Below, one piece after another: positions 1-64,000 of a stretch of 64,000 nucleotides of DNA (position 1 is the stretch's first letter; each line of letters opens with the position of its first letter). The position numbers and the translations under genes were made by a program. Below the pieces are notes generated by a model that had not been told where the DNA came from, searched no databases, and saw only the letters and a list, made by a program, of their open reading frames with translations. This stretch comes from Microbacterium protaetiae. GTDB lineage: Bacteria > Actinomycetota > Actinomycetes > Actinomycetales > Microbacteriaceae. The stretch is taken from assembly GCF_004135285.1 (NCBI RefSeq), contig NZ_CP035494.1, forward strand, positions 2,170,001 to 2,234,000, read 5' to 3'.

Positions 1-1
1 G

Positions 2-1501
2 CAGCTGTTCATCACCCGATTGTTGGGCTCGTTCGGCGTCATCGTGGGCATCTTCCTCTTGATGGTGCTGGGCATGCCCGCGTCCAACATGAGCATGTCG
101 ATGTACACGATGCCGGCCTTCTATCGGTTCCTGCACGGGTTCCTGGCGATGCCGGCCATCGGCGAGTCGATGAGATCGGTGCTGTACTTCGGCGGCACCA
201 ATCTCACCGGCCACCTTCTCGTGCTGGCGGTCGGCGCGGTCGCCGGCCTCACGGCCACGGCCATCTGGGACGCGACACGCGGCCGCCGGCACCCGGAGGG
301 CGTGCCGATGGATGTCAACGTCGCCTCGCTGCACGGCGGCCGTCGACCGAAGAAGGCGTTCTGGCGTTACTTCTCCCTCGCGATCTTCCCGCTGACCATG
401 GTCGCGATGATGCTCACCTGCATGCTCGGCGCCATGCACCAGCCGGCCCCGAGAGACATGCCGGTCGCCGTCGTGGGGGCCACCACCGAGCAGGCCGAGC
501 AGACCATCGGCGGTCTCGAGAAGAACATGGGCGACATGTTCGAGTTCACGCCGTACACGACTGACGACACCGATGAGGTCCACGACCTCGTCGAGGGGCG
601 CGACCTGGTCGCAGCCCTCGTGCTGCCGTCGCAGACCAGTCCCGAGTTCACGCTCGTGGCCAACCAGGCCGGCAGCCCCAGCGCCTACCAGATGGCGGTG
701 CGGGTGTTCACCCAGGTCGCCGAGGGGCAGCAGATGTCGCTCCAGGTCGACGACATCGCACCGCTGCCCGACCGTGATAGCCAGGGCATCGTCACGATGT
801 ACCTTGCGATGGGCTGGATGCTCGCCGGATTCATGGTCGTCGTCGTCGGGGCGAACGCGGCGCCGGCCACGCGTCCGCTGCGCAAGATGCTGCCGATCAC
901 GGCGGTGTACTCGATGTTCATGGCGGCGGTGCTGTGGCTGATCGCCGCTCCCATCACCGGATCGGTCGACGGACATTTCTGGCAGTTGTGGGGCACCGGG
1001 GCCGTCGCCATCTTCTGCGTCGCGATGTTCGCGATGGTCTTCGAAAGACTGATCGGGATGCTGGCGATCATCCCCGTGGTCGGAACGCTGATGTTCCTGG
1101 GCGTTCCGTCTGCCAATGGACCGTTTTCGATGTACCTGGCCCCGGAGTGGTTCCGCACGCTGCACGACTTCCTGCCGATGCCGGCCGCGGTAGAGGCGGC
1201 ACGGTCGATCCTCTACTTCGACTCCGACGTCCTCGCGCATCATCTGCAGGTGCTCGGCCTGTGGGGTCTGCTGTCCTTGGCGGTGGTGTTCATCATCGAC
1301 GCGCTCAAATCGGTGCGCACCGAGCATGACTTCGGTGAGCTCGCCACCGGACCGAAAGCCGACGACGGACCCACCGCGGGCGAGGCAACGCCCGAGGTGG
1401 AGGGCGAGCCGGCGTTCGAGAACCAGTTCACCCTCGAGGACGAACTCGTGCTCGAGCAGGGAGCAGTCCAGCAGCGGGAGCCCGCCGGCGCCGGGTCGTG
1501 A
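2..1501 (+). CDS. Duplicated ABC-2/YhgE-Pip-like membrane protein, 5' end outside window
   Basis: The reading frame is open to the left edge, so only the C-terminal 499 or so residues are present. The visible part starts inside a membrane module (motifs MYTMPAFYRFLHGFL and SVLYFGGTN), passes a basic cytoplasmic linker (HGGRRPKKAFW), and then enters a second module. That module has one membrane segment, an extracytoplasmic domain of about 110 residues and about five further membrane segments, ending in MYLAPEWFRTLHDFL and SILYFDSD. The two modules are clearly homologous, so the protein is an internal tandem duplication. The architecture (TM, extracytoplasmic domain, TM bundle) resembles YhgE/Pip and DUF3533 proteins and ABC-2 permeases. 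The C-terminal 60 residues are an acidic tail. The transported substrate is unknown. Family assignment is moderate. Confidence 0.6.
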   Translation, partial: QLFITRLLGSFGVIVGIFLLMVLGMPASNMSMSMYTMPAFYRFLHGFLAMPAIGESMRSVLYFGGTNLTGHLLVLAVGAVAGLTATAIWDATRGRRHPEGVPMDVNVASLHGGRRPKKAFWRYFSLAIFPLTMVAMMLTCMLGAMHQPAPRDMPVAVVGATTEQAEQTIGGLEKNMGDMFEFTPYTTDDTDEVHDLVEGRDLVAALVLPSQTSPEFTLVANQAGSPSAYQMAVRVFTQVAEGQQMSLQVDDIAPLPDRDSQGIVTMYLAMGWMLAGFMVVVVGANAAPATRPLRKMLPITAVYSMFMAAVLWLIAAPITGSVDGHFWQLWGTGAVAIFCVAMFAMVFERLIGMLAIIPVVGTLMFLGVPSANGPFSMYLAPEWFRTLHDFLPMPAAVEAARSILYFDSDVLAHHLQVLGLWGLLSLAVVFIIDALKSVRTEHDFGELATGPKADDGPTAGEATPEVEGEPAFENQFTLEDELVLEQGAVQQREPAGAGS

Positions 1502-1504
1502 ACG

Positions 1505-1553
1505 CGAAGGCGTGCACAACCATCGGCCCTACTCGCGGGTGCACACGCCTTCG
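1505..1553. terminator. Long-loop inverted repeat, possible terminator
   Basis: A perfect 10-bp stem (CGAAGGCGTG / CACGCCTTCG) with a 29-nt loop lies between the end of the upstream membrane-protein gene and the end of the convergent histidine phosphatase gene. It has no T tract, so a terminator role is only inferred from position. Confidence 0.35.
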
Positions 1554-1611
1554 GCCCAGCCCTCGCCCGATCCCGCGCGATGCGCCGGTGGCGAGAGGGA
1601 CGGTCATATCT

Positions 1612-2283
1612 TCAACGGCTGACGTCGTCGACAGGCTCTCCGGTTGGGTCGTCCTCGTTCAGTGAGAGCAGCTGCGGGCCGCCGGCGGGGTCGGGCGACC
1701 ACTGGACGAGCTCCCAGCCGTGTTCGTCGCCCTCGAGCTCGACGACGGCGGTGTTGTGCAGCGGCGAATGCTGCAGCAGCTCGGGGTCGAGGCCGTGCAC
1801 CCGCGCGGCGGACCACACGCGGATGGCCGCCCCGTGCGAGAACACCGCCACGCTCTCGCGCGAGAGCGTCGTCGCCCGCGCGATGCTGCGGTCGAATCGG
1901 GTGAAGAACGCGGTGCCGTCGGCGTCGGCCCCCGGCATCCGCACCGCCGTGTCGCCGCGCGCCCACGCGAAGGCCGTCGACACGTACGTGCGCACGGCGC
2001 TCCCGTCTTTGCGCATCTCGAGCTCGGCCGCCTCGATCTCCTGCAGCCCGTCGATCATGACCGGCCGCAGGCCGTGCTCGGCCGCCAGCGGAGCCGCGGT
2101 CTCGACGGTGCGGATCAGCGGCGACACCGCGACGGCATCCACGTCCCGATCACGCAGCGCCGCGGGGATCGCGGCCGCCTGCCGACGTCCCAGTGCGGTC
2201 AGTCCCGGACCGGGTGCGGCGGTGTCGAGCCGTCCCGCGACGTTCGAGAGGGTCTGGCCGTGGCGGATGAGGAAGAGACGCAT
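1612..2283 (-). CDS. Histidine phosphatase family protein (phosphoglycerate mutase-like)
   Basis: A 223-residue protein beginning MRLFLIRHGQT, the RHG signature in which His8 is the phospho-accepting residue. Arg58 in SPLIRT, the acidic EIE near residue 82 and the second catalytic histidine His150 (FSHGAA) complete the active-site set of the histidine phosphatase superfamily. The length matches small cytosolic phosphatases of this family. The substrate cannot be told from sequence: the branch includes sugar-phosphate, nucleotide and alpha-ribazole phosphatases. A GGATGGAGGC stretch upstream gives a plausible Shine-Dalgarno. It is 14 bp from the next reverse-strand gene upstream and may be co-transcribed with the siderophore-interacting protein. 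Confidence 0.85.
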   Translation of the reverse strand: MRLFLIRHGQTLSNVAGRLDTAAPGPGLTALGRRQAAAIPAALRDRDVDAVAVSPLIRTVETAAPLAAEHGLRPVMIDGLQEIEAAELEMRKDGSAVRTYVSTAFAWARGDTAVRMPGADADGTAFFTRFDRSIARATTLSRESVAVFSHGAAIRVWSAARVHGLDPELLQHSPLHNTAVVELEGDEHGWELVQWSPDPAGGPQLLSLNEDDPTGEPVDDVSR

Positions 2284-2297
2284 GCCTCCATCCTCAC

Positions 2298-3098
2298 CTA
2301 CCCCGCTTTGCCGACCTTCCAGTAGCCGGTGAACGAGATGCGTGATTTCGGAACACCGGATGCCACGAGGTGGCGTCGGCTCTCGGCGACCAGGTGCTGC
2401 TCGCCGGCGAGGTAAGCGTGCACAGAATCGGCACGGTCGGGCACGTAGCCGCGCACTTCGTCGAGTGCGAGCACGCCGGGCCGCTCGTGCGGGTGGGTGC
2501 GGGCCAGCCAGCGCACCTGGATGCCAGCCGGAGCTTCGAGGTCCTGTTGATCCGCGGCATCCGGAACCTCGATGATCGCCACACCGCTTGTCTCAGGGGC
2601 GAGGTCGCGCAGGATGCCCGCGATCGCGGGCAGCGCTGATTCGTCGCCGACGAGCAAGACCGATTCGGTGTCGGCCATCGGATCGAAGCCGCGTCCCTGA
2701 TCGATGAACACGACGCTCTCGCCGGGCTGTGCCCGCTGGGCCCAGGGGCCGGCGATCCCCGCGTCGCCGTGGGCGACGAAGTCGATGTCGAGTTCGCCTG
2801 CGTCGGGGCGGTGCGCGCGGATCGTGTAGTTGCGGAACGGCGGCCGTGTGCCTGACTTCGACGTCAGGTACTTCAGATAGCTGCCGAAGGTGAAGTGCTC
2901 GGGTACCGCGTCGAAATTGGTCTCACCGTCGCTGCGCGGCAGGAAGAGCCGGAACCAGTGGTCGTAACCGCGACGGGGAAGGCGAGCGAGGTCGTCGCCG
3001 CGCAGCGTGACACGCACCATGTGCGGCGTGATGCGCTCGGTGCGGGCGACCTCGGCCCGATACAGTCCGGTGATCTTGCGGCCGTCACTGAATCCCAT
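2298..3098 (-). CDS. Siderophore-interacting protein (FAD-dependent ferric-siderophore reductase)
   Basis: A 266-residue SIP-family flavoreductase. The N-terminal half is an FAD-binding barrel (about residues 12-130) with the flavin-contact motif FRNYTIR. The C-terminal half is an NAD(P)H-binding-like domain (about 140-260) with LLVGDESALPAI and the family C-terminal SFTGYWKVG. Such proteins reduce ferric siderophores in the cytosol to release iron. An iron-box operator lies about 20 bp upstream of the start codon, which supports an iron-uptake role and repression by an IdeR/DtxR protein in iron-replete cells. No siderophore transporter is adjacent in this window. Confidence 0.9.
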   Translation of the reverse strand: MGFSDGRKITGLYRAEVARTERITPHMVRVTLRGDDLARLPRRGYDHWFRLFLPRSDGETNFDAVPEHFTFGSYLKYLTSKSGTRPPFRNYTIRAHRPDAGELDIDFVAHGDAGIAGPWAQRAQPGESVVFIDQGRGFDPMADTESVLLVGDESALPAIAGILRDLAPETSGVAIIEVPDAADQQDLEAPAGIQVRWLARTHPHERPGVLALDEVRGYVPDRADSVHAYLAGEQHLVAESRRHLVASGVPKSRISFTGYWKVGKAG

Positions 3099-3119
3099 GC
3101 CTCGCCCTTCGTCGCTGAT

Positions 3120-3138
3120 TATGGTTAGGCTAACCTAC
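3120..3138. promoter_or_regulatory. DtxR/IdeR-type iron box
   Basis: The 15-bp core GGTTAGGCTAACCTA matches the DtxR/IdeR operator consensus at every position, and the 19-bp window matches at 16 positions. It sits just upstream of the siderophore-interacting protein gene on the reverse strand, where it would overlap the promoter. No regulator of this family is encoded in the window. Confidence 0.85.
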
Positions 3139-3203
3139 ATTTCCTTCCTCGTGCATCCCCGGAGACGGCGATGCTGTCATAGGCAAGGTTCTGCGCCCCG
3201 CCC

Positions 3204-3230
3204 TTCACAGCGCGCCCGATGCGGTAGAAT
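3204..3230 (+). promoter_or_regulatory. Putative promoter for the MFS leader RNA
   Basis: TAGAAT (3225-3230) is a good actinobacterial -10 box. TTCACA lies 15 bp upstream as a weak -35. Transcription would start near 3237, giving a leader of about 100 nt before the MFS start codon. Confidence 0.5.
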
Positions 3231-3231
3231 A

Positions 3232-3334
3232 GAGGTTCGCTCGGCGCCATCAGCCGAGGCGGTCGGGGCGCACGGCGTGCTCGGTCCGAGGCTTGAAACC
3301 TCCGGCATCCTTCACCAGACACCGGAGGTTTTTT
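3232..3334 (+). promoter_or_regulatory. Candidate attenuator in front of the MFS antiporter gene
   Basis: A perfect 10-bp hairpin (left arm 3296-3305, right arm 3322-3331, 16-nt loop) is followed by a run of T up to 3334, the layout of an intrinsic terminator. The right arm contains GGAGG (3324-3328), the only Shine-Dalgarno for the ATG at 3336, so closing the hairpin would both stop transcription and hide the ribosome site. GAGGTT at 3232-3237, at the expected 5' end of the RNA, is complementary to AACCTC (3297-3302) in the left arm and could form a competing antiterminator. A second hairpin, CTCGGC/GCCGAG, lies between them. No leader peptide is evident. The effector is unknown. Confidence 0.6.
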
Positions 3335-3335
3335 C

Positions 3336-4775
3336 ATGCCTGCCCGCACGTCCCCGTCCACCCGCTGGTGGGCTCTCATCGTCCTCGCACTCACCCAGCT
3401 TGTCGTCGTGCTCGACGGCACCATCGTCAACATCGCCCTGCCGCAAGCGCAGGCCGACCTGGGCTTCTCTGACGGGCAGCGCCAGTGGGTCGTCACCGCC
3501 TACGCCCTGGCATTCGGCGCACTTCTTCTGCTCGGCGGACGCATCGCCGATTACTGGGGTCGAAAGCGCACCTACGTCGTCGGCATGATCGGCTTCGGTG
3601 CCGCATCCGCGTTCGGCGGCCTGGCCCAGAGCGGTGCCGAGCTCATCATCGCGCGCGGCCTGCAGGGGGCATTCGCGGCAATGCTGGCCCCGGCGGCGCT
3701 GGCGCTCTTGACCGTCACCTTTCCGTCGGGGCGCGACCGGAACGTCGCCTTCGCCGTGTTCGGCACAGTCGCCGGGGCCGGCGCCGCGGTGGGACTGGTG
3801 CTCGGGGGAGTGCTCACTGAATTCGCCGATTGGCGCTGGTGCTTGCTCGTGAACCTGTTCTTCGTCGTCGTCGGCCTCGTCGGGGCTGCGCTCTTCCTCA
3901 GCGAGAGCCGCGCCGGGGGTGAGAACCGGTATGACTGGCCGGGCGCCGTTGTGGTCACGCTGGGTCTGGGGAGCCTCGTCTACGGCTTCAGTCTCGCCGA
4001 GATCGGCTGGGGCAGCCCGTGGACGATCGGCTTCCTTGCCGCTGGGGTTCTGCTTCTGGTGCTGTTCGTGTGGATCGAGGCGACGGTCGCGCAGCCGCTG
4101 CTGCCGCTGCGGGTGGTCACCGACCGTGTGCGCGGCGGGGCTTTTCTCATTCAGGCCGTCGCCGGCAGTGTCATGATCGGCTCGACCCTGTATCTCACCT
4201 TCCACCTGCAGATAGTGCTGGGCATGCCGGCACTGTGGGCCGGAATCGCGAGCCTGCCGATTCCGCTGGCGACGATGGTCGCGGCGCCGTTCGCGACCCG
4301 GATGCTCTCGAAGATCGGGCCCCGCCCGTTGCTGATCGGCGGCCCGCTCATCGTGGCCGCATCGCTGCTGTATCTCTCGCGGATCACGGCCGACGGCGCG
4401 TACGCGGTCGAGGTATTGCCTGCTCTGATCGTGATGGGCGTCGGGATGGGGTTCATCTTCGTGCCGCTGCAGAACCTCGCCCTCTACGGGGTCGCGCCAC
4501 ACGACGCGGGTGCCGCGTCGGCGACGGCGAACTCGGCGATGCAGATCGGTGGGTCGATCGGGCTGTCGGTGTTCACGGCGATCTACGCTGCCGCCCTCGG
4601 CGGTATGGAGCATGCGGTGGGGGATGCCGCCCAGCTGGCGTCCGCCTATGGCGCGACCTTCGTCGCCGCCGCGATCGGTATGGTGCTGGCCGCCGTCATC
4701 GCCCTGGTGCTGGTGCGCGGCACCAAGGCCCAGGTGATCTCCTCAGAGAAGGATGTGCTCGTGCACGTCGAGTGA
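3336..4775 (+). CDS. DHA2 family (EmrB/QacA-type) MFS drug/proton antiporter
   Basis: A 479-residue protein with 14 predicted membrane segments. It carries the N-terminal DHA2 signature LDGTIVNIALPQAQADLGFS, the motif A loop GGRIADYWGRKRTYV near residues 68-82, and the motif C-like G-rich helix 5 (GTVAGAGAAVGLVLGG). These features mark it as a proton-coupled exporter of drugs or metabolites in the cytoplasmic membrane. The substrate cannot be inferred. It is monocistronic and converges with the aspartyl protease gene 4 bp downstream. Its start lies directly behind the terminator-like hairpin at 3296-3334, suggesting induced expression. Confidence 0.9.
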   Translation: MPARTSPSTRWWALIVLALTQLVVVLDGTIVNIALPQAQADLGFSDGQRQWVVTAYALAFGALLLLGGRIADYWGRKRTYVVGMIGFGAASAFGGLAQSGAELIIARGLQGAFAAMLAPAALALLTVTFPSGRDRNVAFAVFGTVAGAGAAVGLVLGGVLTEFADWRWCLLVNLFFVVVGLVGAALFLSESRAGGENRYDWPGAVVVTLGLGSLVYGFSLAEIGWGSPWTIGFLAAGVLLLVLFVWIEATVAQPLLPLRVVTDRVRGGAFLIQAVAGSVMIGSTLYLTFHLQIVLGMPALWAGIASLPIPLATMVAAPFATRMLSKIGPRPLLIGGPLIVAASLLYLSRITADGAYAVEVLPALIVMGVGMGFIFVPLQNLALYGVAPHDAGAASATANSAMQIGGSIGLSVFTAIYAAALGGMEHAVGDAAQLASAYGATFVAAAIGMVLAAVIALVLVRGTKAQVISSEKDVLVHVE

Positions 4776-4779
4776 GCCG

Positions 4780-5574
4780 TCAGCTCCGGTCGAGGAACCC
4801 CCACATCCGCGCGCGCAGGTCGAAGACCCAATCGGCCTGCGCGATCAGCGGATAACCGATGATCATCGTGAACGGCGGATCGCCGGCGCGGGCCAGCCCC
4901 GCCAACGGCGCCGTGGCCGCCGTCGTCGCCGAGAACCGGCGCTCGCCGATGTGCGCCGGTGCCATGCGCAGTTCGGCCGTCTCGCCCTGATGCCCGTACG
5001 CGTCGGTGCCGGTGCCGGTGGCTCCGGTCGGCGCGAACACTCGTGGATGGGCCGCCGCGAGATCGGCATCGACCACGGTGGTCGAGGCCCCAGTGTCCCA
5101 GATGGCCAGAGCTGCGGCATCCTCCCACTCCACCTCGACCAGCGAATGCCCGCGCGACGACATCGTCAGCGGCCGCCAGCGGTCGATCGCGGCCTGCTCG
5201 TCGAGTTGCAGCACCTGTGCGGACAGCCGCACGCCGACGCGATGCCCGCGCAGCACATCCAAGCCCAGGATCCCCGCAGGAGCGTCGTCGTCGGAGACGT
5301 CGACCACGAGATCGTGGATCTCGATCGTCCCCAGAGTGATCGTGGGCACCCGCGCGTGCCTCGTGTGGGCGGCCGCGCCGAACACCCCGTGCGAACCCGG
5401 ATCCGCGGCGTCGACGGCCCACGCGTCGGTGCGTTCGCTGCGACGGATGCTGCTGCGCGAGGCGCCGGTGTCGAGCAGAAACTCCTCAGCCACGCCGCCG
5501 ACCGACGCCGTCACGAACAACAGCGCCGAGCCCGGGTCGTCGCCGACCCGGATCGAAAGCGGAACGGATGCCAC
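4780..5574 (-). CDS. Single-chain two-domain retropepsin-like aspartyl protease
   Basis: A 264-residue protein starting at GTG (VASVPLSI). The same frame stays open far upstream only as an antisense shadow of the genes beyond. Two homologous halves are visible. Residues 35-38 are DTGA (in FLLDTGASRSS), followed by ILGLDVLRG near 102-110. Residues 160-163 are again DTGA (IWDTGASTTVV), followed by IIGYPLIAQ near 238-246. D-T/S-G-A plus a hydrophobic-hydrophobic-Gly loop is the retropepsin active-site pattern, and retroviral-type enzymes need two such halves, so this chain could form an intact active site as a monomer. There is no signal peptide or membrane segment. It diverges from the lacI-type gene. 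The natural substrate is unknown. Confidence 0.75.
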   Translation of the reverse strand: MASVPLSIRVGDDPGSALLFVTASVGGVAEEFLLDTGASRSSIRRSERTDAWAVDAADPGSHGVFGAAAHTRHARVPTITLGTIEIHDLVVDVSDDDAPAGILGLDVLRGHRVGVRLSAQVLQLDEQAAIDRWRPLTMSSRGHSLVEVEWEDAAALAIWDTGASTTVVDADLAAAHPRVFAPTGATGTGTDAYGHQGETAELRMAPAHIGERRFSATTAATAPLAGLARAGDPPFTMIIGYPLIAQADWVFDLRARMWGFLDRS

Positions 5575-5646
5575 GTGGCCACCATAGGACGGCCGCGTCG
5601 CGCGCGACAGTGGGTGGTGGGTAGGCTGAGAAATGCAGGGGGTGGG

Positions 5647-6654
5647 ATGCGCGCAACGCTCAAGGACGTCGCGGCGCGGGCAGGCGTGTCGGCGAAGACC
5701 GTCTCGAACGTGATCAACGGCAGCGCGATAGTTCGGCCCGAGACGCGTGCACGCGTCGACGCCGCCTTGGCGGATCTCGACTATGTTCCGAACCTGAGTG
5801 CCCGCGGCCTGCGCAACGGGCGCTCCGGAGTCATCGCCCTCGCACTTCCCGATCTGGCCACTCCGTATTCGGCCGAGATGGCGCACGCGTTCGTTGAGGC
5901 GGCCCACGAGCGTGGCTGGGGCGTGCAGATCGAAGAGACCGGGGGCAAGCCCGAGCGCGAGACGACGCTGCTCTCTCGCGCGCGCGCGCGAATGGTGGAT
6001 GGGCTTGTTCTCAACCCGACCGTTGCCGACGAATTCGCGCTCCCCGACGACCCGGCCCAGACTCCGGCGGCGGTGCTGATCGGTGAGGTGGAGCAGAGCC
6101 GGCTCGACCAGATCTGCGTGGACCCTGACCGGGCCGCGTACGACATGGCCACGCTGTTGATCTCGTCGGGTCATCGCCGTATCGCCGTCGTCGGCACAGC
6201 CGTGCAGACGAACACCTTCACTTCGCTGTTGCGTACGCGCGGGTATCGTCGGGCGCTGACCGCCGCCGGTATTCTCCTCGACGATCGACTCGAGATCGGC
6301 TGTGACGATTGGACGCCGCGGGGCGGTGCGGCGGCTGTGTCGGCGTTCCTGGACCGCGAGCCGCTTCCCGAAGCGTTCTTCTGCTTCACCGACACGCTGG
6401 CGATCGGCGTGCTCAGCGAACTGTGGCGACGCGGCATCCGCGTGCCTGGCGAGGTGTCGGTGGCCGGATTCGACGACGTTGCGCACGGCGAGTTCGCGGC
6501 GCCGCCCCTGACGACGGTGTCGTTCGACAAGCGTGTGTTCGCCGATGACGCTCTCGACGTTCTGGCTGCGCGCATCGCCGACCGCAGCGGTCCCACGCAC
6601 GTCGTGACGGTGCCGCATCGGATTGTGGAACGCGACAGCACACGGCCGCGCTGA
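5647..6654 (+). CDS. LacI family transcriptional regulator
   Basis: A 335-residue protein with an N-terminal helix-turn-helix (residues 5-25, LKDVAARAGVSAKTVSNVIN), the hinge helix LSARGLRNGRSG, and a periplasmic-binding-protein-like sugar sensor domain. ATG at 5647 is chosen because the HTH begins at once and a purine-rich stretch precedes it, although the frame is open further upstream. It lies immediately before the arabinofuranosidase gene in the same orientation, so it probably controls arabinan/arabinose genes, possibly including the araDBA-like operon near 28 kb. The inducer is inferred only. Confidence 0.9.
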   Translation: MRATLKDVAARAGVSAKTVSNVINGSAIVRPETRARVDAALADLDYVPNLSARGLRNGRSGVIALALPDLATPYSAEMAHAFVEAAHERGWGVQIEETGGKPERETTLLSRARARMVDGLVLNPTVADEFALPDDPAQTPAAVLIGEVEQSRLDQICVDPDRAAYDMATLLISSGHRRIAVVGTAVQTNTFTSLLRTRGYRRALTAAGILLDDRLEIGCDDWTPRGGAAAVSAFLDREPLPEAFFCFTDTLAIGVLSELWRRGIRVPGEVSVAGFDDVAHGEFAAPPLTTVSFDKRVFADDALDVLAARIADRSGPTHVVTVPHRIVERDSTRPR

Positions 6655-6798
6655 CGGATCAGGCGACCGCAGACCGAAGCGAGGCCGCGGGGCCTTGCGA
6701 CCATTGACCGTCACGCTTTCATTCGCTAGTTCAACGATGTAATAATGGCGAGATCGCGCCGACGGCGCGGCATCCTCACATCCAGAACAAGGAGTCTC

Positions 6799-8340
6799 AT
6801 GACCCGCGCCACCGTCACTCTCGACCGCGACTTCACCGTGGGGCCCGTCCCCCGTCGCCTGTTCGGCTCGTTCGTCGAGCACATGGGCCGCTGCGTCTAC
6901 ACCGGCATCTACGAGCCCGGGCACCCTGCCGGCGACGAGAACGGCTATCGACAGGACGTGCTCGACCTCACCGCCGAGATGGGCGTGAGCATCGTGCGCT
7001 ACCCCGGTGGAAATTTCGTCTCGGGGTACAACTGGGAAGAGGGCGTCGGGCCCGTCGCTGATCGTCCCCGCCGCCTCGACGGCGCATGGCACACCATTGA
7101 GTCCAACGCGTTCGGCCTGCACGAGTTCGTCGGGTGGGCCCGAAAGGCCGACGTCGAAATCATGGAGGCGGTCAACCTCGGCACCCGCGGAGTGGATGCC
7201 GCTCGCGCGCTGGTCGAGTATGCGAATCACCCCGGCGGAACCGCGCTCAGCGACCTGCGTCGGAGTAACGGCGCCGAGGAACCGTTCAACATCAAGCTGT
7301 GGTGCCTGGGCAACGAGATGGACGGCCCGTGGCAGATCGGCCACAAGACCGCCGACGAGTACGGCCGGCTCGCGCAGGAGGCAGGCAAGGCCATGCGCCT
7401 GGTCGACCCGTCGATCGAACTTGTCGTCTGCGGCAGCTCGAGCAGCGGTATGCCGACGTTCGGGGAGTGGGAGCGGATAGTGCTCGACCACACCTACGAC
7501 GTCGCCGACTACATTTCGTTGCACGCCTACTACGAGGAGAAAGATGGGGATGCCGCGAGCTTCCTTGCCTCGGCGGTGGACATGGACCACTTCATCGAGT
7601 CGGTCATCGCCACTGCCGACGCGGTGCGCGCACAGCGAAAGGCGACCAAGCGCATCAACCTGTCGTTCGACGAATGGAACGTCTGGTACCAGACCGCGCG
7701 CGACGGCGACGACATGCCCGCCACGATCGAAGCGCGTGGCATCTGGCAGGAACACCCGCGCATCATCGAGGACGAATACAACGTGACCGATGCCGTCGTG
7801 GTCGGCACGCTGCTGAACTCGTTGCTGCGCCACGGCGATCGGGTGGCGATCGCCAACCAAGCCCAGTTGGTGAACGTGATAGCCCCGATTCGCAGCGAAG
7901 AGGGCGGCCCGGCCTGGCGGCAGAGCATCTTCTGGCCGTTCGCGCGCATGGCGCAGTTTGCGCAGGGCGAGATCCTGAATGCGCGCATCCGATCGGATCA
8001 GTACGCGACGCAGCGCTTCGGCGATGTCGACGTCGTCGACACGAGCGCGACATGGGATGCCGCCACCGGCCGCGTGGCATTGTTCGTGGCGAACCGCGGA
8101 CTGGACGACGCGGCCGAGGTGACTGTGCGGCTGCACGGGCTCGCGCCCACGCGCGTGGAGCGCGCCGAGGTGCTGACGATTCCGGAAGGTGGCGACCGTC
8201 TCGCGAGCAACACCGTCGACGATGCAGAGAACGTGGGTCTGGTTGCGCTGGAGGGCGTCGCACTCGACGGTGACACGCTCACCCTCTCGCTGCCTCCGCT
8301 GTCGTGGGGGTGGATGCTCGTCGAGGCATCCCCGCGCTGA
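6799..8340 (+). CDS. abfA: GH51 alpha-L-arabinofuranosidase
   Basis: A 513-residue glycoside hydrolase family 51 enzyme. The acid/base glutamate is Glu173 in CLGNEMDGPW and the nucleophile is Glu292 in SFDEWNVWY, both in their usual (beta/alpha)8-barrel context. The C-terminal 140 residues form the family beta-sandwich domain. It releases terminal L-arabinofuranose from arabinan, arabinoxylan or oligosaccharides. There is no signal peptide, so it acts on imported oligosaccharides in the cytosol. The start is fixed by AAGGAG at 6789-6794. It follows the LacI gene and precedes the alditol oxidase. A TTGACC box near 6706 could be the -35 element. Confidence 0.95.
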   Translation: MTRATVTLDRDFTVGPVPRRLFGSFVEHMGRCVYTGIYEPGHPAGDENGYRQDVLDLTAEMGVSIVRYPGGNFVSGYNWEEGVGPVADRPRRLDGAWHTIESNAFGLHEFVGWARKADVEIMEAVNLGTRGVDAARALVEYANHPGGTALSDLRRSNGAEEPFNIKLWCLGNEMDGPWQIGHKTADEYGRLAQEAGKAMRLVDPSIELVVCGSSSSGMPTFGEWERIVLDHTYDVADYISLHAYYEEKDGDAASFLASAVDMDHFIESVIATADAVRAQRKATKRINLSFDEWNVWYQTARDGDDMPATIEARGIWQEHPRIIEDEYNVTDAVVVGTLLNSLLRHGDRVAIANQAQLVNVIAPIRSEEGGPAWRQSIFWPFARMAQFAQGEILNARIRSDQYATQRFGDVDVVDTSATWDAATGRVALFVANRGLDDAAEVTVRLHGLAPTRVERAEVLTIPEGGDRLASNTVDDAENVGLVALEGVALDGDTLTLSLPPLSWGWMLVEASPR

Positions 8341-8355
8341 TGGGATGATGGGGGC

Positions 8356-9597
8356 GTGCTTCCACAGACGAACTGGGCCGGCAACCACCACTATCGCGCG
8401 GCGCGGTATGCCGAGCCGCGCAGCGTCGACGAACTCGCCACGCTGATCACCGGCTCGTCGGCGGTGCGGGTGCTGGGCAGTCGGCATTCGTTCAACGACA
8501 TCGCCGACAGCGACGATCTCCTCATCGGCACGGCCGCCTTGCCCGCGCGCATCGACATCGACCCCGAAGCGCGCACCGTCACCGTCGGCGGGGGAGTGCG
8601 ATACGGCGACCTTGCGATGGCGTTGCACAAGGCCGGATGGGCACTGCACAATCTCGCGTCGCTGCCGCACATCTCGGTTGCCGGAGCGGTAGCGACGGCC
8701 ACGCATGGCTCGGGCGACCGCAACGGCAACCTCGCGACGGCCGTGCGCGGCATCCGTTTGGTCACCGGCACCGGCGAGATCGTCGATCTCCGCCGCGGTG
8801 ACGAGGGTTTCGACGGTGCCGTGGTCGCCCTCGGCGCCCTGGGGGTCGTCGTCGAGCTCACCCTCGACATCGAGCCCACCTTCGGCGTGCGCCAGCGTCT
8901 GTTCGCAGATCTCGGATGGGATGCTGTGGCCGAACGGTTCGACGACATCTTCTCGTCGGCCTACAGCGTGTCGCTGTTCACGCTGTGGGACGAAGCCTCC
9001 GTCTCGCTCGCCTGGATCAAAGAGCGTGTCGACGAGGCCGCACATGTGGGGGAGGACTTCTTCGGTGCGACGGCTGAAGCGGCGCCCCGACACATGATCG
9101 CGGGGATGGACGTGCGCAACGTCACCGAGCAGCTGGGGGTCGACGGGCCGTGGAGTGAGCGGCTCGCGCACTTCCGCTACGAGTTCACGCCGTCGGCCGG
9201 CGCCGAGATTCAATCGGAGTACCTTGTGCCGCGAGAGCGTGCTGTCGAGGCCATTGCGGCCGTGCGCGAGCTCGGACCGCAACTGCGTGATCTGCTGCAG
9301 ATCAGCGAGATCCGCTCGGTGGCTGCCGACGAGCTGTGGCTGTCGACCGCGTACGGGGTGGATGCCGTGGGTCTGCACTTCACGTGGGTGCGCGACACCC
9401 CGGGGGTCGAGGCGGTGCTGCCGGCGCTTGAGGCGGCGCTGTATCGGCTGGGGGCCCGCCCGCACTGGGGCAAGGTGTTCGCGGGGCTGAACGCGCCGAC
9501 GATGTATCCGCGGCTTGCTGACTTTCGCATGCTTGCGGACCGTTACGACCCTGAGGGGCGGTTCCGCAACGACTTCGTGCGACGCGTGATCGGCTGA
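8356..9597 (+). CDS. FAD-dependent alditol (xylitol/sorbitol) oxidase-like protein
   Basis: A 413-residue VAO-type flavoprotein starting at GTG. It begins NWAGNHHYRA, typical of alditol oxidases. His44 in GSRHSFND aligns with the histidine that carries the covalent FAD in Streptomyces AldO. The ALO-type substrate domain ends with the family's RFRNDFVRR. AldO enzymes oxidise the terminal hydroxyl of sugar alcohols to an aldose and hydrogen peroxide. It lies 15 bp after abfA, consistent with handling arabinitol or xylitol in a pentose regulon. Sugar 1,4-lactone oxidases are the alternative but have a different N-terminal motif. Confidence 0.85.
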   Translation: MLPQTNWAGNHHYRAARYAEPRSVDELATLITGSSAVRVLGSRHSFNDIADSDDLLIGTAALPARIDIDPEARTVTVGGGVRYGDLAMALHKAGWALHNLASLPHISVAGAVATATHGSGDRNGNLATAVRGIRLVTGTGEIVDLRRGDEGFDGAVVALGALGVVVELTLDIEPTFGVRQRLFADLGWDAVAERFDDIFSSAYSVSLFTLWDEASVSLAWIKERVDEAAHVGEDFFGATAEAAPRHMIAGMDVRNVTEQLGVDGPWSERLAHFRYEFTPSAGAEIQSEYLVPRERAVEAIAAVRELGPQLRDLLQISEIRSVAADELWLSTAYGVDAVGLHFTWVRDTPGVEAVLPALEAALYRLGARPHWGKVFAGLNAPTMYPRLADFRMLADRYDPEGRFRNDFVRRVIG

Positions 9598-9601
9598 GGG
9601 C

Positions 9602-10738
9602 TCAGCGCGCCCGGATGTGCACTCGCACGAGATCGCCGTCCCAGGCGTACTCGGTATCCAGCCCCGCCGCAGCAGTGATCGTGCGTACGTAATCGAGCAC
9701 CGCTGGGCCGCCGGCATCCGCCGCCTGCGGAACGGGCCGTCCCTCGTCGTCGATCCAGCACGGCACGAATGCCGCACCGACCCGGTCCCAGTCGAACTCG
9801 AGGTGCGCGATAAGGGTGTGGCGGCTGTCCGGATGGAACGGATACGACGGCATGGCCGGATCGGGCACGAAGCCGAACAGTGCCAGCCGCCGCGCGGCCC
9901 ACGCGTGGGCCTCCGCCGTGGAAGCGTGCACGGGGGTGAGCGCATCGGTGACGGTGACGAAATTGCCCAGCCCGTGGAAGATCGGACGGCCCTGGTAGAC
10001 CTCGACACCATGCAGGATGTGAGCATGGTGGGCGATCACCGCGTCGGCGCCGGCATCGACCGCCGCGTGTGCCACCTCGCGCTCGTAATCTGCGAGCATC
10101 GCAGGCGTGTGTACGAGTCCTTTGTGCAGGGCCACGATGACGATGTCATGAGCCTGCCCCGCTGCGGTCACGTCTGCCCGGAACTGCCGCAGCGATCCCG
10201 GCTCGCAGAAGGTGTGGATCTCGGGCGGCCCGCCCGGATTCGCGTTGCGCATCTCATAGTGCGTGAGCACGTCGACGTACGCGCATCCGGCCTTCCGGCT
10301 GGTCGCCCACGACTCGCGTGGACCCACACAGTTGTAATTGAGCACCGCGATGCTCCGCCCATGCCGATGCACGGTCGCCGGCTCCTTCGCCGCGGCGAGG
10401 TCGGCCCCCGCCCCCGTGGTGGCAAGTCCCGCCCGCCGTGCAGCTGACACCGTGTCGGCGATGCCCTCGGGACCGCAGTCGTACACGTGGTTGGCGGCGA
10501 GGGTGAGAATGTCGAATCCGGCCGCGGCGACGGCTGACAGGTGCGCGGGGTCGGCGGGCGGCGCGGGGATGTCGACGCTGGCGACAGTGGACGTGCTGCT
10601 GTGCGGCACCTCGAGGTTTCCGATCGTCAGATCGGCGCGCGAGAGCTCGGGGGCGGAAGGCGCGAAGAACCGTGCAGGATCGGGCTTGTCGACGATCAGG
10701 TCGCCCACCGCGCGCACTATCACGCGCTCGTCATCCAT
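9602..10738 (-). CDS. CapA family protein (PGA_cap metallophosphatase-like)
   Basis: A 378-residue CapA/PgsA-like protein. Visible motifs are VRAVGDLIV at the N-terminus, TIGNLEVP, LANNH-type LAANHVYDCG, VALHKG, IAHHAHILHGVEVY and IFHGLGNFV, which are the metal-ligand loops of the calcineurin-like CapA fold. CapA proteins were first linked to poly-gamma-glutamate export, but cytosolic members without a membrane anchor, like this one, have unknown reactions. Its start overlaps the 3' end of the upstream Abhydrolase_10 gene by 8 bp (ATGGATGA), so the two are translationally coupled. That places it in the adjacent transporter island rather than in a capsule locus. Confidence 0.85.
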   Translation of the reverse strand: MDDERVIVRAVGDLIVDKPDPARFFAPSAPELSRADLTIGNLEVPHSSTSTVASVDIPAPPADPAHLSAVAAAGFDILTLAANHVYDCGPEGIADTVSAARRAGLATTGAGADLAAAKEPATVHRHGRSIAVLNYNCVGPRESWATSRKAGCAYVDVLTHYEMRNANPGGPPEIHTFCEPGSLRQFRADVTAAGQAHDIVIVALHKGLVHTPAMLADYEREVAHAAVDAGADAVIAHHAHILHGVEVYQGRPIFHGLGNFVTVTDALTPVHASTAEAHAWAARRLALFGFVPDPAMPSYPFHPDSRHTLIAHLEFDWDRVGAAFVPCWIDDEGRPVPQAADAGGPAVLDYVRTITAAAGLDTEYAWDGDLVRVHIRAR

Positions 10739-12161
10739 CGACGTGTTCCTCACGCATGGCAGCAGCCCACCGCTGCGGCACCGTCCCGATAAGGTCTGCG
10801 GCATCCTCCGCACCCAGCAGACGGTCGGCGACCAGAGCGTGGGTGGCATCGGTGAAGCGGCGTCGGTAGGTCGATTCGTCCGGGAATCTCTGCCGCACCT
10901 GCTGCGCAGGCAGCGCGCGCATAGTGCCGACCAGGCCCGCGGCCAGGGTGCGGTCGACGAGCGGGGTCCAGGCCGGCCCATCTCCGGAGTCGGGATCGTC
11001 GACCGGGGTGCCATGCGGGGTGTACACGGCCAGCGGCGCGTGCACCCACGGCGAGCGGATGCCGCCCACAACGTTCCCGTCGGTGTCTCGGTGCAGCATG
11101 CGCTGCACGGGCACCTGCCCCTGCGCATACTCGAACCGGGGAGCGCGGGGCGGGGGAGTGCCATCGACCCACTCGATGAGACGATCCAGCAGCGCCCGCA
11201 TGATGAGATCGCTGCGGGCATCCGTGCGTGCTTCCCGCACTGCCGTGCCGCCGGTGTCGACGCCTGCTGCCGAGAGCGCCCGCGTATGCGTGGACCATTC
11301 TCCGGGCCTGTTCTCGATGTGGGCGGAACCGGCCAGCTGATAGAGGCGGTAGGTGTCGTCCGGATCGTCGGAGTCCTCCCGCAGCTGTGCACGGTGCGTC
11401 TCGGACTCGGTTTCGCTGAGTATCTCGAAGACGGGCACCCCGACATCTCGCACGGTGCGCCGCGGGTCGTCGTCGTCGATGGCGGCGGCGGATGCCGAGA
11501 GCGCCGGGTAGCCGGCGCTGCTGGCCCCGCCCGACGAGATGAAGACGCCCACGGCATCGACGAGGCCACCGCGGGCAACGGCGAATCGTTCGCGTGCGAA
11601 CACGCGGCAGAAGCTGCCGGTCGCCGACCAGCCCGACAGAATCACCCGCGTGCCGGGCAGCGCTGCCAGCCGCCCATCCCGCAGCGCCTCCAGCGCGTCG
11701 GAGAGGATGTCCCACTCCGTCCCACCACCCGGCACGAGCAGCGGCCGATACCGCTCGGGGTCCAGCTGTTCGCGCATGAGACGTGCGACATCCGGGTACA
11801 CCGTGACGCCCATCCAGGCGTCACCGCGGCGGACGAGGTGCGCAGCCAAACCGTCCCAGGTCAGCCCGGCGTCCATGTGTGGGTGCAGCGGCTCGACATG
11901 GGTCACTCCCGATGCGCGAGCGGAGTCGATCGGGTAGCGCACGACGATGCGGGTGCGGTAGCGGATCCAGGTGTCACGGCGACGCGGCGACCCGGGCGCG
12001 GCGGTGTCCCACAGTCCCGCCACGCCGGACAGGAGGAACTCTTCTTCGGCATATCCCACGGCAGTGGGGTCGATGCCGACTCCGCTTTCGGCGTCGTACA
12101 TCGAGCCGTACAGGGTGCGACCGCCATCAAGAGGCGTGACGATGGCGGGAGAGAGGTTCAT
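10731..12161 (-). CDS. Alpha/beta hydrolase domain protein (Abhydrolase_10-like)
   Basis: A 476-residue protein. The nucleophile elbow is GWSATG (residues 181-186 or so), and the long C-terminal half includes LAGSAHIE, which supplies the catalytic histidine. This arrangement is typical of Abhydrolase_10 (PF20091) proteins, which are poorly characterised esterases. ATG at 12161 is preferred over TTG at 12176 because GGAG lies 9 nt upstream of the ATG. There is no signal peptide. It diverges from the Opp-type importer across a 102-bp region with dyad repeats and is coupled to the CapA-like gene, so it probably processes the imported compound. Confidence 0.75.
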   Translation of the reverse strand: MNLSPAIVTPLDGGRTLYGSMYDAESGVGIDPTAVGYAEEEFLLSGVAGLWDTAAPGSPRRRDTWIRYRTRIVVRYPIDSARASGVTHVEPLHPHMDAGLTWDGLAAHLVRRGDAWMGVTVYPDVARLMREQLDPERYRPLLVPGGGTEWDILSDALEALRDGRLAALPGTRVILSGWSATGSFCRVFARERFAVARGGLVDAVGVFISSGGASSAGYPALSASAAAIDDDDPRRTVRDVGVPVFEILSETESETHRAQLREDSDDPDDTYRLYQLAGSAHIENRPGEWSTHTRALSAAGVDTGGTAVREARTDARSDLIMRALLDRLIEWVDGTPPPRAPRFEYAQGQVPVQRMLHRDTDGNVVGGIRSPWVHAPLAVYTPHGTPVDDPDSGDGPAWTPLVDRTLAAGLVGTMRALPAQQVRQRFPDESTYRRRFTDATHALVADRLLGAEDAADLIGTVPQRWAAAMREEHVDG

Positions 12162-12178
12162 CGGTGAATTCTCCAAAG

Positions 12179-12212
12179 GTTCTTGAACTTGATCAGTTTA
12201 CTTGATAAATTT
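12179..12212. promoter_or_regulatory. Divergent promoter region with two overlapping 13-bp dyads
   Basis: The stretch between the hydrolase and importer genes is AT-rich. It contains AACTTGATCAGTT (12187-12199, arms AACT/AGTT) and TTTACTTGATAAA (12197-12209, arms TTTA/TAAA), both with a central CTTGA/TTGAT word. On the reverse strand TCAAGAAC (12179-12186) recurs in similar form upstream of the second importer and upstream of the second MarR gene. A MarR-family operator is the simplest reading. Confidence 0.45.
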
Positions 12213-12263
12213 CCTGACGGGTATCCCCTGGGAAGACCTAAATATCTTGCAAAGGAGCAACAT

Positions 12264-13832
12264 ATGTGGCAAAGACGCTTGGCGCTCGCTGGGGCGATCG
12301 CCATCACCGCAGCGCTCGCCCTGTCGGCCTGCTCGGGACCGTCCGACGCACAGACGACCGACGGCGTGCGCGGCGACAAACTCAGTGTGCAGTTCACCGG
12401 TGTGCCGATCAGCCTGAACCCGGCACTGGCCGGTGGCGGCGGGAGCGTCGTATTCACGACGCTCGCGTACGATCCTCTGATCTACCTGAGCGGCGACGGC
12501 AAGCTCGTTCCGGACCTTGCCACCGAGTGGAAGTTCCGCGACGACGAGAACACGCAGCTCGAACTCATCATTCGCAAGGGCGTCACATTCCAGGATGGCG
12601 CGCAGCTGGACGCCCATGCCGTGGCGAACTCGATGAATTACTTCATGGAGGCCGGCGGCGGGCAGGTCGGATCGGTCGGCCCGATCGACACGATCACCGC
12701 CGAGGACGACGACACGGTGCTGATCACCTACAAGACGTCCTTCCCCGCCGCTCCGACGCGGCTGACGCAGGCGAACCAGCTCGGGCTCATCATCGGGCCA
12801 GAGGCTCTGAAGAACCCGGAATCGCTGCTTACCACGATGGATGGCACCGGCCCCTACACGTACAACCCCGACACGTCCGTCGCCGAATCCACGTACACGT
12901 ATGACCGCTGGGACGGCTACTGGAACCCCGACGCGCAGAAATATGAGCAGATCAGCGTCCAGGTGATCGGCGATCCCAATGCCGTCATCTCGGCCGCCAC
13001 GACCGGTCAGGTCGACTTTGCCGCCGGCGGCGCCGACACGGCGGATGCCGCTGCCTCCGCCGGGCTTTCGACGATCTCCGCGCCGTATTTCAACTACGGT
13101 CTGATCATTCTGGACCGCAAGGGCGAGATTGTTCCCGCGCTGGCCGACGAGAAGGTGCGACAGGCGATGGGGTACGCGGTTGATCGAGCGGCGATCGTGG
13201 CAGCACGCGGTGGCGATGAGTTCGCGTCCGCGATCGATCAGCTTACCGCCGATGGTGAACAAGGCCATGACGACGGCATCGGATTCGACCACGACATGCA
13301 GAAGGCGAAGAGCCTGATGGCCGAATCCGACTACCCCGACGGATTCTCGATGACACTGCTGTCGGAGAGCCCGCTGGACAACCAGTCCCTCATCACCCAG
13401 ACGGCCATCGCCCACCTCAAGGAGATCGGCGTCAAGGTCACGCTCGACGTCGCCAGCGCCATCCCCGATTTCATCCAGAAGGCGGGCAGCAAGAAGTACC
13501 CCGCGATCGTGTGGCCGATCGTCGGTGACACCGCCTCGGACTACGCGCAGACGTTCACCGGGCAGGGATTCACCAACGCATTCGGCGTGGCCGATCACGA
13601 CCTCGACGATCTGGTGGCCCAGGCCATCGTGGCCACGGGCGATGAGAAGGAGGCCCTTGAGAAGCAGGTGAGCGCCCGCTCCAACGAACTGGCATGGTTC
13701 CTGCCCTTGATCGCGACGAAGAACGTTTACTACGTGTCACCGCATGTCGCGGGTGTGCAGATCTCGCCGCTGAACCCCAACCCGATTCCCGTCGCGCCTT
13801 CGGCCGATCTGGCGTGGCGTCCGGCACAGTGA
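12264..13832 (+). CDS. ABC transporter substrate-binding lipoprotein, family 5 (peptide/nickel/opine type)
   Basis: A 522-residue extracytoplasmic binding protein with a lipoprotein signal (MWQRRLALAGAIAI..., lipobox LSAC, Cys near residue 24). The family 5 features are ISLNPALAGG, TEWKFRDD, LIIRKGVTFQDG, GTGPY and QAMGYAVDRAAI. The start is set by AAAGGAG at 12251-12257. The frame is open upstream, but no ribosome site is present there. It delivers substrate to the permease and ATPase subunits encoded next. Family 5 proteins bind oligopeptides, opines, glutathione, glycosides or metal chelates, so the ligand is open. Confidence 0.9.
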   Translation: MWQRRLALAGAIAITAALALSACSGPSDAQTTDGVRGDKLSVQFTGVPISLNPALAGGGGSVVFTTLAYDPLIYLSGDGKLVPDLATEWKFRDDENTQLELIIRKGVTFQDGAQLDAHAVANSMNYFMEAGGGQVGSVGPIDTITAEDDDTVLITYKTSFPAAPTRLTQANQLGLIIGPEALKNPESLLTTMDGTGPYTYNPDTSVAESTYTYDRWDGYWNPDAQKYEQISVQVIGDPNAVISAATTGQVDFAAGGADTADAAASAGLSTISAPYFNYGLIILDRKGEIVPALADEKVRQAMGYAVDRAAIVAARGGDEFASAIDQLTADGEQGHDDGIGFDHDMQKAKSLMAESDYPDGFSMTLLSESPLDNQSLITQTAIAHLKEIGVKVTLDVASAIPDFIQKAGSKKYPAIVWPIVGDTASDYAQTFTGQGFTNAFGVADHDLDDLVAQAIVATGDEKEALEKQVSARSNELAWFLPLIATKNVYYVSPHVAGVQISPLNPNPIPVAPSADLAWRPAQ

Positions 13833-13863
13833 TCATCGCCGGGCCGCATCGAAAGGACAAGAT

Positions 13864-14808
13864 ATGACGATGGTCGTGATCCGCCGACTACTGACGTCGA
13901 TCGTGCTGATCTTCGTCTCCACGGTGACGATCTTCGTGCTGATGTCGTTCGTCCCCGGCGATGCGGCCCAGGCGATCCTCGGAGAGAACGCCACGCCGCA
14001 GTCTGTCGCTTACCTGCGGCAGCAGCTCGGGCTGGATCAGCCGCTGTGGACGCAGTATGCAAACTGGGTGGTCGGCCTCCTGCACGGTGACCTGGGAACC
14101 TCGATCTATAGCGGGGAGCCGGTCACCCGGCTGCTGACGACGCGGTTGGGTGTGACGTTCTCGCTGATGGTCGGCTCGACCCTGGTCATCGCCGTCTTGG
14201 GCGTGATCATCGGCCTTGCCAGCGCGTTGCGCGAAGGCTGGAGCGGCCGGCTCATCGACGCCTTCTCGCTCGTCGGCTTCGCGCTGCCCAGCTTCTGGAT
14301 CGCCATCGTCCTGGTCGCCGTCTTCGCCGTGGCACTGCGATGGTTCCCCGCGACCGGGTACGTTCCCCCGGCAGCCGGAGTGGGGGCGTGGATCAACTCG
14401 CTCATCCTGCCGGTGGCGGCGATGTCGCTGAGCGGCATCACGGTCGTGGCCAAACAGATGCGGGACTCCGCCCGCACCGAGCTCGAACGCGACTACGTGC
14501 GCGTGCTGCGCTCCACTGGTGTGTCCGAGACGCGCATCGTGCTGCTGCACGTGCTGCGCAACGCCTCCATTCCGACCACCACGATCATCGGCCTGATGGC
14601 AGTCGGCGCACTCAGCGGCGCGGTCTTCATCGAGAACGTCTTCGTCCTGCCCGGACTCGGAAGCCTTGTCACGTCGGCCGCCACCCGTCACGATCTTCCC
14701 GTGATCCTCGGGGTGGGGGTCGCATTCACGGTGATGGTCATAGCGATCAACCTGGTCGTCGACCTCGCCTATTCCTCCCTCGACCCGAGAGTCCGTCAGA
14801 GCCGATGA
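13864..14808 (+). CDS. ABC transporter permease, DppB/OppB type
   Basis: A 314-residue membrane protein with about six TM segments. It has the family's N-terminal segment (RRLLTSIVLIFVSTVTIFVLMSFVPGDAA), the QLGLDQPLWTQYANWV periplasmic loop, and the EAA loop RDYVRVLRSTGVSETRIVLLHVLRNA that contacts the ATPase. It is the first permease of the Opp-type importer. Its stop overlaps the next start (ATGATG). Confidence 0.93.
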   Translation: MTMVVIRRLLTSIVLIFVSTVTIFVLMSFVPGDAAQAILGENATPQSVAYLRQQLGLDQPLWTQYANWVVGLLHGDLGTSIYSGEPVTRLLTTRLGVTFSLMVGSTLVIAVLGVIIGLASALREGWSGRLIDAFSLVGFALPSFWIAIVLVAVFAVALRWFPATGYVPPAAGVGAWINSLILPVAAMSLSGITVVAKQMRDSARTELERDYVRVLRSTGVSETRIVLLHVLRNASIPTTTIIGLMAVGALSGAVFIENVFVLPGLGSLVTSAATRHDLPVILGVGVAFTVMVIAINLVVDLAYSSLDPRVRQSR

Positions 14809-16709
14809 TGACATCCCGCGCCTACTCCGCATCCCTCACGTGCGCCCTGCTGCGCAAACCGCTCGGCGTCGTCGCTGCCGCGGTCATCGCCCTGCTCGTA
14901 CTGTCCGCGCTGCTGGCCCCGTGGCTGTCGGCGTACGATCCCACGGCGCAGGACATCGCGGCTGCGCGTCAGGGGCCGTCGGCGGCACACTGGCTTGGCA
15001 CCGACCTGCTCGGCCGCGACCTGCTCACCCGCCTCATGTACGGCGGACGCGACTCGCTGCTCGGCGTGGCCGAGGCGCTCATCGTCATGCTCATCATCGC
15101 CGTCCCCATCGGCATCCTCGCCGCGTACCTGCGCGGTACCTTCGATCGCGCCGTGCTCGCGGTGATCGACATCGTGATGTCGATTCCGGCGATCCTGATC
15201 ACCCTCGCGTCTCTGGCGATCTTCAGCAACAGCATGTTCGCGGCCATGGTCACGATCGGCATCCTCGCTTCGGCCGCCTTTGCACGCGTCTTCCGCAGCA
15301 CGGTGCTCGCGCAGCGCCAGGCGCCGTTCGTGCAGGCGGCCGTGGTGACCGGGCTTCCCACCGCGCGGATCCTCCTGCGTCACGTGCTTCCGCAGGCGCG
15401 CGGCACGATCCTGGTGCAGTCCTCGCTGTTCGCGGCGGCCACCCTCGGTATCCAGACGGGACTGTCCTTCCTCGCCTTCGGCCCGCCGCCGCCTGCACCA
15501 ACGTGGGGGGGAATGGTCGCCGAAGCGGCTTCGGCGATCCAATCGTTCCCGTGGATGTTCGTGCCGACCGGCGGCGTGATCGTGATCGCGACTCTCGCGC
15601 TTGGGCTCCTCGGCGATGCGTTGCGGGATGCCGCAGCCGAGCAGATCCGCAGGCCGCGCCGCGGCGCCGGCACGGCCCGTTCCGCGGCCTCCGCCGCTGA
15701 GGTGGACGATGCGCGCACAGCGTCGGCGGCCGATGCCGTGCTGGCCGTTCACGACCTCTCTGTGGCGTTCGGCGCCGATGAGCCGGTCACGGTGGTCGAT
15801 CGCGTCTCGTTTGACGTGCGCCGCGGCGAGATCCTCGGCATCGTCGGCGAGTCGGGCAGTGGGAAGACCGTGACGGCGCTGGCTGCCATGGGGCTGCTAG
15901 GTCGAGGCGGACGCGTCACCGGTGGCGGCATCGTCTTTGAGGGCCAGGAGATCTCGGCCGACGCGGCCGCCATGAAGGCGGTCCGCGGCAGCGGCATCGC
16001 CTACATCTCGCAGGAGCCGCTGGTCGCCCTCGACCCGTCCTTCACGGTCGGCTTCCAGCTCGTCGAGGTCGTGCGTCGGCATGACCGCTGTCCCCGTCGA
16101 CAGGCCCGGCAGCGTGCACTGGAGCTGCTGGCGGCCATGCGGCTTCCCGACCCCGAGCGCGTGTTCCGCAGTCATCCGCATCAGATCTCCGGCGGCATGG
16201 CCCAGCGCGTCGTCATCGCCAAGGCGCTGGCAGGGCGCCCGCGGCTGCTCATCGCAGATGAGCCCACCACCGCACTGGACGTCACTGTGCAGGCGGAGAT
16301 CCTGTCCCTTCTGAGCAGCATCCGGGAAGACACCGGGATGTCCATCATCCTGGTCACACACGACTGGGGGGTCGTGGCCCAGACCTGTGATCGCACTCTT
16401 GTCATGTACGCCGGTCAGGTCGTGGAGGAAGCCATGGTCTCCGACCTCATCCGCTCCCCGCGCCACCCGTACACCCGGGGACTGCTCGGCTCCGACCCGC
16501 ACGGGGCGCGACGCGGTGACATCCTGCCGACGATCGGTGGCGTCGTGCCCCCGCCGGGAGCATGGCCGCACGGATGTCGCTTCGCGGACCGCTGCTTCCT
16601 GGCACGACCGGAATGCCGGGCGATGCCGATTGCGATGACCGAGGTCGGCGACGACCGCGTGAGCCGCTGCATCCGCGTCGACGAGCTGGTAGAGGCGGCC
16701 ACAGCATGA
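14805..16709 (+). CDS. Fused ABC permease-ATPase (DppC/OppC + DppD/OppD)
   Basis: A 634-residue fusion. Residues about 1-280 are a DppC-type permease (LGTDLLGRDLLTRLMYGGRDSL, EAA loop FVQAAVVTGLPTARILLRHVLPQA, end LGLLGDALRD). A 25-residue Ala/Arg-rich linker follows. Residues about 305-634 are the ATPase, with Walker A GESGSGKT, signature ISGGMAQRV, Walker B LLIADEPTTALD and the H-loop VTHDWG. The C-terminal Cys-containing oligopeptide-type tail is CRFADRCFLARPEC. Such fusions occur in actinobacterial peptide importers and keep subunits at a 1:1 ratio. The start overlaps the upstream stop. Confidence 0.93.
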   Translation: MMTSRAYSASLTCALLRKPLGVVAAAVIALLVLSALLAPWLSAYDPTAQDIAAARQGPSAAHWLGTDLLGRDLLTRLMYGGRDSLLGVAEALIVMLIIAVPIGILAAYLRGTFDRAVLAVIDIVMSIPAILITLASLAIFSNSMFAAMVTIGILASAAFARVFRSTVLAQRQAPFVQAAVVTGLPTARILLRHVLPQARGTILVQSSLFAAATLGIQTGLSFLAFGPPPPAPTWGGMVAEAASAIQSFPWMFVPTGGVIVIATLALGLLGDALRDAAAEQIRRPRRGAGTARSAASAAEVDDARTASAADAVLAVHDLSVAFGADEPVTVVDRVSFDVRRGEILGIVGESGSGKTVTALAAMGLLGRGGRVTGGGIVFEGQEISADAAAMKAVRGSGIAYISQEPLVALDPSFTVGFQLVEVVRRHDRCPRRQARQRALELLAAMRLPDPERVFRSHPHQISGGMAQRVVIAKALAGRPRLLIADEPTTALDVTVQAEILSLLSSIREDTGMSIILVTHDWGVVAQTCDRTLVMYAGQVVEEAMVSDLIRSPRHPYTRGLLGSDPHGARRGDILPTIGGVVPPPGAWPHGCRFADRCFLARPECRAMPIAMTEVGDDRVSRCIRVDELVEAATA

Positions 16710-17512
16710 GCGCCACGACGCCCGTCCTCGAGGTCCGCGACATCAGTGTCGCCTACGGTGCGGGGCGGAAGCGATCGACCGCCGTGGCCGACGTGGGCTT
16801 CACGATCGAACGGGGTCGCACTCTGGGATTGGTCGGCGAGTCCGGCTCGGGCAAGACGACGATCGGGATGGCGGTGCTCGGACTTATCCCCCTGTCCGCA
16901 GGGGAGATCCGTTTCCAAGGCGAGTCGGTGCATGACCTGCCGCGTCGTCGCCGGCGCCGGCTGGGCAAAGTCCGGCAGGTCGTCTTCCAAGACCCGTACA
17001 GTTCGCTCAACCCGCTGCGCACCATCGGCGCGAGCCTTGTCGAGCCGGCGCGCTTCCACGGCGCCACTGCCGCGGCAGCGCGGGAGCGCGCCTGCGAGCT
17101 CATGCACACGGTCGGCCTGGACGACTCGGTCCTGGAACGCTATCCGGCGCAGTTTTCGGGTGGGCAGCGGCAGCGCATCGCGATAGCACGTTCGCTCATG
17201 ACCGACCCTGAGTTCATCGTGTGCGACGAGCCGGTGAGCGCTCTGGATCTCTCCGTGCAGGCGGACGTGATGAATCTGCTGACGACATTGCAGCGCGACC
17301 TCGGCCTGAGCCTGCTGTTCATTTCGCACGATCTGGCGATAGTGCGCCAGATCTCCGATGACGTCGTCGTGCTGCGTGCAGGTGCGGTCGTCGAGGCTGC
17401 TCCCACCGAGGAGCTCTTCGACGCTCCGCGTGAGGAATACACCCGCTCGCTGTTGAACGCCGTCCCGCGGCCCCGCGCGGCCGACACCGAAATCGAGAGA
17501 GAGGCCCGCTGA
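16706..17512 (+). CDS. ABC transporter ATP-binding protein, DppF/OppF type
   Basis: A 268-residue ATPase with Walker A GESGSGKTT, Q-loop FQDPYSSLNP, signature FSGGQRQRIAIARSL, Walker B FIVCDEPVSALD and switch His in ISHDLAIV. It is the second ATPase of the Opp-type importer. ATG overlaps the preceding stop as ATGA, and its own stop overlaps the following hydrolase start by one base, so the importer and hydrolase are one translationally coupled operon. It is slightly short for the family because it lacks the long C-terminal domain. Confidence 0.93.
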   Translation: MSATTPVLEVRDISVAYGAGRKRSTAVADVGFTIERGRTLGLVGESGSGKTTIGMAVLGLIPLSAGEIRFQGESVHDLPRRRRRRLGKVRQVVFQDPYSSLNPLRTIGASLVEPARFHGATAAAARERACELMHTVGLDDSVLERYPAQFSGGQRQRIAIARSLMTDPEFIVCDEPVSALDLSVQADVMNLLTTLQRDLGLSLLFISHDLAIVRQISDDVVVLRAGAVVEAAPTEELFDAPREEYTRSLLNAVPRPRAADTEIEREAR

Positions 17513-18387
17513 TGCCCCAGATCGCCATCGACGACGAGGTCTCGCTGTGGTACGACGAGTTCCCCGGCCACGGCATGCCCGTCCTCTCCAGCGCCGCATC
17601 GTTCGAGTCGGGCGGCTACCCGGAGATCCTCGCCCGGCCGCCGTTGGCCCGGCCGGTGTACCAGATCCAGGCTCGCGGATGGGGGCGCTCCACACACCTG
17701 GCCGCCGATCCCGTCGACGGCTGGCTGGACACGTGGGCGGACGATGTGTGCCGCGTGGCCGATCGGCTCGGGATCGAGAAGTTCATCTACACCGGCGTCT
17801 CGCATGGCGGCGGCATCGGATGGCATCTGGGCCGACGCCATCCGGAACGACTGGCGGCTCTGATCTCAGTCGTCGGTGCGCCCCATGACCGTGCCGGCGG
17901 CACGGCCAGTTCCGCAGGACGTGCAGCCGTCATCGCCGGTCGTACGGACGCCGAGGTGGTGCGACGTCAGTTCGAGATCCTCGCCGGACACACCGATGAT
18001 CCCCAGCGTGCCGCGGCCCGCGAGCACATGTATCGGCGGGTCGCTGAGAACTTCGCCGCACAGACCGAGGAGGAGGCCCGCATAAACCAGGGCAAACCGT
18101 TCCCGGAAGCGGTCACCGACCAGCAGCTGGCCGACGTGCTCGCCGCGATCCGCGTGCCGGTGCTCATCCTCGGGGCCCTGCGCGACGGCGTGATCTCACC
18201 GACCGCCTCCCTGCGCGCGGCGGTGAGCGTCCCCGGGTCCAAGACCGTCTTGTGGGAGGACGAGGGCCACATGATCGCCGGAGAGAGTCCGGCCCGTCTC
18301 GCCCGCGAGGCGGCACTGTTCCTCGCCGAGCTCGACGGTACGGCCGAACCGCGCGACGGTGCCGTCTCGGAGGCGTACCGGCCATGA
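17512..18387 (+). CDS. Alpha/beta hydrolase
   Basis: A 291-residue alpha/beta-hydrolase-fold enzyme. The nucleophile Ser97 lies in GVSHGGG (G-x-S-x-G). An acid is likely in LGALRDGV (near residue 225), and the catalytic histidine is in EDEGHMIAGE. The oxyanion region near QARGWGRS resembles the HG-type loops of epoxide hydrolase, haloperoxidase and ester hydrolase branches. No signal peptide, so it acts in the cytosol. It is encoded inside the importer operon and most likely cleaves an ester, lactone or amide in the imported compound. The exact reaction is not readable from sequence. Confidence 0.85.
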   Translation: MPQIAIDDEVSLWYDEFPGHGMPVLSSAASFESGGYPEILARPPLARPVYQIQARGWGRSTHLAADPVDGWLDTWADDVCRVADRLGIEKFIYTGVSHGGGIGWHLGRRHPERLAALISVVGAPHDRAGGTASSAGRAAVIAGRTDAEVVRRQFEILAGHTDDPQRAAAREHMYRRVAENFAAQTEEEARINQGKPFPEAVTDQQLADVLAAIRVPVLILGALRDGVISPTASLRAAVSVPGSKTVLWEDEGHMIAGESPARLAREAALFLAELDGTAEPRDGAVSEAYRP

Positions 18388-18953
18388 ACGAGCAGCTGCC
18401 CCCGCGTGCCACGAGTCTTGCCACCGACGAGCTTTACTATATCCTCAACCGCCTCTCCCGGTCGATGAACCGGGCTGCCGACGACATCGCGTGGTGTCAC
18501 GGCGTCACGCTCGCGGAGTTCAATGTCCTGCTCGTGCTTGCCGAGGGTGTGCCGCTGTCGTCTGCGCAACTGGCCCGACGAGCGTTCGTCACCCCGCAGT
18601 CGAGCCACCAAGTGGTCTCCGCGCTCTTGGACCGGGAGCTTATCGAGACAGTGCGCCACCCCACCGATCGTCGGGTCAAGCTCACCCAGCTCACCGACGA
18701 AGGATGGTCGGTGCTCGACGCCTCGCGCGCGGCGCTGCGCGAGATGCAGGCGCGCGCGATGGCCGATCTGCCCACGGCCGATCGTGAACGCCTACCCGCC
18801 GTCCTCGGAATCCTCGCCGAGACTCTGCTGGGCGGCTGGTTCGGAGATCCCGAAGCCGCCGAGGCAGCCCTTGCCCGGCGCGCACCGCGCGCCACGCTCG
18901 CGCGAACCCCCGACATCCGTCCCCTCCCCGCACCTGATCGCAAGACGAATTGA
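18384..18953 (+). CDS. MarR family transcriptional regulator (paralogue of the 26.5-kb gene)
   Basis: A 189-residue winged-helix regulator with AEFNVLLVLAEGVPLSSAQLARRAFV as the recognition region and the wing HPTDRRVKLTQLTDEG. It is the last gene of the importer/hydrolase operon (ATGA overlap). It is clearly homologous over its length to the MarR protein at 26537-27100, sharing LSxAQxARRxFV, HPTxRRVxLxxLTDxGW and GGxFGD. The two genes bracket the second half of the island. MarR proteins of this kind usually repress their own operon and release DNA on binding an aromatic or CoA-linked ligand. Confidence 0.88.
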   Translation: MNEQLPPRATSLATDELYYILNRLSRSMNRAADDIAWCHGVTLAEFNVLLVLAEGVPLSSAQLARRAFVTPQSSHQVVSALLDRELIETVRHPTDRRVKLTQLTDEGWSVLDASRAALREMQARAMADLPTADRERLPAVLGILAETLLGGWFGDPEAAEAALARRAPRATLARTPDIRPLPAPDRKTN

Positions 18954-19003
18954 CCCTGCGAGGGGTGCAGGATCGTGCATCGCGAGCGCAGAACAGTAAA
19001 TCG

Positions 19004-19027
19004 TTGAACTTCACAAATATCAAGAAG
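19004..19027. promoter_or_regulatory. Putative operator upstream of the second importer operon
   Basis: TTGAACTT (19004-19011) and TATCAAGAAG (from 19018) form a TTGA...TCAA inverted pair 12 bp apart in an otherwise GC-rich stretch. The same words (TTGAACTT, TCAAGAA) occur in the divergent promoter near 12180. Shared control by one of the MarR proteins is inferred. Confidence 0.35.
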
Positions 19028-19089
19028 CATGAGATTATCGAGGGTGCCTTCACATGAAGGCATTTCCTCACAACGATGTGGAGTAGGCC

Positions 19090-19989
19090 ATGCGAGGTAG
19101 AACAGCCCTGATCCCTCTTGCCGCGGTGCTTGCGCTCGTCGGATGTTCGTCTGCCCCGGGTGCAGGACCCAGCGACCCGGGACAGTCCGACGTCCAGACA
19201 GATGCACCGCTGTACAGTCAGCTGCCCGATGCGATCAAGGATGCCGGCGAGATCGTCGTCGCTGGTGACACGCACCCGCCGTACCGAACCATCGAAGAAG
19301 ATGGCACCTTCACGGGCATAGACCCCGATCTGCAGAAGGCGCTGGCCGAGCAACTCGGTGTCCCGTTCACAATCAAGACGGCGTCGGGCCTTGATGCCAT
19401 GCTCACCGGCATGCTCTCGGGCCGGTACGACGGGTTCAACGGCCCCGTGCGGGCGACGCCTGAGCGTGAGAAGGACTTCGACGCCATCGTCTGGATGACC
19501 ACGCGCACGTCGTACCTGTTCCCGGCTGCGAACAAGGCTCAGTTCCCTGACAGCTCAGCGATCTGCGGCATGCGCGTCGCGGGAGTCACCGGCTCAGTTA
19601 CCGAGACGCAGCTGGACCGGCTGAACCAGTGGTGCACGGAGCAGGGCAAGAAGGCGACCCAGTTCATCGGATTGGAAGACACCAACTCGACGATCCTGGC
19701 GCTCAATTCAGGCCGTGCCGACGTCGTGGGTACGACCCAGGCATCTGCCATCGATCTGCTTGCCGCTCAGCCCGACGAGTACGGCTACGTCATGCAGACG
19801 GACGAACAAGGGGCCGGCGTCGACCAGCTCGCCATGTTCCTCCCGAAGGGCACCGGCCTGACCGAACCCATGCTCGCCGCCTTCCAAGCGATCTTCGACA
19901 ACGGTGAGTACCAGAAGGTCATGAGCAGGTACGGCATTGAGGATGCCGCAGTCGAAGCGCCCGTGCTCAACCCCAGCACCGCCGGCTGA
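19090..19989 (+). CDS. ABC transporter substrate-binding lipoprotein, family 3
   Basis: A 299-residue binding protein with a short lipoprotein signal (lipobox LVGC, Cys near residue 19). The family 3 core is EIVVAGDTHPPYRTIEEDGTFTGIDPDLQKAL, with GMLSGRYDGFNGPVRATPEREKDFD. Family 3 proteins bind polar amino acids, opines or small organic acids. It starts the second transport operon, 100 bp after the first MarR gene. Two extra cysteines (AICGM, QWCTE) may form a disulfide. Ligand unknown. Confidence 0.9.
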   Translation: MRGRTALIPLAAVLALVGCSSAPGAGPSDPGQSDVQTDAPLYSQLPDAIKDAGEIVVAGDTHPPYRTIEEDGTFTGIDPDLQKALAEQLGVPFTIKTASGLDAMLTGMLSGRYDGFNGPVRATPEREKDFDAIVWMTTRTSYLFPAANKAQFPDSSAICGMRVAGVTGSVTETQLDRLNQWCTEQGKKATQFIGLEDTNSTILALNSGRADVVGTTQASAIDLLAAQPDEYGYVMQTDEQGAGVDQLAMFLPKGTGLTEPMLAAFQAIFDNGEYQKVMSRYGIEDAAVEAPVLNPSTAG

Positions 19990-20002
19990 GAGGGAGCACG
20001 CC

Positions 20003-20917
20003 ATGACCATGCCGATCATCACGCCGCCGCGCACCGACGGCGTCGTGGACGTCGCCGACGCGCGTCGCCGGTTCCACCCGTGGCGACTGGTGATCGGCGT
20101 GGTCCTGGCGCTGATCGTCGTCCGGTTGGCGCTCTTCCTCGTCACCAACGAGCGCTTTGAATGGCCGGTGGTGGGCGAGTATCTCTTCAACCCCTCAGTG
20201 CTGTTGGGGCTAGTGATGTCGGTCCTGCTGACCGCCGTCGGCATGATCCTCGGATCGTTGTTGGGTACAGTGCTGGCTGCCGGGCAACTGGCCGCGTTCC
20301 CCCCGGTACGGTGGGCGTGCGTGGCGTTCGTGGGGGTCTTCCGCGCCGTCCCGCCGCTGGTTCAGCTGATCTTCTGGTACAACCTCGCGTACCTCATCCC
20401 CAAGCTCGCAATCGGTGTCCCCTTCGGGCCGGAGCTGTTCAGCTGGCCGACCAACGACGTGATCACGCCTCTGACGGCCGCTGTCATCGGTCTCTCGCTG
20501 CACGAAGCCGCTTACATGGCAGAGATCATCCGCGCCGGGATCTCGTCGGTGGATCAGGGTCAGCGGGATGCCTCCAAGGCGATGGGTTTCTCGAGCTCGC
20601 ACGCCTTCTCGCGGGTCGTGCTGCCGCAGGCCATGCGAGTGATCATTCCCCCGGCGGGATCGCAGGTGATAGCGCTGCTGAAGGGCACGTCACTGGTCAG
20701 CGTGATAGCGATGGGTGACCTACTGCACTCGGTGCAGGTCATCTACAACCGCACCTACGAAGTGGTGCCGATGCTCATCGTCGCCGTCATCTGGTACCTC
20801 GTCGTCGTCGCGGCTCTGACCGTCGTGCAGCGTCAGGTCGAACGGCGCTTCAGCCGGGGGCTGGTCCGCACGGCGTCGGTCCGTAAGCCCGTTCAGCGTC
20901 TGGAGGCAGCCCGATGA
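20003..20917 (+). CDS. ABC transporter permease, polar amino-acid (HisMQ) type
   Basis: A 304-residue permease with an extended cytoplasmic N-terminus, one extra TM segment, then the HisM-type core. It has RAVPPLVQLIFWYN and the EAA loop EIIRAGISSVDQGQRDASKAMGFSSSHAFSRVVLPQAMR. The AGGGAG at 19990-19996 serves ATG at 20003. Only one permease gene is present, so the transporter channel is probably a homodimer. It overlaps the ATPase gene by ATGA. Confidence 0.92.
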   Translation: MTMPIITPPRTDGVVDVADARRRFHPWRLVIGVVLALIVVRLALFLVTNERFEWPVVGEYLFNPSVLLGLVMSVLLTAVGMILGSLLGTVLAAGQLAAFPPVRWACVAFVGVFRAVPPLVQLIFWYNLAYLIPKLAIGVPFGPELFSWPTNDVITPLTAAVIGLSLHEAAYMAEIIRAGISSVDQGQRDASKAMGFSSSHAFSRVVLPQAMRVIIPPAGSQVIALLKGTSLVSVIAMGDLLHSVQVIYNRTYEVVPMLIVAVIWYLVVVAALTVVQRQVERRFSRGLVRTASVRKPVQRLEAAR

Positions 20918-21717
20918 ACCCGCAAGCGACGACACCCGTTCTGGAGGTCGTGGGACTGCGAAAGGCCTTCGGTGATCAGGTGGCGCTCGATGGCATCGAC
21001 TTCACCGTCAACGAGTCCGAGGTCGTCGCGATCCTCGGCCCTTCCGGTTCGGGCAAGTCGACGCTCGTACGCTGTGTGGATCTGCTCGAGCCCGTCGACG
21101 GTGGGGCGATGTATCTGGACGGGCACCTGCTCGGGTTCGAAACGCATCGCGGTCACCTGCGCCCTATGTCGGATGCCGACATCCAGCGTCAGCGACGACG
21201 GATGGGCATGGTATTCCAGCAGTTCAATCTCTTCCCGCACTGGACTGTCCTGCGTAATATCACCGAAGCCCCGATCAGGGTCCACAAGGTGCCGGCGGCG
21301 CAGGCACGTGCTCGCGCGATGGAACTGCTCGAGCGGGTCGGGCTGGCCGACAAGGCGCAGGCGCACCCCCGGCAGCTATCCGGTGGACAGCAGCAGCGCG
21401 TCGCGATAGCCCGCGCTGTCGCGGCGAATCCGCGCATCCTGCTTTTCGACGAGCCGACGAGTTCGCTCGATCCCGAACTCGTCAATGAGGTGCTGCAGGT
21501 GATGAAGGACCTGGCCACCACCGGTATGACCATGGTCGTCGTCACCCACGAGATGGAGTTCGCGCGCAATGTCGCGGACCGTTGCGTCTTCATGGCAGAC
21601 GGGTACGTGATCGAAGACCGTCCGGCGCAGGAGTTCTTCCGGTCGCCGCGGTCGACGCGGCTGCAGAGCTTCCTGCAACGCACATCCCCACCCCCACGCG
21701 ACACGGTGCCACAGTGA
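20914..21717 (+). CDS. ABC transporter ATP-binding protein, polar amino-acid (GlnQ) type
   Basis: A 267-residue ATPase with Walker A GPSGSGKST, Q-loop VFQQFNLFPH, signature [15 protein letters not shown], Walker B ILLFDEPTSSLDP and H-loop VTHEMEFA. It completes the family 3 importer (binding protein, one permease, one ATPase). An 80-bp gap with an AAGGAG site separates it from the CoA-transferase gene in the same direction. Confidence 0.93.
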   Translation: MNPQATTPVLEVVGLRKAFGDQVALDGIDFTVNESEVVAILGPSGSGKSTLVRCVDLLEPVDGGAMYLDGHLLGFETHRGHLRPMSDADIQRQRRRMGMVFQQFNLFPHWTVLRNITEAPIRVHKVPAAQARARAMELLERVGLADKAQAHPRQLSGGQQQRVAIARAVAANPRILLFDEPTSSLDPELVNEVLQVMKDLATTGMTMVVVTHEMEFARNVADRCVFMADGYVIEDRPAQEFFRSPRSTRLQSFLQRTSPPPRDTVPQ

Positions 21718-21796
21718 GGGCACCTGACGCGATGCAGGAACCGCAATCGCCTTCGACGCCGTGGGGGCTGTCGATCGGCTTGGAAGGAGCAACAGC

Positions 21797-23044
21797 ATGA
21801 GCGAGAACAAGGGACCACTTCAGGGGAAGGTCATCCTCGACCTGACGACGGCGCTGGCCGGCCCTTACGCGACGCTCCTGCTGGCCGGCTTGGGCGCGCG
21901 GGTGATCAAGATCGAGAATCCCACTCGCGGCGGTGACTCATCGCGGAACAACTCGCCGTACGTGACGGCGGACGGCCTGAGCGTCCGGCGGTCGGATCCT
22001 CGCGATATGTCGGTGTCGATGATGGTGCGCGGCCGCAACAAGGAGAGCATGACGCTCAATCTCAAGCATCCTGCCAGTCGCGACATCTTCCTCGACCTGG
22101 CGCGTCAGGCCGACATCATCGTCGAGAACTACAGTGCCGGCGTCACGAAGCGACTGGGAATCGACTACGACGCCGTTCGCTCCGTCAATTCGAAGCTGAT
22201 CTACACCTCGATCAGCGGATTCGGTGCGCAAGGGGTCTCCGTCGGCGATGGAAAGGCCATGGACACCATCATCCAGGCGCTCAGCGGCGTCATGATGACG
22301 GCGGGCGAGCCCGGCGACCCGCCCGTGCGGTTCGGGCTGCCCGTCGGCGATCTCGTCGCGCCGATGTTCGCGGTGATCGGCACCCTCGCCGCCGTCATCC
22401 ACGCCGACGAGACAGGGGAAGGACAGCATGTCGACGTCTCGATGCTCGGAAGCCTCACCTCGCTCGTCGCGTGCGAGCCGTTCGATGCATTGGAATCGGT
22501 CGGGATCCCGCTGCGCACGGGCGCGTATGTGCCCCGGCTCGCGCCGTTCGGCACCTTCCGCTCGGCCGATGGCTGGTTCGCCATCTGCGCGCCCACGGAT
22601 TCTTTCGCCGACGGCGCTCTGCGCGCCATCGACCGCGCAGATCTCGCCGGCGACGCCAAGTACGCCTCGCGGGACGCGCGCGTGCACAACGCCGACGAAC
22701 TGCACGATCTGATCGCGCAGTGGGCCGCCTCCAGGCCGATGGACGAGGTGCTGCACACCTTCGAGGCCCATGGCGTGCCCGTCGCGCCGGTGCGTGACAC
22801 CGCAGACGCCGTGCGGGACGAGCTCGTGCTCCAGCGCCACGAGGTGGTGCCGATCGTCCACCCGCAATTCGGCCACATCGACGGACTCTACGGCAGCGGG
22901 CTGCCCGTGACCTTCTCGCGCAGTGGCGCTGATCTCTCCCAACCCGCACCGGCGTTGGGCGAGCACACCGACACCGTCCTGGCTGAGATGCTCGGGCTCG
23001 AGGCGCCGGCGATCGACCGCCTGCGCACGGACGGTGTGCTGTGA
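21797..23044 (+). CDS. Family III CoA-transferase (CaiB/BaiF)
   Basis: A 415-residue CaiB/BaiF-type enzyme. It has the N-terminal CoA-binding pattern LDLTTALAGPYATLLLAGLGARVIKIENP, the block RGRNKESMTLNLKHP, and Asp156 in KAMDTIIQALSG, aligned with the aspartate that forms the acyl anhydride in formyl-CoA transferase. Members move CoA between carboxylic acids (oxalate, carnitine, phenyllactate, bile acids). The site GGAAGGAGC at 21782-21790 fixes the start. Its stop overlaps the next start (GTGA), tying it to two dehydratase-like genes. This is the order expected of an FldA-FldB-FldC-like CoA-dependent dehydration route, but no activator ATPase gene is nearby. Confidence 0.9.
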   Translation: MSENKGPLQGKVILDLTTALAGPYATLLLAGLGARVIKIENPTRGGDSSRNNSPYVTADGLSVRRSDPRDMSVSMMVRGRNKESMTLNLKHPASRDIFLDLARQADIIVENYSAGVTKRLGIDYDAVRSVNSKLIYTSISGFGAQGVSVGDGKAMDTIIQALSGVMMTAGEPGDPPVRFGLPVGDLVAPMFAVIGTLAAVIHADETGEGQHVDVSMLGSLTSLVACEPFDALESVGIPLRTGAYVPRLAPFGTFRSADGWFAICAPTDSFADGALRAIDRADLAGDAKYASRDARVHNADELHDLIAQWAASRPMDEVLHTFEAHGVPVAPVRDTADAVRDELVLQRHEVVPIVHPQFGHIDGLYGSGLPVTFSRSGADLSQPAPALGEHTDTVLAEMLGLEAPAIDRLRTDGVL

Positions 23045-24081
23045 CGACGACCATCGGGATCGTCGGCAACGATGTGCCGCGTCAGCTCGTGATGGCGGCC
23101 GATGCCGTTCCCCAGCGCCTCACCGGAACATGGGACGGTCGGCTCGATGCGCGGGCATCCGCGTTGCTCGGCGCCGTGGATCCGGTGGTCACCGGCATCC
23201 TGACCGAAATACTGGAGGGGTGCCATGACGACCTCGCCGGTCTCGTGGTGTGCAACGACGCACAGGCGCATCTGCGTCTGTTCTACGTGCTGCGGATGCT
23301 GCGTGGCGAGGGACTTCCGCCGGTCCACCTGCTCGACCTGCCTCGCCTCGACAGCCCCGCAGCCCGCCGCTTCGCCGCGCATCAGTTGACGGCCCTGTCG
23401 GAGTTCTGCGCCGGGCTGTCGGGGACATCGCCCACGGCCTCCCGTCTGCGAGCCGCGGCTGCGGCCGAGTCGCAGGTGGGAGCGGCGCTGGTCCGGTTGC
23501 GTGCCCGTCGCCGCGCGGCGTCGGCCGTGCCCGGCGCCGACGCGCTCTCGGCGATCATCGCCGCCGGCGCATTGCCGGTGACGGATGCCGTGGCCGCCCT
23601 CGACGCCGTGGTCGATCCCGCGCCCTCCCAGTTGGTGCGCGTGCACGTGACGGGAAGCTCGCATCCGGATCCAACGATGTATGCCGCGCTGGAGGCGCAC
23701 GGACTCGTCGTGGTCAGCGATGACCACTCCACTGGCGACCAGGCGTGGATCGGCGAGTCCGTCGATTCCGGCGAGCTCGATGACGTCTGCGAGGGACTCG
23801 TCGAACTGCACTTCGCGCGGACAGCGGATTCGGCCGGCGCATCGATAGCGGCGCGCGCCGCGCTTACGCGTGCGAGCGCACAGGCCGGCGGCGCACGATT
23901 CGCCCTTTCACTGATCCGCGAAGACGAGGAAGCCCCCGCCTGGGACTTCGCGGCCGTCAGCGACGAGCTCGCAACCGCCGGCATCCCCGCACTGTCGCGG
24001 CGATGGATCCGCCGCGGGCAGTCGACGACGGTGGCTGCCGAGGTTGCGGCAAAGATCCTTGACGAACGGATCGCGTCATGA
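23041..24081 (+). CDS. 2-hydroxyacyl-CoA dehydratase-like subunit with degenerate Fe-S ligands
   Basis: A 346-residue protein with GTG start. Family features of HgdB/FldC/BcrC-type proteins are LAGLVVCNDAQAHLRLFYVLRML and the following PPVHLLDLPRLDSPAARRFAAHQLTAL. Also visible are LVVVSDDHSTGDQAW (226-236) and the C-terminal AWDFAAVSDELATAGIPAL. In redox-active relatives three cysteines hold a [4Fe-4S] cluster. Here only the one at Cys71 (VVCND) is kept, while the sites expected near 47 and 295 lack cysteine. The fold is probably retained, but the radical dehydration mechanism probably is not. It is coupled to both neighbours by 4-bp overlaps. Its true reaction is unknown. Confidence 0.7.
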   Translation: MTTTIGIVGNDVPRQLVMAADAVPQRLTGTWDGRLDARASALLGAVDPVVTGILTEILEGCHDDLAGLVVCNDAQAHLRLFYVLRMLRGEGLPPVHLLDLPRLDSPAARRFAAHQLTALSEFCAGLSGTSPTASRLRAAAAAESQVGAALVRLRARRRAASAVPGADALSAIIAAGALPVTDAVAALDAVVDPAPSQLVRVHVTGSSHPDPTMYAALEAHGLVVVSDDHSTGDQAWIGESVDSGELDDVCEGLVELHFARTADSAGASIAARAALTRASAQAGGARFALSLIREDEEAPAWDFAAVSDELATAGIPALSRRWIRRGQSTTVAAEVAAKILDERIAS

Positions 24082-25328
24082 GCGCCGCCAGGCTCGCCAG
24101 CGCGGTCGCGGCGACGTCGTACCAGCGCGAGTGGTTCCAACGACTGCGAGAGCGGGCCGCCGGCGGAGCGCCCACGGCCTTCGTCAACGCGGATGCTCCG
24201 CACGAGGTCTTCCGCGCGCTCGACATACCGTACGTCGTCAACCAGTGGTGGGCGTCGGTGATCGCCGCGAAGCGCACGGGGCCTGCGGCGCTGTCGCAGT
24301 TGACGGCGCACGGCCTGCCAGATGACAGTCGCCAGTACGACGCGCTGGCACTGGGGGCGCAAGAGCTCGATGAGGCTCGTGCGCCGTGGGGCGGGCTGCC
24401 CTCGCCCACCTTCGCGGTGTCGGAGCGCAGCGGTGATGTCAGTCACAAGATCTTCGAGCTGTGGGGCCGGCGGGCGGGGACCGAGACCTTCCTCCTCAAT
24501 CGCACAGCGGCCGTCCCCGCACCCGACGGGTGGTGGGATCTCGTTCCGGAACGCTGGGAGGAGGTCTTCGGCGCAGAGCGTATCGACCTGCTCGAGGCGG
24601 AGATCCGTCAGCTCATCGGGGTGCTGGAGGATCGCACCGGACGGACGCTGGAACACGAGGCCCTCGTCGAGGTCATGGCGCTGGCGAACGAACAGGCGGA
24701 GTGGAACCAGCGCACCCGCGCACTCATCGCCACGGCCCGGCCCACTCCGATAGCCGTGACGGACTCCATCCCCAGTGTGATGGTCCCGCAGTGGCACCGC
24801 GGCACGCCGTGGGCGGTGGAGGCGGCTCGGCGCCTTCACGACGAGGTCGCAGAGCGGATCGAGGGTGGCGTCGCCGTGCACGCCGGTGAACGTCGCCGTC
24901 TGATGTGGATCGGGCGCGGGCTGTGGTCGGATCTGGAGATGTATCGGTCGTTCCAGGACGAGTTCGGCGCCGTCTTCGTCTGGTCAATGTACCTCGCCAT
25001 CGCCGCGGATGGGTATCTGCGTCGCGGCGTCGACCCGGTGCGCACACTGGCCGCACGGTTCGTCGGACTCACGGATCTACTGTACGTGCCGCCGATGTCG
25101 TCGAGCTGGTATGTGAAGGAGGCCCTCTCGCACGGTATCGACGGTGTCGTGCATCTTGTCGCCGACGACACCCCGGGCGCCGCGTTCATTAGCGAGGCAC
25201 TTGAGGACCAGAACATCCCGGTTCTCGAGATCGTGGCGAACAACGCCGACTCACGCTCGACCGAGCGTGCTCGCGTGCACGAGCGGATCGCAGAGTTCAT
25301 CCGCTCCCGCGTCCCCGCCCGCGACTGA
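24078..25328 (+). CDS. 2-hydroxyacyl-CoA dehydratase-like subunit lacking all cysteines
   Basis: A 416-residue protein matching the HgdA/FldB half of the family: PHEVFRALDIPYVVNQWWASVIAAKR, then LPDDSRQYDALALG where enzymes with a cluster have a Cys-Ser-Tyr type motif (here Ser84), and SPTFAVSERSGDVSHKIFELWGRRAGTETFLLNRTA where Cys residues usually sit (here Ser/Arg/Gly). No cysteine occurs anywhere in the chain, so it cannot bind a cysteine-ligated Fe-S cluster. Later blocks such as RLMWIGRGLWSDLEMY and GVVHLVADDTPGA keep the family pattern. With the preceding gene it likely forms a heterodimer. Function unknown: it could be a non-redox CoA-ester binder or a new type of lyase. Confidence 0.7.
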   Translation: MSAARLASAVAATSYQREWFQRLRERAAGGAPTAFVNADAPHEVFRALDIPYVVNQWWASVIAAKRTGPAALSQLTAHGLPDDSRQYDALALGAQELDEARAPWGGLPSPTFAVSERSGDVSHKIFELWGRRAGTETFLLNRTAAVPAPDGWWDLVPERWEEVFGAERIDLLEAEIRQLIGVLEDRTGRTLEHEALVEVMALANEQAEWNQRTRALIATARPTPIAVTDSIPSVMVPQWHRGTPWAVEAARRLHDEVAERIEGGVAVHAGERRRLMWIGRGLWSDLEMYRSFQDEFGAVFVWSMYLAIAADGYLRRGVDPVRTLAARFVGLTDLLYVPPMSSSWYVKEALSHGIDGVVHLVADDTPGAAFISEALEDQNIPVLEIVANNADSRSTERARVHERIAEFIRSRVPARD

Positions 25329-25332
25329 GGGC

Positions 25333-26535
25333 ATGACGCGTCTGAGTGCGCTCACCCCGTTCGGCAACGCGCGTTTCACTCTCTACTTCACCGGCCAGGT
25401 TGTGTCAAACACCGGCACTTGGTTTCAGAACCTCGCGCTCTCGCTCGTGGTGCTGGAAGCCACGGGAAGCGCACAGTCGCTCAGCGGCGTGACAGTAGCG
25501 CAGTTCCTGCCCCTCCTGCTGCTCGGCGTGCCGGCCGGGCGACTGGCCGACCGGCTGCGGCCGCGAACCATCCTGCTGTTCACCTCGACACTGTCGGCCG
25601 TGGTGGTCTGCGGGCTGGCTGCCATCGTCTCGTCGGCCCAGCCGGCGATCTGGGCCGTGCTCGCCCTCGTGTTCGCGCTTGGTACCGTCAACACCTTCGA
25701 CCGGGTGGCCGCTCAGGCCATCATCTTCGAGATCGTCGGAACGAGCGGGCTGTCGCGTGCGGTGTCGATCAGTACGATAGCGCTCGCCGCGGCGCGTTCC
25801 ATCGGCCCGGGGCTGGCAGGAATAGCCTTCGCAGTTCTCGGACCGGCGGTGTGCATGCTGCTGAATGCGGCATCCTTCGTCATCGTCTTCATGCTGATTC
25901 TGCTCATCCGGCCCCGAATCCTGCACCCGCGACCGGTCGTGGATCGCCAGGACAGGACGGGAGTGCGGGCCATGCTGCGGCATCGGTCGCTGGTCACGCT
26001 GCTGGTGGTCAACTCGACCGTCGCGCTTCTCGCCCTAAATCTCATGCTGGTGCTCACCTCGACGGTCACGTTGACATACCGCGCGGACGCCACGAGCGTC
26101 GGCGCCGTGCACGCCTTGAATGCGCTGGGCGCTATCGTCGGCGGCGTGCTCGCAGCAGTGCCGCCGACAGCGTCGGTGCGCTCTCTCGCAGTGGGGTGCC
26201 TCGTGCTCGGCGGAGCGCTGGGCGTCAGCGCCGCAGCCCCGACGCTGGCGGTCTTCCTGGTGCTCGGCCCGGTCCTCGGGCTTGGCGTCGGGCTCTATCA
26301 AGGCCTGCTCAACGCCAGTGCGCAAGCGAGTGTGCCGCCGGAGCAGCTGGGGCGGACGATGTCGCTCGTGACGGTCGGCAACTACGGTGTCGCCCCGATC
26401 GGCGCGGTCGTCATGGGAGCTGTGATCGATGCGACGTCTGGCCGTGTCGCGCTGGCAATCGGCGGATGTGCGGCATTGTGCATGGCCGTCTTCGTGTGGG
26501 TGCGCACCCGGGCGCGGGCGACTGTGACGGAGTGA
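25333..26535 (+). CDS. MFS transporter (MFS_3/EntS-like exporter)
   Basis: A 400-residue protein with about 12 TM segments, starting LTPFGNARFTLYFTGQVVSNTGTWFQNLALSLVVLEATGS, the hallmark of the EntS/MdtH-like exporter branch. Motif A is GRLADRLRPRTILL. It lies 4 bp after the dehydratase-like genes, in the same operon, and ends 2 bp before the convergent MarR gene. It probably exports a product or a toxic intermediate of the island. Substrate unknown. Confidence 0.88.
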   Translation: MTRLSALTPFGNARFTLYFTGQVVSNTGTWFQNLALSLVVLEATGSAQSLSGVTVAQFLPLLLLGVPAGRLADRLRPRTILLFTSTLSAVVVCGLAAIVSSAQPAIWAVLALVFALGTVNTFDRVAAQAIIFEIVGTSGLSRAVSISTIALAAARSIGPGLAGIAFAVLGPAVCMLLNAASFVIVFMLILLIRPRILHPRPVVDRQDRTGVRAMLRHRSLVTLLVVNSTVALLALNLMLVLTSTVTLTYRADATSVGAVHALNALGAIVGGVLAAVPPTASVRSLAVGCLVLGGALGVSAAAPTLAVFLVLGPVLGLGVGLYQGLLNASAQASVPPEQLGRTMSLVTVGNYGVAPIGAVVMGAVIDATSGRVALAIGGCAALCMAVFVWVRTRARATVTE

Positions 26536-26536
26536 G

Positions 26537-27100
26537 TCAGGATGCCGAGAGCCGGTTGCCGTGCGCCGGACGGCGCCGCAGCGCCACCGCCTCGGCTTCG
26601 GCGTCGGCATCGCCGAAATATCCGCCCGCGAGCGCCTCGGCCGCGCGAGTGAGCACCTCAGAGAGCGTCTGACCCTCTCCTGCCGACTCTATAGCGTCTG
26701 ACAACCGCGCTTCGCGCTCGACGAGATCCCGCGTGCAGATTGACAGGGCGTCCCACCCGGCGTCGGTCAGCCGGACCAGGCGTACTCGTCTGTTGGTGGG
26801 GTGCTCGGTCTTCTCGATGAGCCCGGCGCGCAGCATCTCCTCGGAGACCACGTGGGCAGCCTGCGAACTGACGAAGGTACGACGCGCGACCTGCGCGTTC
26901 GAGAGCGGGAGACCCTCGCCCAGCACCTGCAGAATGAGGAACTGCGGCATGGTGATGCCCAGTGACAGGGCCGTGTTCTCCGCGGCGCGGTTCAGGGCCC
27001 GCGCGAGCCGGTAGGTGGTGTAGTTGAGGCGGTCGGTCGCCGGAGCTCCTCGTGGGTCGCGCGCACTCTCATCCACGATTTCCACCCTACCGTTGACCAC
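26537..27100 (-). CDS. MarR family transcriptional regulator (paralogue of the 18.4-kb gene)
   Basis: A 187-residue winged-helix protein: ITMPQFLILQVLGEGLPLSNAQVARRTFV recognition region and wing HPTNRRVRLVRLTDAGWDAL. The GTG at 27100 is the longest start. GTG at 27076, behind AGGGTGG, is equally plausible and would remove 8 residues. It faces the island's MFS gene and is homologous to the MarR protein at 18384-18953 throughout. A perfect 17-bp palindrome lies 28 bp upstream, consistent with autoregulation. Confidence 0.85.
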   Translation of the reverse strand: MVNGRVEIVDESARDPRGAPATDRLNYTTYRLARALNRAAENTALSLGITMPQFLILQVLGEGLPLSNAQVARRTFVSSQAAHVVSEEMLRAGLIEKTEHPTNRRVRLVRLTDAGWDALSICTRDLVEREARLSDAIESAGEGQTLSEVLTRAAEALAGGYFGDADAEAEAVALRRRPAHGNRLSAS

Positions 27101-27121
27101 TGTGGCCCCTTCCCGTTGGCC

Positions 27122-27145
27122 TCAAGAACATCAAACAGCTTGATG
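27122..27145. promoter_or_regulatory. Palindromic operator candidate for the 26.5-kb MarR
   Basis: CATCAA-ACAGC-TTGATG (27129-27145) is a perfect 6-5-6 inverted repeat. It is preceded by TCAAGAAC (27122-27129), the word also seen in the divergent promoter near 12180. The size fits a MarR dimer site. It lies between the MarR start and the end of the next reverse-strand gene. Confidence 0.55.
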
Positions 27146-27165
27146 CTCGCAGGCGGGTCCGCACC

Positions 27166-28029
27166 TCAGACGACGGGCGCGCGGCCCACCTCGTCGCGCC
27201 ACGAGAACCGAGGCTCGTACCCGAGCAGGCGTCGCGCCTTCTCGATGGACAGCAGAGTGTCGTGCTCGCCGATCGGCTCGTGCCGCGGCACGTCGGGGAA
27301 CACCTGACGCAGCAGTTCGTCGTTCGTCCGCGACATGACGGTGTCGGCGGCGGCGACGATGAACTGGTCGAAGCCCGGTCGCGCCTTCTCGAGCGCGCAG
27401 TGCACGGCCTGGGCGCCGTCGCGCGCATCGACGTAGCCCCACAGGTTCCACTTGCGCAGCAGCGGGTCATCGTCGAACGCGGGGAAGGCGGCATAGTCTT
27501 CGGGCCACATGACGTTTGAGAACCGCAGCGCCGTGATGGACAGTTCGGGATGCCAGCGCACGAGCTCGGTCGCCATTCGCTCTTCGAGCACCTTGACCAG
27601 CGAGTACACCGATTCGGGGCGCGGCGGGTACTCCTCATCGACGGGCACATACGGCGGCGGAACGTCGAACGGCAGCCCGAGCACGGTCTCGCTCGAGGCG
27701 TACACGATGCGCCGGATGCCGAGCCGCGACGCCGCCCAGAACGCGTTGAAGGTCGCCGTGATGTTGTTGTGGAACGTCGCGACGTCGCTGCGGATGCCCG
27801 GCGCGGGGATCGCGGCCAGATGCACGAGGGCGTCGACGCCGTCATGCTGGTCGTTCACGGCGGTCAAGGCGTCGACGACCTGCCCGTAGTCGGTGAGTTC
27901 GACCTGGACGAATCCGGGGCCGCGCACTCCTGCGGCATCCAACCCGGTGACCTCATGACCGGCCGCGCGCAGCTCGCGCGCAACGACCGAACCGAGCTTT
28001 CCTGACGAACCCGTCACGGCGATACGCAT
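27166..28029 (-). CDS. NAD-dependent epimerase/dehydratase (extended SDR)
   Basis: A 287-residue extended short-chain dehydrogenase. It has the Rossmann motif TGSSGKLG (GxxGxxG) at residues 6-13, the NNITATFNAFWAAS block, the catalytic YSLVK (YxxxK) and the substrate region FSNVMWP. It resembles the uronate dehydrogenase and sugar-nucleotide epimerase branches. It is transcribed divergently from the arabinose operon across 94 bp that carries a CCGG-centred dyad, so it may be co-regulated with pentose use. The exact substrate is not readable. The frame is open further upstream, but MRIAVTG is the standard N-terminus. Confidence 0.85.
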   Translation of the reverse strand: MRIAVTGSSGKLGSVVARELRAAGHEVTGLDAAGVRGPGFVQVELTDYGQVVDALTAVNDQHDGVDALVHLAAIPAPGIRSDVATFHNNITATFNAFWAASRLGIRRIVYASSETVLGLPFDVPPPYVPVDEEYPPRPESVYSLVKVLEERMATELVRWHPELSITALRFSNVMWPEDYAAFPAFDDDPLLRKWNLWGYVDARDGAQAVHCALEKARPGFDQFIVAAADTVMSRTNDELLRQVFPDVPRHEPIGEHDTLLSIEKARRLLGYEPRFSWRDEVGRAPVV

Positions 28030-28080
28030 ATGCTCAGCCTTCCACGTCTCACGCGCGCCCCGCGATGGCAAAAGCGCGCT

Positions 28081-28097
28081 GTGACCGGTAACATAAT
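28081..28097 (+). promoter_or_regulatory. Promoter/operator of the arabinose operon
   Basis: GTGACC-GGTAAC (28081-28092) is a near-perfect dyad with a CCGG centre, a shape often bound by LacI-type repressors. It overlaps CATAAT (28092-28097), a good -10 box. A related TTGACCGTCAC word occurs upstream of abfA near 6706. Binding by the LacI protein encoded at 5.6 kb is inferred. Confidence 0.4.
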
Positions 28098-28123
28098 GCG
28101 AAGTCGACCCGATGGAGGCAATG

Positions 28124-28828
28124 GTGACAGACATCGACGAGGCCATCGCACAGGTGCGCGCCGACGTGGCGCGGTTGCACGGCGAACTCGTGAGGTACGG
28201 GCTGGTCGTGTGGACCGGCGGCAATGTGTCGGGGCGGGTTCCCGGCGCCGATCTGTTCGTCATCAAGCCCTCGGGCGTCTCATATGACGATCTCGCGCCC
28301 GAGAACATGATCCTCTGCGATCTGGACGGCAATGTGGTTCCGGGCTCTGCCGGCAGCGACCGCAGCCCGTCCAGCGACACGGCCGCGCACGCCTACGTCT
28401 ACCGGAACATGCCCGAGGTGGGCGGGGTCGTGCACACGCACTCGACTTATGCCGTCGCCTGGGCGGCGCGCGGCGAAGAGATCCCGTGCGTCATCACGGC
28501 GATGGCCGACGAGTTCGGCGGGCCGATCCCGGTCGGACCGTTCGCGATCATCGGTGACGATTCGATCGGCCGCGGCATCGTGCAGACCTTGCGGGGGCAC
28601 CGCTCGCGCGCCGTGCTCATGCAGAACCACGGCCCCTTCACGATCGGGGCGAGTGCGAAGGACGCCGTCAAGGCAGCCGTCATGCTCGAAGACGTCGCCC
28701 GCACGGTGCACATCGCCCGCGCCGGCGGCGAGATCCTGCCCATCCCTCAGGCGGCCATCGACAGTCTGTATGACCGGTACCAGAACGTGTACGGGCAGAG
28801 CTCCGACGAGCGGCGGAGCGGCGCATGA
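28124..28828 (+). CDS. araD: L-ribulose-5-phosphate 4-epimerase
   Basis: A 234-residue class II aldolase-family enzyme. It has the substrate loop WTGGNVSGRVPG and KPSGVSYDDL, the SSDTAAH region, and the zinc-binding HTHSTYAVAWA, followed by the later His in LMQNHGPFTIG. It converts L-ribulose-5-phosphate to D-xylulose-5-phosphate. GGAGG at 28114-28118 gives ideal spacing to GTG 28124. ATG 28121 is too close, and ATG 28112 overlaps the ribosome site itself. It is the first gene of an araD-kinase-araA operon and overlaps the kinase by ATGA. Confidence 0.92.
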   Translation: MTDIDEAIAQVRADVARLHGELVRYGLVVWTGGNVSGRVPGADLFVIKPSGVSYDDLAPENMILCDLDGNVVPGSAGSDRSPSSDTAAHAYVYRNMPEVGGVVHTHSTYAVAWAARGEEIPCVITAMADEFGGPIPVGPFAIIGDDSIGRGIVQTLRGHRSRAVLMQNHGPFTIGASAKDAVKAAVMLEDVARTVHIARAGGEILPIPQAAIDSLYDRYQNVYGQSSDERRSGA

Positions 28829-30414
28829 GCGCCGAGGCGATCGCCGCCGGCCGGGCAGTGCTCGGAATCGAGCTGGGCTCGACCCGCATCAAGGCGTGCC
28901 TGGTGGGCGACGACGTCAACGACATCCTCGCCACTGGGGCGCACGAGTGGGAGAACTCCTACGTCGACGGTTGCTGGACCTACGGGCTTGACGAAGTGTG
29001 GGCAGGGTTGGAGGCGGCCTTCGCCGACCTGTCCGCGCAGGTGCGTGAGCGCTACGAGGTGCCGCTTGAGCGGGTCGGGGCGATCGGCGTCTCGGCGATG
29101 ATGCACGGCTATCTCGCCTTCGGCGCCGACGATGCGCCGCTCGTGCCGTTCCGCACCTGGCGCAACACATCCACCGGCCGCGCCGCCGCCGAGCTGACCG
29201 AACTGTTCGGGCAGAACATCCCCCTGCGGTGGTCGATCGCCCACCTGCACCAGGCAGTGCTCGACGACGAGCCGCACGTGCGCGACGTGCGTTTTCTCAC
29301 GACCCTCGCCGGGTACGTGCACTGGCGACTCACCGGTCGGCGGGTGCTGGGAGTGGGGGATGCCTCGGGCATGTTCCCGATCGATCCGAGAACCGGTGAC
29401 TACGATGCCGCGCTGCTGGCGCGATACGACGATCGCGTCGAAGGCATTCCGCCGCTGCGCGAGCTACTGCCCGAAGTGCTCACCGCGGGTGATGCGGCCG
29501 GAGCGCTCACGCCCGACGGTGCCGCGCTGCTCGACCCGTCAGGCATGCTGCAGCCGGGGGCGCTGTTGTGCCCGCCGGAAGGGGATGCCGGAACCGGCAT
29601 GGTCGCCACGAACGCCGTCGCTCCCCGCACCGGGAACGTCAGCGCCGGCACCAGCATCTTCGCAATGGTCGTGCTTGAGCATGCCCTTGCCGACGTGCAC
29701 CACGAGATCGACCTGGTCACCACCCCCGCCGGCGACCCGGTCGCGATGGTGCACTGCAACAACGGCGCCAGCGAACTGGCGGCGTGGGCCGGCCTGTTCG
29801 AGCGGTTCGCCGCGGCATCCGGGCACCCTGTCCACGCCGATGCGGTGTTCGATGTGCTCTTCCGCGAAGCTCTCGACGGTGACGCCGACGCGGGCGGGCT
29901 TCTCGCCTACAACCACCTCGCCGGCGAGCCGATCGCCGGCACCGATGCCGGCCGGCCGCTCTTCGTGCGAACCCCCGACAGTGCGTTCACGCTGGCGAAC
30001 CTCATGCGCGCCCAGATCTACGGCGTGTTCGGCACCCTGGCGCTGGGCATGCGCATCCTTGCCGACGAGCATGTCGCCCTCGAGACGATGTATGCCCACG
30101 GCGGAATGTTCCGCACGGCCGGGGTCGCTCAGCGGTTTCTCGCGGCCGCGCTGAACGCGCCCGTCGCGGTGGGCCAGACGGCGTCGGAGGGCGGGGCGTG
30201 GGGCATCGCCTTGCTCGCGGCGTTCTGCGCTGAGGCATCCACTCTCGACCTGACCAGTTACCTGCGCGATAGCGTCTTCGCATCGGCGGCGGTGGATGTC
30301 GCCACCCCCGATCCGGCCGACGTCGCCGGGTTCTCCGCATACCTCGACCGCTATCGCGCGGGGCTCGCCGTCGAGCGCGCCGCCGTCGCCGCCATCTCGG
30401 AAGGAAAACCATGA
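28825..30414 (+). CDS. araB: FGGY family carbohydrate kinase, probable L-ribulokinase
   Basis: A 529-residue FGGY kinase: N-terminal phosphate-binding [18 protein letters not shown], substrate region [12 protein letters not shown] and the C-terminal nucleotide site [22 protein letters not shown]. Lying between araD and araA with 4-bp overlaps on both sides, it is the ribulokinase by context, although its sequence looks closer to xylulokinase-like members than to E. coli AraB. This xylulokinase-like form is inferred by eye. It phosphorylates L-ribulose from the isomerase reaction. Confidence 0.85.
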
Positions 30415-31913
30415 CCCTGAACACCACACTCGACGGCTACGAGGTCTGGTTCGTCACCGGCAGTCAGACTCTCTACGGCGACGAAACGCTGCGCCAGGTC
30501 GCCGCGCAGTCGCAGCAGGTCGTCGAGGGCCTGGGCACGCTGCCCGTGAAGGTGGTCTACAAGAGCGTGCTCACCGATCCCGACGGCATTCGTCGCCTGG
30601 CGCTGGAGGCGAATGCGCGTGACGAGGTCATCGGCCTGATCGCGTGGATGCACACCTTCAGCCCCGCCAAGATGTGGATCGCCGGACTCGACGCGCTGCG
30701 CAAGCCGTTGCTGCACCTGCACACCCAGGCCAACGTCGAGCTGCCGTGGAACGACATCGACTTCGACTTCATGAACCTGAATCAGGCAGCCCACGGCGAC
30801 CGCGAGTTCGGCTACATCCAGACCCGGCTGGGCGTGCCGCGCAAGACCGTCGTCGGCCACGTCTCGAACCCGATCGTGCGGCGGCAGATCGAGCAGTGGC
30901 AGCGGGCGGCGGCCGGGCTCGCGGCATCCCGCACCCTCAAACTCGCGCGCTTCGGCGACAATATGCGCCATGTGGCCGTGACCGAGGGCGACAAGACCGA
31001 GGTGCAGCTGCGGCTCGGCGTGCAGGTGAACACCTGGGGTGTCAATGAGCTGGCAGCGGCAGTAACTCAGTCTGCCGACGCCGACATCGACGCGCTGGTC
31101 GCCGAATACCTGGATCTGTACGAGGTTCAGACTGAATTGTTGCGCGGCGGTGAGCGCCACCAGTCGCTGCGCGACGGCGCGGCCATCGAGCTCGGGCTGC
31201 GCTCGTTTCTCGAACAGGGCGGGTTCGGCGCGTTCACCACCTCGTTCGAAGACCTCGGCGCACTCACGCAGCTGCCGGGCCTGGGCGTGCAGCGGCTCAT
31301 GGCCGAGGGCTATGGATTCGGCGCGGAAGGTGACTGGAAGACCGCCATCTTGATCCGCATCGCCAACGTGATGGGCGCGGGGTTGCCCGGCGGCGCCTCG
31401 CTCATGGAGGACTACACCTACGACCTCCTGCCCGGCGACGAGAAGATCCTCGGGGCGCACATGCTCGAGGTCTCGCCGTCGCTGACCACCGCCACCCCGC
31501 GACTCGAAGTGCACCCGTTGGGCATCGGCGGCAAGGACGACCCGGTGCGCCTGGTGTTCACCGCCGACCCGGGCCCGGCCGTCGTCGTGGCCCTCAGCGA
31601 CATGCGCGACCGGTTCCGCCTGGTCGCCAACGTCGTCGAGAACGTGTCGGCGCCCGATCTGCCCAAGCTGCCGGTCGGTCGCGCGGTGTGGAAGCCGCAA
31701 CCCGACTTCACCACCTCGGCGACGTGCTGGCTGACCGCCGGTGCTGCGCACCACACCGTCATGACCACCGCGGTGGGTATCGACGTGTGGCGCGACTTCG
31801 CCGAGATGGCACAGATCGAACTGCTGGTCATCGACGAAGACACCACCGTGCGCGGCTTTCAGCGCGAGGTGCGCTGGAACCAGGCCTATTACCGGCTCGC
31901 ACAGGGCCTGTAG
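30411..31913 (+). CDS. araA: L-arabinose isomerase
   Basis: A 500-residue enzyme that starts [24 protein letters not shown], the AraA hallmark. It also has [26 protein letters not shown] and the catalytic Glu region [11 protein letters not shown]. It interconverts L-arabinose and L-ribulose using Mn2+. The length is normal. It is the last gene of the arabinose operon. Arabinose released by the GH51 enzyme at 6.8 kb would feed it. No arabinose-specific importer is encoded in this window. Confidence 0.96.
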
Positions 31914-31932
31914 GCCACCCCGGGCGTTCAGC

Positions 31933-32002
31933 ACTCAGCTGATCCGTGCGCACCGGGGCAAGGAAGCCTTTTCTCGAGCAGATCGTACGAATTCAGCTGA
32001 GT
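31933..32002 (+). terminator. Long inverted repeat after araA, possible terminator
   Basis: ACTCAGCTGA (31933-31942) and TCAGCTGAGT (31993-32002) are perfect complements 50 bp apart, and TTTT follows the right arm. The long loop makes a classic intrinsic terminator uncertain. Its position between araA and the next gene supports a terminator or boundary role. Confidence 0.35.
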
Positions 32003-32034
32003 TTTGAGCGCCACCACGGCGGTAGCGTCGAGTC

Positions 32035-33078
32035 ATGACTCTGCGCGACGCGCTCGGCATCGAGCATCCCATCGTCCTCGGTCCGTTCGGGGGACTCTCG
32101 TCCATCGAACTGGTCGCCGCGGTGAGCGACGCGGGCGGCCTGGGTTCGTACGGCCTGTACGGATACGCACCCGAGCGCATCCGCGAGACGATCGCCGCCC
32201 TGCGCCAGGCCACCGACCGGCCGTTCGCGGTGAATCTGTGGCTGCCCACCGGCGACGAGGTCACGCCGGACGACATCGATCTCACTGCGGCTTCCACCGC
32301 GGCAGCACCGCTGTTCGACGAGCTCGGTGTGCCTGTTCCGGCCCCGCCACGGCGCTTCCTTCCCGATCCCGACGAGCAGCTGCAGGCCGTGCTCGAGGGG
32401 GCGCCCGCCGTGCTCAGCGTGGTGTACGGCGTGCCGTCGGCCGCACTCGTCACCGCAGCGCACGAGCGCGGCATCCGGATCACCGGAACGGTCACGACCG
32501 TCGCCGAAGCGCGGGCGATGGATGCCGCGGGCGTCGACGCCATCGTCGCCAGCGGTGCCGAGGCTGCCGGGCATCGCGTGTCGTTCCTCGTACCGGCCGA
32601 GCAGTCGCTGGTGGGTACCTTCGCCCTGGTGCCGCAGGTGGCCGATGCCGTCTCGGTGCCGGTCATCGCCGCCGGGGGCATCGCCGACCGGCGGGGAGTG
32701 GCGGCCGCGTTCGCCCTGGGAGCATCGGGCGTGCAGGTGGGCACCGCGTTCCTGCGCACGCGCCAGTCCGCGGCATCCGACGCCCACCGCCAGGCCATCG
32801 CCGCATCGACCGACACGACCACCGTGCTCACGCGTGCCATGAGCGGGCGGCTGAGCCGCGGCATCCCGAATCGCGCGGTCCGCACGCTCGAAGCCGCCGA
32901 CGCCACGGCGCCCTTCCCCGCGCAGAACTGGCTCACCGGCCAGTTCCGTGCCGAGGCGGGCAAACGCGGCCTGGGGGAGTACCAGTCGCTGTGGGCGGGG
33001 CAGTCGGCGGCGCTGGCGACCCGCGACGACGCAGGCGACGTGTTCGCCGAGCTTCTGGCAGGCATCCCGCGGGGGTGA
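32035..33078 (+). CDS. Nitronate monooxygenase-like FMN oxidoreductase
   Basis: A 347-residue TIM-barrel flavoprotein of the nitronate monooxygenase (2-nitropropane dioxygenase) family. It has HPIVLGPFGGLSSIELVAAVSDAGGLGSYG at the N-terminus, GVDAIVASGAEAAGHR (FMN/catalytic His region), PVIAAGGIADRRGVAAAFALGASGVQVGTAFL (phosphate-binding), and a C-terminal NWLTGQFRAEAG. It would oxidise toxic alkyl nitronates. TAGCGT lies 6 nt before the ATG with no Shine-Dalgarno, suggesting a leaderless mRNA. Monocistronic. Confidence 0.87.
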   Translation: MTLRDALGIEHPIVLGPFGGLSSIELVAAVSDAGGLGSYGLYGYAPERIRETIAALRQATDRPFAVNLWLPTGDEVTPDDIDLTAASTAAAPLFDELGVPVPAPPRRFLPDPDEQLQAVLEGAPAVLSVVYGVPSAALVTAAHERGIRITGTVTTVAEARAMDAAGVDAIVASGAEAAGHRVSFLVPAEQSLVGTFALVPQVADAVSVPVIAAGGIADRRGVAAAFALGASGVQVGTAFLRTRQSAASDAHRQAIAASTDTTTVLTRAMSGRLSRGIPNRAVRTLEAADATAPFPAQNWLTGQFRAEAGKRGLGEYQSLWAGQSAALATRDDAGDVFAELLAGIPRG

Positions 33079-33110
33079 GGGTGCCTGGCCGCGCGGGCAG
33101 CTGCGGCGCG

Positions 33111-33146
33111 TAAGATCCCTGCACGCCGGGTGCAGCGCCCGGCGTG
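33111..33146 (+). promoter_or_regulatory. -10 box and 5' hairpin of the AI-2E transporter gene
   Basis: TAAGAT (33111-33116) is a plausible -10 box. RNA starting about 7 nt later would begin with a perfect 9-bp hairpin (CACGCCGGG / CCCGGCGTG, 33122-33146, 7-nt loop) just before the GAGGGGG ribosome site. It may stabilise the mRNA 5' end, or it may be the terminator of the preceding gene. Confidence 0.4.
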
Positions 33147-33162
33147 AGCCGAGGGGGATCTC

Positions 33163-34326
33163 ATGGCATCAGCAATCGTCCGTCGGGAACGGCACCCAGA
33201 GCATGACAGCGCTGTGCCGCACCGGGTGCGTGCCGCCTCGGAATGGTCATGGCGACTGCTGGCGATCGCCGCGGCGGCCGGGGTGGCGATCTATCTCGTC
33301 ATCACCTTTCACGAGATCGTCGTCCCCCTGCTGGTGGCCGTGCTCGTCTCAGCGCTGCTGAGCCCTCTGATCAGGGTGTTGACCTCTCATGGCTGGCCGC
33401 ATTGGCTCGCGATCATGCTCGGTCTGATCGCCGTGGTGGTCGCGCTGGGCGGGTTGACGCTGCTGATCATCTGGCAGGTGCGCGCGGGCCTTCCGGCGCT
33501 GCGCACGGAATGGACGGCGGCGTACGACCGGCTGCGTGAGGCGCTGCGCCAGCCGCCCTTGAGCATCTCTGACACGCAGCTCGACGGCTATCTGAAGAGC
33601 CTCGGTGCCTGGGTGCAAAAAGACAGCAGCGCGCTGGTCGGGGGCGCCCTCGAGGTCGGATCGGCAGCCGGTCACGTGCTCACCGGTGCGCTCATCGCGC
33701 TGTTCGCCACGATCTTCATGCTCATCGACGGTCGAGGAATCTGGTCATGGATCGTGCGACTGTTCCCGAAGAACGGTCGGCCGGGCATGATCCGCGCCGG
33801 CCGTGCCGGCTGGATCACGTTGACCAGTTTCGTGCGGGTGCAGATACTCGTCGCGCTCGTCAATGCGGTCGGCATCGGCCTGGTCGCGTTCTTCCTCGGA
33901 CTGCCGCTGGCTGTGCCCATCGCCGTCATCGTGCTGCTCGCCTCGTTCATCCCCGTGATCGGGGCCATCGTCAGTGGCATCATCGCTGTCGCGATAGCAC
34001 TCGTGTTCGCCGGCCCGCTGCCGGCGATCATCATGCTCGCCGGAGTGCTGGGCGTGCACCTGCTCGAGGCGCATGTGATGCAGCCGCTGCTGATCGGCGG
34101 CGCCGTCAAGGTGCACCCGATCGCCGTCGTGGTGGCTGTCGCCGCCGGAACCGGCATCGCCGGGGTGCCGGGTGCGCTGTTCGCCGTTCCGCTGGTGGCG
34201 GTGGCGAACTCGATGATCACGGCGATGCTGCGAAGCGACGCGGGCGCGGCGGCGGCGGCAACCGCCCGTCCGAGCAGGGCCGAACGCCGCGCCGCGCGCG
34301 AGGCGCGCCGCCAGTCGAGCGTGTAG
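33163..34326 (+). CDS. AI-2E family transporter
   Basis: A 387-residue polytopic membrane protein with about eight TM segments. It shows the family signatures PLLVAVLVSALLSPLIRVL, the amphipathic middle region, LAVPIAVIVLLASFIPVIGAIVSG and LEAHVMQPLLIGGAVKVHPIAVVVAVAAG. Family members export autoinducer-2 or act as Na+/H+ antiporters, and the substrate cannot be assigned here. The C-terminus is a basic, Ala/Arg-rich cytoplasmic tail. A strong GAGGGGG site precedes the ATG. Confidence 0.87.
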   Translation: MASAIVRRERHPEHDSAVPHRVRAASEWSWRLLAIAAAAGVAIYLVITFHEIVVPLLVAVLVSALLSPLIRVLTSHGWPHWLAIMLGLIAVVVALGGLTLLIIWQVRAGLPALRTEWTAAYDRLREALRQPPLSISDTQLDGYLKSLGAWVQKDSSALVGGALEVGSAAGHVLTGALIALFATIFMLIDGRGIWSWIVRLFPKNGRPGMIRAGRAGWITLTSFVRVQILVALVNAVGIGLVAFFLGLPLAVPIAVIVLLASFIPVIGAIVSGIIAVAIALVFAGPLPAIIMLAGVLGVHLLEAHVMQPLLIGGAVKVHPIAVVVAVAAGTGIAGVPGALFAVPLVAVANSMITAMLRSDAGAAAAATARPSRAERRAAREARRQSSV

Positions 34327-34333
34327 CGCGTAC

Positions 34334-34939
34334 TCAGTCGGTCTGGTTCTCGCGCGTGCGGTTGCGACGCCGTGCGAAACGCCGCCGAGGGTGAGGGGAT
34401 GCCTCGGCTTCTTCCTGCACGGAGGCCTGTGCGCGTTCGCGCTGCGCCCGCCGCGCTCGCCATGCGGCCACTTCGGCCTCGACATCCCGTGTCGGGGTCA
34501 CCACCGGCGGCCCGCCTTGCAGCTGGCGGCGCGCCTCGATCACGCGACGGTTGAAGTCTTCGAGGTGCTCGCGCACGTCGGCCTCGCGCGGCATCCCGTC
34601 CAACGTCTCGTTCAGACGCTGGTTCTCCACGCGCAGTGTGAGCGCCGGCGGTCCGAGCCCACTGAGCTGCTCGGTCTGGATCTTGCGGCGGATCCACCAG
34701 TCCGGATCATGGTGGTCGCCCAGCCCCTGCAGCGGCTTTCCCGCCCCGGGCAGGTCGTCGAACTCGCCGCGCCGGATCGCCTGCTGCAGCGACGTCTCCA
34801 CGTACGCCCAGCGTTCGGTCTCGGTCATCGGGCGGGGAGTGGATGCCGCGGCCGGCTCTTCGCCGTAGAACTCGGGGTGTTCGCGCCGCTCTCGCTCCTG
34901 ACGGTAACGCGCGGCCTCTTCGCGGGGATCGTCTGCCAT
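34334..34939 (-). CDS. DUF1992 (DnaJ homologue subfamily C member 28-like) protein
   Basis: A 201-residue protein with the DUF1992 core: ETSLQQAIRRGEFDDLPGAGKPLQGL, DPDWWIRRKIQTEQL, LRVENQRLNETLDGM and the NRRVIEARRQ block. A charged Arg-rich tail follows the core, and GGAGGTGC supports the start. DUF1992 proteins are common in actinobacteria and of unknown function; no J domain is present. It converges with the AI-2E transporter gene. Confidence 0.85.
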   Translation of the reverse strand: MADDPREEAARYRQERERREHPEFYGEEPAAASTPRPMTETERWAYVETSLQQAIRRGEFDDLPGAGKPLQGLGDHHDPDWWIRRKIQTEQLSGLGPPALTLRVENQRLNETLDGMPREADVREHLEDFNRRVIEARRQLQGGPPVVTPTRDVEAEVAAWRARRAQRERAQASVQEEAEASPHPRRRFARRRNRTRENQTD

Positions 34940-35071
34940 GATGCACCTCCGTGCGTTCGAGCCTACGCCGTGAGACCGACACCGGCCGGCGAGGCCCGCT
35001 GAGGGTGTGACCGTTCCCATCCGGGTAGAATCGCCCGTTGACCCCCGACATCGCATCCAGGAAGTCTTTTC

Positions 35072-36022
35072 ATGGCACGCACACCCCTGTCCGGAACCCA
35101 GCACGCGCTGCGCGCGGGAGACTACGAGGCGGTCATCGCCGGCGTCGGCGCATCGCTGCGCAGCCTCACCTACCGGGGCCGCGATCTGGTCGTCCCGTTC
35201 GACGCCGACGAGGTGCGTCCGGGCCACCGCGGCGCGACGCTGGCACCCTGGCCGAACCGCATCGTCGATGGCCGCTACACCTTCGGCGGTGTACCGCAAC
35301 AGGTGGCGCTGACCGAACCGGCCCGCGGGCACGCCTTGCACGGACTGGCTTCGTGGGTCGAGTTCGTCCCCGTCGACAAGAAGCCCAGCCATCTCAGTCT
35401 CGAGGCCGTCGTTGAGGCACAGAAGGGGTACCCGTGGCGCGTTCTCGTGCGTACGACCTACACGCTCACCTCGCTCGGCCTGACCCAGTCGGTGACCGCC
35501 GTCAATGAGTCAGAGCAGCCCGCCCCGTGGGGCACCTCGGCGCACCCCTACCTCGTGGCGGGCGAAGGCCATGTCGACGACTGGAGCTTCGAGCTGCCCG
35601 CCGCGCAGGTGCTGCAGGTCACGCCCGATCGACTCATCCCGACCGAGCTGACCGGCGTCGACGCCGATCCCGCCCGTTTCGACTTCCGCACCGCGCGCCC
35701 GATCGGCAGCGCAGAGATCGACCACGCGTTCACCGCGCTCGCCGGTGACGCCGACGGCGTCGTGACGGCACGGCTGACGGATACCTCAGGCTCAGGTGTC
35801 GAGATGGTGTGGGATGCCGCGTGCCCGTGGGTGCAGGTCTTCACCTCCGACCAGCCCGGCGGCGAGGCCGACCCGGCGCACCGCGCGGGCGTCGCGCTCG
35901 AGCCGATGACGTGCGCACCCGATGCCTTCAACGCCGAGCGCTATCCGTACGACACCGGCCTGATCACGCTGGAACCGGGCGAATCGGCCACCGCGCACTG
36001 GCGTATCGGCGCTATCGACTGA
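35072..36022 (+). CDS. Aldose 1-epimerase family protein
   Basis: A 316-residue galactose-mutarotase-like beta-sandwich protein. It has APWPNRIVDGRYTFGG, the catalytic-type histidines in RGHALHGLASW and in TSAHPYLV, and the late acidic residue in ALEPMTCAPDAFN. Aldose epimerases interconvert alpha and beta anomers before sugar catabolism. A TAGAAT -10 box lies at 35026-35031 and AGGAAG near 35059 serves as ribosome site. Given the pentose genes in the window it may act on arabinose, glucose or galactose. Confidence 0.9.
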   Translation: MARTPLSGTQHALRAGDYEAVIAGVGASLRSLTYRGRDLVVPFDADEVRPGHRGATLAPWPNRIVDGRYTFGGVPQQVALTEPARGHALHGLASWVEFVPVDKKPSHLSLEAVVEAQKGYPWRVLVRTTYTLTSLGLTQSVTAVNESEQPAPWGTSAHPYLVAGEGHVDDWSFELPAAQVLQVTPDRLIPTELTGVDADPARFDFRTARPIGSAEIDHAFTALAGDADGVVTARLTDTSGSGVEMVWDAACPWVQVFTSDQPGGEADPAHRAGVALEPMTCAPDAFNAERYPYDTGLITLEPGESATAHWRIGAID

Positions 36023-36023
36023 T

Positions 36024-36085
36024 CGTGAGTGCCGGAGCCCCGGCACTCACGAGCAACCGCAGGCGCCGGTATACCGGCGCCTGCG
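36024..36085. terminator. Double hairpin between convergent genes
   Basis: Two perfect 12-bp hairpins stand back to back: CGTGAGTGCCGG/CCGGCACTCACG (36024-36051, 4-nt loop) and CGCAGGCGCCGG/CCGGCGCCTGCG (36058-36085, TATA loop). They lie between the ends of the epimerase gene and the convergent lipoprotein gene. There are no T tracts, but their strength and position suggest a bidirectional terminator. Confidence 0.7.
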
Positions 36086-36090
36086 GCGTC

Positions 36091-38028
36091 TCAACTGCCG
36101 GAGTCCGAGCTCGACGACCCCTGGTCACCGGGCTGCGCGGGCCCACCCGACGGCATGTCGGTGGGAGCACCGTCCGGCGGCTGGGGCATGTCGGTGGGCG
36201 CGCCATCGGGCCGCTCGGGCATATCGGTGGGCCGCTCACCGCCCTGACCGCCAGGGCCGCCCTGCCCGCCGCCGAAGCCGCCTCCGCCTCCGCCGGGGCC
36301 GCCCATCTCCGACGATGTCTGCTCACCGGCCGTGGCCGTCGCCACCGTCGTCGCGCCCGCCGTTCCCGCCTCGGCGAGCGGACCTGCCACCGTCGCGCCG
36401 GCAGTGCCGCCCGAGACCAGGGTGTACTCGTCGCCGTTGCTGAGCTCGGGCGCGGAGTAGACCACGTTCGAGGCATTCTTGGCGAGGGTGACCGAGGCCA
36501 GCGCCTTCTTGTCTGCGTCGAGCACTGTCAGCACCGTTCCGGCATCGGCGGCCGCGTCGAGCGTGAACTCGACCGTCGCCTGCTTCGAGTCGGCCGACGG
36601 AGCCACCGCCATGCCGCTCGGACCGGCCGCCAGCAGCACGCCGCCCGAGATCGTCATGCCCTTGTCGGCATCCAACGCCCCGTTGCCGTCGCGGGTCGGA
36701 CCGCTGACCACGACGGTGCCGCCCGACTGCGTGATAGTGCCGGCGTTGACATCGAGGCCATCGCCTTCGGCGTCGACCAGCACCGTGCCGCCCGAGATCG
36801 TCAACGTCTGCGCGCCGGTGCCCTCATCGGGCTCCGACACGTTGATGCCGTCATCTGAGGTGGTGATATCGACAGTGCCGTCGGCGATGTCGATGGCCGC
36901 CGACTCGAGGCCTTCGTTGGCCTTGGTCACCGTGACCGATCCGGCCGACACCGCCAGGGCTTGATCGGCGTGCGTGCCGTCGTCGCCGGTTGAAAGCGTC
37001 ACATCGGCGCCGTTGTAATGCGCGTACTGGTCGGTGTTCACGGCGTCGTCGGCGGCGTCGACCGTGATGGTCCCGCCCTCGAACACCGCTATCACCCCGG
37101 CCGACACGCCCTTGGCACCCTGGTCGGGGTCTTCTGCCGATCCGCCGCCGGCCACGATGGCGAGTGTGCCACCCGTGGTGACCACGTCGGTTGCGGCATC
37201 CACCCCCTCGTCACCACTGGTGACGGTGACAGTGCCATCCGCGATATCGACGTAGCCGCGCTCGGCCTGCTCGTCGTTGTCGGACTTCAGTCCGTCGCCG
37301 CCGGCGTCGACGGTGATGGTGCCGCCGCGGATGACGAGATAGTCCTTGCCGCGGATGCCGTCGTCGACGGCGGTCACATCGATGGTGCCCGACTGGATGA
37401 CCAGCCCGTCGCTGCTGGCGATAGCATCGTTGCCGCGCCCGTCGACGGTGAGCGTGCCGGTGCCGGTGATGGTCAGATCGGCCTTGCTGTACAGGGCCGC
37501 GTTCGCGTCGGCGTCGTCCGCATACGAGGTGGCATCGCGCAGGGCGTTCGTGGTGCCGTCGGCGAGGATCACGACCGCCTCATCGGCGGCCTCGATGTCG
37601 ATGGCCGGTCCGTCGGCGTTGGTGATGGTGACGCCGTTCAGGACGAGGGTCACCGCGCCGTCGGCGGCACTGTCGACGACCACGTGCCCGGTCGAGTCTC
37701 CCGAGAGCACATAGGTGCCGGGCGCGCTGATCGTGACGACGCCGTCCTTCACCGCGACGCCCTCGGTGGCGGAGGCCGTCGCCGACGTGCCGTCGAGCGT
37801 GATGGTCACTGCGTCGTCGGCCGACCAGTCGGCGTCGTCGGCGGAGTCGTGGGTCTCTTGATTGGCGCCGAGCACCTGCGCCGCCGTCTGTCGCGCCGGC
37901 GACGCGCTGGCCGCGGCAGCTGACTCATCACCTGAGGCCGCGCCGCTGCATCCTGCGAGCACGAGAGAAAGCGCCAGGGCGGGTGCTGCCAGCAGCCAGA
38001 GCCGGTGGGGAGGGCGTTGCGAAGTCAT
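36091..38028 (-). CDS. Cthe_2159-like carbohydrate-binding lipoprotein
   Basis: A 645-residue secreted protein. Its lipoprotein signal has lipobox LAGC (Cys near 27). It consists almost wholly of short beta-strand repeats (GTITVDAGGDGLKSDND, GTVTVTSGDEGVDAATD, GTVDITTSDDGINVSEPD and similar) that mark a right-handed beta-helix with Asp-rich turns, as in the calcium-dependent polygalacturonate-binding protein Cthe_2159. The C-terminus is Gly-rich, then three copies of a PDGAPTDMP-like repeat and a Ser-rich end. It is the last gene of an operon with VTC-domain and DUF4956 genes, a recurring combination of unknown function, and presumably sits at the cell surface. Confidence 0.8.
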   Translation of the reverse strand: MTSQRPPHRLWLLAAPALALSLVLAGCSGAASGDESAAAASASPARQTAAQVLGANQETHDSADDADWSADDAVTITLDGTSATASATEGVAVKDGVVTISAPGTYVLSGDSTGHVVVDSAADGAVTLVLNGVTITNADGPAIDIEAADEAVVILADGTTNALRDATSYADDADANAALYSKADLTITGTGTLTVDGRGNDAIASSDGLVIQSGTIDVTAVDDGIRGKDYLVIRGGTITVDAGGDGLKSDNDEQAERGYVDIADGTVTVTSGDEGVDAATDVVTTGGTLAIVAGGGSAEDPDQGAKGVSAGVIAVFEGGTITVDAADDAVNTDQYAHYNGADVTLSTGDDGTHADQALAVSAGSVTVTKANEGLESAAIDIADGTVDITTSDDGINVSEPDEGTGAQTLTISGGTVLVDAEGDGLDVNAGTITQSGGTVVVSGPTRDGNGALDADKGMTISGGVLLAAGPSGMAVAPSADSKQATVEFTLDAAADAGTVLTVLDADKKALASVTLAKNASNVVYSAPELSNGDEYTLVSGGTAGATVAGPLAEAGTAGATTVATATAGEQTSSEMGGPGGGGGGFGGGQGGPGGQGGERPTDMPERPDGAPTDMPQPPDGAPTDMPSGGPAQPGDQGSSSSDSGS

Positions 38029-38843
38029 GAGGAGGTCCTTTCGTCGGTGAAGCGCTCGGCGCCCGCGAAGTGCCGGGTGAGTGTGCGGCGCCATTTGTTG
38101 CTGGGAAGAGTGGGATACAGCGCGGCCATTCCCGTGCCGTACTTGGAGATCGAGGCGGGGCGGTGACCGGCACGCCACAGCGCACGGTCCATCGCCCCGG
38201 CGCGGCGGCCCGACTTGGTCTCGACGATCACGCGATCGTCAAGGCGAAGGATGCCGCGGCCCGGTGCACGCCACTCGAGGTCGATGTCGATCGTCGTGCG
38301 CGAGTTCTCGGCGGGCACGTTGCTCGGCAGCAGCAGCGTGATGCGGCGGTATGAAGAGTCCATCGTCGGGCGCAGGCGGTGGGCGAGGTGCTCGGCGGCC
38401 GGAATGTCGGCGGCGGCCAGCAGCCCGGCCGCGTGTTCTCTGGCGGCGGCGTCGAGCTCGCCGCGGGCCACGGGCACGCGCTGCTTGACCGTTGCCGATC
38501 TGCCGCTCTTGGTCTTGACCTCGAGAAACGAGTCGCCGGAGTCGACGTAGGTGCGGGCACGCACCTTGAACCGGCGGCGACGTCCGCGCGCGGTGCGCAG
38601 ATAGCTGTCGAGTTCGGGCGTGTCGAAATAGCGTGAGGCGTAGGTCAGCGTCGAGGTGCCGTCGATGTGCAGCATGCGGGTGGAACCGGGAAGGCAGCGG
38701 ACGATCCGCGGCAGCTCGGCGGCCGGAATGATGTATTTGCGGTCGACCCGGGTCTGCAACGCCGCCAGGGCGTTCAGCTCGGTTAGGTCGATGGGCGAGA
38801 AGTGTGTGAGTTCGACGGCCGGCACCGTCTCGAGGGTGCTCAT
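38025..38843 (-). CDS. VTC domain (polyphosphate polymerase-like) protein
   Basis: A 272-residue protein of the VTC/CYTH tunnel fold. It has RVDRKYIIPAAEL at the start of the domain, YFDTPELDSYLRTARGRRRRFKVRARTY, FLEVKTKSGRSATVKQRV, TIDIDLEW and VIVETKSGR, which are the basic and acidic residues that bind triphosphate and metal in VTC4. SISKYGTGMA is the usual end. It may make or sense polyphosphate at the inner membrane. Start and stop overlap the neighbouring operon genes by 4 bp each. Confidence 0.85.
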   Translation of the reverse strand: MSTLETVPAVELTHFSPIDLTELNALAALQTRVDRKYIIPAAELPRIVRCLPGSTRMLHIDGTSTLTYASRYFDTPELDSYLRTARGRRRRFKVRARTYVDSGDSFLEVKTKSGRSATVKQRVPVARGELDAAAREHAAGLLAAADIPAAEHLAHRLRPTMDSSYRRITLLLPSNVPAENSRTTIDIDLEWRAPGRGILRLDDRVIVETKSGRRAGAMDRALWRAGHRPASISKYGTGMAALYPTLPSNKWRRTLTRHFAGAERFTDERTSS

Positions 38844-39448
38844 CGTCCGGCAGCGATCTGTGCAAGTTGATGGGAGTCGGGGGATGCGGCATCCGCTCGC
38901 CCGCTCTTGTTCAGGGCATAGCGCACGTCGACGACGGTGGTGTCTGAGACGAGGTTGACTTCTCGGACGGTGACGACGTGGATGCGGCCGCCCAGGGTCT
39001 CTTCGATCGCGGCGCGCAGCGCGGTCTCGTCGGTGTAGGCCCGATCGAGGATGAGGCGCTGGTCGCGGTAGCGGCGGAAGAGCGCCGGGCTGTCGATGAG
39101 GGCGAGGGCCACCAGGATGAGGGCCATCAGCACGACGCCGATCCAGGTGACTCCGCCCGACAGGCCGGTGATCAGGCCGAGCGCCAGCGCGGCGAAGTAG
39201 TAGGCGATCTCGCTCTGTTCGATCTCGCTCGAGCGCAGGCGGATGATCGAGAGCACGCCGAAGAGGCCGAGACCGAGCCCCGCTCCGACCGTCGTCGAGC
39301 CCAGAACGATCGAGACGGCGAGCACTCCGACGTTGATGCCCACGAAGGCGACGGCGAGGTCGCGTCGGCGATGCCGGGGGAAGTACACCGCGAACGCGAG
39401 CAACGCGATAGCGACGAGATCGAGGCCGACGGCGGCAAGCTGTTCCAT
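38840..39448 (-). CDS. DUF4956 membrane protein
   Basis: A 202-residue protein with four predicted TM segments and the DUF4956 signature GLGLGLFGVLSIIRLRSSEIEQSEIAYYFAALALGLITGL. A soluble C-terminal region (ETALRAAIEETLGGRIHVVTVREVNLVSDTTVVDVRY) follows. It is the first gene of the operon and probably provides the membrane platform for the VTC-domain protein. The reaction is unknown. Confidence 0.85.
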   Translation of the reverse strand: MEQLAAVGLDLVAIALLAFAVYFPRHRRRDLAVAFVGINVGVLAVSIVLGSTTVGAGLGLGLFGVLSIIRLRSSEIEQSEIAYYFAALALGLITGLSGGVTWIGVVLMALILVALALIDSPALFRRYRDQRLILDRAYTDETALRAAIEETLGGRIHVVTVREVNLVSDTTVVDVRYALNKSGRADAASPDSHQLAQIAAGR

Positions 39449-39595
39449 GAATCCTCCAGAAGTGGTCAGATTCCATTCAGCACGGGGAATATTTGCGATT
39501 CCTATGACCGTCGTTTGCTGGACCGGCGAATCTGGAAGCGGGGGCTTCCGGCTACCCTTGACTCAGGAGAAGCCGGCCGTTCGCAGGGAGAATCC

Positions 39596-40282
39596 GTGGC
39601 AGAGGCGAAGCGCGACGACGCGAGCCGTCGCGCGGGCTCGTGGCGCCGGCCCAAGGGTATGAAGCTCGCCGACATGGTGGCCGATGGACTGTATGTCGCC
39701 TCGGCGGCCACTCGGCTGGCGCTGAAGAACCGGATCCTCGTCGAGGTGATAGCCCGGGGTGAAGACTTCGACCCGCAGCGGCTGGTGCCCGAAGCGCGCG
39801 AGACGCTGCTCACCCTCGCCGCCGAAGCCGATCAGGATGCCCAGCGCATCGAGAGCGCGCGCCTGCGTGCGCGCCGCCGGCACAACGACTCATATGGCAC
39901 GCACGACTATCGCAGCCGTGACGTGCGCAATCTGCGCAAACGCCAGCGGCAGTCCGAGCAGGTCGCCGCCGGCCTGCGGGCCCGCGCCGACGACGAGACG
40001 GAGCTGCGCAAGCTCGTCGAAGACGCGCGCGAAGCCGCGTGGTCCGAGGTCGAGCGCAACATCGACTCCACGCTGCGCATCGAGGCGGCTCGGCCCGACC
40101 TCGAGCCCGACTATGGCAAGCTGCGCGAGGCGCGGATGCAGTCGCTGCGCCTAATCGATCTGCCGCGTCTGGCCGCGCACCGGCGGCGCAACGCACAGGG
40201 TGCTGCCGGCACGCTCGACGACGAGAAGACGGCGGATGCCCCGGCGAAGGCCGCCGGCGTCGATCTGTCCGAGCTCGAATAG
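39596..40282 (+). CDS. Conserved basic/acidic actinobacterial protein of unknown function
   Basis: A 228-residue soluble protein starting at GTG behind AGGGAG. It is almost wholly helical and highly charged (ESARLRARRRHNDSYGTHDYRSRDVRNLRKRQRQSEQVAAGLRARAD), with likely coiled coils near residues 75-130, and ends EKTADAPAKAAGVDLSELE. Proteins of this kind occur in related actinobacteria, sometimes labelled asparagine synthase without a matching catalytic domain; I see no such domain here. It diverges from the DUF4956 operon. The 3' end runs straight into the C-rich repeat region. Confidence 0.65.
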   Translation: MAEAKRDDASRRAGSWRRPKGMKLADMVADGLYVASAATRLALKNRILVEVIARGEDFDPQRLVPEARETLLTLAAEADQDAQRIESARLRARRRHNDSYGTHDYRSRDVRNLRKRQRQSEQVAAGLRARADDETELRKLVEDAREAAWSEVERNIDSTLRIEAARPDLEPDYGKLREARMQSLRLIDLPRLAAHRRRNAQGAAGTLDDEKTADAPAKAAGVDLSELE

Positions 40283-40352
40283 GCGCGCCGGCGCGCCGCG
40301 CGCCGCGCCCCGCGTGCGTCGCGCCGCGCCCCGCGTGCGTCGCGCCCCGCTG

Positions 40353-40439
40353 CCCCGCGCTGCCCTGCCCCGCGGCGCGTGCGTCGCGCCGCGCTGCCCC
40401 GCCCCGCGCTGCCCTGCCCCGCGGCGCGTGCGTCGCGCC
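40353..40439. repeat. Perfect 38-bp direct repeat pair in the C-rich region
   Basis: The 38 bp at 40353-40390 recur exactly at 40402-40439 (period 49), indicating recent slippage or tandem duplication within the low-complexity region. Confidence 0.85.
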
Positions 40440-40499
40440 CCGCGGCCGTGTGGCGCCCGTGCGCCGCGTGGCGCACATTCCCCGCAAACCCCATTTCGC

Positions 40500-40566
40500 C
40501 GAGACAAGGGATTCCCGTCGAAACCGGGGGCGACGCCCCATGTTTCGGCGCGATTCCCTTGTCTCG
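40500..40566. repeat. 67-bp palindromic element, copy 1
   Basis: A long imperfect hairpin. The outer stem is CGAGACAAGGGA / TCCCTTGTCTCG (12 bp), the inner stem pairs CGAAAC with GTTTCG, and the apex is a GGGGGC/GCCCC loop. The element plus its CCATTTCGC left flank matches copy 2 at all but about five positions. It has no coding content. Confidence 0.85.
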
Positions 40567-40728
40567 AGGCGCTTGGACGCGCTCCGGAGGGGTTCGCCGC
40601 GCGTCGCGCCGCGCGGCCCGCGCTGCCCCGAGCCGCGTCCGTCGCGCCGCCCAGCGTGCCCCGCGCCCCGCTGCCCCACCCCGCCCCGCCCCGCGTGCGT
40701 CGCGCCCCGCCGCCCTACGCCATTTCGC

Positions 40729-40795
40729 CGAGACAAGGGATTCCCGTTGAAACCGGGGGCGGCGCCCCATATTTCGGTGCGAATCCCTTGTCTCG
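40729..40795. repeat. 67-bp palindromic element, copy 2
   Basis: Same orientation and size as copy 1, 229 bp downstream. The outer stem is perfect over 15 bp (CGAGACAAGGGATTC / GAATCCCTTGTCTCG). The inner stem has decayed to wobble pairs. The same CATTTCGC flank is present, so the mobile or duplicated unit extends at least 8 bp beyond the hairpin on the left. Confidence 0.85.
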
Positions 40796-40902
40796 CTGCG
40801 CCGCGTCTCGCCGCGCCTCGCCGCGCCGCGCCGCGCTCCGCGGCGATTAGCGCTCCGATCAATCCTCGGATAACATGGTCTCTTGTGCGCAGCAGCGCAC
40901 GG

Positions 40903-40975
40903 GCGCCTGTAGCTCAATGGATAGAGCATCTGACTACGGATCAGAAGGTTGGGAGTTCGAGTCTCTTCAGGCGCA
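40903..40975 (+). tRNA. tRNA-Arg (anticodon ACG)
   Basis: A complete cloverleaf: acceptor GCGCCTG/CAGGCGC, D arm GCTC...GAGC, anticodon stem TCTGA/TCAGA with loop CTACGGA (anticodon ACG, read as ICG for CGU/CGC/CGA), T loop TTCGAGT, discriminator A. CCA is not encoded. An intrinsic terminator follows 21 bp downstream. Confidence 0.97.
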
Positions 40976-40996
40976 CACTGTGTTGAGACAGTAGCG

Positions 40997-41025
40997 AAGC
41001 CCCGGTCGAATCGGCCGGGGCTTTT
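40997..41025 (+). terminator. Intrinsic terminator of tRNA-Arg
   Basis: A perfect 9-bp stem AAGCCCCGG/CCGGGGCTT with a 9-nt loop, followed by TT, just downstream of the tRNA gene. Confidence 0.9.
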
Positions 41026-41079
41026 GCGTTGCGCGGCATCCCACCCTCGCATGAGCGGGCGCCCCGACGCGACGGCGCG

Positions 41080-41163
41080 CGACATGTCGCGAGCATGCCA
41101 CGGGGCGCGACACGTCGCCAACATTCCACGGGCCGCGACATGTCGGCGAACATTCCACGCGCC
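41080..41163. repeat. Three 28-bp tandem repeats before the histidine kinase gene
   Basis: Units start at 41080, 41108 and 41136. Each opens with the 10-bp palindrome CGACATGTCG (CGACACGTCG in unit 2) and continues with a CATTCCACG-like half. The units are contiguous, with no spacers. They end 105 bp before the start of the sensor kinase, so a multi-site operator is possible. No similar unit was seen elsewhere in the window. Confidence 0.85.
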
Positions 41164-41268
41164 GCGCCAGGCCGTCAACCTCGTTCGGGCGATGCGGGGG
41201 TATTCCCCACCCCGAGTCCGTCGGTGCACCGGATACCCCGGCTCGTGACGTGGCGACAGGCTGGAAAT

Positions 41269-42663
41269 ATGACACTCAGCGACACCGCACCCGCTCGCTC
41301 TGCCACGCTGGAACGCGTGCGTGATTCCTCCCGCGGTACCAGATACGGCCGACTCTGGCGCCGCGTACCGGCAGAGTTGGGCTTTCTGCTGCTCGGCCTG
41401 CCGATCGCCGTGGCGGGCTTCGGCGCGACCCTCGCCCTGTTCGTGGCCGGAATCGGCACACTCGTGACCTTCTTCATCGGGCTTTTCGTGCTGACCGCTG
41501 CGCTGTATGTCTCGCGGGCGTTCGGCACGAGCGAGCTCGTGCGATTGCAGTGGGCGGGCCAACCGGCCATCACGAGACCGGAGTGGACGCCGGCTCGTCC
41601 CGGGTTCTTCGGTGGGGTGCGCTCCTCTCTGACCAACGGACACGCGTGGCTTTATCTGCTGCACACTGTGCTCGTGAACTTCGTCGTGTCGATGATCACG
41701 TGGGTGATCTCGGTCGTGTGGGTCGCTGTGGGCCTGGGCGGTGTGACGTACTGGTTCTGGTCGCGATTCCTGCCCGACCGCACCGACGACTCCTGGTACT
41801 TTTCGCAGTCGGTGCTGTGGCTGTTCGGCAGAGAATCGGATGCCGCGGGCTACATCGCGCTGGACCCGCTGTTCTACCTCGCGGCCGGCCTCATCATGCT
41901 GGCGACGCTGCCGCTCATCACGCGTGGACTGACGCTGGCGCATCAGGGCATCGCAGCGGCGATGCTGGGCGCCTTCGCCTCGGATGCGCTGCGCCGGCAG
42001 GTGTCAGACCTCAACGAGTCCCGCGGCGCGGCCATCGCAGCTGAGGGGCACGCGCTGCGCCGGCTGGAACGGGACATCCACGACGGTCCGCAGCAGCACC
42101 TGGTGCGGATGCAGATGGACCTCGCCTCGGCCGACCGCCAGCTCGCCAACGACCCGGAGAAGACCCGCACCCTCATCGCCGAAGCCATGCAACAGTCCCG
42201 CGACGCCCTCGACGAGCTGAGAGCGCTGTCACGTGGTTTCGCTCCGCCGATCCTGATGGACCGCGGACTTGTCGCGGCGCTGGAATCGGCGGCCGATCGC
42301 TGTGTGGTGCGCACCCGTGTCGTGGCCGAACTCCCGCCGAGCATCGCCCTGCCGCAGGAGATCGAGAGAAACGCCTATTTCGTCGCGAGCGAAGCGCTGA
42401 CGAACGCGGCCAAGCACTCCGGTGCGAGTGAGATCGAGGTACGTGTTGCGGTGTCTCCGCGACCCGGTGGTGACGGCTCCTGGCTCGATGTGACGGTGAC
42501 CGACGACGGGCGGGGAGGTGCCACCCTGCGCGCCGGCCACGGCCTCGTCGGGCTCGACGAGCGCGTGCGTGGAGCGGGAGGCATGCTGGCGGTGGACAGC
42601 CCGCGCGGCGGCCCGACCATGGTCAGCGCTCGCCTGCCCTTGTCGAGCGTTCCCGTTCCCTGA
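41269..42663 (+). CDS. Sensor histidine kinase (HisKA_3, NarL-type partner) with membrane sensor domain
   Basis: A 464-residue kinase. Residues about 35-230 are four or more TM segments resembling the actinobacterial 'Putative sensor' domain (PAELGFLLLGLPIAVAGFGATLALF, VTYWFWSRFLPD). The HisKA_3 H-box is ERDIHDGPQQHL, with phospho-accepting His271. The ATPase domain ends with the N-box ALTNAAKHSGAS and the G-box VTDDGRGG and GHGLVGLDERV. ATG 41269 is preferred over more upstream starts, which would translate the tandem repeats; GGCTGGAAAT gives weak ribosome binding. It is coupled with the response regulator 16 bp downstream. The signal is unknown; in this family it is often cell-envelope stress. 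Confidence 0.9.
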   Translation: MTLSDTAPARSATLERVRDSSRGTRYGRLWRRVPAELGFLLLGLPIAVAGFGATLALFVAGIGTLVTFFIGLFVLTAALYVSRAFGTSELVRLQWAGQPAITRPEWTPARPGFFGGVRSSLTNGHAWLYLLHTVLVNFVVSMITWVISVVWVAVGLGGVTYWFWSRFLPDRTDDSWYFSQSVLWLFGRESDAAGYIALDPLFYLAAGLIMLATLPLITRGLTLAHQGIAAAMLGAFASDALRRQVSDLNESRGAAIAAEGHALRRLERDIHDGPQQHLVRMQMDLASADRQLANDPEKTRTLIAEAMQQSRDALDELRALSRGFAPPILMDRGLVAALESAADRCVVRTRVVAELPPSIALPQEIERNAYFVASEALTNAAKHSGASEIEVRVAVSPRPGGDGSWLDVTVTDDGRGGATLRAGHGLVGLDERVRGAGGMLAVDSPRGGPTMVSARLPLSSVPVP

Positions 42664-42679
42664 CCCTAGTCTGGAGGGC

Positions 42680-43327
42680 ATGGATGCCCTTCGCGCCGTG
42701 GTGGCCGATGACTCGCTGCTGCTGCGCGAAGGGCTGGTGCGCGTGCTCGCCGAGGCAGGGGTCGACGTGGTCGGGGCCTACCCCGATGCCGATCAGCTTC
42801 TGGCCGACCTCGTCGACCTCTCACCCGACATCGCCGTGCTCGACGTGCGGATGCCGCCGACTTTCCGTGACGAGGGAGTGCGCGCCGCCATCCGAGCGCG
42901 CGAACTGCTGCCGCAGGTCGGGATTCTGCTGCTCTCGCAATACGTCGAGGTCGCCTATGCGCAGGAGCTTCTCTCCTCTGGCGGCGGGGGCATCGGCTAC
43001 CTGCTCAAGGATCGGGTGGCTTCCTTGCAAGAGCTCACCGACGCCATCGAACGCATTGCGTCCGGTGGCACCGTGCTCGACCCCGAAGTGATCTCGCAGT
43101 TGATCCGCCGACGGCGCGATCCGCTCGAAACGCTGACGCCCCGCGAACGCGAGGTGTTGACGCTTATCGCGCAGGGACGCACGAACGGCGCCATCGCATC
43201 CGAATTGGTCATCGGGCTCGGGGCGGTCGAGAAGAACGTGACGTCGATCTTCGCAAAGCTGAACCTCGCCGACAGCGGCACCGACCATCGCCGGGTGCTG
43301 GCCGTTCTCGCCTGGCTGCAGCGCTGA
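42680..43327 (+). CDS. LuxR/NarL family response regulator
   Basis: A 215-residue protein: receiver domain (acidic pair Asp10-Asp11, phospho-acceptor Asp55 in VLDVRMPP, Lys in YLLKDRV) and a C-terminal LuxR-type helix-turn-helix (LTPREREVLTLIAQGRTNGAIASELVIGLGAVEKNVTSIFAKL). GGAGG at 42673-42677 precedes the ATG, and TAGTCT at 42667 could also act as a -10 for a near-leaderless RNA. It partners the preceding kinase. Confidence 0.94.
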   Translation: MDALRAVVADDSLLLREGLVRVLAEAGVDVVGAYPDADQLLADLVDLSPDIAVLDVRMPPTFRDEGVRAAIRARELLPQVGILLLSQYVEVAYAQELLSSGGGGIGYLLKDRVASLQELTDAIERIASGGTVLDPEVISQLIRRRRDPLETLTPREREVLTLIAQGRTNGAIASELVIGLGAVEKNVTSIFAKLNLADSGTDHRRVLAVLAWLQR

Positions 43328-43330
43328 GGC

Positions 43331-44089
43331 CTACTCCGGTGCGCCGGCCACGTCGAGGGGCTGCAGGACAGGTGGCACCGTGATCGCCTCGGTGATGGTC
43401 TGCACCTTTTCGGGCTCGAGATCACCCGACAACCGGGCGACGGCCTCGTCGAACTGCTGCTGCAAAGCGGCGATCGCCGTGTCGACGTCGCCCGCGCGCA
43501 GCGCCTTCAGCAGCGCGCGGTAAGTGGGCGAGACATCCCGGCGCACGATGTACTCGTCGCTGGTTGAGAAGCTCGCGATCCGGGTCTCGATGGCCAGGGT
43601 CGCCATATAGCGCGAGAGCCGACGGTTGCCGGATGCCTCGACCAGGGCGCGATGGAACGCGAGATCCGCGTCGCCGATGGCCCGGGCATCTTGCCCCTCG
43701 CTGAGTTTTTCGAGTTCGTCGAGCGCCTGCGCGACCTGATCGAGCGCAGCCTTGTCGCGCACGATGATGCGTACGGCCTCGAACTCGACGGCACCGCGCG
43801 CGTCGTACAGATCCTGCAGGTGCTCGGTGCCGATCACGCTCACGCGCAGCCCGCGGCCGGGCGTGGCGGTGAGCAGCCCCTCCTGCACCAGGCGCTGAGC
43901 CGCCTCGCGCAACGGGCTGCGGCTGACTCCGAGTTGGGTCGCGATCTCGACCTCGCCGATCGGGCCACCCACCGGAAGCGCGCCCGAGAAGATCGCGTTG
44001 CGCAGCTCGATCGAGATCAGATCGACCGTCGAAGGCCGGGCGACGCGGAAGACGGATGCTGCTCCGAAAGGGGTCTTCGCAGTGGCCAT
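43331..44089 (-). CDS. GntR/FadR family transcriptional regulator
   Basis: A 252-residue regulator: N-terminal winged helix (LRNAIFSGALPVGGPIGEVEIATQLGVSRSPLREAAQRLVQEGLL) and a C-terminal FCD all-helical ligand domain with metal-binding residues around RGAVEFEAVRIIV and DLAFHRALVEASGN. GGAAGG serves the ATG at 44089. It diverges from the Ehu-like importer, whose promoter carries TGTATACA, the palindrome typical of this subfamily, so it most likely represses the importer and itself. Confidence 0.92.
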   Translation of the reverse strand: MATAKTPFGAASVFRVARPSTVDLISIELRNAIFSGALPVGGPIGEVEIATQLGVSRSPLREAAQRLVQEGLLTATPGRGLRVSVIGTEHLQDLYDARGAVEFEAVRIIVRDKAALDQVAQALDELEKLSEGQDARAIGDADLAFHRALVEASGNRRLSRYMATLAIETRIASFSTSDEYIVRRDVSPTYRALLKALRAGDVDTAIAALQQQFDEAVARLSGDLEPEKVQTITEAITVPPVLQPLDVAGAPE

Positions 44090-44205
44090 GGGATTCCTTC
44101 CAAGTGTCCGGCGTCGATCGGCCCGTAGACCGCGGCACGCCCTCACGTCAACCGTAGTGATCGCAGCCGCCTTACCGCGCTTCACAACACCACGATAACA
44201 ATCTC

Positions 44206-44252
44206 TGTATACAAGCAGACAATCAGACCGCCAGATTGCATAAATGTCGACA
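44206..44252. promoter_or_regulatory. FadR-type operator region between GntR gene and importer
   Basis: TGTATACA (44206-44213) is a perfect palindrome of the kind bound by FadR/GntR regulators. A second 8-bp palindrome, TGTCGACA, lies at 44245-44252. The AT-rich run ATTGCATAAA between them probably holds the importer promoter. Confidence 0.55.
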
Positions 44253-44360
44253 GAGCGTCATAAGGTAGGGGACGCCCAACAGAGATTTCGGGTCGGGTTG
44301 CCAGGCTCGCCGACGCGTCGGCCGGGTGATTCGCCCCCGCACACGACCGAAAGAGGACAG

Positions 44361-45287
44361 ATGATGACCACGCGACGTTCCCATACCCCCGTTCGCATCG
44401 GGGCGGCCGTCGTCTCAGCCTTCGCACTGGCAGCCCTCACCGCCTGCAGCGGCGGCAGCGGCGGCACCGGTGGCTCCGACGACGGAAAGAGCACTCTCGA
44501 TCAGCTCAAAGAGAAGGGGTCGATCACGGTCGCCGTCGCCGACGAGCGTCCGTACTCCTGGAAGGAAGACGGCGAGGGCAAGGGCGCGACGATCGCCATC
44601 GATCGCGAGATCTTCAAGGCGATGGGCATCGACGAGGTCAAGGTCGTCGAGGTCGACTGGAACTCGCTGATCCCCGGCCTGAACGCGGGCCGCTTCGATG
44701 CGGTCAGCGCCGGCATGTCGATCCTGCCCGACCGCTGCGCGCAGGCGGCATTCTCCGACCCCGAGATCATGTACACCACCGGGCTGATGGTCGCCAAGGG
44801 CAACCCGCTCGGGCTGCAGACCCTCGATGACGTGAAGAAGGCGCAGGATGCCGGTGAAGACGTCAAACTCGCGGTGCTCAACGGCGGCATCGAGGCGGGG
44901 TACGCCGACAGCCTCGGCCTGAAGGTGTCGCAGTCGGTCAAAGATGCCCAGAGCGGTATGGACGTCGTGGCCAACGGTCGCGCCGACGTGTTCGCGATGA
45001 CGGCGATCTCGCTGAACTACATGGCCCAGAACAGCGGCAACGACAAGGTCGAGACCACCGACGCGTTCGTGCAGGAGCTCGACGGCGTTGCGCAGATCGG
45101 TGCCGGCAGTGAGGTGTTCCGCAAGGGCGACACCGAACTGCTCAAGGCCTACAACGAGCAGCTCGACAAGATCACCAGCGACGAAGACAGCTACCTGGGC
45201 CTCGTGGGTGACTACGGGTTCACCAAGGAGAACATGCCGCCGGCCGACCTGACCACCGAACAGCTCTGCAAGGGCGATTTGGGCTGA
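44361..45287 (+). CDS. ehuB: ABC transporter substrate-binding lipoprotein, EhuB-like (ectoine/amino-acid)
   Basis: A 308-residue family 3 binding protein with lipoprotein signal (lipobox LTAC) and a Gly/Ser linker. The core ITVAVADERPYSWKEDGEGKGATIAIDREIF and SLIPGLNAGRFDAVSAGMSILPDRCAQAAFSDPEIMYTTGLMVAKGNP match the EhuB branch (ectoine/hydroxyectoine uptake), in which the A-G-R-F-D-x-x-S-A-G-M and R-C-x-Q blocks are conserved. AGAGG at 44352-44356 favours the second ATG (44364) by spacing; the first is given here. Ectoine is the leading guess. Other cationic or zwitterionic solutes remain possible. Confidence 0.75.
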   Translation: MMTTRRSHTPVRIGAAVVSAFALAALTACSGGSGGTGGSDDGKSTLDQLKEKGSITVAVADERPYSWKEDGEGKGATIAIDREIFKAMGIDEVKVVEVDWNSLIPGLNAGRFDAVSAGMSILPDRCAQAAFSDPEIMYTTGLMVAKGNPLGLQTLDDVKKAQDAGEDVKLAVLNGGIEAGYADSLGLKVSQSVKDAQSGMDVVANGRADVFAMTAISLNYMAQNSGNDKVETTDAFVQELDGVAQIGAGSEVFRKGDTELLKAYNEQLDKITSDEDSYLGLVGDYGFTKENMPPADLTTEQLCKGDLG

Positions 45288-45291
45288 GCTC

Positions 45292-46053
45292 TTGTCCGCT
45301 GACCTTCTGGACGCACTGCAGGGCGCCCTGCCGATGCTCGGCTCGGCGGTCCTCGTGACCGTCGAGCTGACCATCGCCGGCGCTCTGCTGGCCGTGGTCA
45401 TCGCGATAGCGCTGGGGCTCATGGCCCGACTGCACAACATCGTGCTGCGCGGCATCTCGCGGGTGATCATCGAGTTCTTCCGCGGCACCTCGCTCGTGGT
45501 GCAGCTGTTCTGGCTGTTCTTCGTGCTGCCGATCTTCGGCGTGGAGTGGCCGCCGATGCTCGTGGGCATTCTCGCGCTCGGGCTGAACTTCGGCGCCTAC
45601 GGTGCTGAGGTCGTGCGGGGGTCGATCAACTCGGTTCCTGAGGGGCAGTGGGAGGCCACCACCGCGCTGAGCATGTCACCGGCACAGCGGATGTGGCGGG
45701 TCATCTTTCCGCAGGCGTGGGCGTTGATGATCCCGTCGCTGACCAACCTGCTCATCCAGCTGCTGAAGGCCACCGCGATCGTGAGCTTCATCACCCTGGC
45801 CGACCTCACGCACTGGATCGACAAGCTGCGTGTGGGCACCGGCAACACGTTCTTCGCGTACGGCATCGGGCTCGTGCTGTATTTCGTGGTCGCGTATGCG
45901 CTCACCCTCGTGATGAATGCGCTCGAGGTGCACGCCAAGCACAAGATCGGCCGCGGCCAGTCGCTGCGCGAGGCCCTGAGCTTTCGCACCCGGCCGCCGG
46001 TCGACCCGGTCGCCGCGAGTGTCGCCGATCTGGATGGGGAGCGTACCCACTGA
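45292..46053 (+). CDS. ehuC: ABC transporter permease, EhuC-like
   Basis: A 253-residue HisMQ-type permease starting at TTG, 4 bp after the binding-protein gene. It shows the family pattern IEFFRGTSLVVQLFWLFFVLP and the EAA loop EVVRGSINSVPEGQWEATTALSMSPAQRMWRVIFPQAW, with five to six TM segments. The C-terminal 40 residues are a polar tail. It forms a heterodimeric channel with the next gene product, with which it shares a 1-bp TGATG overlap. Confidence 0.85.
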   Translation: MSADLLDALQGALPMLGSAVLVTVELTIAGALLAVVIAIALGLMARLHNIVLRGISRVIIEFFRGTSLVVQLFWLFFVLPIFGVEWPPMLVGILALGLNFGAYGAEVVRGSINSVPEGQWEATTALSMSPAQRMWRVIFPQAWALMIPSLTNLLIQLLKATAIVSFITLADLTHWIDKLRVGTGNTFFAYGIGLVLYFVVAYALTLVMNALEVHAKHKIGRGQSLREALSFRTRPPVDPVAASVADLDGERTH

Positions 46054-46692
46054 TGGACCAGCCGATCTGGGACTGGAACATGGCGTGGCAGGTGCTGCCC
46101 GACCTGCTTCTCGCGTTCGTGAAGGTGACCCTCGTGGTCACGGTGCTGGGCACGATCATCGCCGCGGTGCTCGGACTTGTCATCGCCATCGTGCGGCGAT
46201 CGGCGCCGCAGCCGATCAGCGGGATCGTCGGCTTCATCGTCAACTTCATCCGGATGACCCCCATCGTCGTCCAGCTGATGTTCGCGTACTTCGCCTTCAC
46301 GTCGATCGACGCCATGACCATCGGCATCGTGATCTTCGGCATCCACTACTCCACCTACATGTCCGAGGTCTATCGTGCCGGCATCGAGGCGGTGCCGGTC
46401 GGGCAGTGGGAGGCCAGCACCGCGCTGTCGATGTCGCGCACGCGCACCTGGGTGGCCGTGATCATCCCACAGGCTCTGCGGGCCACGATCCCGGCCCTGG
46501 GCAACTACGCCATCTCCATGTTCAAGGACACGCCGTTCCTGGTCGCCATCGGGGTCGTCGAACTGGTGCAGGCCGGCCTCGAGTTCGGCGGTAATCACTT
46601 CACGTACATCGAGGCGATCACGATGTGCGGTGTCATCTTCCTCATCGCGAGCTATCCCACCTCACTGCTGGTGGGCCGATTGGAGAAACGCC

Positions 46693-46709
<17 letters not shown>
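46053..46709 (+). CDS. ehuD: ABC transporter permease, EhuD-like
   Basis: A 218-residue HisMQ-type permease that begins MDQPIWDWNMAWQVLPDLLLAF, similar to EhuD openings. It has NFIRMTPIVVQLMFAYF and the EAA loop EVYRAGIEAVPVGQWEASTALSMSRTRTWVAVIIPQALR. It partners the EhuC-like subunit. The ATPase gene starts 17 bp before its stop. Confidence 0.85.
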
Positions 46710-47517
<808 letters not shown>

Positions 47518-47970
47518 TCAGCCGGCGTGGTCGCCGAGTCGGATCGTCTCGGCGCGCAGCACCTCGATCATGCGCTCGAGATATTCGGTGATCGCCGCCT
47601 GCTCGGCGGCCGAATAGTCGGCGATCACGGCCCCGAGCGCGCCGCCGAGGCGGCCGAACTCGGCGGCGAGCGGGGAGTCGTTCTGCGGCACCGCGCGAAT
47701 CACGGCACGCCGCCGGTCGACGGCATCCGTCTCACGCACGATGTGGCCGCCCGCGCTCAAGCGTGCGATGACACTCGTCACTCCCGCAGCGGTCAGCCCG
47801 GTCTCGCGGGCCAACTCTGAAGCGGTGAACGGGCCTTCGCTCTCGATGAGCTGCAGCGTCTTCAGGTCTGCCGCCGACAGACCCACCCGTTCGGCAAGGG
47901 CTTGGTGAAAGAGCACCACGGCGCCGCTGAGGCGTCGGCCGAGACCGGCGCCGGACGGGGGAGTTGACAT
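47518..47970 (-). CDS. MarR family transcriptional regulator
   Basis: A 150-residue winged-helix protein with [36 protein letters not shown] as HTH and a wing with [13 protein letters not shown]. It diverges from the SnoaL-like gene across a long palindrome that overlaps both promoters, the arrangement expected for an autoregulator controlling its neighbour. It converges with the importer ATPase gene, abutting its stop. Confidence 0.92.
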
Positions 47971-47981
47971 GCACCCTCCAA

Positions 47982-48025
47982 TTGCTTAGATTGAGCGTAG
48001 TAATTGATACGCTCAAGCTAAGTAA
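47982..48025. promoter_or_regulatory. 44-bp palindromic operator between MarR and SnoaL-like genes
   Basis: Nested perfect arms CTTAG and TTGAGCGT on the left (47985-47998) mirror ACGCTCAA and CTAAG on the right (48009-48022), with outer TT/AA and a 10-bp centre. The symmetry axis falls at 48003.5. It spans most of the 71-bp divergent gap, so a bound MarR dimer (or two) would block both promoters. Confidence 0.85.
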
Positions 48026-48041
48026 ATCAGAGGAGAACGTC

Positions 48042-48500
48042 GTGACCGAACGGGACACGCGCACGGGCACCGTCGAGGCGCTCATCGAAAAGCTGCGCGA
48101 CGCATGGGCGGCGGGGGATGCCGCGGCCTACGCCGCGCTGCACGAAGACGACGCCCGCTACGTTGCGTTCGACGGCACCGTGATGCGCGGCCGTGCCGAA
48201 ATCGCTGCGGGCCACGCACCGCTGTTCGCAGGCATCATGCGCGGTTCGCGTCTGGCGGCCGTCGAGCAAGACGTGCACGCCATCGACGACGACACCGTGC
48301 TGGTCGTCCAGCGGGCCGGCATCATCATGCGCTGGCAGAGCGGCAGGTCGACGCCCTCGCGCAAGCGGCTGTCGACCAACACGACCCTGGCGCATCGCCG
48401 CGACGGTGAATGGCGGGTCTCGGCGTTTCAGAACACCCGCTATCGACCGTTCAATCGCACCCTCATGGGGCGGCTCATGACGCGGCGCGCACGGGGCTAA
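48042..48500 (+). CDS. SnoaL-like/DUF4440 (NTF2-fold) protein
   Basis: A 152-residue protein starting at GTG behind AGGAG. It shows the NTF2-fold pattern VEALIEKLRDAWAAGDAAAYAALHEDDARYVAFDGTVMRGRAEIAAGHAPLF, with a C-terminal TNTTLAHRRDGEWRVSAFQNTRY. SgcJ/EcaC-type relatives include polyketide cyclases and detoxifying enzymes, but most have no known reaction. The adjacent MarR suggests small-molecule induction. Its last 26 bp overlap the 3' end of the convergent peptidase gene. Confidence 0.82.
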   Translation: MTERDTRTGTVEALIEKLRDAWAAGDAAAYAALHEDDARYVAFDGTVMRGRAEIAAGHAPLFAGIMRGSRLAAVEQDVHAIDDDTVLVVQRAGIIMRWQSGRSTPSRKRLSTNTTLAHRRDGEWRVSAFQNTRYRPFNRTLMGRLMTRRARG

Positions 48501-50535
48501 CCCGGCGCACGAGTGCGTCGGTGAGGAACGTGTGGATGGTCGCCTGCAGCGCCGCCTTCGCGCCGTTGTCGATGGATGCCGCGTGCCCGCCCTCGTCCTG
48601 TTCGAGGTAGTGCACCTCGGCGTCGGTCTCGTCGGTCAGCCGCGCCACCATCTTGCGCGCCTGCACCGGGCCCACCCGGTCGTCGCTGGTGGCCGCATAG
48701 AAGAGGCTGGGCGGGTACGCCCGGTCAGGGTCGATCAGGTGGTACGGCGAGAAGGTGCGGATGAACTCCCAGTCGGCTGGGTCATCGGGGTCGCCGTACT
48801 CGGCGATCCAGCTCGCGCCCGCCGACAGGCGCGTGTATCGGCGCATGTCCAGCAGCGGCACGCCACACACGACCGCGCCGAAGTCGTCGGGGAACTGCGT
48901 GAGCATGTTGCCCACCAGCAGTCCGCCGTTGCTGCCGCCGTGGCATCCGATCCGCTCGGCGGTCGTGACCTGGCGAGCGACGAGATCGCGCGCCACGGCG
49001 ACGAAGTCTTCGTAGGCACGGTGCCGGTTCTCGCGCAGAGCTGCCAGGTGCCACGCCGGCCCGAACTCACCACCGCCGCGGATGTTGGCCACCACGTACA
49101 CGCCGCCGGCCTCGAGCCACGCCGGGCCCTGGATCGTGGCGTACTCGGCCAGCCGTGAGACCTCGAAGCCGCCGTATCCGCTCAGGATCACCGGGGCGGG
49201 CCCGTCGATTTCGCGGCGCCCGATCTGGAAGTACGGGATGCGGGTGCCGTCGGCCGAGACCGCCCAGTGCTGGGTGGTGACCAGGCCGTCGGCGTCGAAG
49301 ACGGCAGGTGCCTGATCGACCACGCTCGGCGCGGGTGCGGCGGCATCCGTCACTATCAGCGTCTGCGGCGTGAGAAAGCCGCGCGCGAACAGCCACAGCT
49401 CGTCGTCTTCGTCGGCGTCGGCGGCGACCACGTCGACGGTGAGGATGTCGGAGCTCTCGATGCCGGTGTCGATGTCGGTCTGTGCCCAACCGTCGGCAGG
49501 GTCGAGTGAGACGATGCGGCTGCGCACGTTCTCGAGCACCGTCAGCACGAGGCGGCGCTTCGTCCAGCTCCAGTCCTCGAGCACGGCCGTCGCTGTCGGA
49601 GTGAACACCGCGGTGAGCTCAGAGCCGTCTCCGTCGGTGACAGTCGCGAGCGGGCCGACCAGCAGCGTGCCGCCGGGATGTGCCACGCCTGCCACCGTCC
49701 AGTCCGTGGTCGTGCGCACCGCGATCAGGTCGCCGTGCACGTTCGTATACGCGTCGTCGGGCACCGCGAGCCGGACCGGGTTCGGGTGATCCGCCGTCCA
49801 GACGAAGCTCTCCTGATGAAAGAAGTCGTGCGCGATCGACGAGATGGCGGTGACGTCATCGCCGGTGCGGTCGACGCCGACGAAGACGGCGACGTCGCTC
49901 GGCTGGGCTTCGATGACGGGGGATGCCGCGGCCAGATCTGTCCCGCGCCGCCACACGCGTGCGGTGCGGGGGTAGCCGGAGTCGGTCTGCGCCCCACCCT
50001 CGAGGGCGGTTCCCACCAGCAGTGTGTCGGGATCGAGCCAGGCGCTGTGCGACTTGTCGGCGGCCAGCGCGAATCCGTCGTCGACGAAGCGTGCCGCGGC
50101 CAGGTCGAACTCACGTGCCACATGCGCATCGCCGCCGTCGGGGCTCAGCTGTACCAGGGCGCGCTGCGTGCCACGCGGTCCGTGCACGGCGCCGGCGAAT
50201 GCCCACGGGGTGCCCTCGTCGCGGCCGAGCGCGTCGATGTCGAGCAGCACCTGCCATTCGGGCGTGCCAGTCAAGAACGAGGTGTGGCTCGCCCGCCGCC
50301 AGAGACCGCGCGGGTTGGCGGCATCCCGCCACAGGTCATACATCCACTCGCCGTGCCGGCTCGGCACGACGATGCGATCGGGATCGTCGAGGATGCCGCG
50401 CAGCCGCCGCGCGAGCGCGGGATCGCTGTACGCGGCTTCGGTTTCGGCGGTGCGCTCGCGCGCCCAGGCCAGGGCTTTCTCGTCGCGGATGTCTTCGAGC
50501 CAGAGGTGCGGGTCGTCATTGAGGGGATCTGCCAC
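48475..50535 (-). CDS. Prolyl oligopeptidase family serine peptidase (S9A)
   Basis: A 686-residue cytosolic enzyme starting at GTG (VADPLNDDPHLWLEDIRDEKALAWARERT, the usual POP opening). The N-terminal beta-propeller spans about residues 60-400. The hydrolase domain has Ser in GCHGGSNGGLLVGN, Asp in TSDDRVGP and His in DEGGHAAS, the catalytic triad. It cleaves short proline-containing peptides. TAGGCT on the reverse strand lies 6 nt before the start, with no Shine-Dalgarno, pointing to a leaderless transcript. Confidence 0.93.
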   Translation of the reverse strand: MADPLNDDPHLWLEDIRDEKALAWARERTAETEAAYSDPALARRLRGILDDPDRIVVPSRHGEWMYDLWRDAANPRGLWRRASHTSFLTGTPEWQVLLDIDALGRDEGTPWAFAGAVHGPRGTQRALVQLSPDGGDAHVAREFDLAAARFVDDGFALAADKSHSAWLDPDTLLVGTALEGGAQTDSGYPRTARVWRRGTDLAAASPVIEAQPSDVAVFVGVDRTGDDVTAISSIAHDFFHQESFVWTADHPNPVRLAVPDDAYTNVHGDLIAVRTTTDWTVAGVAHPGGTLLVGPLATVTDGDGSELTAVFTPTATAVLEDWSWTKRRLVLTVLENVRSRIVSLDPADGWAQTDIDTGIESSDILTVDVVAADADEDDELWLFARGFLTPQTLIVTDAAAPAPSVVDQAPAVFDADGLVTTQHWAVSADGTRIPYFQIGRREIDGPAPVILSGYGGFEVSRLAEYATIQGPAWLEAGGVYVVANIRGGGEFGPAWHLAALRENRHRAYEDFVAVARDLVARQVTTAERIGCHGGSNGGLLVGNMLTQFPDDFGAVVCGVPLLDMRRYTRLSAGASWIAEYGDPDDPADWEFIRTFSPYHLIDPDRAYPPSLFYAATSDDRVGPVQARKMVARLTDETDAEVHYLEQDEGGHAASIDNGAKAALQATIHTFLTDALVRRVSPVRAAS

Positions 50536-50587
50536 TCGGCAAGCCTAGACGGGGCCGCGTCGACCGGCGGCGACGTAGCCTGGACGG
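50536..50587. promoter_or_regulatory. Back-to-back leaderless promoters
   Basis: On the plus strand TAGCCT (50576-50581) lies 6 nt before the serine dehydratase ATG. On the minus strand TAGGCT lies 6 nt before the peptidase GTG. Both are TANNNT -10 hexamers at the distance that puts the transcription start on the first codon base. Confidence 0.65.
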
Positions 50588-52075
50588 ATGAGCGCATACG
50601 TCTCGGCGTTCGAGCTGTTCTCCATCGGTGTGGGACCCTCGAGCTCGCACACGGTCGGCCCCATGAGGGCGGCCCGTGACTTCGCCGCGCGGCTGACCGC
50701 CGCCGACATCCATCCCGCCCGTGTCACGTGCACGCTGTTCGGCTCGCTCGGCGCCACCGGCCTGGGCCACGGCACCCCTGACGCGGTGGTCGCCGGCCTG
50801 CGCGGCGACGAGCCCGAGACTGTCGACCCGGCTGCGGTGCGCGGCGCGTGGACTGCGTGGCCAGAAGGCGCGCGGTTGCGCGTCGACGGCGTGCACGAGG
50901 TGGCATTCGCCAAGGACGACGTCGTCTTCGCCCCGCGCACGCGCCTGCCCGGCCACCCGAACGCGCTGACGCTGACGGCGCTGGGCAGCGACGGTACGCC
51001 ACTGGCCGAGCAGACGTATTACTCGGTCGGAGGCGGATTCATCCGGCGCGAGGGCGATCTCGCGGCCGCGGCATCCCGGCCCTTTCCCTACTCCTTCGAT
51101 TCGGCCGCCGAACTTCTCGCACTGGCCGATGAGCATCATCTGACCATCGCCGAGGTCGCCCGGGCCAACGAGCAGGCGCTGCGCGACGAAGTCGACGTCG
51201 CCGCCTCGCTCGACGCTATCTGGGACGCCATGGCCGGCAGCGTCGAGGCGGGCCTGCATACCGACGGCGTGCTGCCGGGCGTGCTGAAGGTCAAGCGTCG
51301 CGCGAGCGACATCCGCGCGCAACTCGAGGCAGCGCAGGCCGACGGCGGCCGCGAACTGCCGGGGGAGTGGCTGGGTGCCTTCGCGCTCGCCGTCAACGAA
51401 GAGAACGCCGCCGGCGGGCGCGTCGTCACCGCACCCACGAACGGCGCCGCCGGCATCGTGCCGGCCGTGGGTATGTACTGGTGGCGGTTCCTGGCCGATT
51501 CCGGCCTCGGTGTCGCAGGCGCCGTCACCCCGCACGGCGAACTCGCCGGCAGCGCACTGCTCGGCTTCGGCGAAGAAGAGGGGGATGCCGCGGCCCGGAC
51601 CCTCGACGACGCCGGCATCGCCGAGGCAAATCGTCGCCGCGGCATCCGTCGTTATCTGCTCACCGCGACCGCTCTCGGCTCGCTGTTCAAGGCCAATGCG
51701 TCGATCTCGGGCGCCGAGGGTGGCTGCCAGGCCGAAGTCGGATCGGCCTGTGCCATGGCGGCCGCGGGGCTGACCGCGGTCATGGGCGGCACGAACCGCC
51801 AGATCGAGAACGCGGCCGAGATAGCGATGGAGCACCATCTGGGTCTGACCTGCGACCCGGTGGCCGGGCTCGTGCAGATACCGTGCATCGAGCGTAACGC
51901 CATCGCCGCGGCCACCGCCGTCACCGCCGCACGACTCGCCCTGCGCGGCGACGGCTCGCACTATGTGCCGCTGGACACGGTTGTGGAGACCATGCGCCAG
52001 ACCGGCATCGACATGTCGACGAAGTACAAGGAGACCAGCGAGGGCGGGCTGGCCGTGAACGTCGTCGAGTGCTGA
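50588..52075 (+). CDS. sdaA: L-serine ammonia-lyase (iron-sulfur dependent)
   Basis: A 495-residue single-chain L-serine dehydratase: N-terminal domain (FELFSIGVGPSSSHTVGPMRAARDFA) and catalytic domain with three cluster-binding cysteines in SGAEGGCQAEVGSACAMAAAG, LTCDPVAGLVQIPCIERN. The chain ends VVEC; in Legionella-type enzymes a terminal cysteine folds back onto the [4Fe-4S] cluster. It deaminates serine to pyruvate. The start fits a leaderless mRNA. Confidence 0.95.
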   Translation: MSAYVSAFELFSIGVGPSSSHTVGPMRAARDFAARLTAADIHPARVTCTLFGSLGATGLGHGTPDAVVAGLRGDEPETVDPAAVRGAWTAWPEGARLRVDGVHEVAFAKDDVVFAPRTRLPGHPNALTLTALGSDGTPLAEQTYYSVGGGFIRREGDLAAAASRPFPYSFDSAAELLALADEHHLTIAEVARANEQALRDEVDVAASLDAIWDAMAGSVEAGLHTDGVLPGVLKVKRRASDIRAQLEAAQADGGRELPGEWLGAFALAVNEENAAGGRVVTAPTNGAAGIVPAVGMYWWRFLADSGLGVAGAVTPHGELAGSALLGFGEEEGDAAARTLDDAGIAEANRRRGIRRYLLTATALGSLFKANASISGAEGGCQAEVGSACAMAAAGLTAVMGGTNRQIENAAEIAMEHHLGLTCDPVAGLVQIPCIERNAIAAATAVTAARLALRGDGSHYVPLDTVVETMRQTGIDMSTKYKETSEGGLAVNVVEC

Positions 52076-52222
52076 AGGCGTAGGATTGCCGGAACCCGAA
52101 TACCGGTCAGTTTCTGCGAGGATGCCGATGGCCCCCGACCCCGCGACGCCTGTGCGCGTCGCCTCCGCTCCCGCGCGACCGCGCGCGCCGTTCTCGGCCC
52201 GATCGTGGCTCGTGGTCGTTAA

Positions 52223-52408
52223 CGCAGCCGCGAGAGGTGGCAGGCGGCGTTCGAGCGCCTGCACGAGCGCGAGATGGCGCCGGCCGCGCGCAGGGGGGTC
52301 GCGGCGCTCGTGTACACGCAGCTGGCCGACGTCGAAGACGAGGTCAATGGCCTGGTCACCTATGACCGGCGCTTTGTGAAGGCCGACGAGAGCGCACCCG
52401 GGGCATGA
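52223..52408 (+). pseudogene. 3' remnant of a glycoside hydrolase family 2 gene
   Basis: The frame reads RWQAAFERLHERE...GVAALVYTQLADVEDEVNGLVTYDRRFVKADESAPGA and then stops. ALVYTQLADVEDEVNGLVTYDRR is the C-terminal end of GH2 beta-glycosidases. Everything upstream is missing: a stop lies at 52220-52222, and 52076-52222 shows no gene. The remaining 60 or so codons have no start codon. The parent gene would have been several kilobases long, so a large deletion is implied. Confidence 0.75.
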
Positions 52409-52704
52409 ACGATGCGCTGCGGGCGGCCGCCGCCGAGTCGGGTGGGCACCCGAGCCACGAACAGCTCGAGTGGGACTATGACCCGGCCGACTGGATGAAG
52501 CCCTGGCGCATCCACGGCGGCGGGCTCGAGGCATCCTTCACCCCCTTCTATGACAAGCGATCGCGCACGAACCTGCTCGTGCTGGCCTCGCGCACCGATC
52601 AGTGCTTCGGTACGTGGGCGGGCACCTTCACGACCGATGCGGGGGAGCAGATCGTCTTCGACGGGATCGAGGGATGGGCCGAAGACGTGCACAACCGGTG
52701 GTGA
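52405..52704 (+). pseudogene. Truncated DUF2804 protein gene
   Basis: A 99-codon frame overlapping the GH2 remnant's stop as ATGA. From LEWDYDPADWMKPWRIHGGGLEASFTPFYDKRSRTN to the end FDGIEGWAEDVHNRW it matches the C-terminal part of DUF2804 proteins, which are usually over 300 residues. The first 20 residues (MNDALRAAAAESGGHPSHEQ) do not look like a normal start of that family, so an internal deletion is likely. The IS element begins 3 bp after its stop. Confidence 0.65.
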
Positions 52705-52706
52705 GT

Positions 52707-52728
52707 CCTAGATGAGTGAGTCCGATTG
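52707..52728 (+). repeat. IS982 left terminal inverted repeat
   Basis: 22 bp starting CCTAGATGAGTGAGTCC; 21 of 22 match the complement of the right end. Confidence 0.9.
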
Positions 52729-52731
52729 TCT

Positions 52732-53634
52732 TTAGTGGTCGTAGGCGATGAGGGATCTCTTTGAGGGTGCGCCTGTGAGCCAGTTGTGCCAGATGCCGGC
52801 GGCGAGGGCGAGTAGGCGGGCCGCGACGCGGGAGTAGACGCCGGCGACGGTTCGGCCGCCGTGTTCTTCGAGTGTGAGCTGGCCCTTCAATGTGTCGAAC
52901 ACGGACTCGACCCATTGCCGGATGCCGCCGAGTTTCCCGAAACGTTTGTGCTCGTCCTTGCGGTCTGGACGGATCAGGTGAGCGCCCAGCTCCTCGGTGA
53001 CGAACGTCTCAAACTGGCGGCCGGCGAAGCCCTTGTCGCCGACGATCACCTGCCCGGGTGCGATCAGGTGCCGATCGTGACGCAGCAGCTGCTCGGTGAC
53101 TTCTCGCTCTCCGATCTTCGGGTTGGCCAGCCCCCAGATGATCGGCATCCCCTCTGGCGTGCAGATCAGGTAGAGCCGGAATCCCCAGAAGAACCGGGAG
53201 TGGGAGGCGCAGTACCCGTAGCCGGCATGCCCGGCCAGATCGGAGCGTTTCACTGTCTCCCGGGACTTGCCGCAAGGGACCGGTGTGGAATCGACAAGCC
53301 GGGTCACCTCACCGAAGGTAGGGGTATCGCGGGCCAGCTCGGTGATCACAGCGGAGAGCAGTCCGGTCGCCTGACGGACGCGTTTGCCCCACCCGGACTG
53401 GGCGGGCAGGTTCGGGAACATGCCCCGCAGGTGTGCGCGGGCGTAACGGATCCACTTCCTGTCGGACGCGATGCCCAGCAGGTGCTGCGCGACCAGTAGA
53501 CACAGCAACTCGACATCGTTGAGCGCGGGCTTACGACCCGGCCGGTGGTCCCTGGTGAACCCGAGCGCCGGGAGAATCCGGTCATCGAGGTGCACGTAGA
53601 GTGTGACAAGGAGGGTGTTGAGCTCGGTTTTCAC
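52732..53634 (-). CDS. IS982 family transposase
   Basis: A 300-residue DDE transposase. The first catalytic Asp is in RLVDSTPVPCG, the second in VIVGDKGFAG and the Glu in WVESVFDTLKGQL; the spacing and the FFWGFRLYLICTPEGMP block are typical of IS982. The N-terminal helical region (KTELNTLLVTLYVHLDDRILPAL) also matches. No frameshift or stop is seen, so it appears active. Its start lies 115 bp inside the right end. Confidence 0.93.
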   Translation of the reverse strand: MKTELNTLLVTLYVHLDDRILPALGFTRDHRPGRKPALNDVELLCLLVAQHLLGIASDRKWIRYARAHLRGMFPNLPAQSGWGKRVRQATGLLSAVITELARDTPTFGEVTRLVDSTPVPCGKSRETVKRSDLAGHAGYGYCASHSRFFWGFRLYLICTPEGMPIIWGLANPKIGEREVTEQLLRHDRHLIAPGQVIVGDKGFAGRQFETFVTEELGAHLIRPDRKDEHKRFGKLGGIRQWVESVFDTLKGQLTLEEHGGRTVAGVYSRVAARLLALAAGIWHNWLTGAPSKRSLIAYDH

Positions 53635-53680
53635 ACATTGGGGTTAACACCCTCCGCCCCTCGTTAACAGCGCCCACGCC

Positions 53681-53725
53681 GATCAACGACGATCAACGAC
53701 GATCAACGACGATCAACGACGATCA
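53681..53725. repeat. 10-bp iterons inside the IS right end
   Basis: GATCAACGAC is repeated four times without interruption (53681-53720), plus a partial fifth copy. The period is close to one DNA helical turn. It lies between the transposase start and the right inverted repeat. Two GTTAAC words (53643, 53663) lie between it and the start codon. Confidence 0.85.
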
Positions 53726-53727
53726 GC

Positions 53728-53749
53728 CAATAGGACTCACTCATCTAGG
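53728..53749 (-). repeat. IS982 right terminal inverted repeat
   Basis: 22 bp ending CTCACTCATCTAGG, the complement of the left end with one mismatch. Its last bases TAGG plus the flanking CT make a TAGGCT hexamer just before the TetR gene. Confidence 0.9.
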
Positions 53750-53757
53750 CTGAAGCC

Positions 53758-54375
53758 ATGTCCGAGGTCCGTGCCACCAAGCGCCGCCGCGGCAGACCCC
53801 GCGGCGGGGCCGGCGACACCCGCGAGCGCATTCTGTCGGCTGCGACCGCCGAGTTCGCCGAAGCCGGCTATGACGGCGCCACGATGCGCGCCATCGCCGC
53901 CCGTGCCGATGTCGACGCCGCGCTCGTGCACCACTACTTCGGCACCAAGGCCGACCTGTTCGGGGCCACCATCGACACGCCGATCCGCCCCGATATCGCC
54001 ATCCGCACGCTGCTGAACGGGCCGCTGGAGGACTTGGGTGAGCGCATCGTCCGCTTCGTGCTGGACTCGTGGGAACAGGCGGATGTGCGCCGACGCGGTC
54101 TCGTTCTGCTGCGTGCGGGGCTGTCGAGCCGCGCCACCGCGCCGGTGCTGGCCGGCTTCCTCGCCCGCGAGCTGCTCGAGCGCATCGCCGACCGGGTGGG
54201 CACACCGGATGCCGCGCTGCGCGCATCGCTGGCGGCATCCCAGATCGCGGGCCTGCTCGTGACCCGTTACATCCTGCGGCTGCCCGCGATGCGCGCCGCG
54301 TCGGTCGACGACCTGGTCGCGTGGCTGGCGCCGACCGTGCAGCGGTATCTCACCGGCGATCAGACGCCCTCGTAG
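53758..54375 (+). CDS. TetR family transcriptional regulator
   Basis: A 205-residue regulator: basic N-terminal tail, HTH near residues 20-60 (AGYDGATMRAIAARADVDAALVHHYFGTKADLF), and a TetR_C-type ligand domain ending DDLVAWLAPTVQRYL. There is no Shine-Dalgarno. TAGGCT (53746-53751) stands 6 nt before the ATG, fitting a leaderless start, but this hexamer straddles the IS end, so the native -35 region has been replaced by IS sequence. It converges with the damaged FAD monooxygenase gene, its likely former target. Confidence 0.9.
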   Translation: MSEVRATKRRRGRPRGGAGDTRERILSAATAEFAEAGYDGATMRAIAARADVDAALVHHYFGTKADLFGATIDTPIRPDIAIRTLLNGPLEDLGERIVRFVLDSWEQADVRRRGLVLLRAGLSSRATAPVLAGFLARELLERIADRVGTPDAALRASLAASQIAGLLVTRYILRLPAMRAASVDDLVAWLAPTVQRYLTGDQTPS

Positions 54376-55222
54376 TCGGGCAGCGTGAAGCCGTCGTCGC
54401 TCAGGAACGCTCCGGTGCGCCCCGACAGCCACGGAATAGCCATGAGCCGCATCACGAGATTGCGCATCGTCAGGGCCCGCCGCGTGCGCGGCGCGAAGAA
54501 GCTTCGGAACCGCAGCGCGCTGCGCTGCTTGGTCTCGATGAACGGCCGAAGACGCTGCTCATAGGCAGCCAGAGCCGCGGGGATGTCGTCGGGCCGTCGC
54601 GCCAGTTCGCCGGCCAGGACGTACGCCTCCACCATCGCCAGGCCGGTGCCCTCGCCTGCCAGCAGCGAGACGCAGGCTGCGGCATCCCCCACCAGCACGA
54701 CGCGGCCGCGGCTCCATGCGTCGATCCGGATCTGACTGACCCGGTCACCGTAGAAGTCGGATGCCGCGTCCATGCCGTCCAGCAGCGCCGGCACCTCCCA
54801 CCCCATGTCGCCGAAGCCGTCGCGCCGTCGTCCGCACCGGCGACGTCGACGATCGACGTGCCGTAGCGGATGGGCACGTCGGCACAGGCATCCAGCAGCG
54901 CCGCCGACAGATCACTGCGTGCGATGCTCACGAACCGATCGTGCACGGCCCTGCGCATCGGTTCGACCGGCGCGGTGGCGATGCGGTGGCCATGCGCGTC
55001 GACGGCGGCGAGTTCGTCGACGACGTAGCCGCGCTCGCGCACCTCGCCGATGATCCCCATGCGTTCGGCGAGGTCGTAACCCAACCCCCAGAAGTCGATG
55101 ACGTACCCGTCGGTGCGGCGGTGCGGCGCCCGCTCGAAGATCACCGGCTCGTGTCCGTATCGGCGTAGCCAGTAAGCGACGGCAGGCCCTGCCACGCCGC
55201 CGCCGTTGATAGCGATCCGCAT
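54360..55222 (-). pseudogene. FAD-dependent monooxygenase with internal deletion and frameshift
   Basis: The N-terminal part (MRIAINGGGVAGPAVAYWLRRYGHEPVIFERAPHRRTDGYVIDFWGLGYDLAERMGI ... IRYGTSIVDVAG) carries the GxGxxG FAD site. The C-terminal part, in another frame, has MGWEVPALLDGMDAASDFYGDR, RGRVVLVGDAAACVSLLAGEGTGLAMVEAYVLAGEL (the GD motif) and the end TLPDYEGV. The junction falls near 54806-54830. About 110 codons of the middle substrate domain are missing compared with the usual 390-400 residues, and the remaining 863 bp is not a multiple of three. The enzyme should be inactive. Relatives hydroxylate aromatic or polycyclic compounds. Confidence 0.85.
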
Positions 55223-55242
55223 CGTCGCCCCCGCATCTGCGG

Positions 55243-55271
55243 TTGACGCTACCACCGCCAGGACGCATAAT
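55243..55271 (+). promoter_or_regulatory. Strong promoter of a leaderless ABC exporter operon
   Basis: TTGACG (55243-55248), a 17-bp spacer and CATAAT (55266-55271) form a near-consensus housekeeping promoter. The expected start, 7 nt on, is the A of the ATG at 55279, and no ribosome site is present. The -35 box lies within 25 bp of the start of the divergent damaged monooxygenase gene. Confidence 0.75.
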
Positions 55272-55278
55272 TCATCAC

Positions 55279-56031
55279 ATGGTGAATAATGCCGTCGAGA
55301 TCCGCGGGCTGCACGTGCGGCGCGGAGCGACGACCGTCTTCGATGGCCTCGACCTCGACCTGCCAGCCGGCGTCGTGACCGGACTGCTGGGGCCATCGGG
55401 TGGCGGCAAGACCACGCTCATGCGCTCGATCGTCGGAGTGCAGAAGACGGATGCCGGAACCGTGACGGTGCTCGGTGAGCCGGCCGGTTCGCGCGCGCTG
55501 CGCCGCCGCGTCGCCTACGACACGCAGGATGCCTCGGTGTACGACGACCTCACCGTGTCACAGAACCTGCGGTATTTCGCCCGGGCGCTGGGCCTGGCGC
55601 GCTCCGAGGTCGACCGGGTGATCGACGAGGTCGGGCTGCCGCCCCAGGCCGGCCAGCTGATCTCGTCGCTGTCGGGCGGGCAGCGCGGTCGGGTTTCTTT
55701 GGCCACCGCGATGCTCGGCCGCCCTGATCTTCTCGTACTCGACGAGCCCACCGTGGGACTCGACCCCGTGCTGCGCGAGAGCCTGTGGCAGGTGTTCCGT
55801 GCGCTGGCCGCCGACGGGGCGACGCTTCTCATTTCCAGTCACGTGATGGACGAAGCCCTGCGGTGCGACGAGATAGTGCTGGTTCACGCGGGGCGGGTGC
55901 TCGCACAGACGACGCCGCAGGAACTGCTGGAGCGGACCGGGTCAGAAGACCCCGACAGGGCATTCCTGAAGCTCATCGAAGACGAGCGGAAGCAGCATCC
56001 ACCCCTGCGACGCGAAGGGAGCGGATCATGA
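55279..56031 (+). CDS. ABC exporter ATP-binding protein (DrrA/ABC-2 type)
   Basis: A 250-residue ATPase with Walker A GPSGGGKTT, signature LSGGQRGRVSLATAML, Walker B LLVLDEPTVGLDP and SSHVMDEAL at the H-loop, as in drug or lipid exporters paired with ABC-2 permeases. It starts at ATG 55279 because the promoter places the RNA 5' end there. It is coupled to its permease by ATGA. Confidence 0.92.
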   Translation: MVNNAVEIRGLHVRRGATTVFDGLDLDLPAGVVTGLLGPSGGGKTTLMRSIVGVQKTDAGTVTVLGEPAGSRALRRRVAYDTQDASVYDDLTVSQNLRYFARALGLARSEVDRVIDEVGLPPQAGQLISSLSGGQRGRVSLATAMLGRPDLLVLDEPTVGLDPVLRESLWQVFRALAADGATLLISSHVMDEALRCDEIVLVHAGRVLAQTTPQELLERTGSEDPDRAFLKLIEDERKQHPPLRREGSGS

Positions 56032-56762
56032 ACCCCGCCCGCACCTTCGCCACCGCGGGGCGCGTGCTGCGCCAGCTCGGCCATGATCCGCGCTCGATCG
56101 TGCTGATGCTGGTGGCGCCGAGCCTGCTGGTGGGGTTGTTCGCCTGGCTGTTCAGCGACCAGGAGGGCGTCTTCGACACCTTCGGCGCGCCGATTCTCGC
56201 GCTGTTCCCGTTCATCGTGATGTTCGTCATCACCTCGGTCACCACGCTGCGCGAGCGTCGGTCGGGGACTCTGGAACGACTGCTGACCACTCCGATCGGC
56301 AAGGGCGACGTCATCGTCGGATACGCGCTCGCGTTCGGACTCATGGCGGTGCTGCAGGCGGTGATCACCGTGGTGTTCGCCGTCGTCGTGTGCGGCCTTC
56401 AGGTCGAGGGGGAGACATGGCAGCTGGGTGTGGTCGCGATCGTGGACGCGCTGGCGGGGACCTCGCTGGGACTGCTGGCCAGCGCCTTCGCGCGTACGGA
56501 GTTCCAGGCCGTGCAGTTCATGCCGCTGCTGGTGTTCCCGCAGATCATCCTGGGCGGGCTGTTCCTGCCGCGCGATCAGATGCCCGACGTGCTGCACGTC
56601 ATCTCGGACTGGCTGCCGCTGAGCTACGCCATCGACGCGATAAAGGCCGTGACCGGTGGCGACGAGCAGTGGGACGTGTGGCGGCCGCTGCTGATAGTGC
56701 TCGCCTTCACGGTCGGCTTCCTCGTGCTCGCCTCGCTCACGCTGCGGCGGCGCACGCGCTGA
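56028..56762 (+). CDS. ABC-2 type permease
   Basis: A 244-residue membrane protein with six predicted TM segments. It shows the ABC-2 pattern RERRSGTLERLLTTPIGKGDVIVGYALAF and FPQIILGGLFLPRDQMPDVLHVISDWLPLSYAIDAIKAV, typical of DrrB-like drug export partners. It forms a half-transporter pair with the preceding ATPase. A MarR gene converges 24 bp downstream and may regulate it. Confidence 0.92.
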   Translation: MNPARTFATAGRVLRQLGHDPRSIVLMLVAPSLLVGLFAWLFSDQEGVFDTFGAPILALFPFIVMFVITSVTTLRERRSGTLERLLTTPIGKGDVIVGYALAFGLMAVLQAVITVVFAVVVCGLQVEGETWQLGVVAIVDALAGTSLGLLASAFARTEFQAVQFMPLLVFPQIILGGLFLPRDQMPDVLHVISDWLPLSYAIDAIKAVTGGDEQWDVWRPLLIVLAFTVGFLVLASLTLRRRTR

Positions 56763-56785
56763 TCACGCCTGTTCGTGCCCGGTGA

Positions 56786-57223
56786 TCATTCGACGCTCGG
56801 GCCGCGCAGCTTCTCGGTCAGCCGCTTCAGTTCGGCCAATTCGGCATCGTCGAGCGGCATCATCTTCTCGGCGATGCCGCGGGCGTGGGTGATGGCCAGC
56901 GCACGAAACCGAGACGCCCCCTCAGGTGTCGCGCGCACGAGCGCACCGCGTCCATCATCGGGATCGGCGCACTTGGACAGCAGACCGCGGGCGACCATCT
57001 TCTCCACCAGCCGTGAGACACTCGGCTGGCTGATCAGCATGTTCGCCGTGACATCCCGCAATCGCGCCGTCATCTGCGGGGAGCGCGTGACTGTCAGCAG
57101 CACGTCGTACTCGGCCTGGTTCAGCGTTCCCTCGTCGAAATCGGAACTTATCTGCGCGAAGATCTCATGCTGCGCCCGGAATAGGCTCTCCCACGCGGCG
57201 ACAGCCAGGCGACGGTCGGTCAT
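56786..57223 (-). CDS. MarR family transcriptional regulator
   Basis: A 145-residue winged-helix regulator (NQAEYDVLLTVTRSPQMTARLRDVTANMLISQPSVSRLVEKMVARGLL; wing ADPDDGRGALVRATPEG). A longer frame runs upstream, but ATG 57223 gives the standard N-terminus. TACGCT lies 6 nt before it, and GGAG is also present, so it could be led or leaderless. It diverges from the DUF2207 gene and faces the ABC exporter. Confidence 0.9.
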   Translation of the reverse strand: MTDRRLAVAAWESLFRAQHEIFAQISSDFDEGTLNQAEYDVLLTVTRSPQMTARLRDVTANMLISQPSVSRLVEKMVARGLLSKCADPDDGRGALVRATPEGASRFRALAITHARGIAEKMMPLDDAELAELKRLTEKLRGPSVE

Positions 57224-57246
57224 CGCTCCAGCGTATCGGGACCACA

Positions 57247-57252
57247 TAGGCT
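57247..57252 (+). promoter_or_regulatory. -10 hexamer of the DUF2207 gene
   Basis: TAGGCT ends 7 nt before the ATG, again suggesting a leaderless transcript. No clear Shine-Dalgarno is present. Confidence 0.5.
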
Positions 57253-57259
57253 GACAGGG

Positions 57260-59086
57260 ATGCCTCGATTCGTCCGCTCTCTTCTGGCCGTGGCCACGGT
57301 GGCCGCGGCATCCCTTTTCTTGGTCGTTCCCGCTGCCTCGGCATCGGCGACACCCCTTGCGATCGGCCCCGTCGCCGGCGACGTCGACGACTTCACGTTT
57401 GCGAGCCTCGACGCCGACTACACACTCGGTCGCGACGACGACGGCACCAGCACGCTGACGGTCGTCGAGACATTCGTCGCCGAGTTCCCCGACTCCGACC
57501 AGAACCACGGGATGCGCCGGCAGATCCCCGACACCTACAACGGGCAGCCGCTGAATCTGCACCTGGTGTCGGTGACCGACGAGAACGGCGACCCTCGCCC
57601 GGCCGAAACCGATGACGACGACGGCACCTTCACCATCACCTCGCGAGCCGACCACTACTTGCACGGGCTGCAGACGTTCGTGTTCACCTACACCGCACGG
57701 CATGTGACCTGGCATTTTCCCGACACCGGCGACGACGAGTTCTACTGGGACGTCAACGGAACCGGCTGGCCGCAGCCCTTCGGCGCGGTGACAGCGACGC
57801 TGCACGTGCCCGCCGCGCTCGCCGGGGACCTCACCGGGCAGCAGTCCTGCTATCAGGGGGTGTACGGGGCGACGACGTCGTGCGAGATCTCCACCACCAT
57901 CGACGCTGACGGATCGGCGACCGTGCACGCCGCAGTGCGAGACATCGCCGCCGAAGAGAACATGTCGATGGCGGTCGGCTTCACGGCCGGCACCTTCACC
58001 CCCTTCGACGCTTCTCCGCTGGCCTCCCCGTGGGGCTGGATCCAGGGCGTCGGCCTGCTCGGTGTGATCGGCGGTGTCATTTCGGCGATCATCGTTCGTG
58101 TGCGCAAGCTGCGGGATGCCGCAGGTCGCCCCACGATCGTCGCCGAGTACACGCCGCCCGACGGGGTCGACGCGTTGCTGGCGGCCGTGTTGCTGGGAAA
58201 GACGCCGAAGGCGATTCCGGCCGAGGTTCTCGAGCAGGCGGTGGGTGGCAGCATCCGATTGCTTGAGGGCACGCGGCGGGTGTTCGGCACGCACAAGATG
58301 CAGGCAGAGCTGGTGGATGCCTCACGCGCCCAAGACGCAGACGGCAGGATGCTGCTCGCCGGCATGTTCGGCAGCACGCCTGCGCCCGGCGACGTGTTCA
58401 CGTTCGGTGAGACGAACACGAAATTCGCCAAGGCCGGTCAGAAGATGCTCAAGTGGGGCGCCGCCGAGGTCAAGCGCCGGCATTGGCGGCGGGCGGTTCC
58501 CGGGGGAGCCCGTCGCGTGCCGATCATCGTGGCGAGTGCCGGCTTCGGGGTCACGCTCCTGGCGGGAATCATCGCGCTGGCCACCTATGTCGCCCCCGCC
58601 GTGCCGGCGATACTCATCGTGACGGGAACGGCAGGGTTCGTGGCATCCCTCATGCTGATAGCCCGCAAGCCGTTCAGCGCCGCCGGTGCCGAGGTTCGCG
58701 ACCATCTCGAGGGTCTGAAGGTGTTCATCGAGTGGGCCGAGGCCGACCGCATCCGCATGCTGCAGTCGCCTTCGGGCGCCGAGCGCGTGCCGGTGAACAC
58801 CGGCGACCCGCGACAGATGATCAAGCTCTACGAGGCGCTGCTGCCGTTTGCCGTGGTCTTCGGGCAAGAGAAGGAGTGGGCGCAGCAACTGGCGACGATG
58901 TACCCGCACGATCAGAGTCCGTATTGGTACGCCGGCAACGTCGCCGCCTTCAACGCCGCGACGTTCGCCGCCGGCATCAGCTCGCTGTCGGCGACCGCGG
59001 CGGCGTCGTCCTCCACGTCGGGCGGTTCCGGGGGCGGTGGATTCTCCGGCGGTGGCGGCGGCGGTGGAGGCGGTGGCGGGGTGTAG
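57260..59086 (+). CDS. DUF2207 domain membrane protein
   Basis: A 608-residue protein. A Sec signal (residues 1-30, cut near ASA-TP) precedes an extracytoplasmic beta-rich DUF2207 domain (about 45-240: STLTVVETFVAEFPDSDQNHGMRRQIP, FTYTARHVTWHF, DEFYWDVNGTGWPQPF). TM segments follow at about 258-275 and, as a pair, at about 420-475, then a soluble domain (VFGQEKEWAQQLATMYPHDQSPYWYAG) and a Ser- then Gly-rich C-terminus ending GGGGGGGGGGV. Family members are common in actinobacteria and of unknown function, probably in the cell envelope. Confidence 0.88.
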   Translation: MPRFVRSLLAVATVAAASLFLVVPAASASATPLAIGPVAGDVDDFTFASLDADYTLGRDDDGTSTLTVVETFVAEFPDSDQNHGMRRQIPDTYNGQPLNLHLVSVTDENGDPRPAETDDDDGTFTITSRADHYLHGLQTFVFTYTARHVTWHFPDTGDDEFYWDVNGTGWPQPFGAVTATLHVPAALAGDLTGQQSCYQGVYGATTSCEISTTIDADGSATVHAAVRDIAAEENMSMAVGFTAGTFTPFDASPLASPWGWIQGVGLLGVIGGVISAIIVRVRKLRDAAGRPTIVAEYTPPDGVDALLAAVLLGKTPKAIPAEVLEQAVGGSIRLLEGTRRVFGTHKMQAELVDASRAQDADGRMLLAGMFGSTPAPGDVFTFGETNTKFAKAGQKMLKWGAAEVKRRHWRRAVPGGARRVPIIVASAGFGVTLLAGIIALATYVAPAVPAILIVTGTAGFVASLMLIARKPFSAAGAEVRDHLEGLKVFIEWAEADRIRMLQSPSGAERVPVNTGDPRQMIKLYEALLPFAVVFGQEKEWAQQLATMYPHDQSPYWYAGNVAAFNAATFAAGISSLSATAAASSSTSGGSGGGGFSGGGGGGGGGGGV

Positions 59087-59102
59087 CCCAGGCATAGTGC
59101 TC

Positions 59103-59228
59103 CCCGCCCGTTGAGCGAGCGCAGTCCCGCCCGTTGAGCGAGCGCACTCCCGCCCGTTGAGCGAGCGCAGCCCCGCCCGTTGAGCGAGCGGACTCCCGCC
59201 CGTTGAGCGAGCGCAGCGAGTCGAAACG
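59103..59228. repeat. Five 23-bp tandem repeats of a GTTGAGCGAGCG element
   Basis: CGTTGAGCGAGCG recurs at 59109, 59132, 59155, 59178 and 59201, an exact 23-bp period, each copy preceded by CCCGCC. The last copy alone continues into CAGCGAGTCGAAACG, completing the dispersed palindrome-like unit common in this bacterial family. Only its left half has been amplified. It lies in the 200-bp gap after the DUF2207 gene. Confidence 0.9.
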
Positions 59229-59286
59229 CCCCGCACGGCGGCCCGCGGGAATACCATGAACGCGGGGACGCAGGGGAAGGACGACG

Positions 59287-59583
59287 ATGACCGCGCGCGG
59301 GCTGGGGCTGGACGCATGGCCGGATGCCGCGGCCGCACGGCTGCTGGAATTGAGCGCCGACCTCGCATGTGTGGCCGGATTCGACGGCCATTTCCGTGAG
59401 CTTTCAACAGGTTGGTCCGAGCTGCTGGGGTATTCGACCGATGAGCTGACGGCGCGCTGGCTGGCTTGGACGGCGATCGGCGTGCCCGAAGAACAGGCAT
59501 ACCGCGCCGTCGCCCGCGATTTGACGCTGCAGCACGACGCCCGGCAGGCGAAGGCCGACAGCGAGCAGCGCTACGCCGACTAG
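59287..59583 (+). pseudogene. PAS-domain protein fragment
   Basis: A 98-codon frame with GGGGAAGGA upstream. LLELSADLACVAGFDGHFRELSTGWSELLGYSTDEL is a normal PAS start, but the text then jumps to a region (WLAWTAIGVPEEQAYRAVARDLTLQHDARQAKADSEQRYAD) that normally comes later, and a stop follows before any output domain. It looks like the stump of a PAS sensor (kinase or GGDEF protein) with an internal and a 3' deletion. A short stand-alone PAS protein cannot be excluded. Confidence 0.6.
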
Positions 59584-59584
59584 T

Positions 59585-59622
59585 TTTAGTCGCTAAACGC
59601 GCCGGGTGTTTAGGTGTTAAAC
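59585..59622. promoter_or_regulatory. Two TTTAG/CTAAA-type dyads
   Basis: TTTAG-TCG-CTAAA (59585-59597) and GTTTA-GGTGT-TAAAC (59608-59622) lie side by side in a short AT-rich patch between the PAS fragment and the end of the aldehyde dehydrogenase gene. They could be binding sites or a recombination scar; nothing downstream in the same orientation uses them. Confidence 0.4.
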
Positions 59623-59785
59623 AGATTCGGTCGGGGCGGAGACTGACTTGGCGATGAAGCATACGACATGCGGCGTTCATGCCGACAAGATCGCGGACGC
59701 TTCCGACATCACGGGTCGATACCCCTCTTCCCGCGGGCGTTCTGTGGGTCGGGCACCCGATGCGCAACCTGTGGAGGAACCGCCG

Positions 59786-61234
59786 TCAGAACGGGTACCT
59801 CTCCACCGCGCTCTGCATCGTGATCCACTGCGTCTCTGTGAAGGTGTCCAGGCTGGCGTGCGGACCGCCGAATCGACCGCCTACCCCCGAAGCCTTTGAT
59901 CCGCCGAACGGGATCACCGCTTCGTCGTCGACCGTGGCGTCGTTGATGTGCACGGCGCCCGACTCGATCCGGTCGCACAGCTCGTACGCGGCGTACGGGT
60001 TGGAGGTGATGATCGACACCGATAGCCCGTACTCCGACGCGTTGATCACGTCGATCGCCTCGTCGACGTCGTCATAGATCTGCACCGGTGCGACAGGGCC
60101 GAAGATCTCCTCGGCCCATGCAGGATTGTCGGCTGCGACATCCGTCAACACCGTCGGCCGATAGAAGAGGCCGTCGTACTCTCCGCCGACCGCCAGCGTG
60201 GCGCCGTGCTCGACGGCCGCCGTGACGTACCCGTGCACGCGATCGCGCTGCTTCTCGTCGATGACCGGGCCCAGCGGCATCCCCTCTTCCGGATCACCGA
60301 CGGGGATGCCGCGGGCCTTCTGTGTCAGCGCGGCGACGTATTCGTCGGCGTGAGAACGGTGCACGAGGTGCCGACCGGTGGTCATGCAGATCTGCCCCTG
60401 GTGCAGGAATGACCCCCATGCGCCGACCGACGCTGCCGCCTGCACATCGGCGTCGGGCAGCACGAGCATCGCGTTGTTGCCGCCGAGTTCGAGGTGCACG
60501 CGCTTGAGCAGGGGAGCAGCCGCTGCGCCGATCTTGCGGCCGGCCGGCGTCGAGCCCGTGAATGAGATGCACGGGATGCCGGGGTGCACGACCAGCGCGG
60601 CGCCGAGCTCTCCACCTCCGGGCAGCACGTGCAGCACGCCCCGAGGCAGCCCTGCCTCTTCGAGCAGGGCCGCGAGGGCGAGCCCACCCGAGATCGACGT
60701 GCGCGGGTCGGGCTTGAGAATGACGGCGTTGCCGAGCGCCAGCGCCGGCGCGACCGACCGCATCGACAGGATCGCCGGAAAGTTGAACGGCGAGATCACC
60801 CCGACCACCCCCAGGGGAACGCGCCGGGCGATCGAGGTGCGGTCTTTGACGCTGCGCAGCAGCTCGCCGTAGGGGTGGGATGCCGCGGCCGCAGCCTCGT
60901 GCAACTCGCTGATCACCAGCCCGGCCTCGAAATCGGCCTTGCCGCTGCCCGACCCGCTCTCGGGGATGAGCACGCCGGTCAGGCGCGCCGGGTCGGACTC
61001 GAGCAGCTGCGCGGCCTTGAGCATGACTGCGGCCCGCGCGGCATAGGGCTGCTTCGCCCACGTCTTCTGCGCGGATGTGGCCGACGCCACCGCGCGGTCG
61101 AGGTCCGCGGCATCCGCCTGCGCAACGGTGTCGATTACGGCACCGGTTGCCGGAGCGATCACCGGCAGCGGGTCACCGCCGCCGGGCCGCCAGCCGTCGG
61201 AGAAGAGGGAGTTGTGCCAGGGGGAGGTGCTCAT
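59786..61234 (-). CDS. Benzaldehyde dehydrogenase-like aldehyde dehydrogenase
   Basis: A 482-residue ALDH-superfamily enzyme. General base Glu249 is in LELGGNNAM and nucleophile Cys283 in HQGQICMTTGR, with the NAD site FTGSTPAGRKIG and the substrate block SPFNFPAILSMRSVAPALALGNAVILKP. The overall pattern fits NAD-dependent benzaldehyde or vanillin dehydrogenases (XylC/Vdh group). The start MSTSPWHNSLF is the family opening, though the Shine-Dalgarno is weak. A 16-bp palindrome 28 bp upstream may be an operator. No other aromatic-pathway gene is adjacent. Confidence 0.87.
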   Translation of the reverse strand: MSTSPWHNSLFSDGWRPGGGDPLPVIAPATGAVIDTVAQADAADLDRAVASATSAQKTWAKQPYAARAAVMLKAAQLLESDPARLTGVLIPESGSGSGKADFEAGLVISELHEAAAAASHPYGELLRSVKDRTSIARRVPLGVVGVISPFNFPAILSMRSVAPALALGNAVILKPDPRTSISGGLALAALLEEAGLPRGVLHVLPGGGELGAALVVHPGIPCISFTGSTPAGRKIGAAAAPLLKRVHLELGGNNAMLVLPDADVQAAASVGAWGSFLHQGQICMTTGRHLVHRSHADEYVAALTQKARGIPVGDPEEGMPLGPVIDEKQRDRVHGYVTAAVEHGATLAVGGEYDGLFYRPTVLTDVAADNPAWAEEIFGPVAPVQIYDDVDEAIDVINASEYGLSVSIITSNPYAAYELCDRIESGAVHINDATVDDEAVIPFGGSKASGVGGRFGGPHASLDTFTETQWITMQSAVERYPF

Positions 61235-61261
61235 GCTGCTGAGCTTCACACGATGGATGCC

Positions 61262-61277
61262 GCGAGGCAAGCCTCGC
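61262..61277. promoter_or_regulatory. 16-bp palindrome upstream of the aldehyde dehydrogenase
   Basis: GCGAGGC-AA-GCCTCGC is perfectly symmetric and lies just upstream of the reverse-strand start codon. An operator is plausible. Confidence 0.45.
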
Positions 61278-61284
61278 ACAAAGT

Positions 61285-61322
61285 AAGGCCCGGTCAGAGA
61301 GGCTTACTGACCGGGCCTTTTC
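61285..61322 (+). terminator. Strong hairpin terminator
   Basis: A perfect 13-bp stem (AAGGCCCGGTCAG / CTGACCGGGCCTT), 9-nt loop, followed by TT and a pyrimidine run on the plus strand. No plus-strand gene ends here, so it may shield the aldehyde dehydrogenase promoter from readthrough or mark a lost gene. Confidence 0.75.
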
Positions 61323-61708
61323 CCTTGCACCAAGAGTGTCCTGCAATCACATGCCGGTGGCTGCCACAGCAAAACAACCACCGTGCGACAACTATATAAC
61401 GACGAGATAACGGAGGCCAGCCCTGAGCGTTATCTTTTCGTAATTCTTATGCAGCTCTCATGATTTGCATCAGTCGCGGCCCGTCCGGTCCAATGACACC
61501 CCATCTGTAGTTTCTGCCATCGAGTCTGTGGTCCTGACAGACGACCTGTAGTTTCTGCCAACCGATCTGTAGTCAGGACGTTAGGCCGGCCGTAGGTCGA
61601 TCCTGCCGAGCGTGGCGGCGCAGTCGTGTCATCTCAATAGATCGCGACGACGGCGAGATGATGTCCACGCTGCCCGCTGGAGCAACCGGGAAATGATTGA
61701 ATGGTCGG
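61323..61708. other. Intergenic region with degenerate repeats, no gene seen
   Basis: This stretch is less GC-rich than its surroundings. CTGTAGTTTCTGCCA occurs at 61505-61519 and 61546-61560 (41-bp period). Related CTGTGGTCCTGAC (61527-61539) and CTGTAGTCAGGAC (61567-61579) alternate with it, and GTCCTGAC/GTCAGGAC are mutually inverted. No credible open frame, tRNA or clear promoter is visible. Confidence 0.6.
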
Positions 61709-62758
61709 ATGTTGGAGCAGACGACTCAGAGCCGAGGCGTACGGCTGCGTCCCGGGGATCGGGTCGCGGTGCTTTCGCCTTCGTTTGCGGCTCCTGGCTT
61801 TGCTCCCATGGTGCATGACCAGGCGATGCGGAGAATCGAGACCGAACTGGGGCTGATCCCCGTCGAGTTCCCAACGACGCGAATGCTGGGCGCGTCGCCG
61901 GAGGCACGTGCTGCCGATGTCAATACTGCCTTCGCGGATACGACCATCCGCGCGATCTTCGCGAGCATCGGCGGCGACGATGAGATCACCGTGATTCCCT
62001 ACCTCGATGAGGCGGTCGCGATCGCGAACCCCAAGCCGTTCTTCGGCTACAGCGACAACACCAACCTCCTTAACTGGCTCTGGCAACTCGGCCTTCCTGC
62101 CTACTACGGTGGTTCGACTCAGGTTCACCTTGGCCCCGGGCCGAGGATCGATGCCGCGCACCTCGTCGGATTGCGAGCTGCGCTCTTCGATGGAGGAGAG
62201 ATTGAGATCACCGAACCTGGCGAGTCCGAGGACTTTGGGCCTGATTGGCTGACACCCGCGGCGCTTGTGGAGTTCGGTCAGCGAGAGGCAACAGAGAGCT
62301 GGACCTGGGCTGGCCCGGAACGGATCGCAGAGGGCAGGACTTGGGGCGGCTGCTTCGAGGTCGTGGATCAACTTGCCGTCGCGGGGCGGATGCCGACGTT
62401 GGAGTCGCTCCACGGATGCGTCCTGATCCTTGAGTCGAGCGAAGAGGCGCCGCCGGCGGTGCTCATCAAGCGCTGGATACGTGCTCTCGGCGAACGAGGA
62501 GTCCTCGGTGTCGTAGAGGCTGTAGTCGTCGCCCGCCCGCCGGTGAGCAGCCATGATGCCGTTCCCAATGCCGAGTCGCGTCGTCGGTTGCGTCAGGAAC
62601 AACGTGACGTCATCATCGCTGAAGTGAGCCGGTACAATCCCGACGCGGTCGTGTGTATCGGCCCCCCATTCGGTCACACGCGACCGCAGTGGATCGTTCC
62701 TTACGGCGGTACCGTACGACTAGACTCGGCATCGCGACGCCTCACCGCGGCCTACTGA
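61709..62758 (+). CDS. S66 family peptidase (MccF-like/LD-carboxypeptidase)
   Basis: A protein of 349 residues. The nucleophile Ser115 is in FFGYSDNTN; Glu241 in LILESSEE and His322 in PPFGHTRPQ complete the Ser-Glu-His triad of LD-carboxypeptidases and of MccF, which cleaves the amide in processed microcin C and so gives immunity. The N-terminal block LRPGDRVAVLSPSFAAPG and IRAIFASIGGDDEITVIPYLD are family features. There is no signal peptide. ATG 61709 is preferred over TTG 61697. Codon use is less GC-biased than in upstream genes. The next gene starts 3 bp after its stop. Confidence 0.88.
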   Translation: MLEQTTQSRGVRLRPGDRVAVLSPSFAAPGFAPMVHDQAMRRIETELGLIPVEFPTTRMLGASPEARAADVNTAFADTTIRAIFASIGGDDEITVIPYLDEAVAIANPKPFFGYSDNTNLLNWLWQLGLPAYYGGSTQVHLGPGPRIDAAHLVGLRAALFDGGEIEITEPGESEDFGPDWLTPAALVEFGQREATESWTWAGPERIAEGRTWGGCFEVVDQLAVAGRMPTLESLHGCVLILESSEEAPPAVLIKRWIRALGERGVLGVVEAVVVARPPVSSHDAVPNAESRRRLRQEQRDVIIAEVSRYNPDAVVCIGPPFGHTRPQWIVPYGGTVRLDSASRRLTAAY

Positions 62759-62761
62759 AAC

Positions 62762-63742
62762 ATGACGACCGGCAGCGGATCCCCCCGGCGGTACGTCATC
62801 GCGGCGATGCTCAACGGGATGGAAGTTGGGACGGAGTTCGATCGCACGCAGTGGCCGGCGCACGTGACCCTCGTGTCGAACTTCACCACTGAGGCGTCTA
62901 CCGCCAAGCTCGCAGCGAAGATGCGTCGCGCGCTCGCTCCGGAGCGACCGTTGCAACTCGAGTTCGGTGACACGGCGATGTTCGGCCGTGATCGGGACAT
63001 CCCGGTCAGATTGGTGCGGTCGGAGTCGGCGATAGGGCTGCACGAAGAGCTGATCGCCGAGCTTAGCGTGGACGCGCACATTGTCGCGGACGAACCCGCG
63101 TACTGGCACGCGGGCTATCGACCCCATGTGACGCTCACGCCGGCCCTCGGAGCCGGTGAGGCTCTGCCTCGAGTGTCACGAAACGTCGTCCTCGCCCGCT
63201 TGGACGGTGGTCGAGCGACGATCGTAGCCGCCGTGCGTCTCAGCGCCGGCGACGGGCCAGTGGTGGGCATCGATGTGCGCCGGGCAGACGCTGGCGATGC
63301 TCACGATCTGGCTCAGCTCAAGATCGAATGGGCGCAGGTCGACCCGTCACCGAATCGCCAGGAGGTCGACGAGTTCGCGGATGCTCTGTCGACCTGGATT
63401 GCGGGTCAGGACGACTTGCTCGTGGTGGAAGTGGCCGTTGCCGACGGTCAGATCGTCGGGATGGCGTGGATGGTGCTGTTCGAGCGCGCTCCGGATTTCG
63501 CCGATCGGCAGAGGCTCACGGCCGACATCCAGAGCGTCTATGTGACTCCAGCGCACCGGAATCGCGGAATCGGGCGCCGTCTTGTCGATGCGCTTTGCGA
63601 CGCTGCCGACGCGCGGAGCGTACCTCGGATCCTTGTGACCGCGAGCGCTCGGTCCGTACCTCTCTACGAGCGATCGGGCTTCGAGAGTTCGCCTCTCCTG
63701 CTGCAGCGCCGTGCGGGCCAGGTGGGCTTGGAGAGAGACTGA
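62762..63742 (+). CDS. 2H phosphoesterase-GNAT acetyltransferase fusion
   Basis: A 326-residue two-domain protein. Residues 1-165 have two H-x-T motifs, His34-Val-Thr (WPAHVTLVSNF) and His122-Val-Thr (YRPHVTLTP), with the spacing of 2H (LigT/2'-5' RNA ligase-like) phosphoesterases. Residues 168-326 are a GNAT domain with the acetyl-CoA motif VYVTPAHRNRGIGRRLVDAL and the end VPLYERSGFESSPLLL. It is unusual for these two folds to be joined. Being coupled to an MccF-like gene, it could acetylate and hydrolyse a nucleotidyl or aminoacyl-nucleotide compound; tRNA or nucleotide repair is an alternative. Confidence 0.8.
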   Translation: MTTGSGSPRRYVIAAMLNGMEVGTEFDRTQWPAHVTLVSNFTTEASTAKLAAKMRRALAPERPLQLEFGDTAMFGRDRDIPVRLVRSESAIGLHEELIAELSVDAHIVADEPAYWHAGYRPHVTLTPALGAGEALPRVSRNVVLARLDGGRATIVAAVRLSAGDGPVVGIDVRRADAGDAHDLAQLKIEWAQVDPSPNRQEVDEFADALSTWIAGQDDLLVVEVAVADGQIVGMAWMVLFERAPDFADRQRLTADIQSVYVTPAHRNRGIGRRLVDALCDAADARSVPRILVTASARSVPLYERSGFESSPLLLQRRAGQVGLERD

Positions 63743-63745
63743 ATC

Positions 63746-64000
63746 GTGCCCGACCGACCGGAAATCGTGTGCATCTGTGGTTCGTCGAGATTCGTCGAAA
63801 CGATGCGTTTGGCGAACCGCGAGCTGACTCTCCGTGGCATCATCGTGCTCGCGCCGGGCGAGATGAATGGAACCGTCTCCGAGAGCCAGAGGTCTGTGCT
63901 CGACGCCCTTCACCTGCGCAAGATCGATCTGGCGGATCGGGTTCTCGTCGTCAACCCGGGCGGCTACATCGGTGAGTCGACGAGCAGGGAGATCGCATAT
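63746..64000 (+). CDS. Nucleoside 2-deoxyribosyltransferase-like/SLOG-type protein, 3' end outside window
   Basis: The first 85 codons from GTG: VPDRPEIVCICGSSRFVETMRLANREL...GIIVLAPGEMN, then LDALHLRKIDLADRVLVVNPGGYIGESTSREIAY at the edge. CICGSSRF and VVNPGGYIGESTSREI are the nucleotide-binding and Glu-containing catalytic-type motifs of nucleoside 2-deoxyribosyltransferase-like proteins (Rossmannoid, SLOG-related). GGAGAGAG lies about 8-15 nt upstream. It starts 3 bp after the 2H-GNAT gene, so it belongs to the same operon. Confidence 0.75.
   Translation, partial: MPDRPEIVCICGSSRFVETMRLANRELTLRGIIVLAPGEMNGTVSESQRSVLDALHLRKIDLADRVLVVNPGGYIGESTSREIAY

Follow-up and report, generated by a model that had tools for sequence, protein, structure and literature searches.

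The window, by which we mean the whole 64,000-nucleotide stretch of Microbacterium protaetiae DNA, carries 14 tightly packed genes within 12161-27100. Gene calls and family profiles agree here with the earlier sequence-only reading. Their order is SBP5, DppB, a fused DppC-DppD, DppF, an alpha/beta hydrolase and MarR1, followed by an amino-acid-importer half formed by SBP3, a HisM-type permease, a HisP-type ATPase, a class III CoA-transferase (CoT), two PF06050 proteins (H1 and H2), an MFS transporter and MarR2. The resemblance to FldABC noticed in the first reading, a CoA-transferase followed by two dehydratase-like genes, is thus real. A CapA-like protein and two hydrolases had also been counted as members; all of them exist, but the CapA-like gene and the second hydrolase lie outside 12161-27100 and one hydrolase lies inside. 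The features are as follows.

9602..10738, minus strand: CapA-like protein (PGA_cap; PF09587, E 5.2e-55)
10731..12161, minus strand: alpha/beta hydrolase (Abhydrolase_10; PF20091, E 8e-85)
12192..12206: operator-like repeat ATCAA-N5-TTGAT with one mismatch, lying where the hydrolase and SBP5 genes diverge
12279..13832, plus strand: SBP5, solute-binding protein of the peptide-type ABC importer (PF00496; alternative open reading frame start at 12183)
13864..14808, plus strand: DppB-type permease (PF00528 and PF19300)
14805..16709, plus strand: fused DppC-type permease and DppD-type ATPase in a single open reading frame (PF12911, PF00528, PF00005, PF08352)
16706..17512, plus strand: DppF-type ATPase (PF00005, PF08352)
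17512..18387, plus strand: alpha/beta hydrolase (PF00561)
18384..18953, plus strand: MarR1, regulator assigned to the peptide-importer half (PF12802)
19019..19033: weak operator-like repeat with two mismatches, before SBP3
19090..19989, plus strand: SBP3, solute-binding protein of the polar amino-acid-type importer (PF00497)
20003..20917, plus strand: HisM-type permease (PF00528)
20914..21717, plus strand: HisP-type ATPase (PF00005)
21797..23044, plus strand: CoT, class III CoA-transferase (PF02515, 354 bits against a cut-off of 23.3)
23041..24081, plus strand: H1, PF06050 subunit related to BzdN/HadC (profile and predicted fold)
24078..25328, plus strand: H2, PF06050 subunit related to HadB/BzdO/MbdO (profile and predicted fold)
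25333..26535, plus strand: MFS transporter (PF05977, PF07690)
26537..27100, minus strand: MarR2, regulator assigned to the amino-acid-importer half (PF12802)
27130..27144: perfect operator-like repeat ATCAA-N5-TTGAT, before MarR2

Ten of the 12 gaps between neighbouring plus-strand genes measure between -4 and +31 bases; the larger ones are 79 bases before the CoA-transferase and 172 before SBP3 (136 with the ATG at 19090).

H1 and H2 are the sole PF06050 matches across the genome in a profile search, with scores of 73.0 and 115.2 bits for the pair against a curated cut-off of 28.4, and the predicted folds agree with this assignment. H1 is related to BzdN by profile (E 1.5e-24) and by its predicted model (pLDDT 94.0, TM 0.86), whereas H2 is related to MbdO by profile (E 1.5e-18) and its model (pLDDT 87.8) reaches TM 0.79-0.83 to MbdO, BzdO and HadB; the models are used as evidence on fold only. 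Enzymes of PF06050 are textbook cases of oxygen-sensitive radical chemistry. The [4Fe-4S] cysteine ligands required in each Fld, Had and Hgd subunit are absent from both proteins: H2 contains no cysteine, and none of the four cysteines of H1 stands at a ligand position in the BzdNO/HadBC alignment. The ligand columns examined were 85, 119 and 365 in H2 and 47/50, 74 and 296 in H1. All 81 aligned H2 rows are free of cysteine in the three columns, and in the H1 alignment (75 rows) cysteine occurs in one ligand column of the three only, in 48 rows, the H1 of the window not being among them. Two of the aligned ligand positions of H1 are now acidic (D47, invariant, and D296, which is Glu in the window), the adjoining D73 is invariant too, and this D47/D73/D296(E) site could hold a divalent metal instead of a cluster. 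An activator ATPase (PF01869, as FldI/HgdC) over the family cut-off is missing from the genome, which gives three weak sub-threshold matches, none near the island. Hence the earlier description of a PF06050 pair without iron-sulfur ligands and without activator holds on each count.

The gene order recurs in other genera, and within Microbacterium the genes are co-inherited. A search for conservation across Actinobacteria, proposed with the first reading, returned 80 related loci in which the recurring unit comprises an amino-acid-type importer, a CapA-like protein, a class III CoA-transferase, H1 and H2. Conserved order and co-inheritance rule out a chance grouping, which that reading had named as the alternative; the PF06050 membership of both dehydratase-like genes, on which it had also made the island depend, is borne out as well. 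Near the H2 genes, a CoT homolog is found at 79/80 loci and the polar amino-acid-type importer at 66-68 of 80; in a few of the 80, a peptide-type importer and a hydrolase take the place of the latter. Homologs of the hydrolase at 17512..18387 occur near 6/80 loci, upstream of CapA or of the CoA-transferase, and MFS homologs near 23/80. Many loci have esterase-like and tannase-like hydrolases nearby, the DUF6351-type gene among them at 28/80. PaaX-type regulators, instead of the MarR type of the island, occur in 51/80 loci. P450s and other importers are seen at some related loci. We recognised no paper describing the module in the open-access literature, judged by titles and abstract openings.

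The CapA-like gene, which usually stands between the importer and the CoA-transferase and is displaced here, is a core member of the module. A homolog lies within or near the core in 71/80 related loci, which rules out an unrelated capsule gene, and at E<1e-70 the gene is present in 15/15 H2-bearing Microbacterium genomes and in 1/134 others. Its only strong solved match is MslH, a lasso-peptide epimerase of the PGA_cap family (E 1.7e-25). The comparison was made over eight metal and catalytic positions, taken from PMC10406935: the equivalents of E44, N87, H88, D91, H259 and H295 are retained in the alignment and D11 by motif, while metal ligand H261 is replaced by Gly. With seven of these eight residues and a score of 107.8 bits against an MslH family cut-off of 700, the protein has the PGA_cap domain but is not assigned as an MslH-type epimerase.

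The island is indeed coherent and co-inherited, but rather than a single pathway designed with two importers it combines two versions of the module, and each version brings an importer and a MarR regulator of its own. Its left half resembles one Microbacterium genome and its right half a second one; at this chromosomal site, remnants of the first version persist in a third genome. MarR1 is 82% identical to the MarR of genome G140, in which the Abhydrolase_10 hydrolase (62% identical) also adjoins CapA (locus L137), whereas MarR2 is 90% identical to the MarR of M. elymi. CoT-H1-H2 were exchanged between versions at one site. An empty chromosomal site was not found among the compared loci, since the only one with both flanks, G098, holds remnants.

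For both regulators the best solved match is Acinetobacter HcaR, only just for MarR1 (E 2.3e-9, the next being 4.2e-9) and clearly for MarR2 (E 3.4e-15, next 4.1e-7). The repeat ATCAA-N5-TTGAT is supported by copies with <=1 mismatch and by their position, and many relatives have such a copy in a comparable position ahead of SBP3; at <=2 mismatches it is not enriched in the whole window (7 found against 5.92 expected, and 40/100 shuffles reach 7). HcaR-like MarR repressors probably control the island via ATCAA-N5-TTGAT sites. The CouR box, as given in PMC4737184, has the 5-base spacer in common with the repeat but differs in its arms; a CouR-type box finds a single weak match in the window and another single weak match in the cou-like cluster of the same genome.

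Three lines point to hydroxycinnamate catabolism: the neighbouring genes of related loci, the co-occurrence of a CouO-type gene, and the HcaR-like regulators with a common repeat. Hydroxycinnamate-type genes are found near 22/80 loci, among which L075, L089 and L095 have them arranged head-to-tail with the core, and none are found in 58/80 within the stretch examined. One neighbour gene was scored against the p-hydroxycinnamoyl-CoA hydratase/lyase family and exceeds its cut-off; the hydratase/lyase NF006588 is over its cut-off in 2/149 Microbacterium genomes, one of them H2-bearing, which is uninformative. In statistics that ignore relatedness, the CouO-type amidohydrolase occurs in 15/15 H2-bearing Microbacterium genomes versus 42/134 others. 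Computed in the same manner, without regard to relatedness, an intradiol dioxygenase at E<1e-50 occurs in 15/15 versus 48/134, a threshold picked after inspection of the list, the default one giving p 0.007. The CouO-type gene tracks H2 even among dioxygenase-positive genomes (p 0.003). M. protaetiae itself encodes elsewhere (L170) a cou-like set of CoA ligase, hydratase, SDR, amidohydrolase and MarR, whose match to the RHA1 proteins was judged from family and gene content alone. The PaaX-type regulators had suggested the phenylacetate pathway as partner, which we rejected: its marker shows no bias within the genus (10/15 H2-bearing versus 89/134 other genomes). The regulators are therefore not all in agreement.

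With somewhat less than even confidence, we think that the locus of this soil-type bacterium is a conserved catabolic module, made up of an importer, a CapA-like metallo-enzyme accompanied by esterases or not, a class III CoA-transferase and a PF06050 pair free of iron-sulfur, in which a small acid is imported, linked to CoA and converted by H1-H2, radical-free, to a hydroxycinnamoyl-type CoA ester that is then degraded, probably as part of plant phenolic breakdown. The direction of flux, the substrate and product, the ligand of the regulators and each catalytic step are what we infer in this scheme, as is the chain of import, hydrolysis, CoA transfer and non-radical conversion already put forward from sequence. 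The ABC importer would take up the acid or a conjugate, the hydrolases and/or CapA may release or epimerise it, and CoT would form its CoA thioester. H1-H2 would turn this thioester into the hydroxycinnamoyl-type ester by non-radical chemistry. The genome encodes at other places a cou-like side-chain pathway and intradiol ring cleavage, which the ester would then enter in this order. Support for aryl-lactate-like chemistry is only indirect and comes from the hydroxycinnamate genes that accompany related loci and occur in these genomes. Against this scheme, radical-free dehydration of a 2-hydroxyacyl-CoA is chemically hard, and hydroxycinnamate conjugates are not what one would expect a polar amino-acid importer to carry. 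More speculative, and in our opinion somewhat unlikely, is that an oxygen-tolerant, cluster-free PF06050 pair, perhaps with a divalent metal at the former cluster site, makes cinnamoyl-type CoA from an aryl-lactoyl- or beta-substituted CoA without a radical, as an aerobic FldABC counterpart.

The same ester might arise by other chemistry, if H1-H2 worked on the beta (benzylic) carbon as a lyase or hydratase; a 3-amino- or 3-hydroxy-3-arylpropionyl-CoA formed by CoT would then, for instance, lose ammonia or water. Such an elimination requires no cluster, the prevalence of the polar amino-acid-type importer would be explained, and hydroxycinnamate-type neighbours fit the same product; but no beta-amino-acid gene is seen, and importers of the peptide type or of other kinds have lower specificity. 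We consider this reading unlikely. The importer would here take up an aromatic beta-amino acid, free or conjugated, and the product would be a special case of our preferred scheme, with differing substrate and chemistry. We give a similarly low probability to a module for some other acid with no phenylpropanoid tie, the association reflecting the clustering of catabolic genes, aromatic ones among them, in metabolically versatile genomes. The frequent PaaX-type regulators, the P450s and other importers at some loci, and an association computed ignoring relatedness speak for it, whereas phenylacetate, a second aromatic pathway, lacks association in the same genomes and the CouO-type gene tracks H2 within dioxygenase-positive ones.

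Quite improbable, we think, is a core acting on the non-aromatic partner of a phenolic conjugate (a hydroxy acid, for instance from tartrate, quinate or malate esters), with the cou-type genes handling only the released hydroxycinnamate. The esterase- and tannase-like hydrolases, DUF6351-type genes included, would suit it, and the closest named CoA-transferase families use small dicarboxylates, with CoT far under their cut-offs; however, HcaR-like regulators and head-to-tail cou-type genes suggest, though not decisively, a common CoA ester. We rejected the radical mechanism of FldABC, since cluster ligands and activator are both lacking. An ordinary radical dehydratase that borrows its activator from elsewhere would have identical gene order and folds and one public name on its side, yet with no ligand-column cysteine in any H2 row, cysteine in a single ligand column of some H1 rows other than that of the window, and no activator over cut-off in the genome it is hardly credible.

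In the more speculative reading of an oxygen-tolerant pair, the module would be an aerobic counterpart of gut FldABC, with interchangeable importer cassettes that deliver conjugates of plant phenolics, rosmarinate-type esters for instance. That presumably aerobic actinobacteria have a conserved PF06050 branch lacking ligands and activator, fixed in a catabolic module, suggests that this fold does something else there. Because databases call these proteins 2-hydroxyacyl-CoA dehydratases, and in one public entry (R)-phenyllactyl-CoA dehydratase alpha subunit, automated pathway prediction may wrongly infer phenyllactate-type radical metabolism. The evidence yields a testable guess on substrate class, regulator ligand and operator.

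Fld converts phenyllactate to cinnamoyl-CoA. The island shares with FldABC/FldI, HadABC/HadI and HgdAB/HgdC a class III CoA-transferase followed by two PF06050 subunits, and the predicted folds of H2 and H1 match HadB and HadC; it differs from these systems in lacking ligand cysteines, in a genome without activator over cut-off, and in adding the CapA-like protein and ABC importers. The closest solved relatives by profile belong to the class I benzoyl-CoA reductases BzdNO/MbdNO (BzdN for H1, MbdO for H2), although the cluster ligands of these enzymes are missing and the score against the BzdO family of NCBIfam is 35.3 bits for a cut-off of 448.6. The likeness to the Rhodococcus cou pathway and CouR lies in cou-type genes near part of the related loci and elsewhere in the genome itself, and that to Acinetobacter HcaR in both MarR proteins. 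The cou pathway begins with a CoA ligase, according to PMC4737184, whereas the module uses a CoA-transferase and a PF06050 pair.

The genome of Microbacterium protaetiae (3.79 Mb, one contig) contains the island described in the sequence-only reading, with two importers, a class III CoA-transferase (CoT) and a dehydratase-like pair (H1 and H2), and the count of 14 genes was confirmed. The CapA-like protein (CapA) and the second hydrolase, which had been placed within the same range, do exist but lie just outside it. Four-base overlaps join CoT to H1 and H1 to H2. The positions in the window are:

6799-8340: arabinofuranosidase/oxidase pair, one flank of the island
9602-12161, minus strand: CapA and the second hydrolase
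12161-27100: the 14 genes
14805-16709: fused DppC-type permease and DppD-type ATPase (DppCD), one protein of 634 residues
28112-31913: araD-, araB- and araA-type set, the other flank

Given these flanks, the island may interrupt an arabinose region. Homologs of the DppC-DppD fusion recur among peptide-importer loci.

Both H1 and H2 exceed the PF06050 cut-off, which upholds their proposed family, and the genome has no other match to it. In profile searches of solved structures H1 matched BzdN, MbdN, HadC and the double-cubane protein, and H2 matched MbdO, BzdO and HadB. The AlphaFold models (mean pLDDT 94.0 for H1 and 87.8 for H2) gave query-normalised TM values of 0.86 for H1 against BzdN and 0.79-0.83 for H2 against MbdO, BzdO and HadB. 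Ligand positions were taken from alignments to the solved relatives, the columns being placed by what we take to be their cluster-binding cysteines. Window H2, which is cysteine-free throughout, has R85, G119 and T365 there, and none of 81 rows (the window and 80 loci, the best of 139 relatives) has Cys at the H2 ligand columns. For H1, compared in 75 rows (the window and 74 loci among the best 80 of 139), Asp fills column 47 throughout and column 296 in every row (74) but the window's, which has Glu; at column 74 the residue is Cys in 48 rows, Ser in 25 and Thr in 1, with Ala in the window. By these alignments, one of the three H1 ligands is retained in some relatives and none in window H1. 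The expected absence of iron-sulfur ligands is therefore borne out, no ligand cysteine being aligned in either window protein, and so is that of the activator ATPase, with no PF01869 match in the genome reaching the family cut-off. Because both are lacking, an activator-dependent radical mechanism is unlikely for H1-H2, which constitute a cluster-free branch of PF06050.

A single scan of genome contigs found 139 H2 relatives, of which the best 80 were retained, all with actinobacteria in their record titles. Among these best 80 of 139, homologs of CoT occur at 79 loci, CapA at 71, HisM at 68, SBP3 at 66 and H1 at 76 by any match (74 by cluster), usually in the order SBP3-HisM-HisP-CapA-CoT-H1-H2. 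In L054-L056 the order is SBP5-DppB-DppCD-DppF-hydrolase-CapA-CoT-H1-H2, so that the peptide-type importer takes the place of the amino-acid-type one. At L044 and L050 a P450-type gene immediately precedes the CoA-transferase, in the slot that CapA normally fills; that of L050 (6480-7658) is under the cut-offs of the P450 families tested. H2 is present in 15 of 149 Microbacterium genomes, and a CapA homolog (E<1e-70) in all 15 versus 1 of the 134 others. Since 39 of 396 genomes sampled across the phylum have some match and only 3, the window's included, reach E<1e-100, the module is widespread yet sparse. CapA paralogs also adjoin other ABC importers in L057, L064 and L076 (cluster 42) and in L141 (8431-9534; 39% identity to window CapA), beside two P450-type genes in a genome (G110) without H2; CapA-importer pairing may be a broader theme.

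Two versions of the module can be recognized. In G140 (L137), CapA-hydrolase is followed by divergent SBP5-DppB-DppCD-DppF-hydrolase-MarR-CoT-H1-H2; identity to the window is 62-87% over the eight genes from CapA through MarR, but 65% for CoT and 51% for H2. The right part of the window resembles M. elymi (L021, identical over the island to L144 of G091), with SBP3, HisM, CoT, H2, MFS and MarR 80-92% identical; there CapA, 56% identical to the window's, lies between importer and CoT. G098 (L138, 7486-9070) shares the window's chromosomal site, with the arabinofuranosidase and oxidase genes at one border and the epimerase and arabinose genes at the opposite one, and holds a decayed island with only fragments of CapA (83% identity to window CapA) and H2 (81% to that of G140, 50% to the window's). 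The simplest reading of these three genomes is that the site formerly held the peptide-importer version and that the window lineage probably had its CoT-H1-H2 swapped for that of the amino-acid-importer version, whose own CapA would be missing from the window. In the M. elymi copy HisP is called at 132 residues and H2 at 650-658, which suggests frameshifts or sequence errors. Adjacent stretches of G148 (L142, L143) combine both importer versions, several CapA-like genes, a single H2, an MmgE/PrpD-like gene, PaaX-type regulators and further importers, possibly as a larger super-island.

Recurrent neighbours of the best 80 of 139 loci are Amidohydro_2 (15/80), SDR (15/80), CoA ligase (8/80), MaoC (7/80), enoyl-CoA hydratase-type (4/80) and aldehyde dehydrogenase (3/80) genes and several hydrolases, with PaaX-type regulators near 51/80. 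The amidohydrolase, SDR, MaoC and ligase genes resemble the Rhodococcus cou set, whose CouO is an amidohydrolase-superfamily enzyme according to excerpts of PMC4737184. When a locus was classed as hydroxycinnamate-type by an amidohydrolase, or a hydratase/lyase, or an SDR with ligase or MaoC, 22 of the best 80 of 139 qualified and 58 did not; in L075, L089 and L095 such genes are head-to-tail with the core. The one hydratase-type neighbour tested, in L068, scored 447.7 bits in the p-hydroxycinnamoyl-CoA hydratase/lyase family (cut-off 276). The amidohydrolase background was 55 matches from 246 genomes of the class. Within Microbacterium, with kinship ignored in every p value, CouO-type amidohydrolase occurs in 15/15 H2-bearing genomes versus 42/134 others (Fisher p 1.5e-7), intradiol dioxygenase in 15/15 versus 48/134 at E<1e-50 (p 8e-7) or 94/134 at the default threshold (p 0.007), and the phenylacetate marker PF05138 in 10/15 versus 89/134 (p 0.6). 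M. protaetiae itself has a cou-like cluster at about 987.5-993.2 kb (MarR, SDR, amidohydrolase, acyl-CoA dehydrogenase, MaoC, ligase) and an intradiol dioxygenase match at 967.6 kb.

HcaR is the best solved relative of MarR2, the regulator at the island's right end (E 3.4e-15; runner-up 4.1e-7), and also of MarR1, in the peptide-importer half, but there with near-equal alternatives. In excerpts of PMC5487221 and PMC4737184, HcaR and CouR are described as regulators of hydroxycinnamate genes with hydroxycinnamoyl-CoA esters as effectors, and HcaR apparently binds the free acids as well. The repeat ATCAA-N5-TTGAT occurs in the island as follows:

before MarR2: perfect copy
between SBP5 and the hydrolase gene divergent from it: one mismatch
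before SBP3: weaker copy, two mismatches

The window together with 30 relatives has 38 copies that deviate by no more than one mismatch: 36 of them are intergenic or no farther than 30 bases from an intergenic stretch (86,905 positions), and the other 2 fall in the remaining 579,874 positions. The pattern was derived from the window itself, and the relatives are non-independent and include M. elymi twice (L021, L144). The cou-like cluster contains no copy with at most one mismatch.

CapA may act as an epimerase or as a hydrolase: of the eight MslH positions for metal binding and catalysis given in excerpts of PMC10406935 it retains seven, the first, D11, by motif only. These positions may be common throughout its family. 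For the island as a whole, we favour a CoA-transferase-dependent route that would end in a hydroxycinnamoyl-type CoA ester. Its difficulty is that non-radical dehydration of a 2-hydroxyacyl-CoA is chemically hard, and the main rival is elimination from the beta carbon, which is chemically easier. FldABC forms cinnamoyl-CoA from phenyllactate, so its gene order, when it recurs beside hydroxycinnamate genes at related loci, is suggestive of a hydroxycinnamoyl-type product. The island is real and conserved, and its module is a variation on an already known kind of system.
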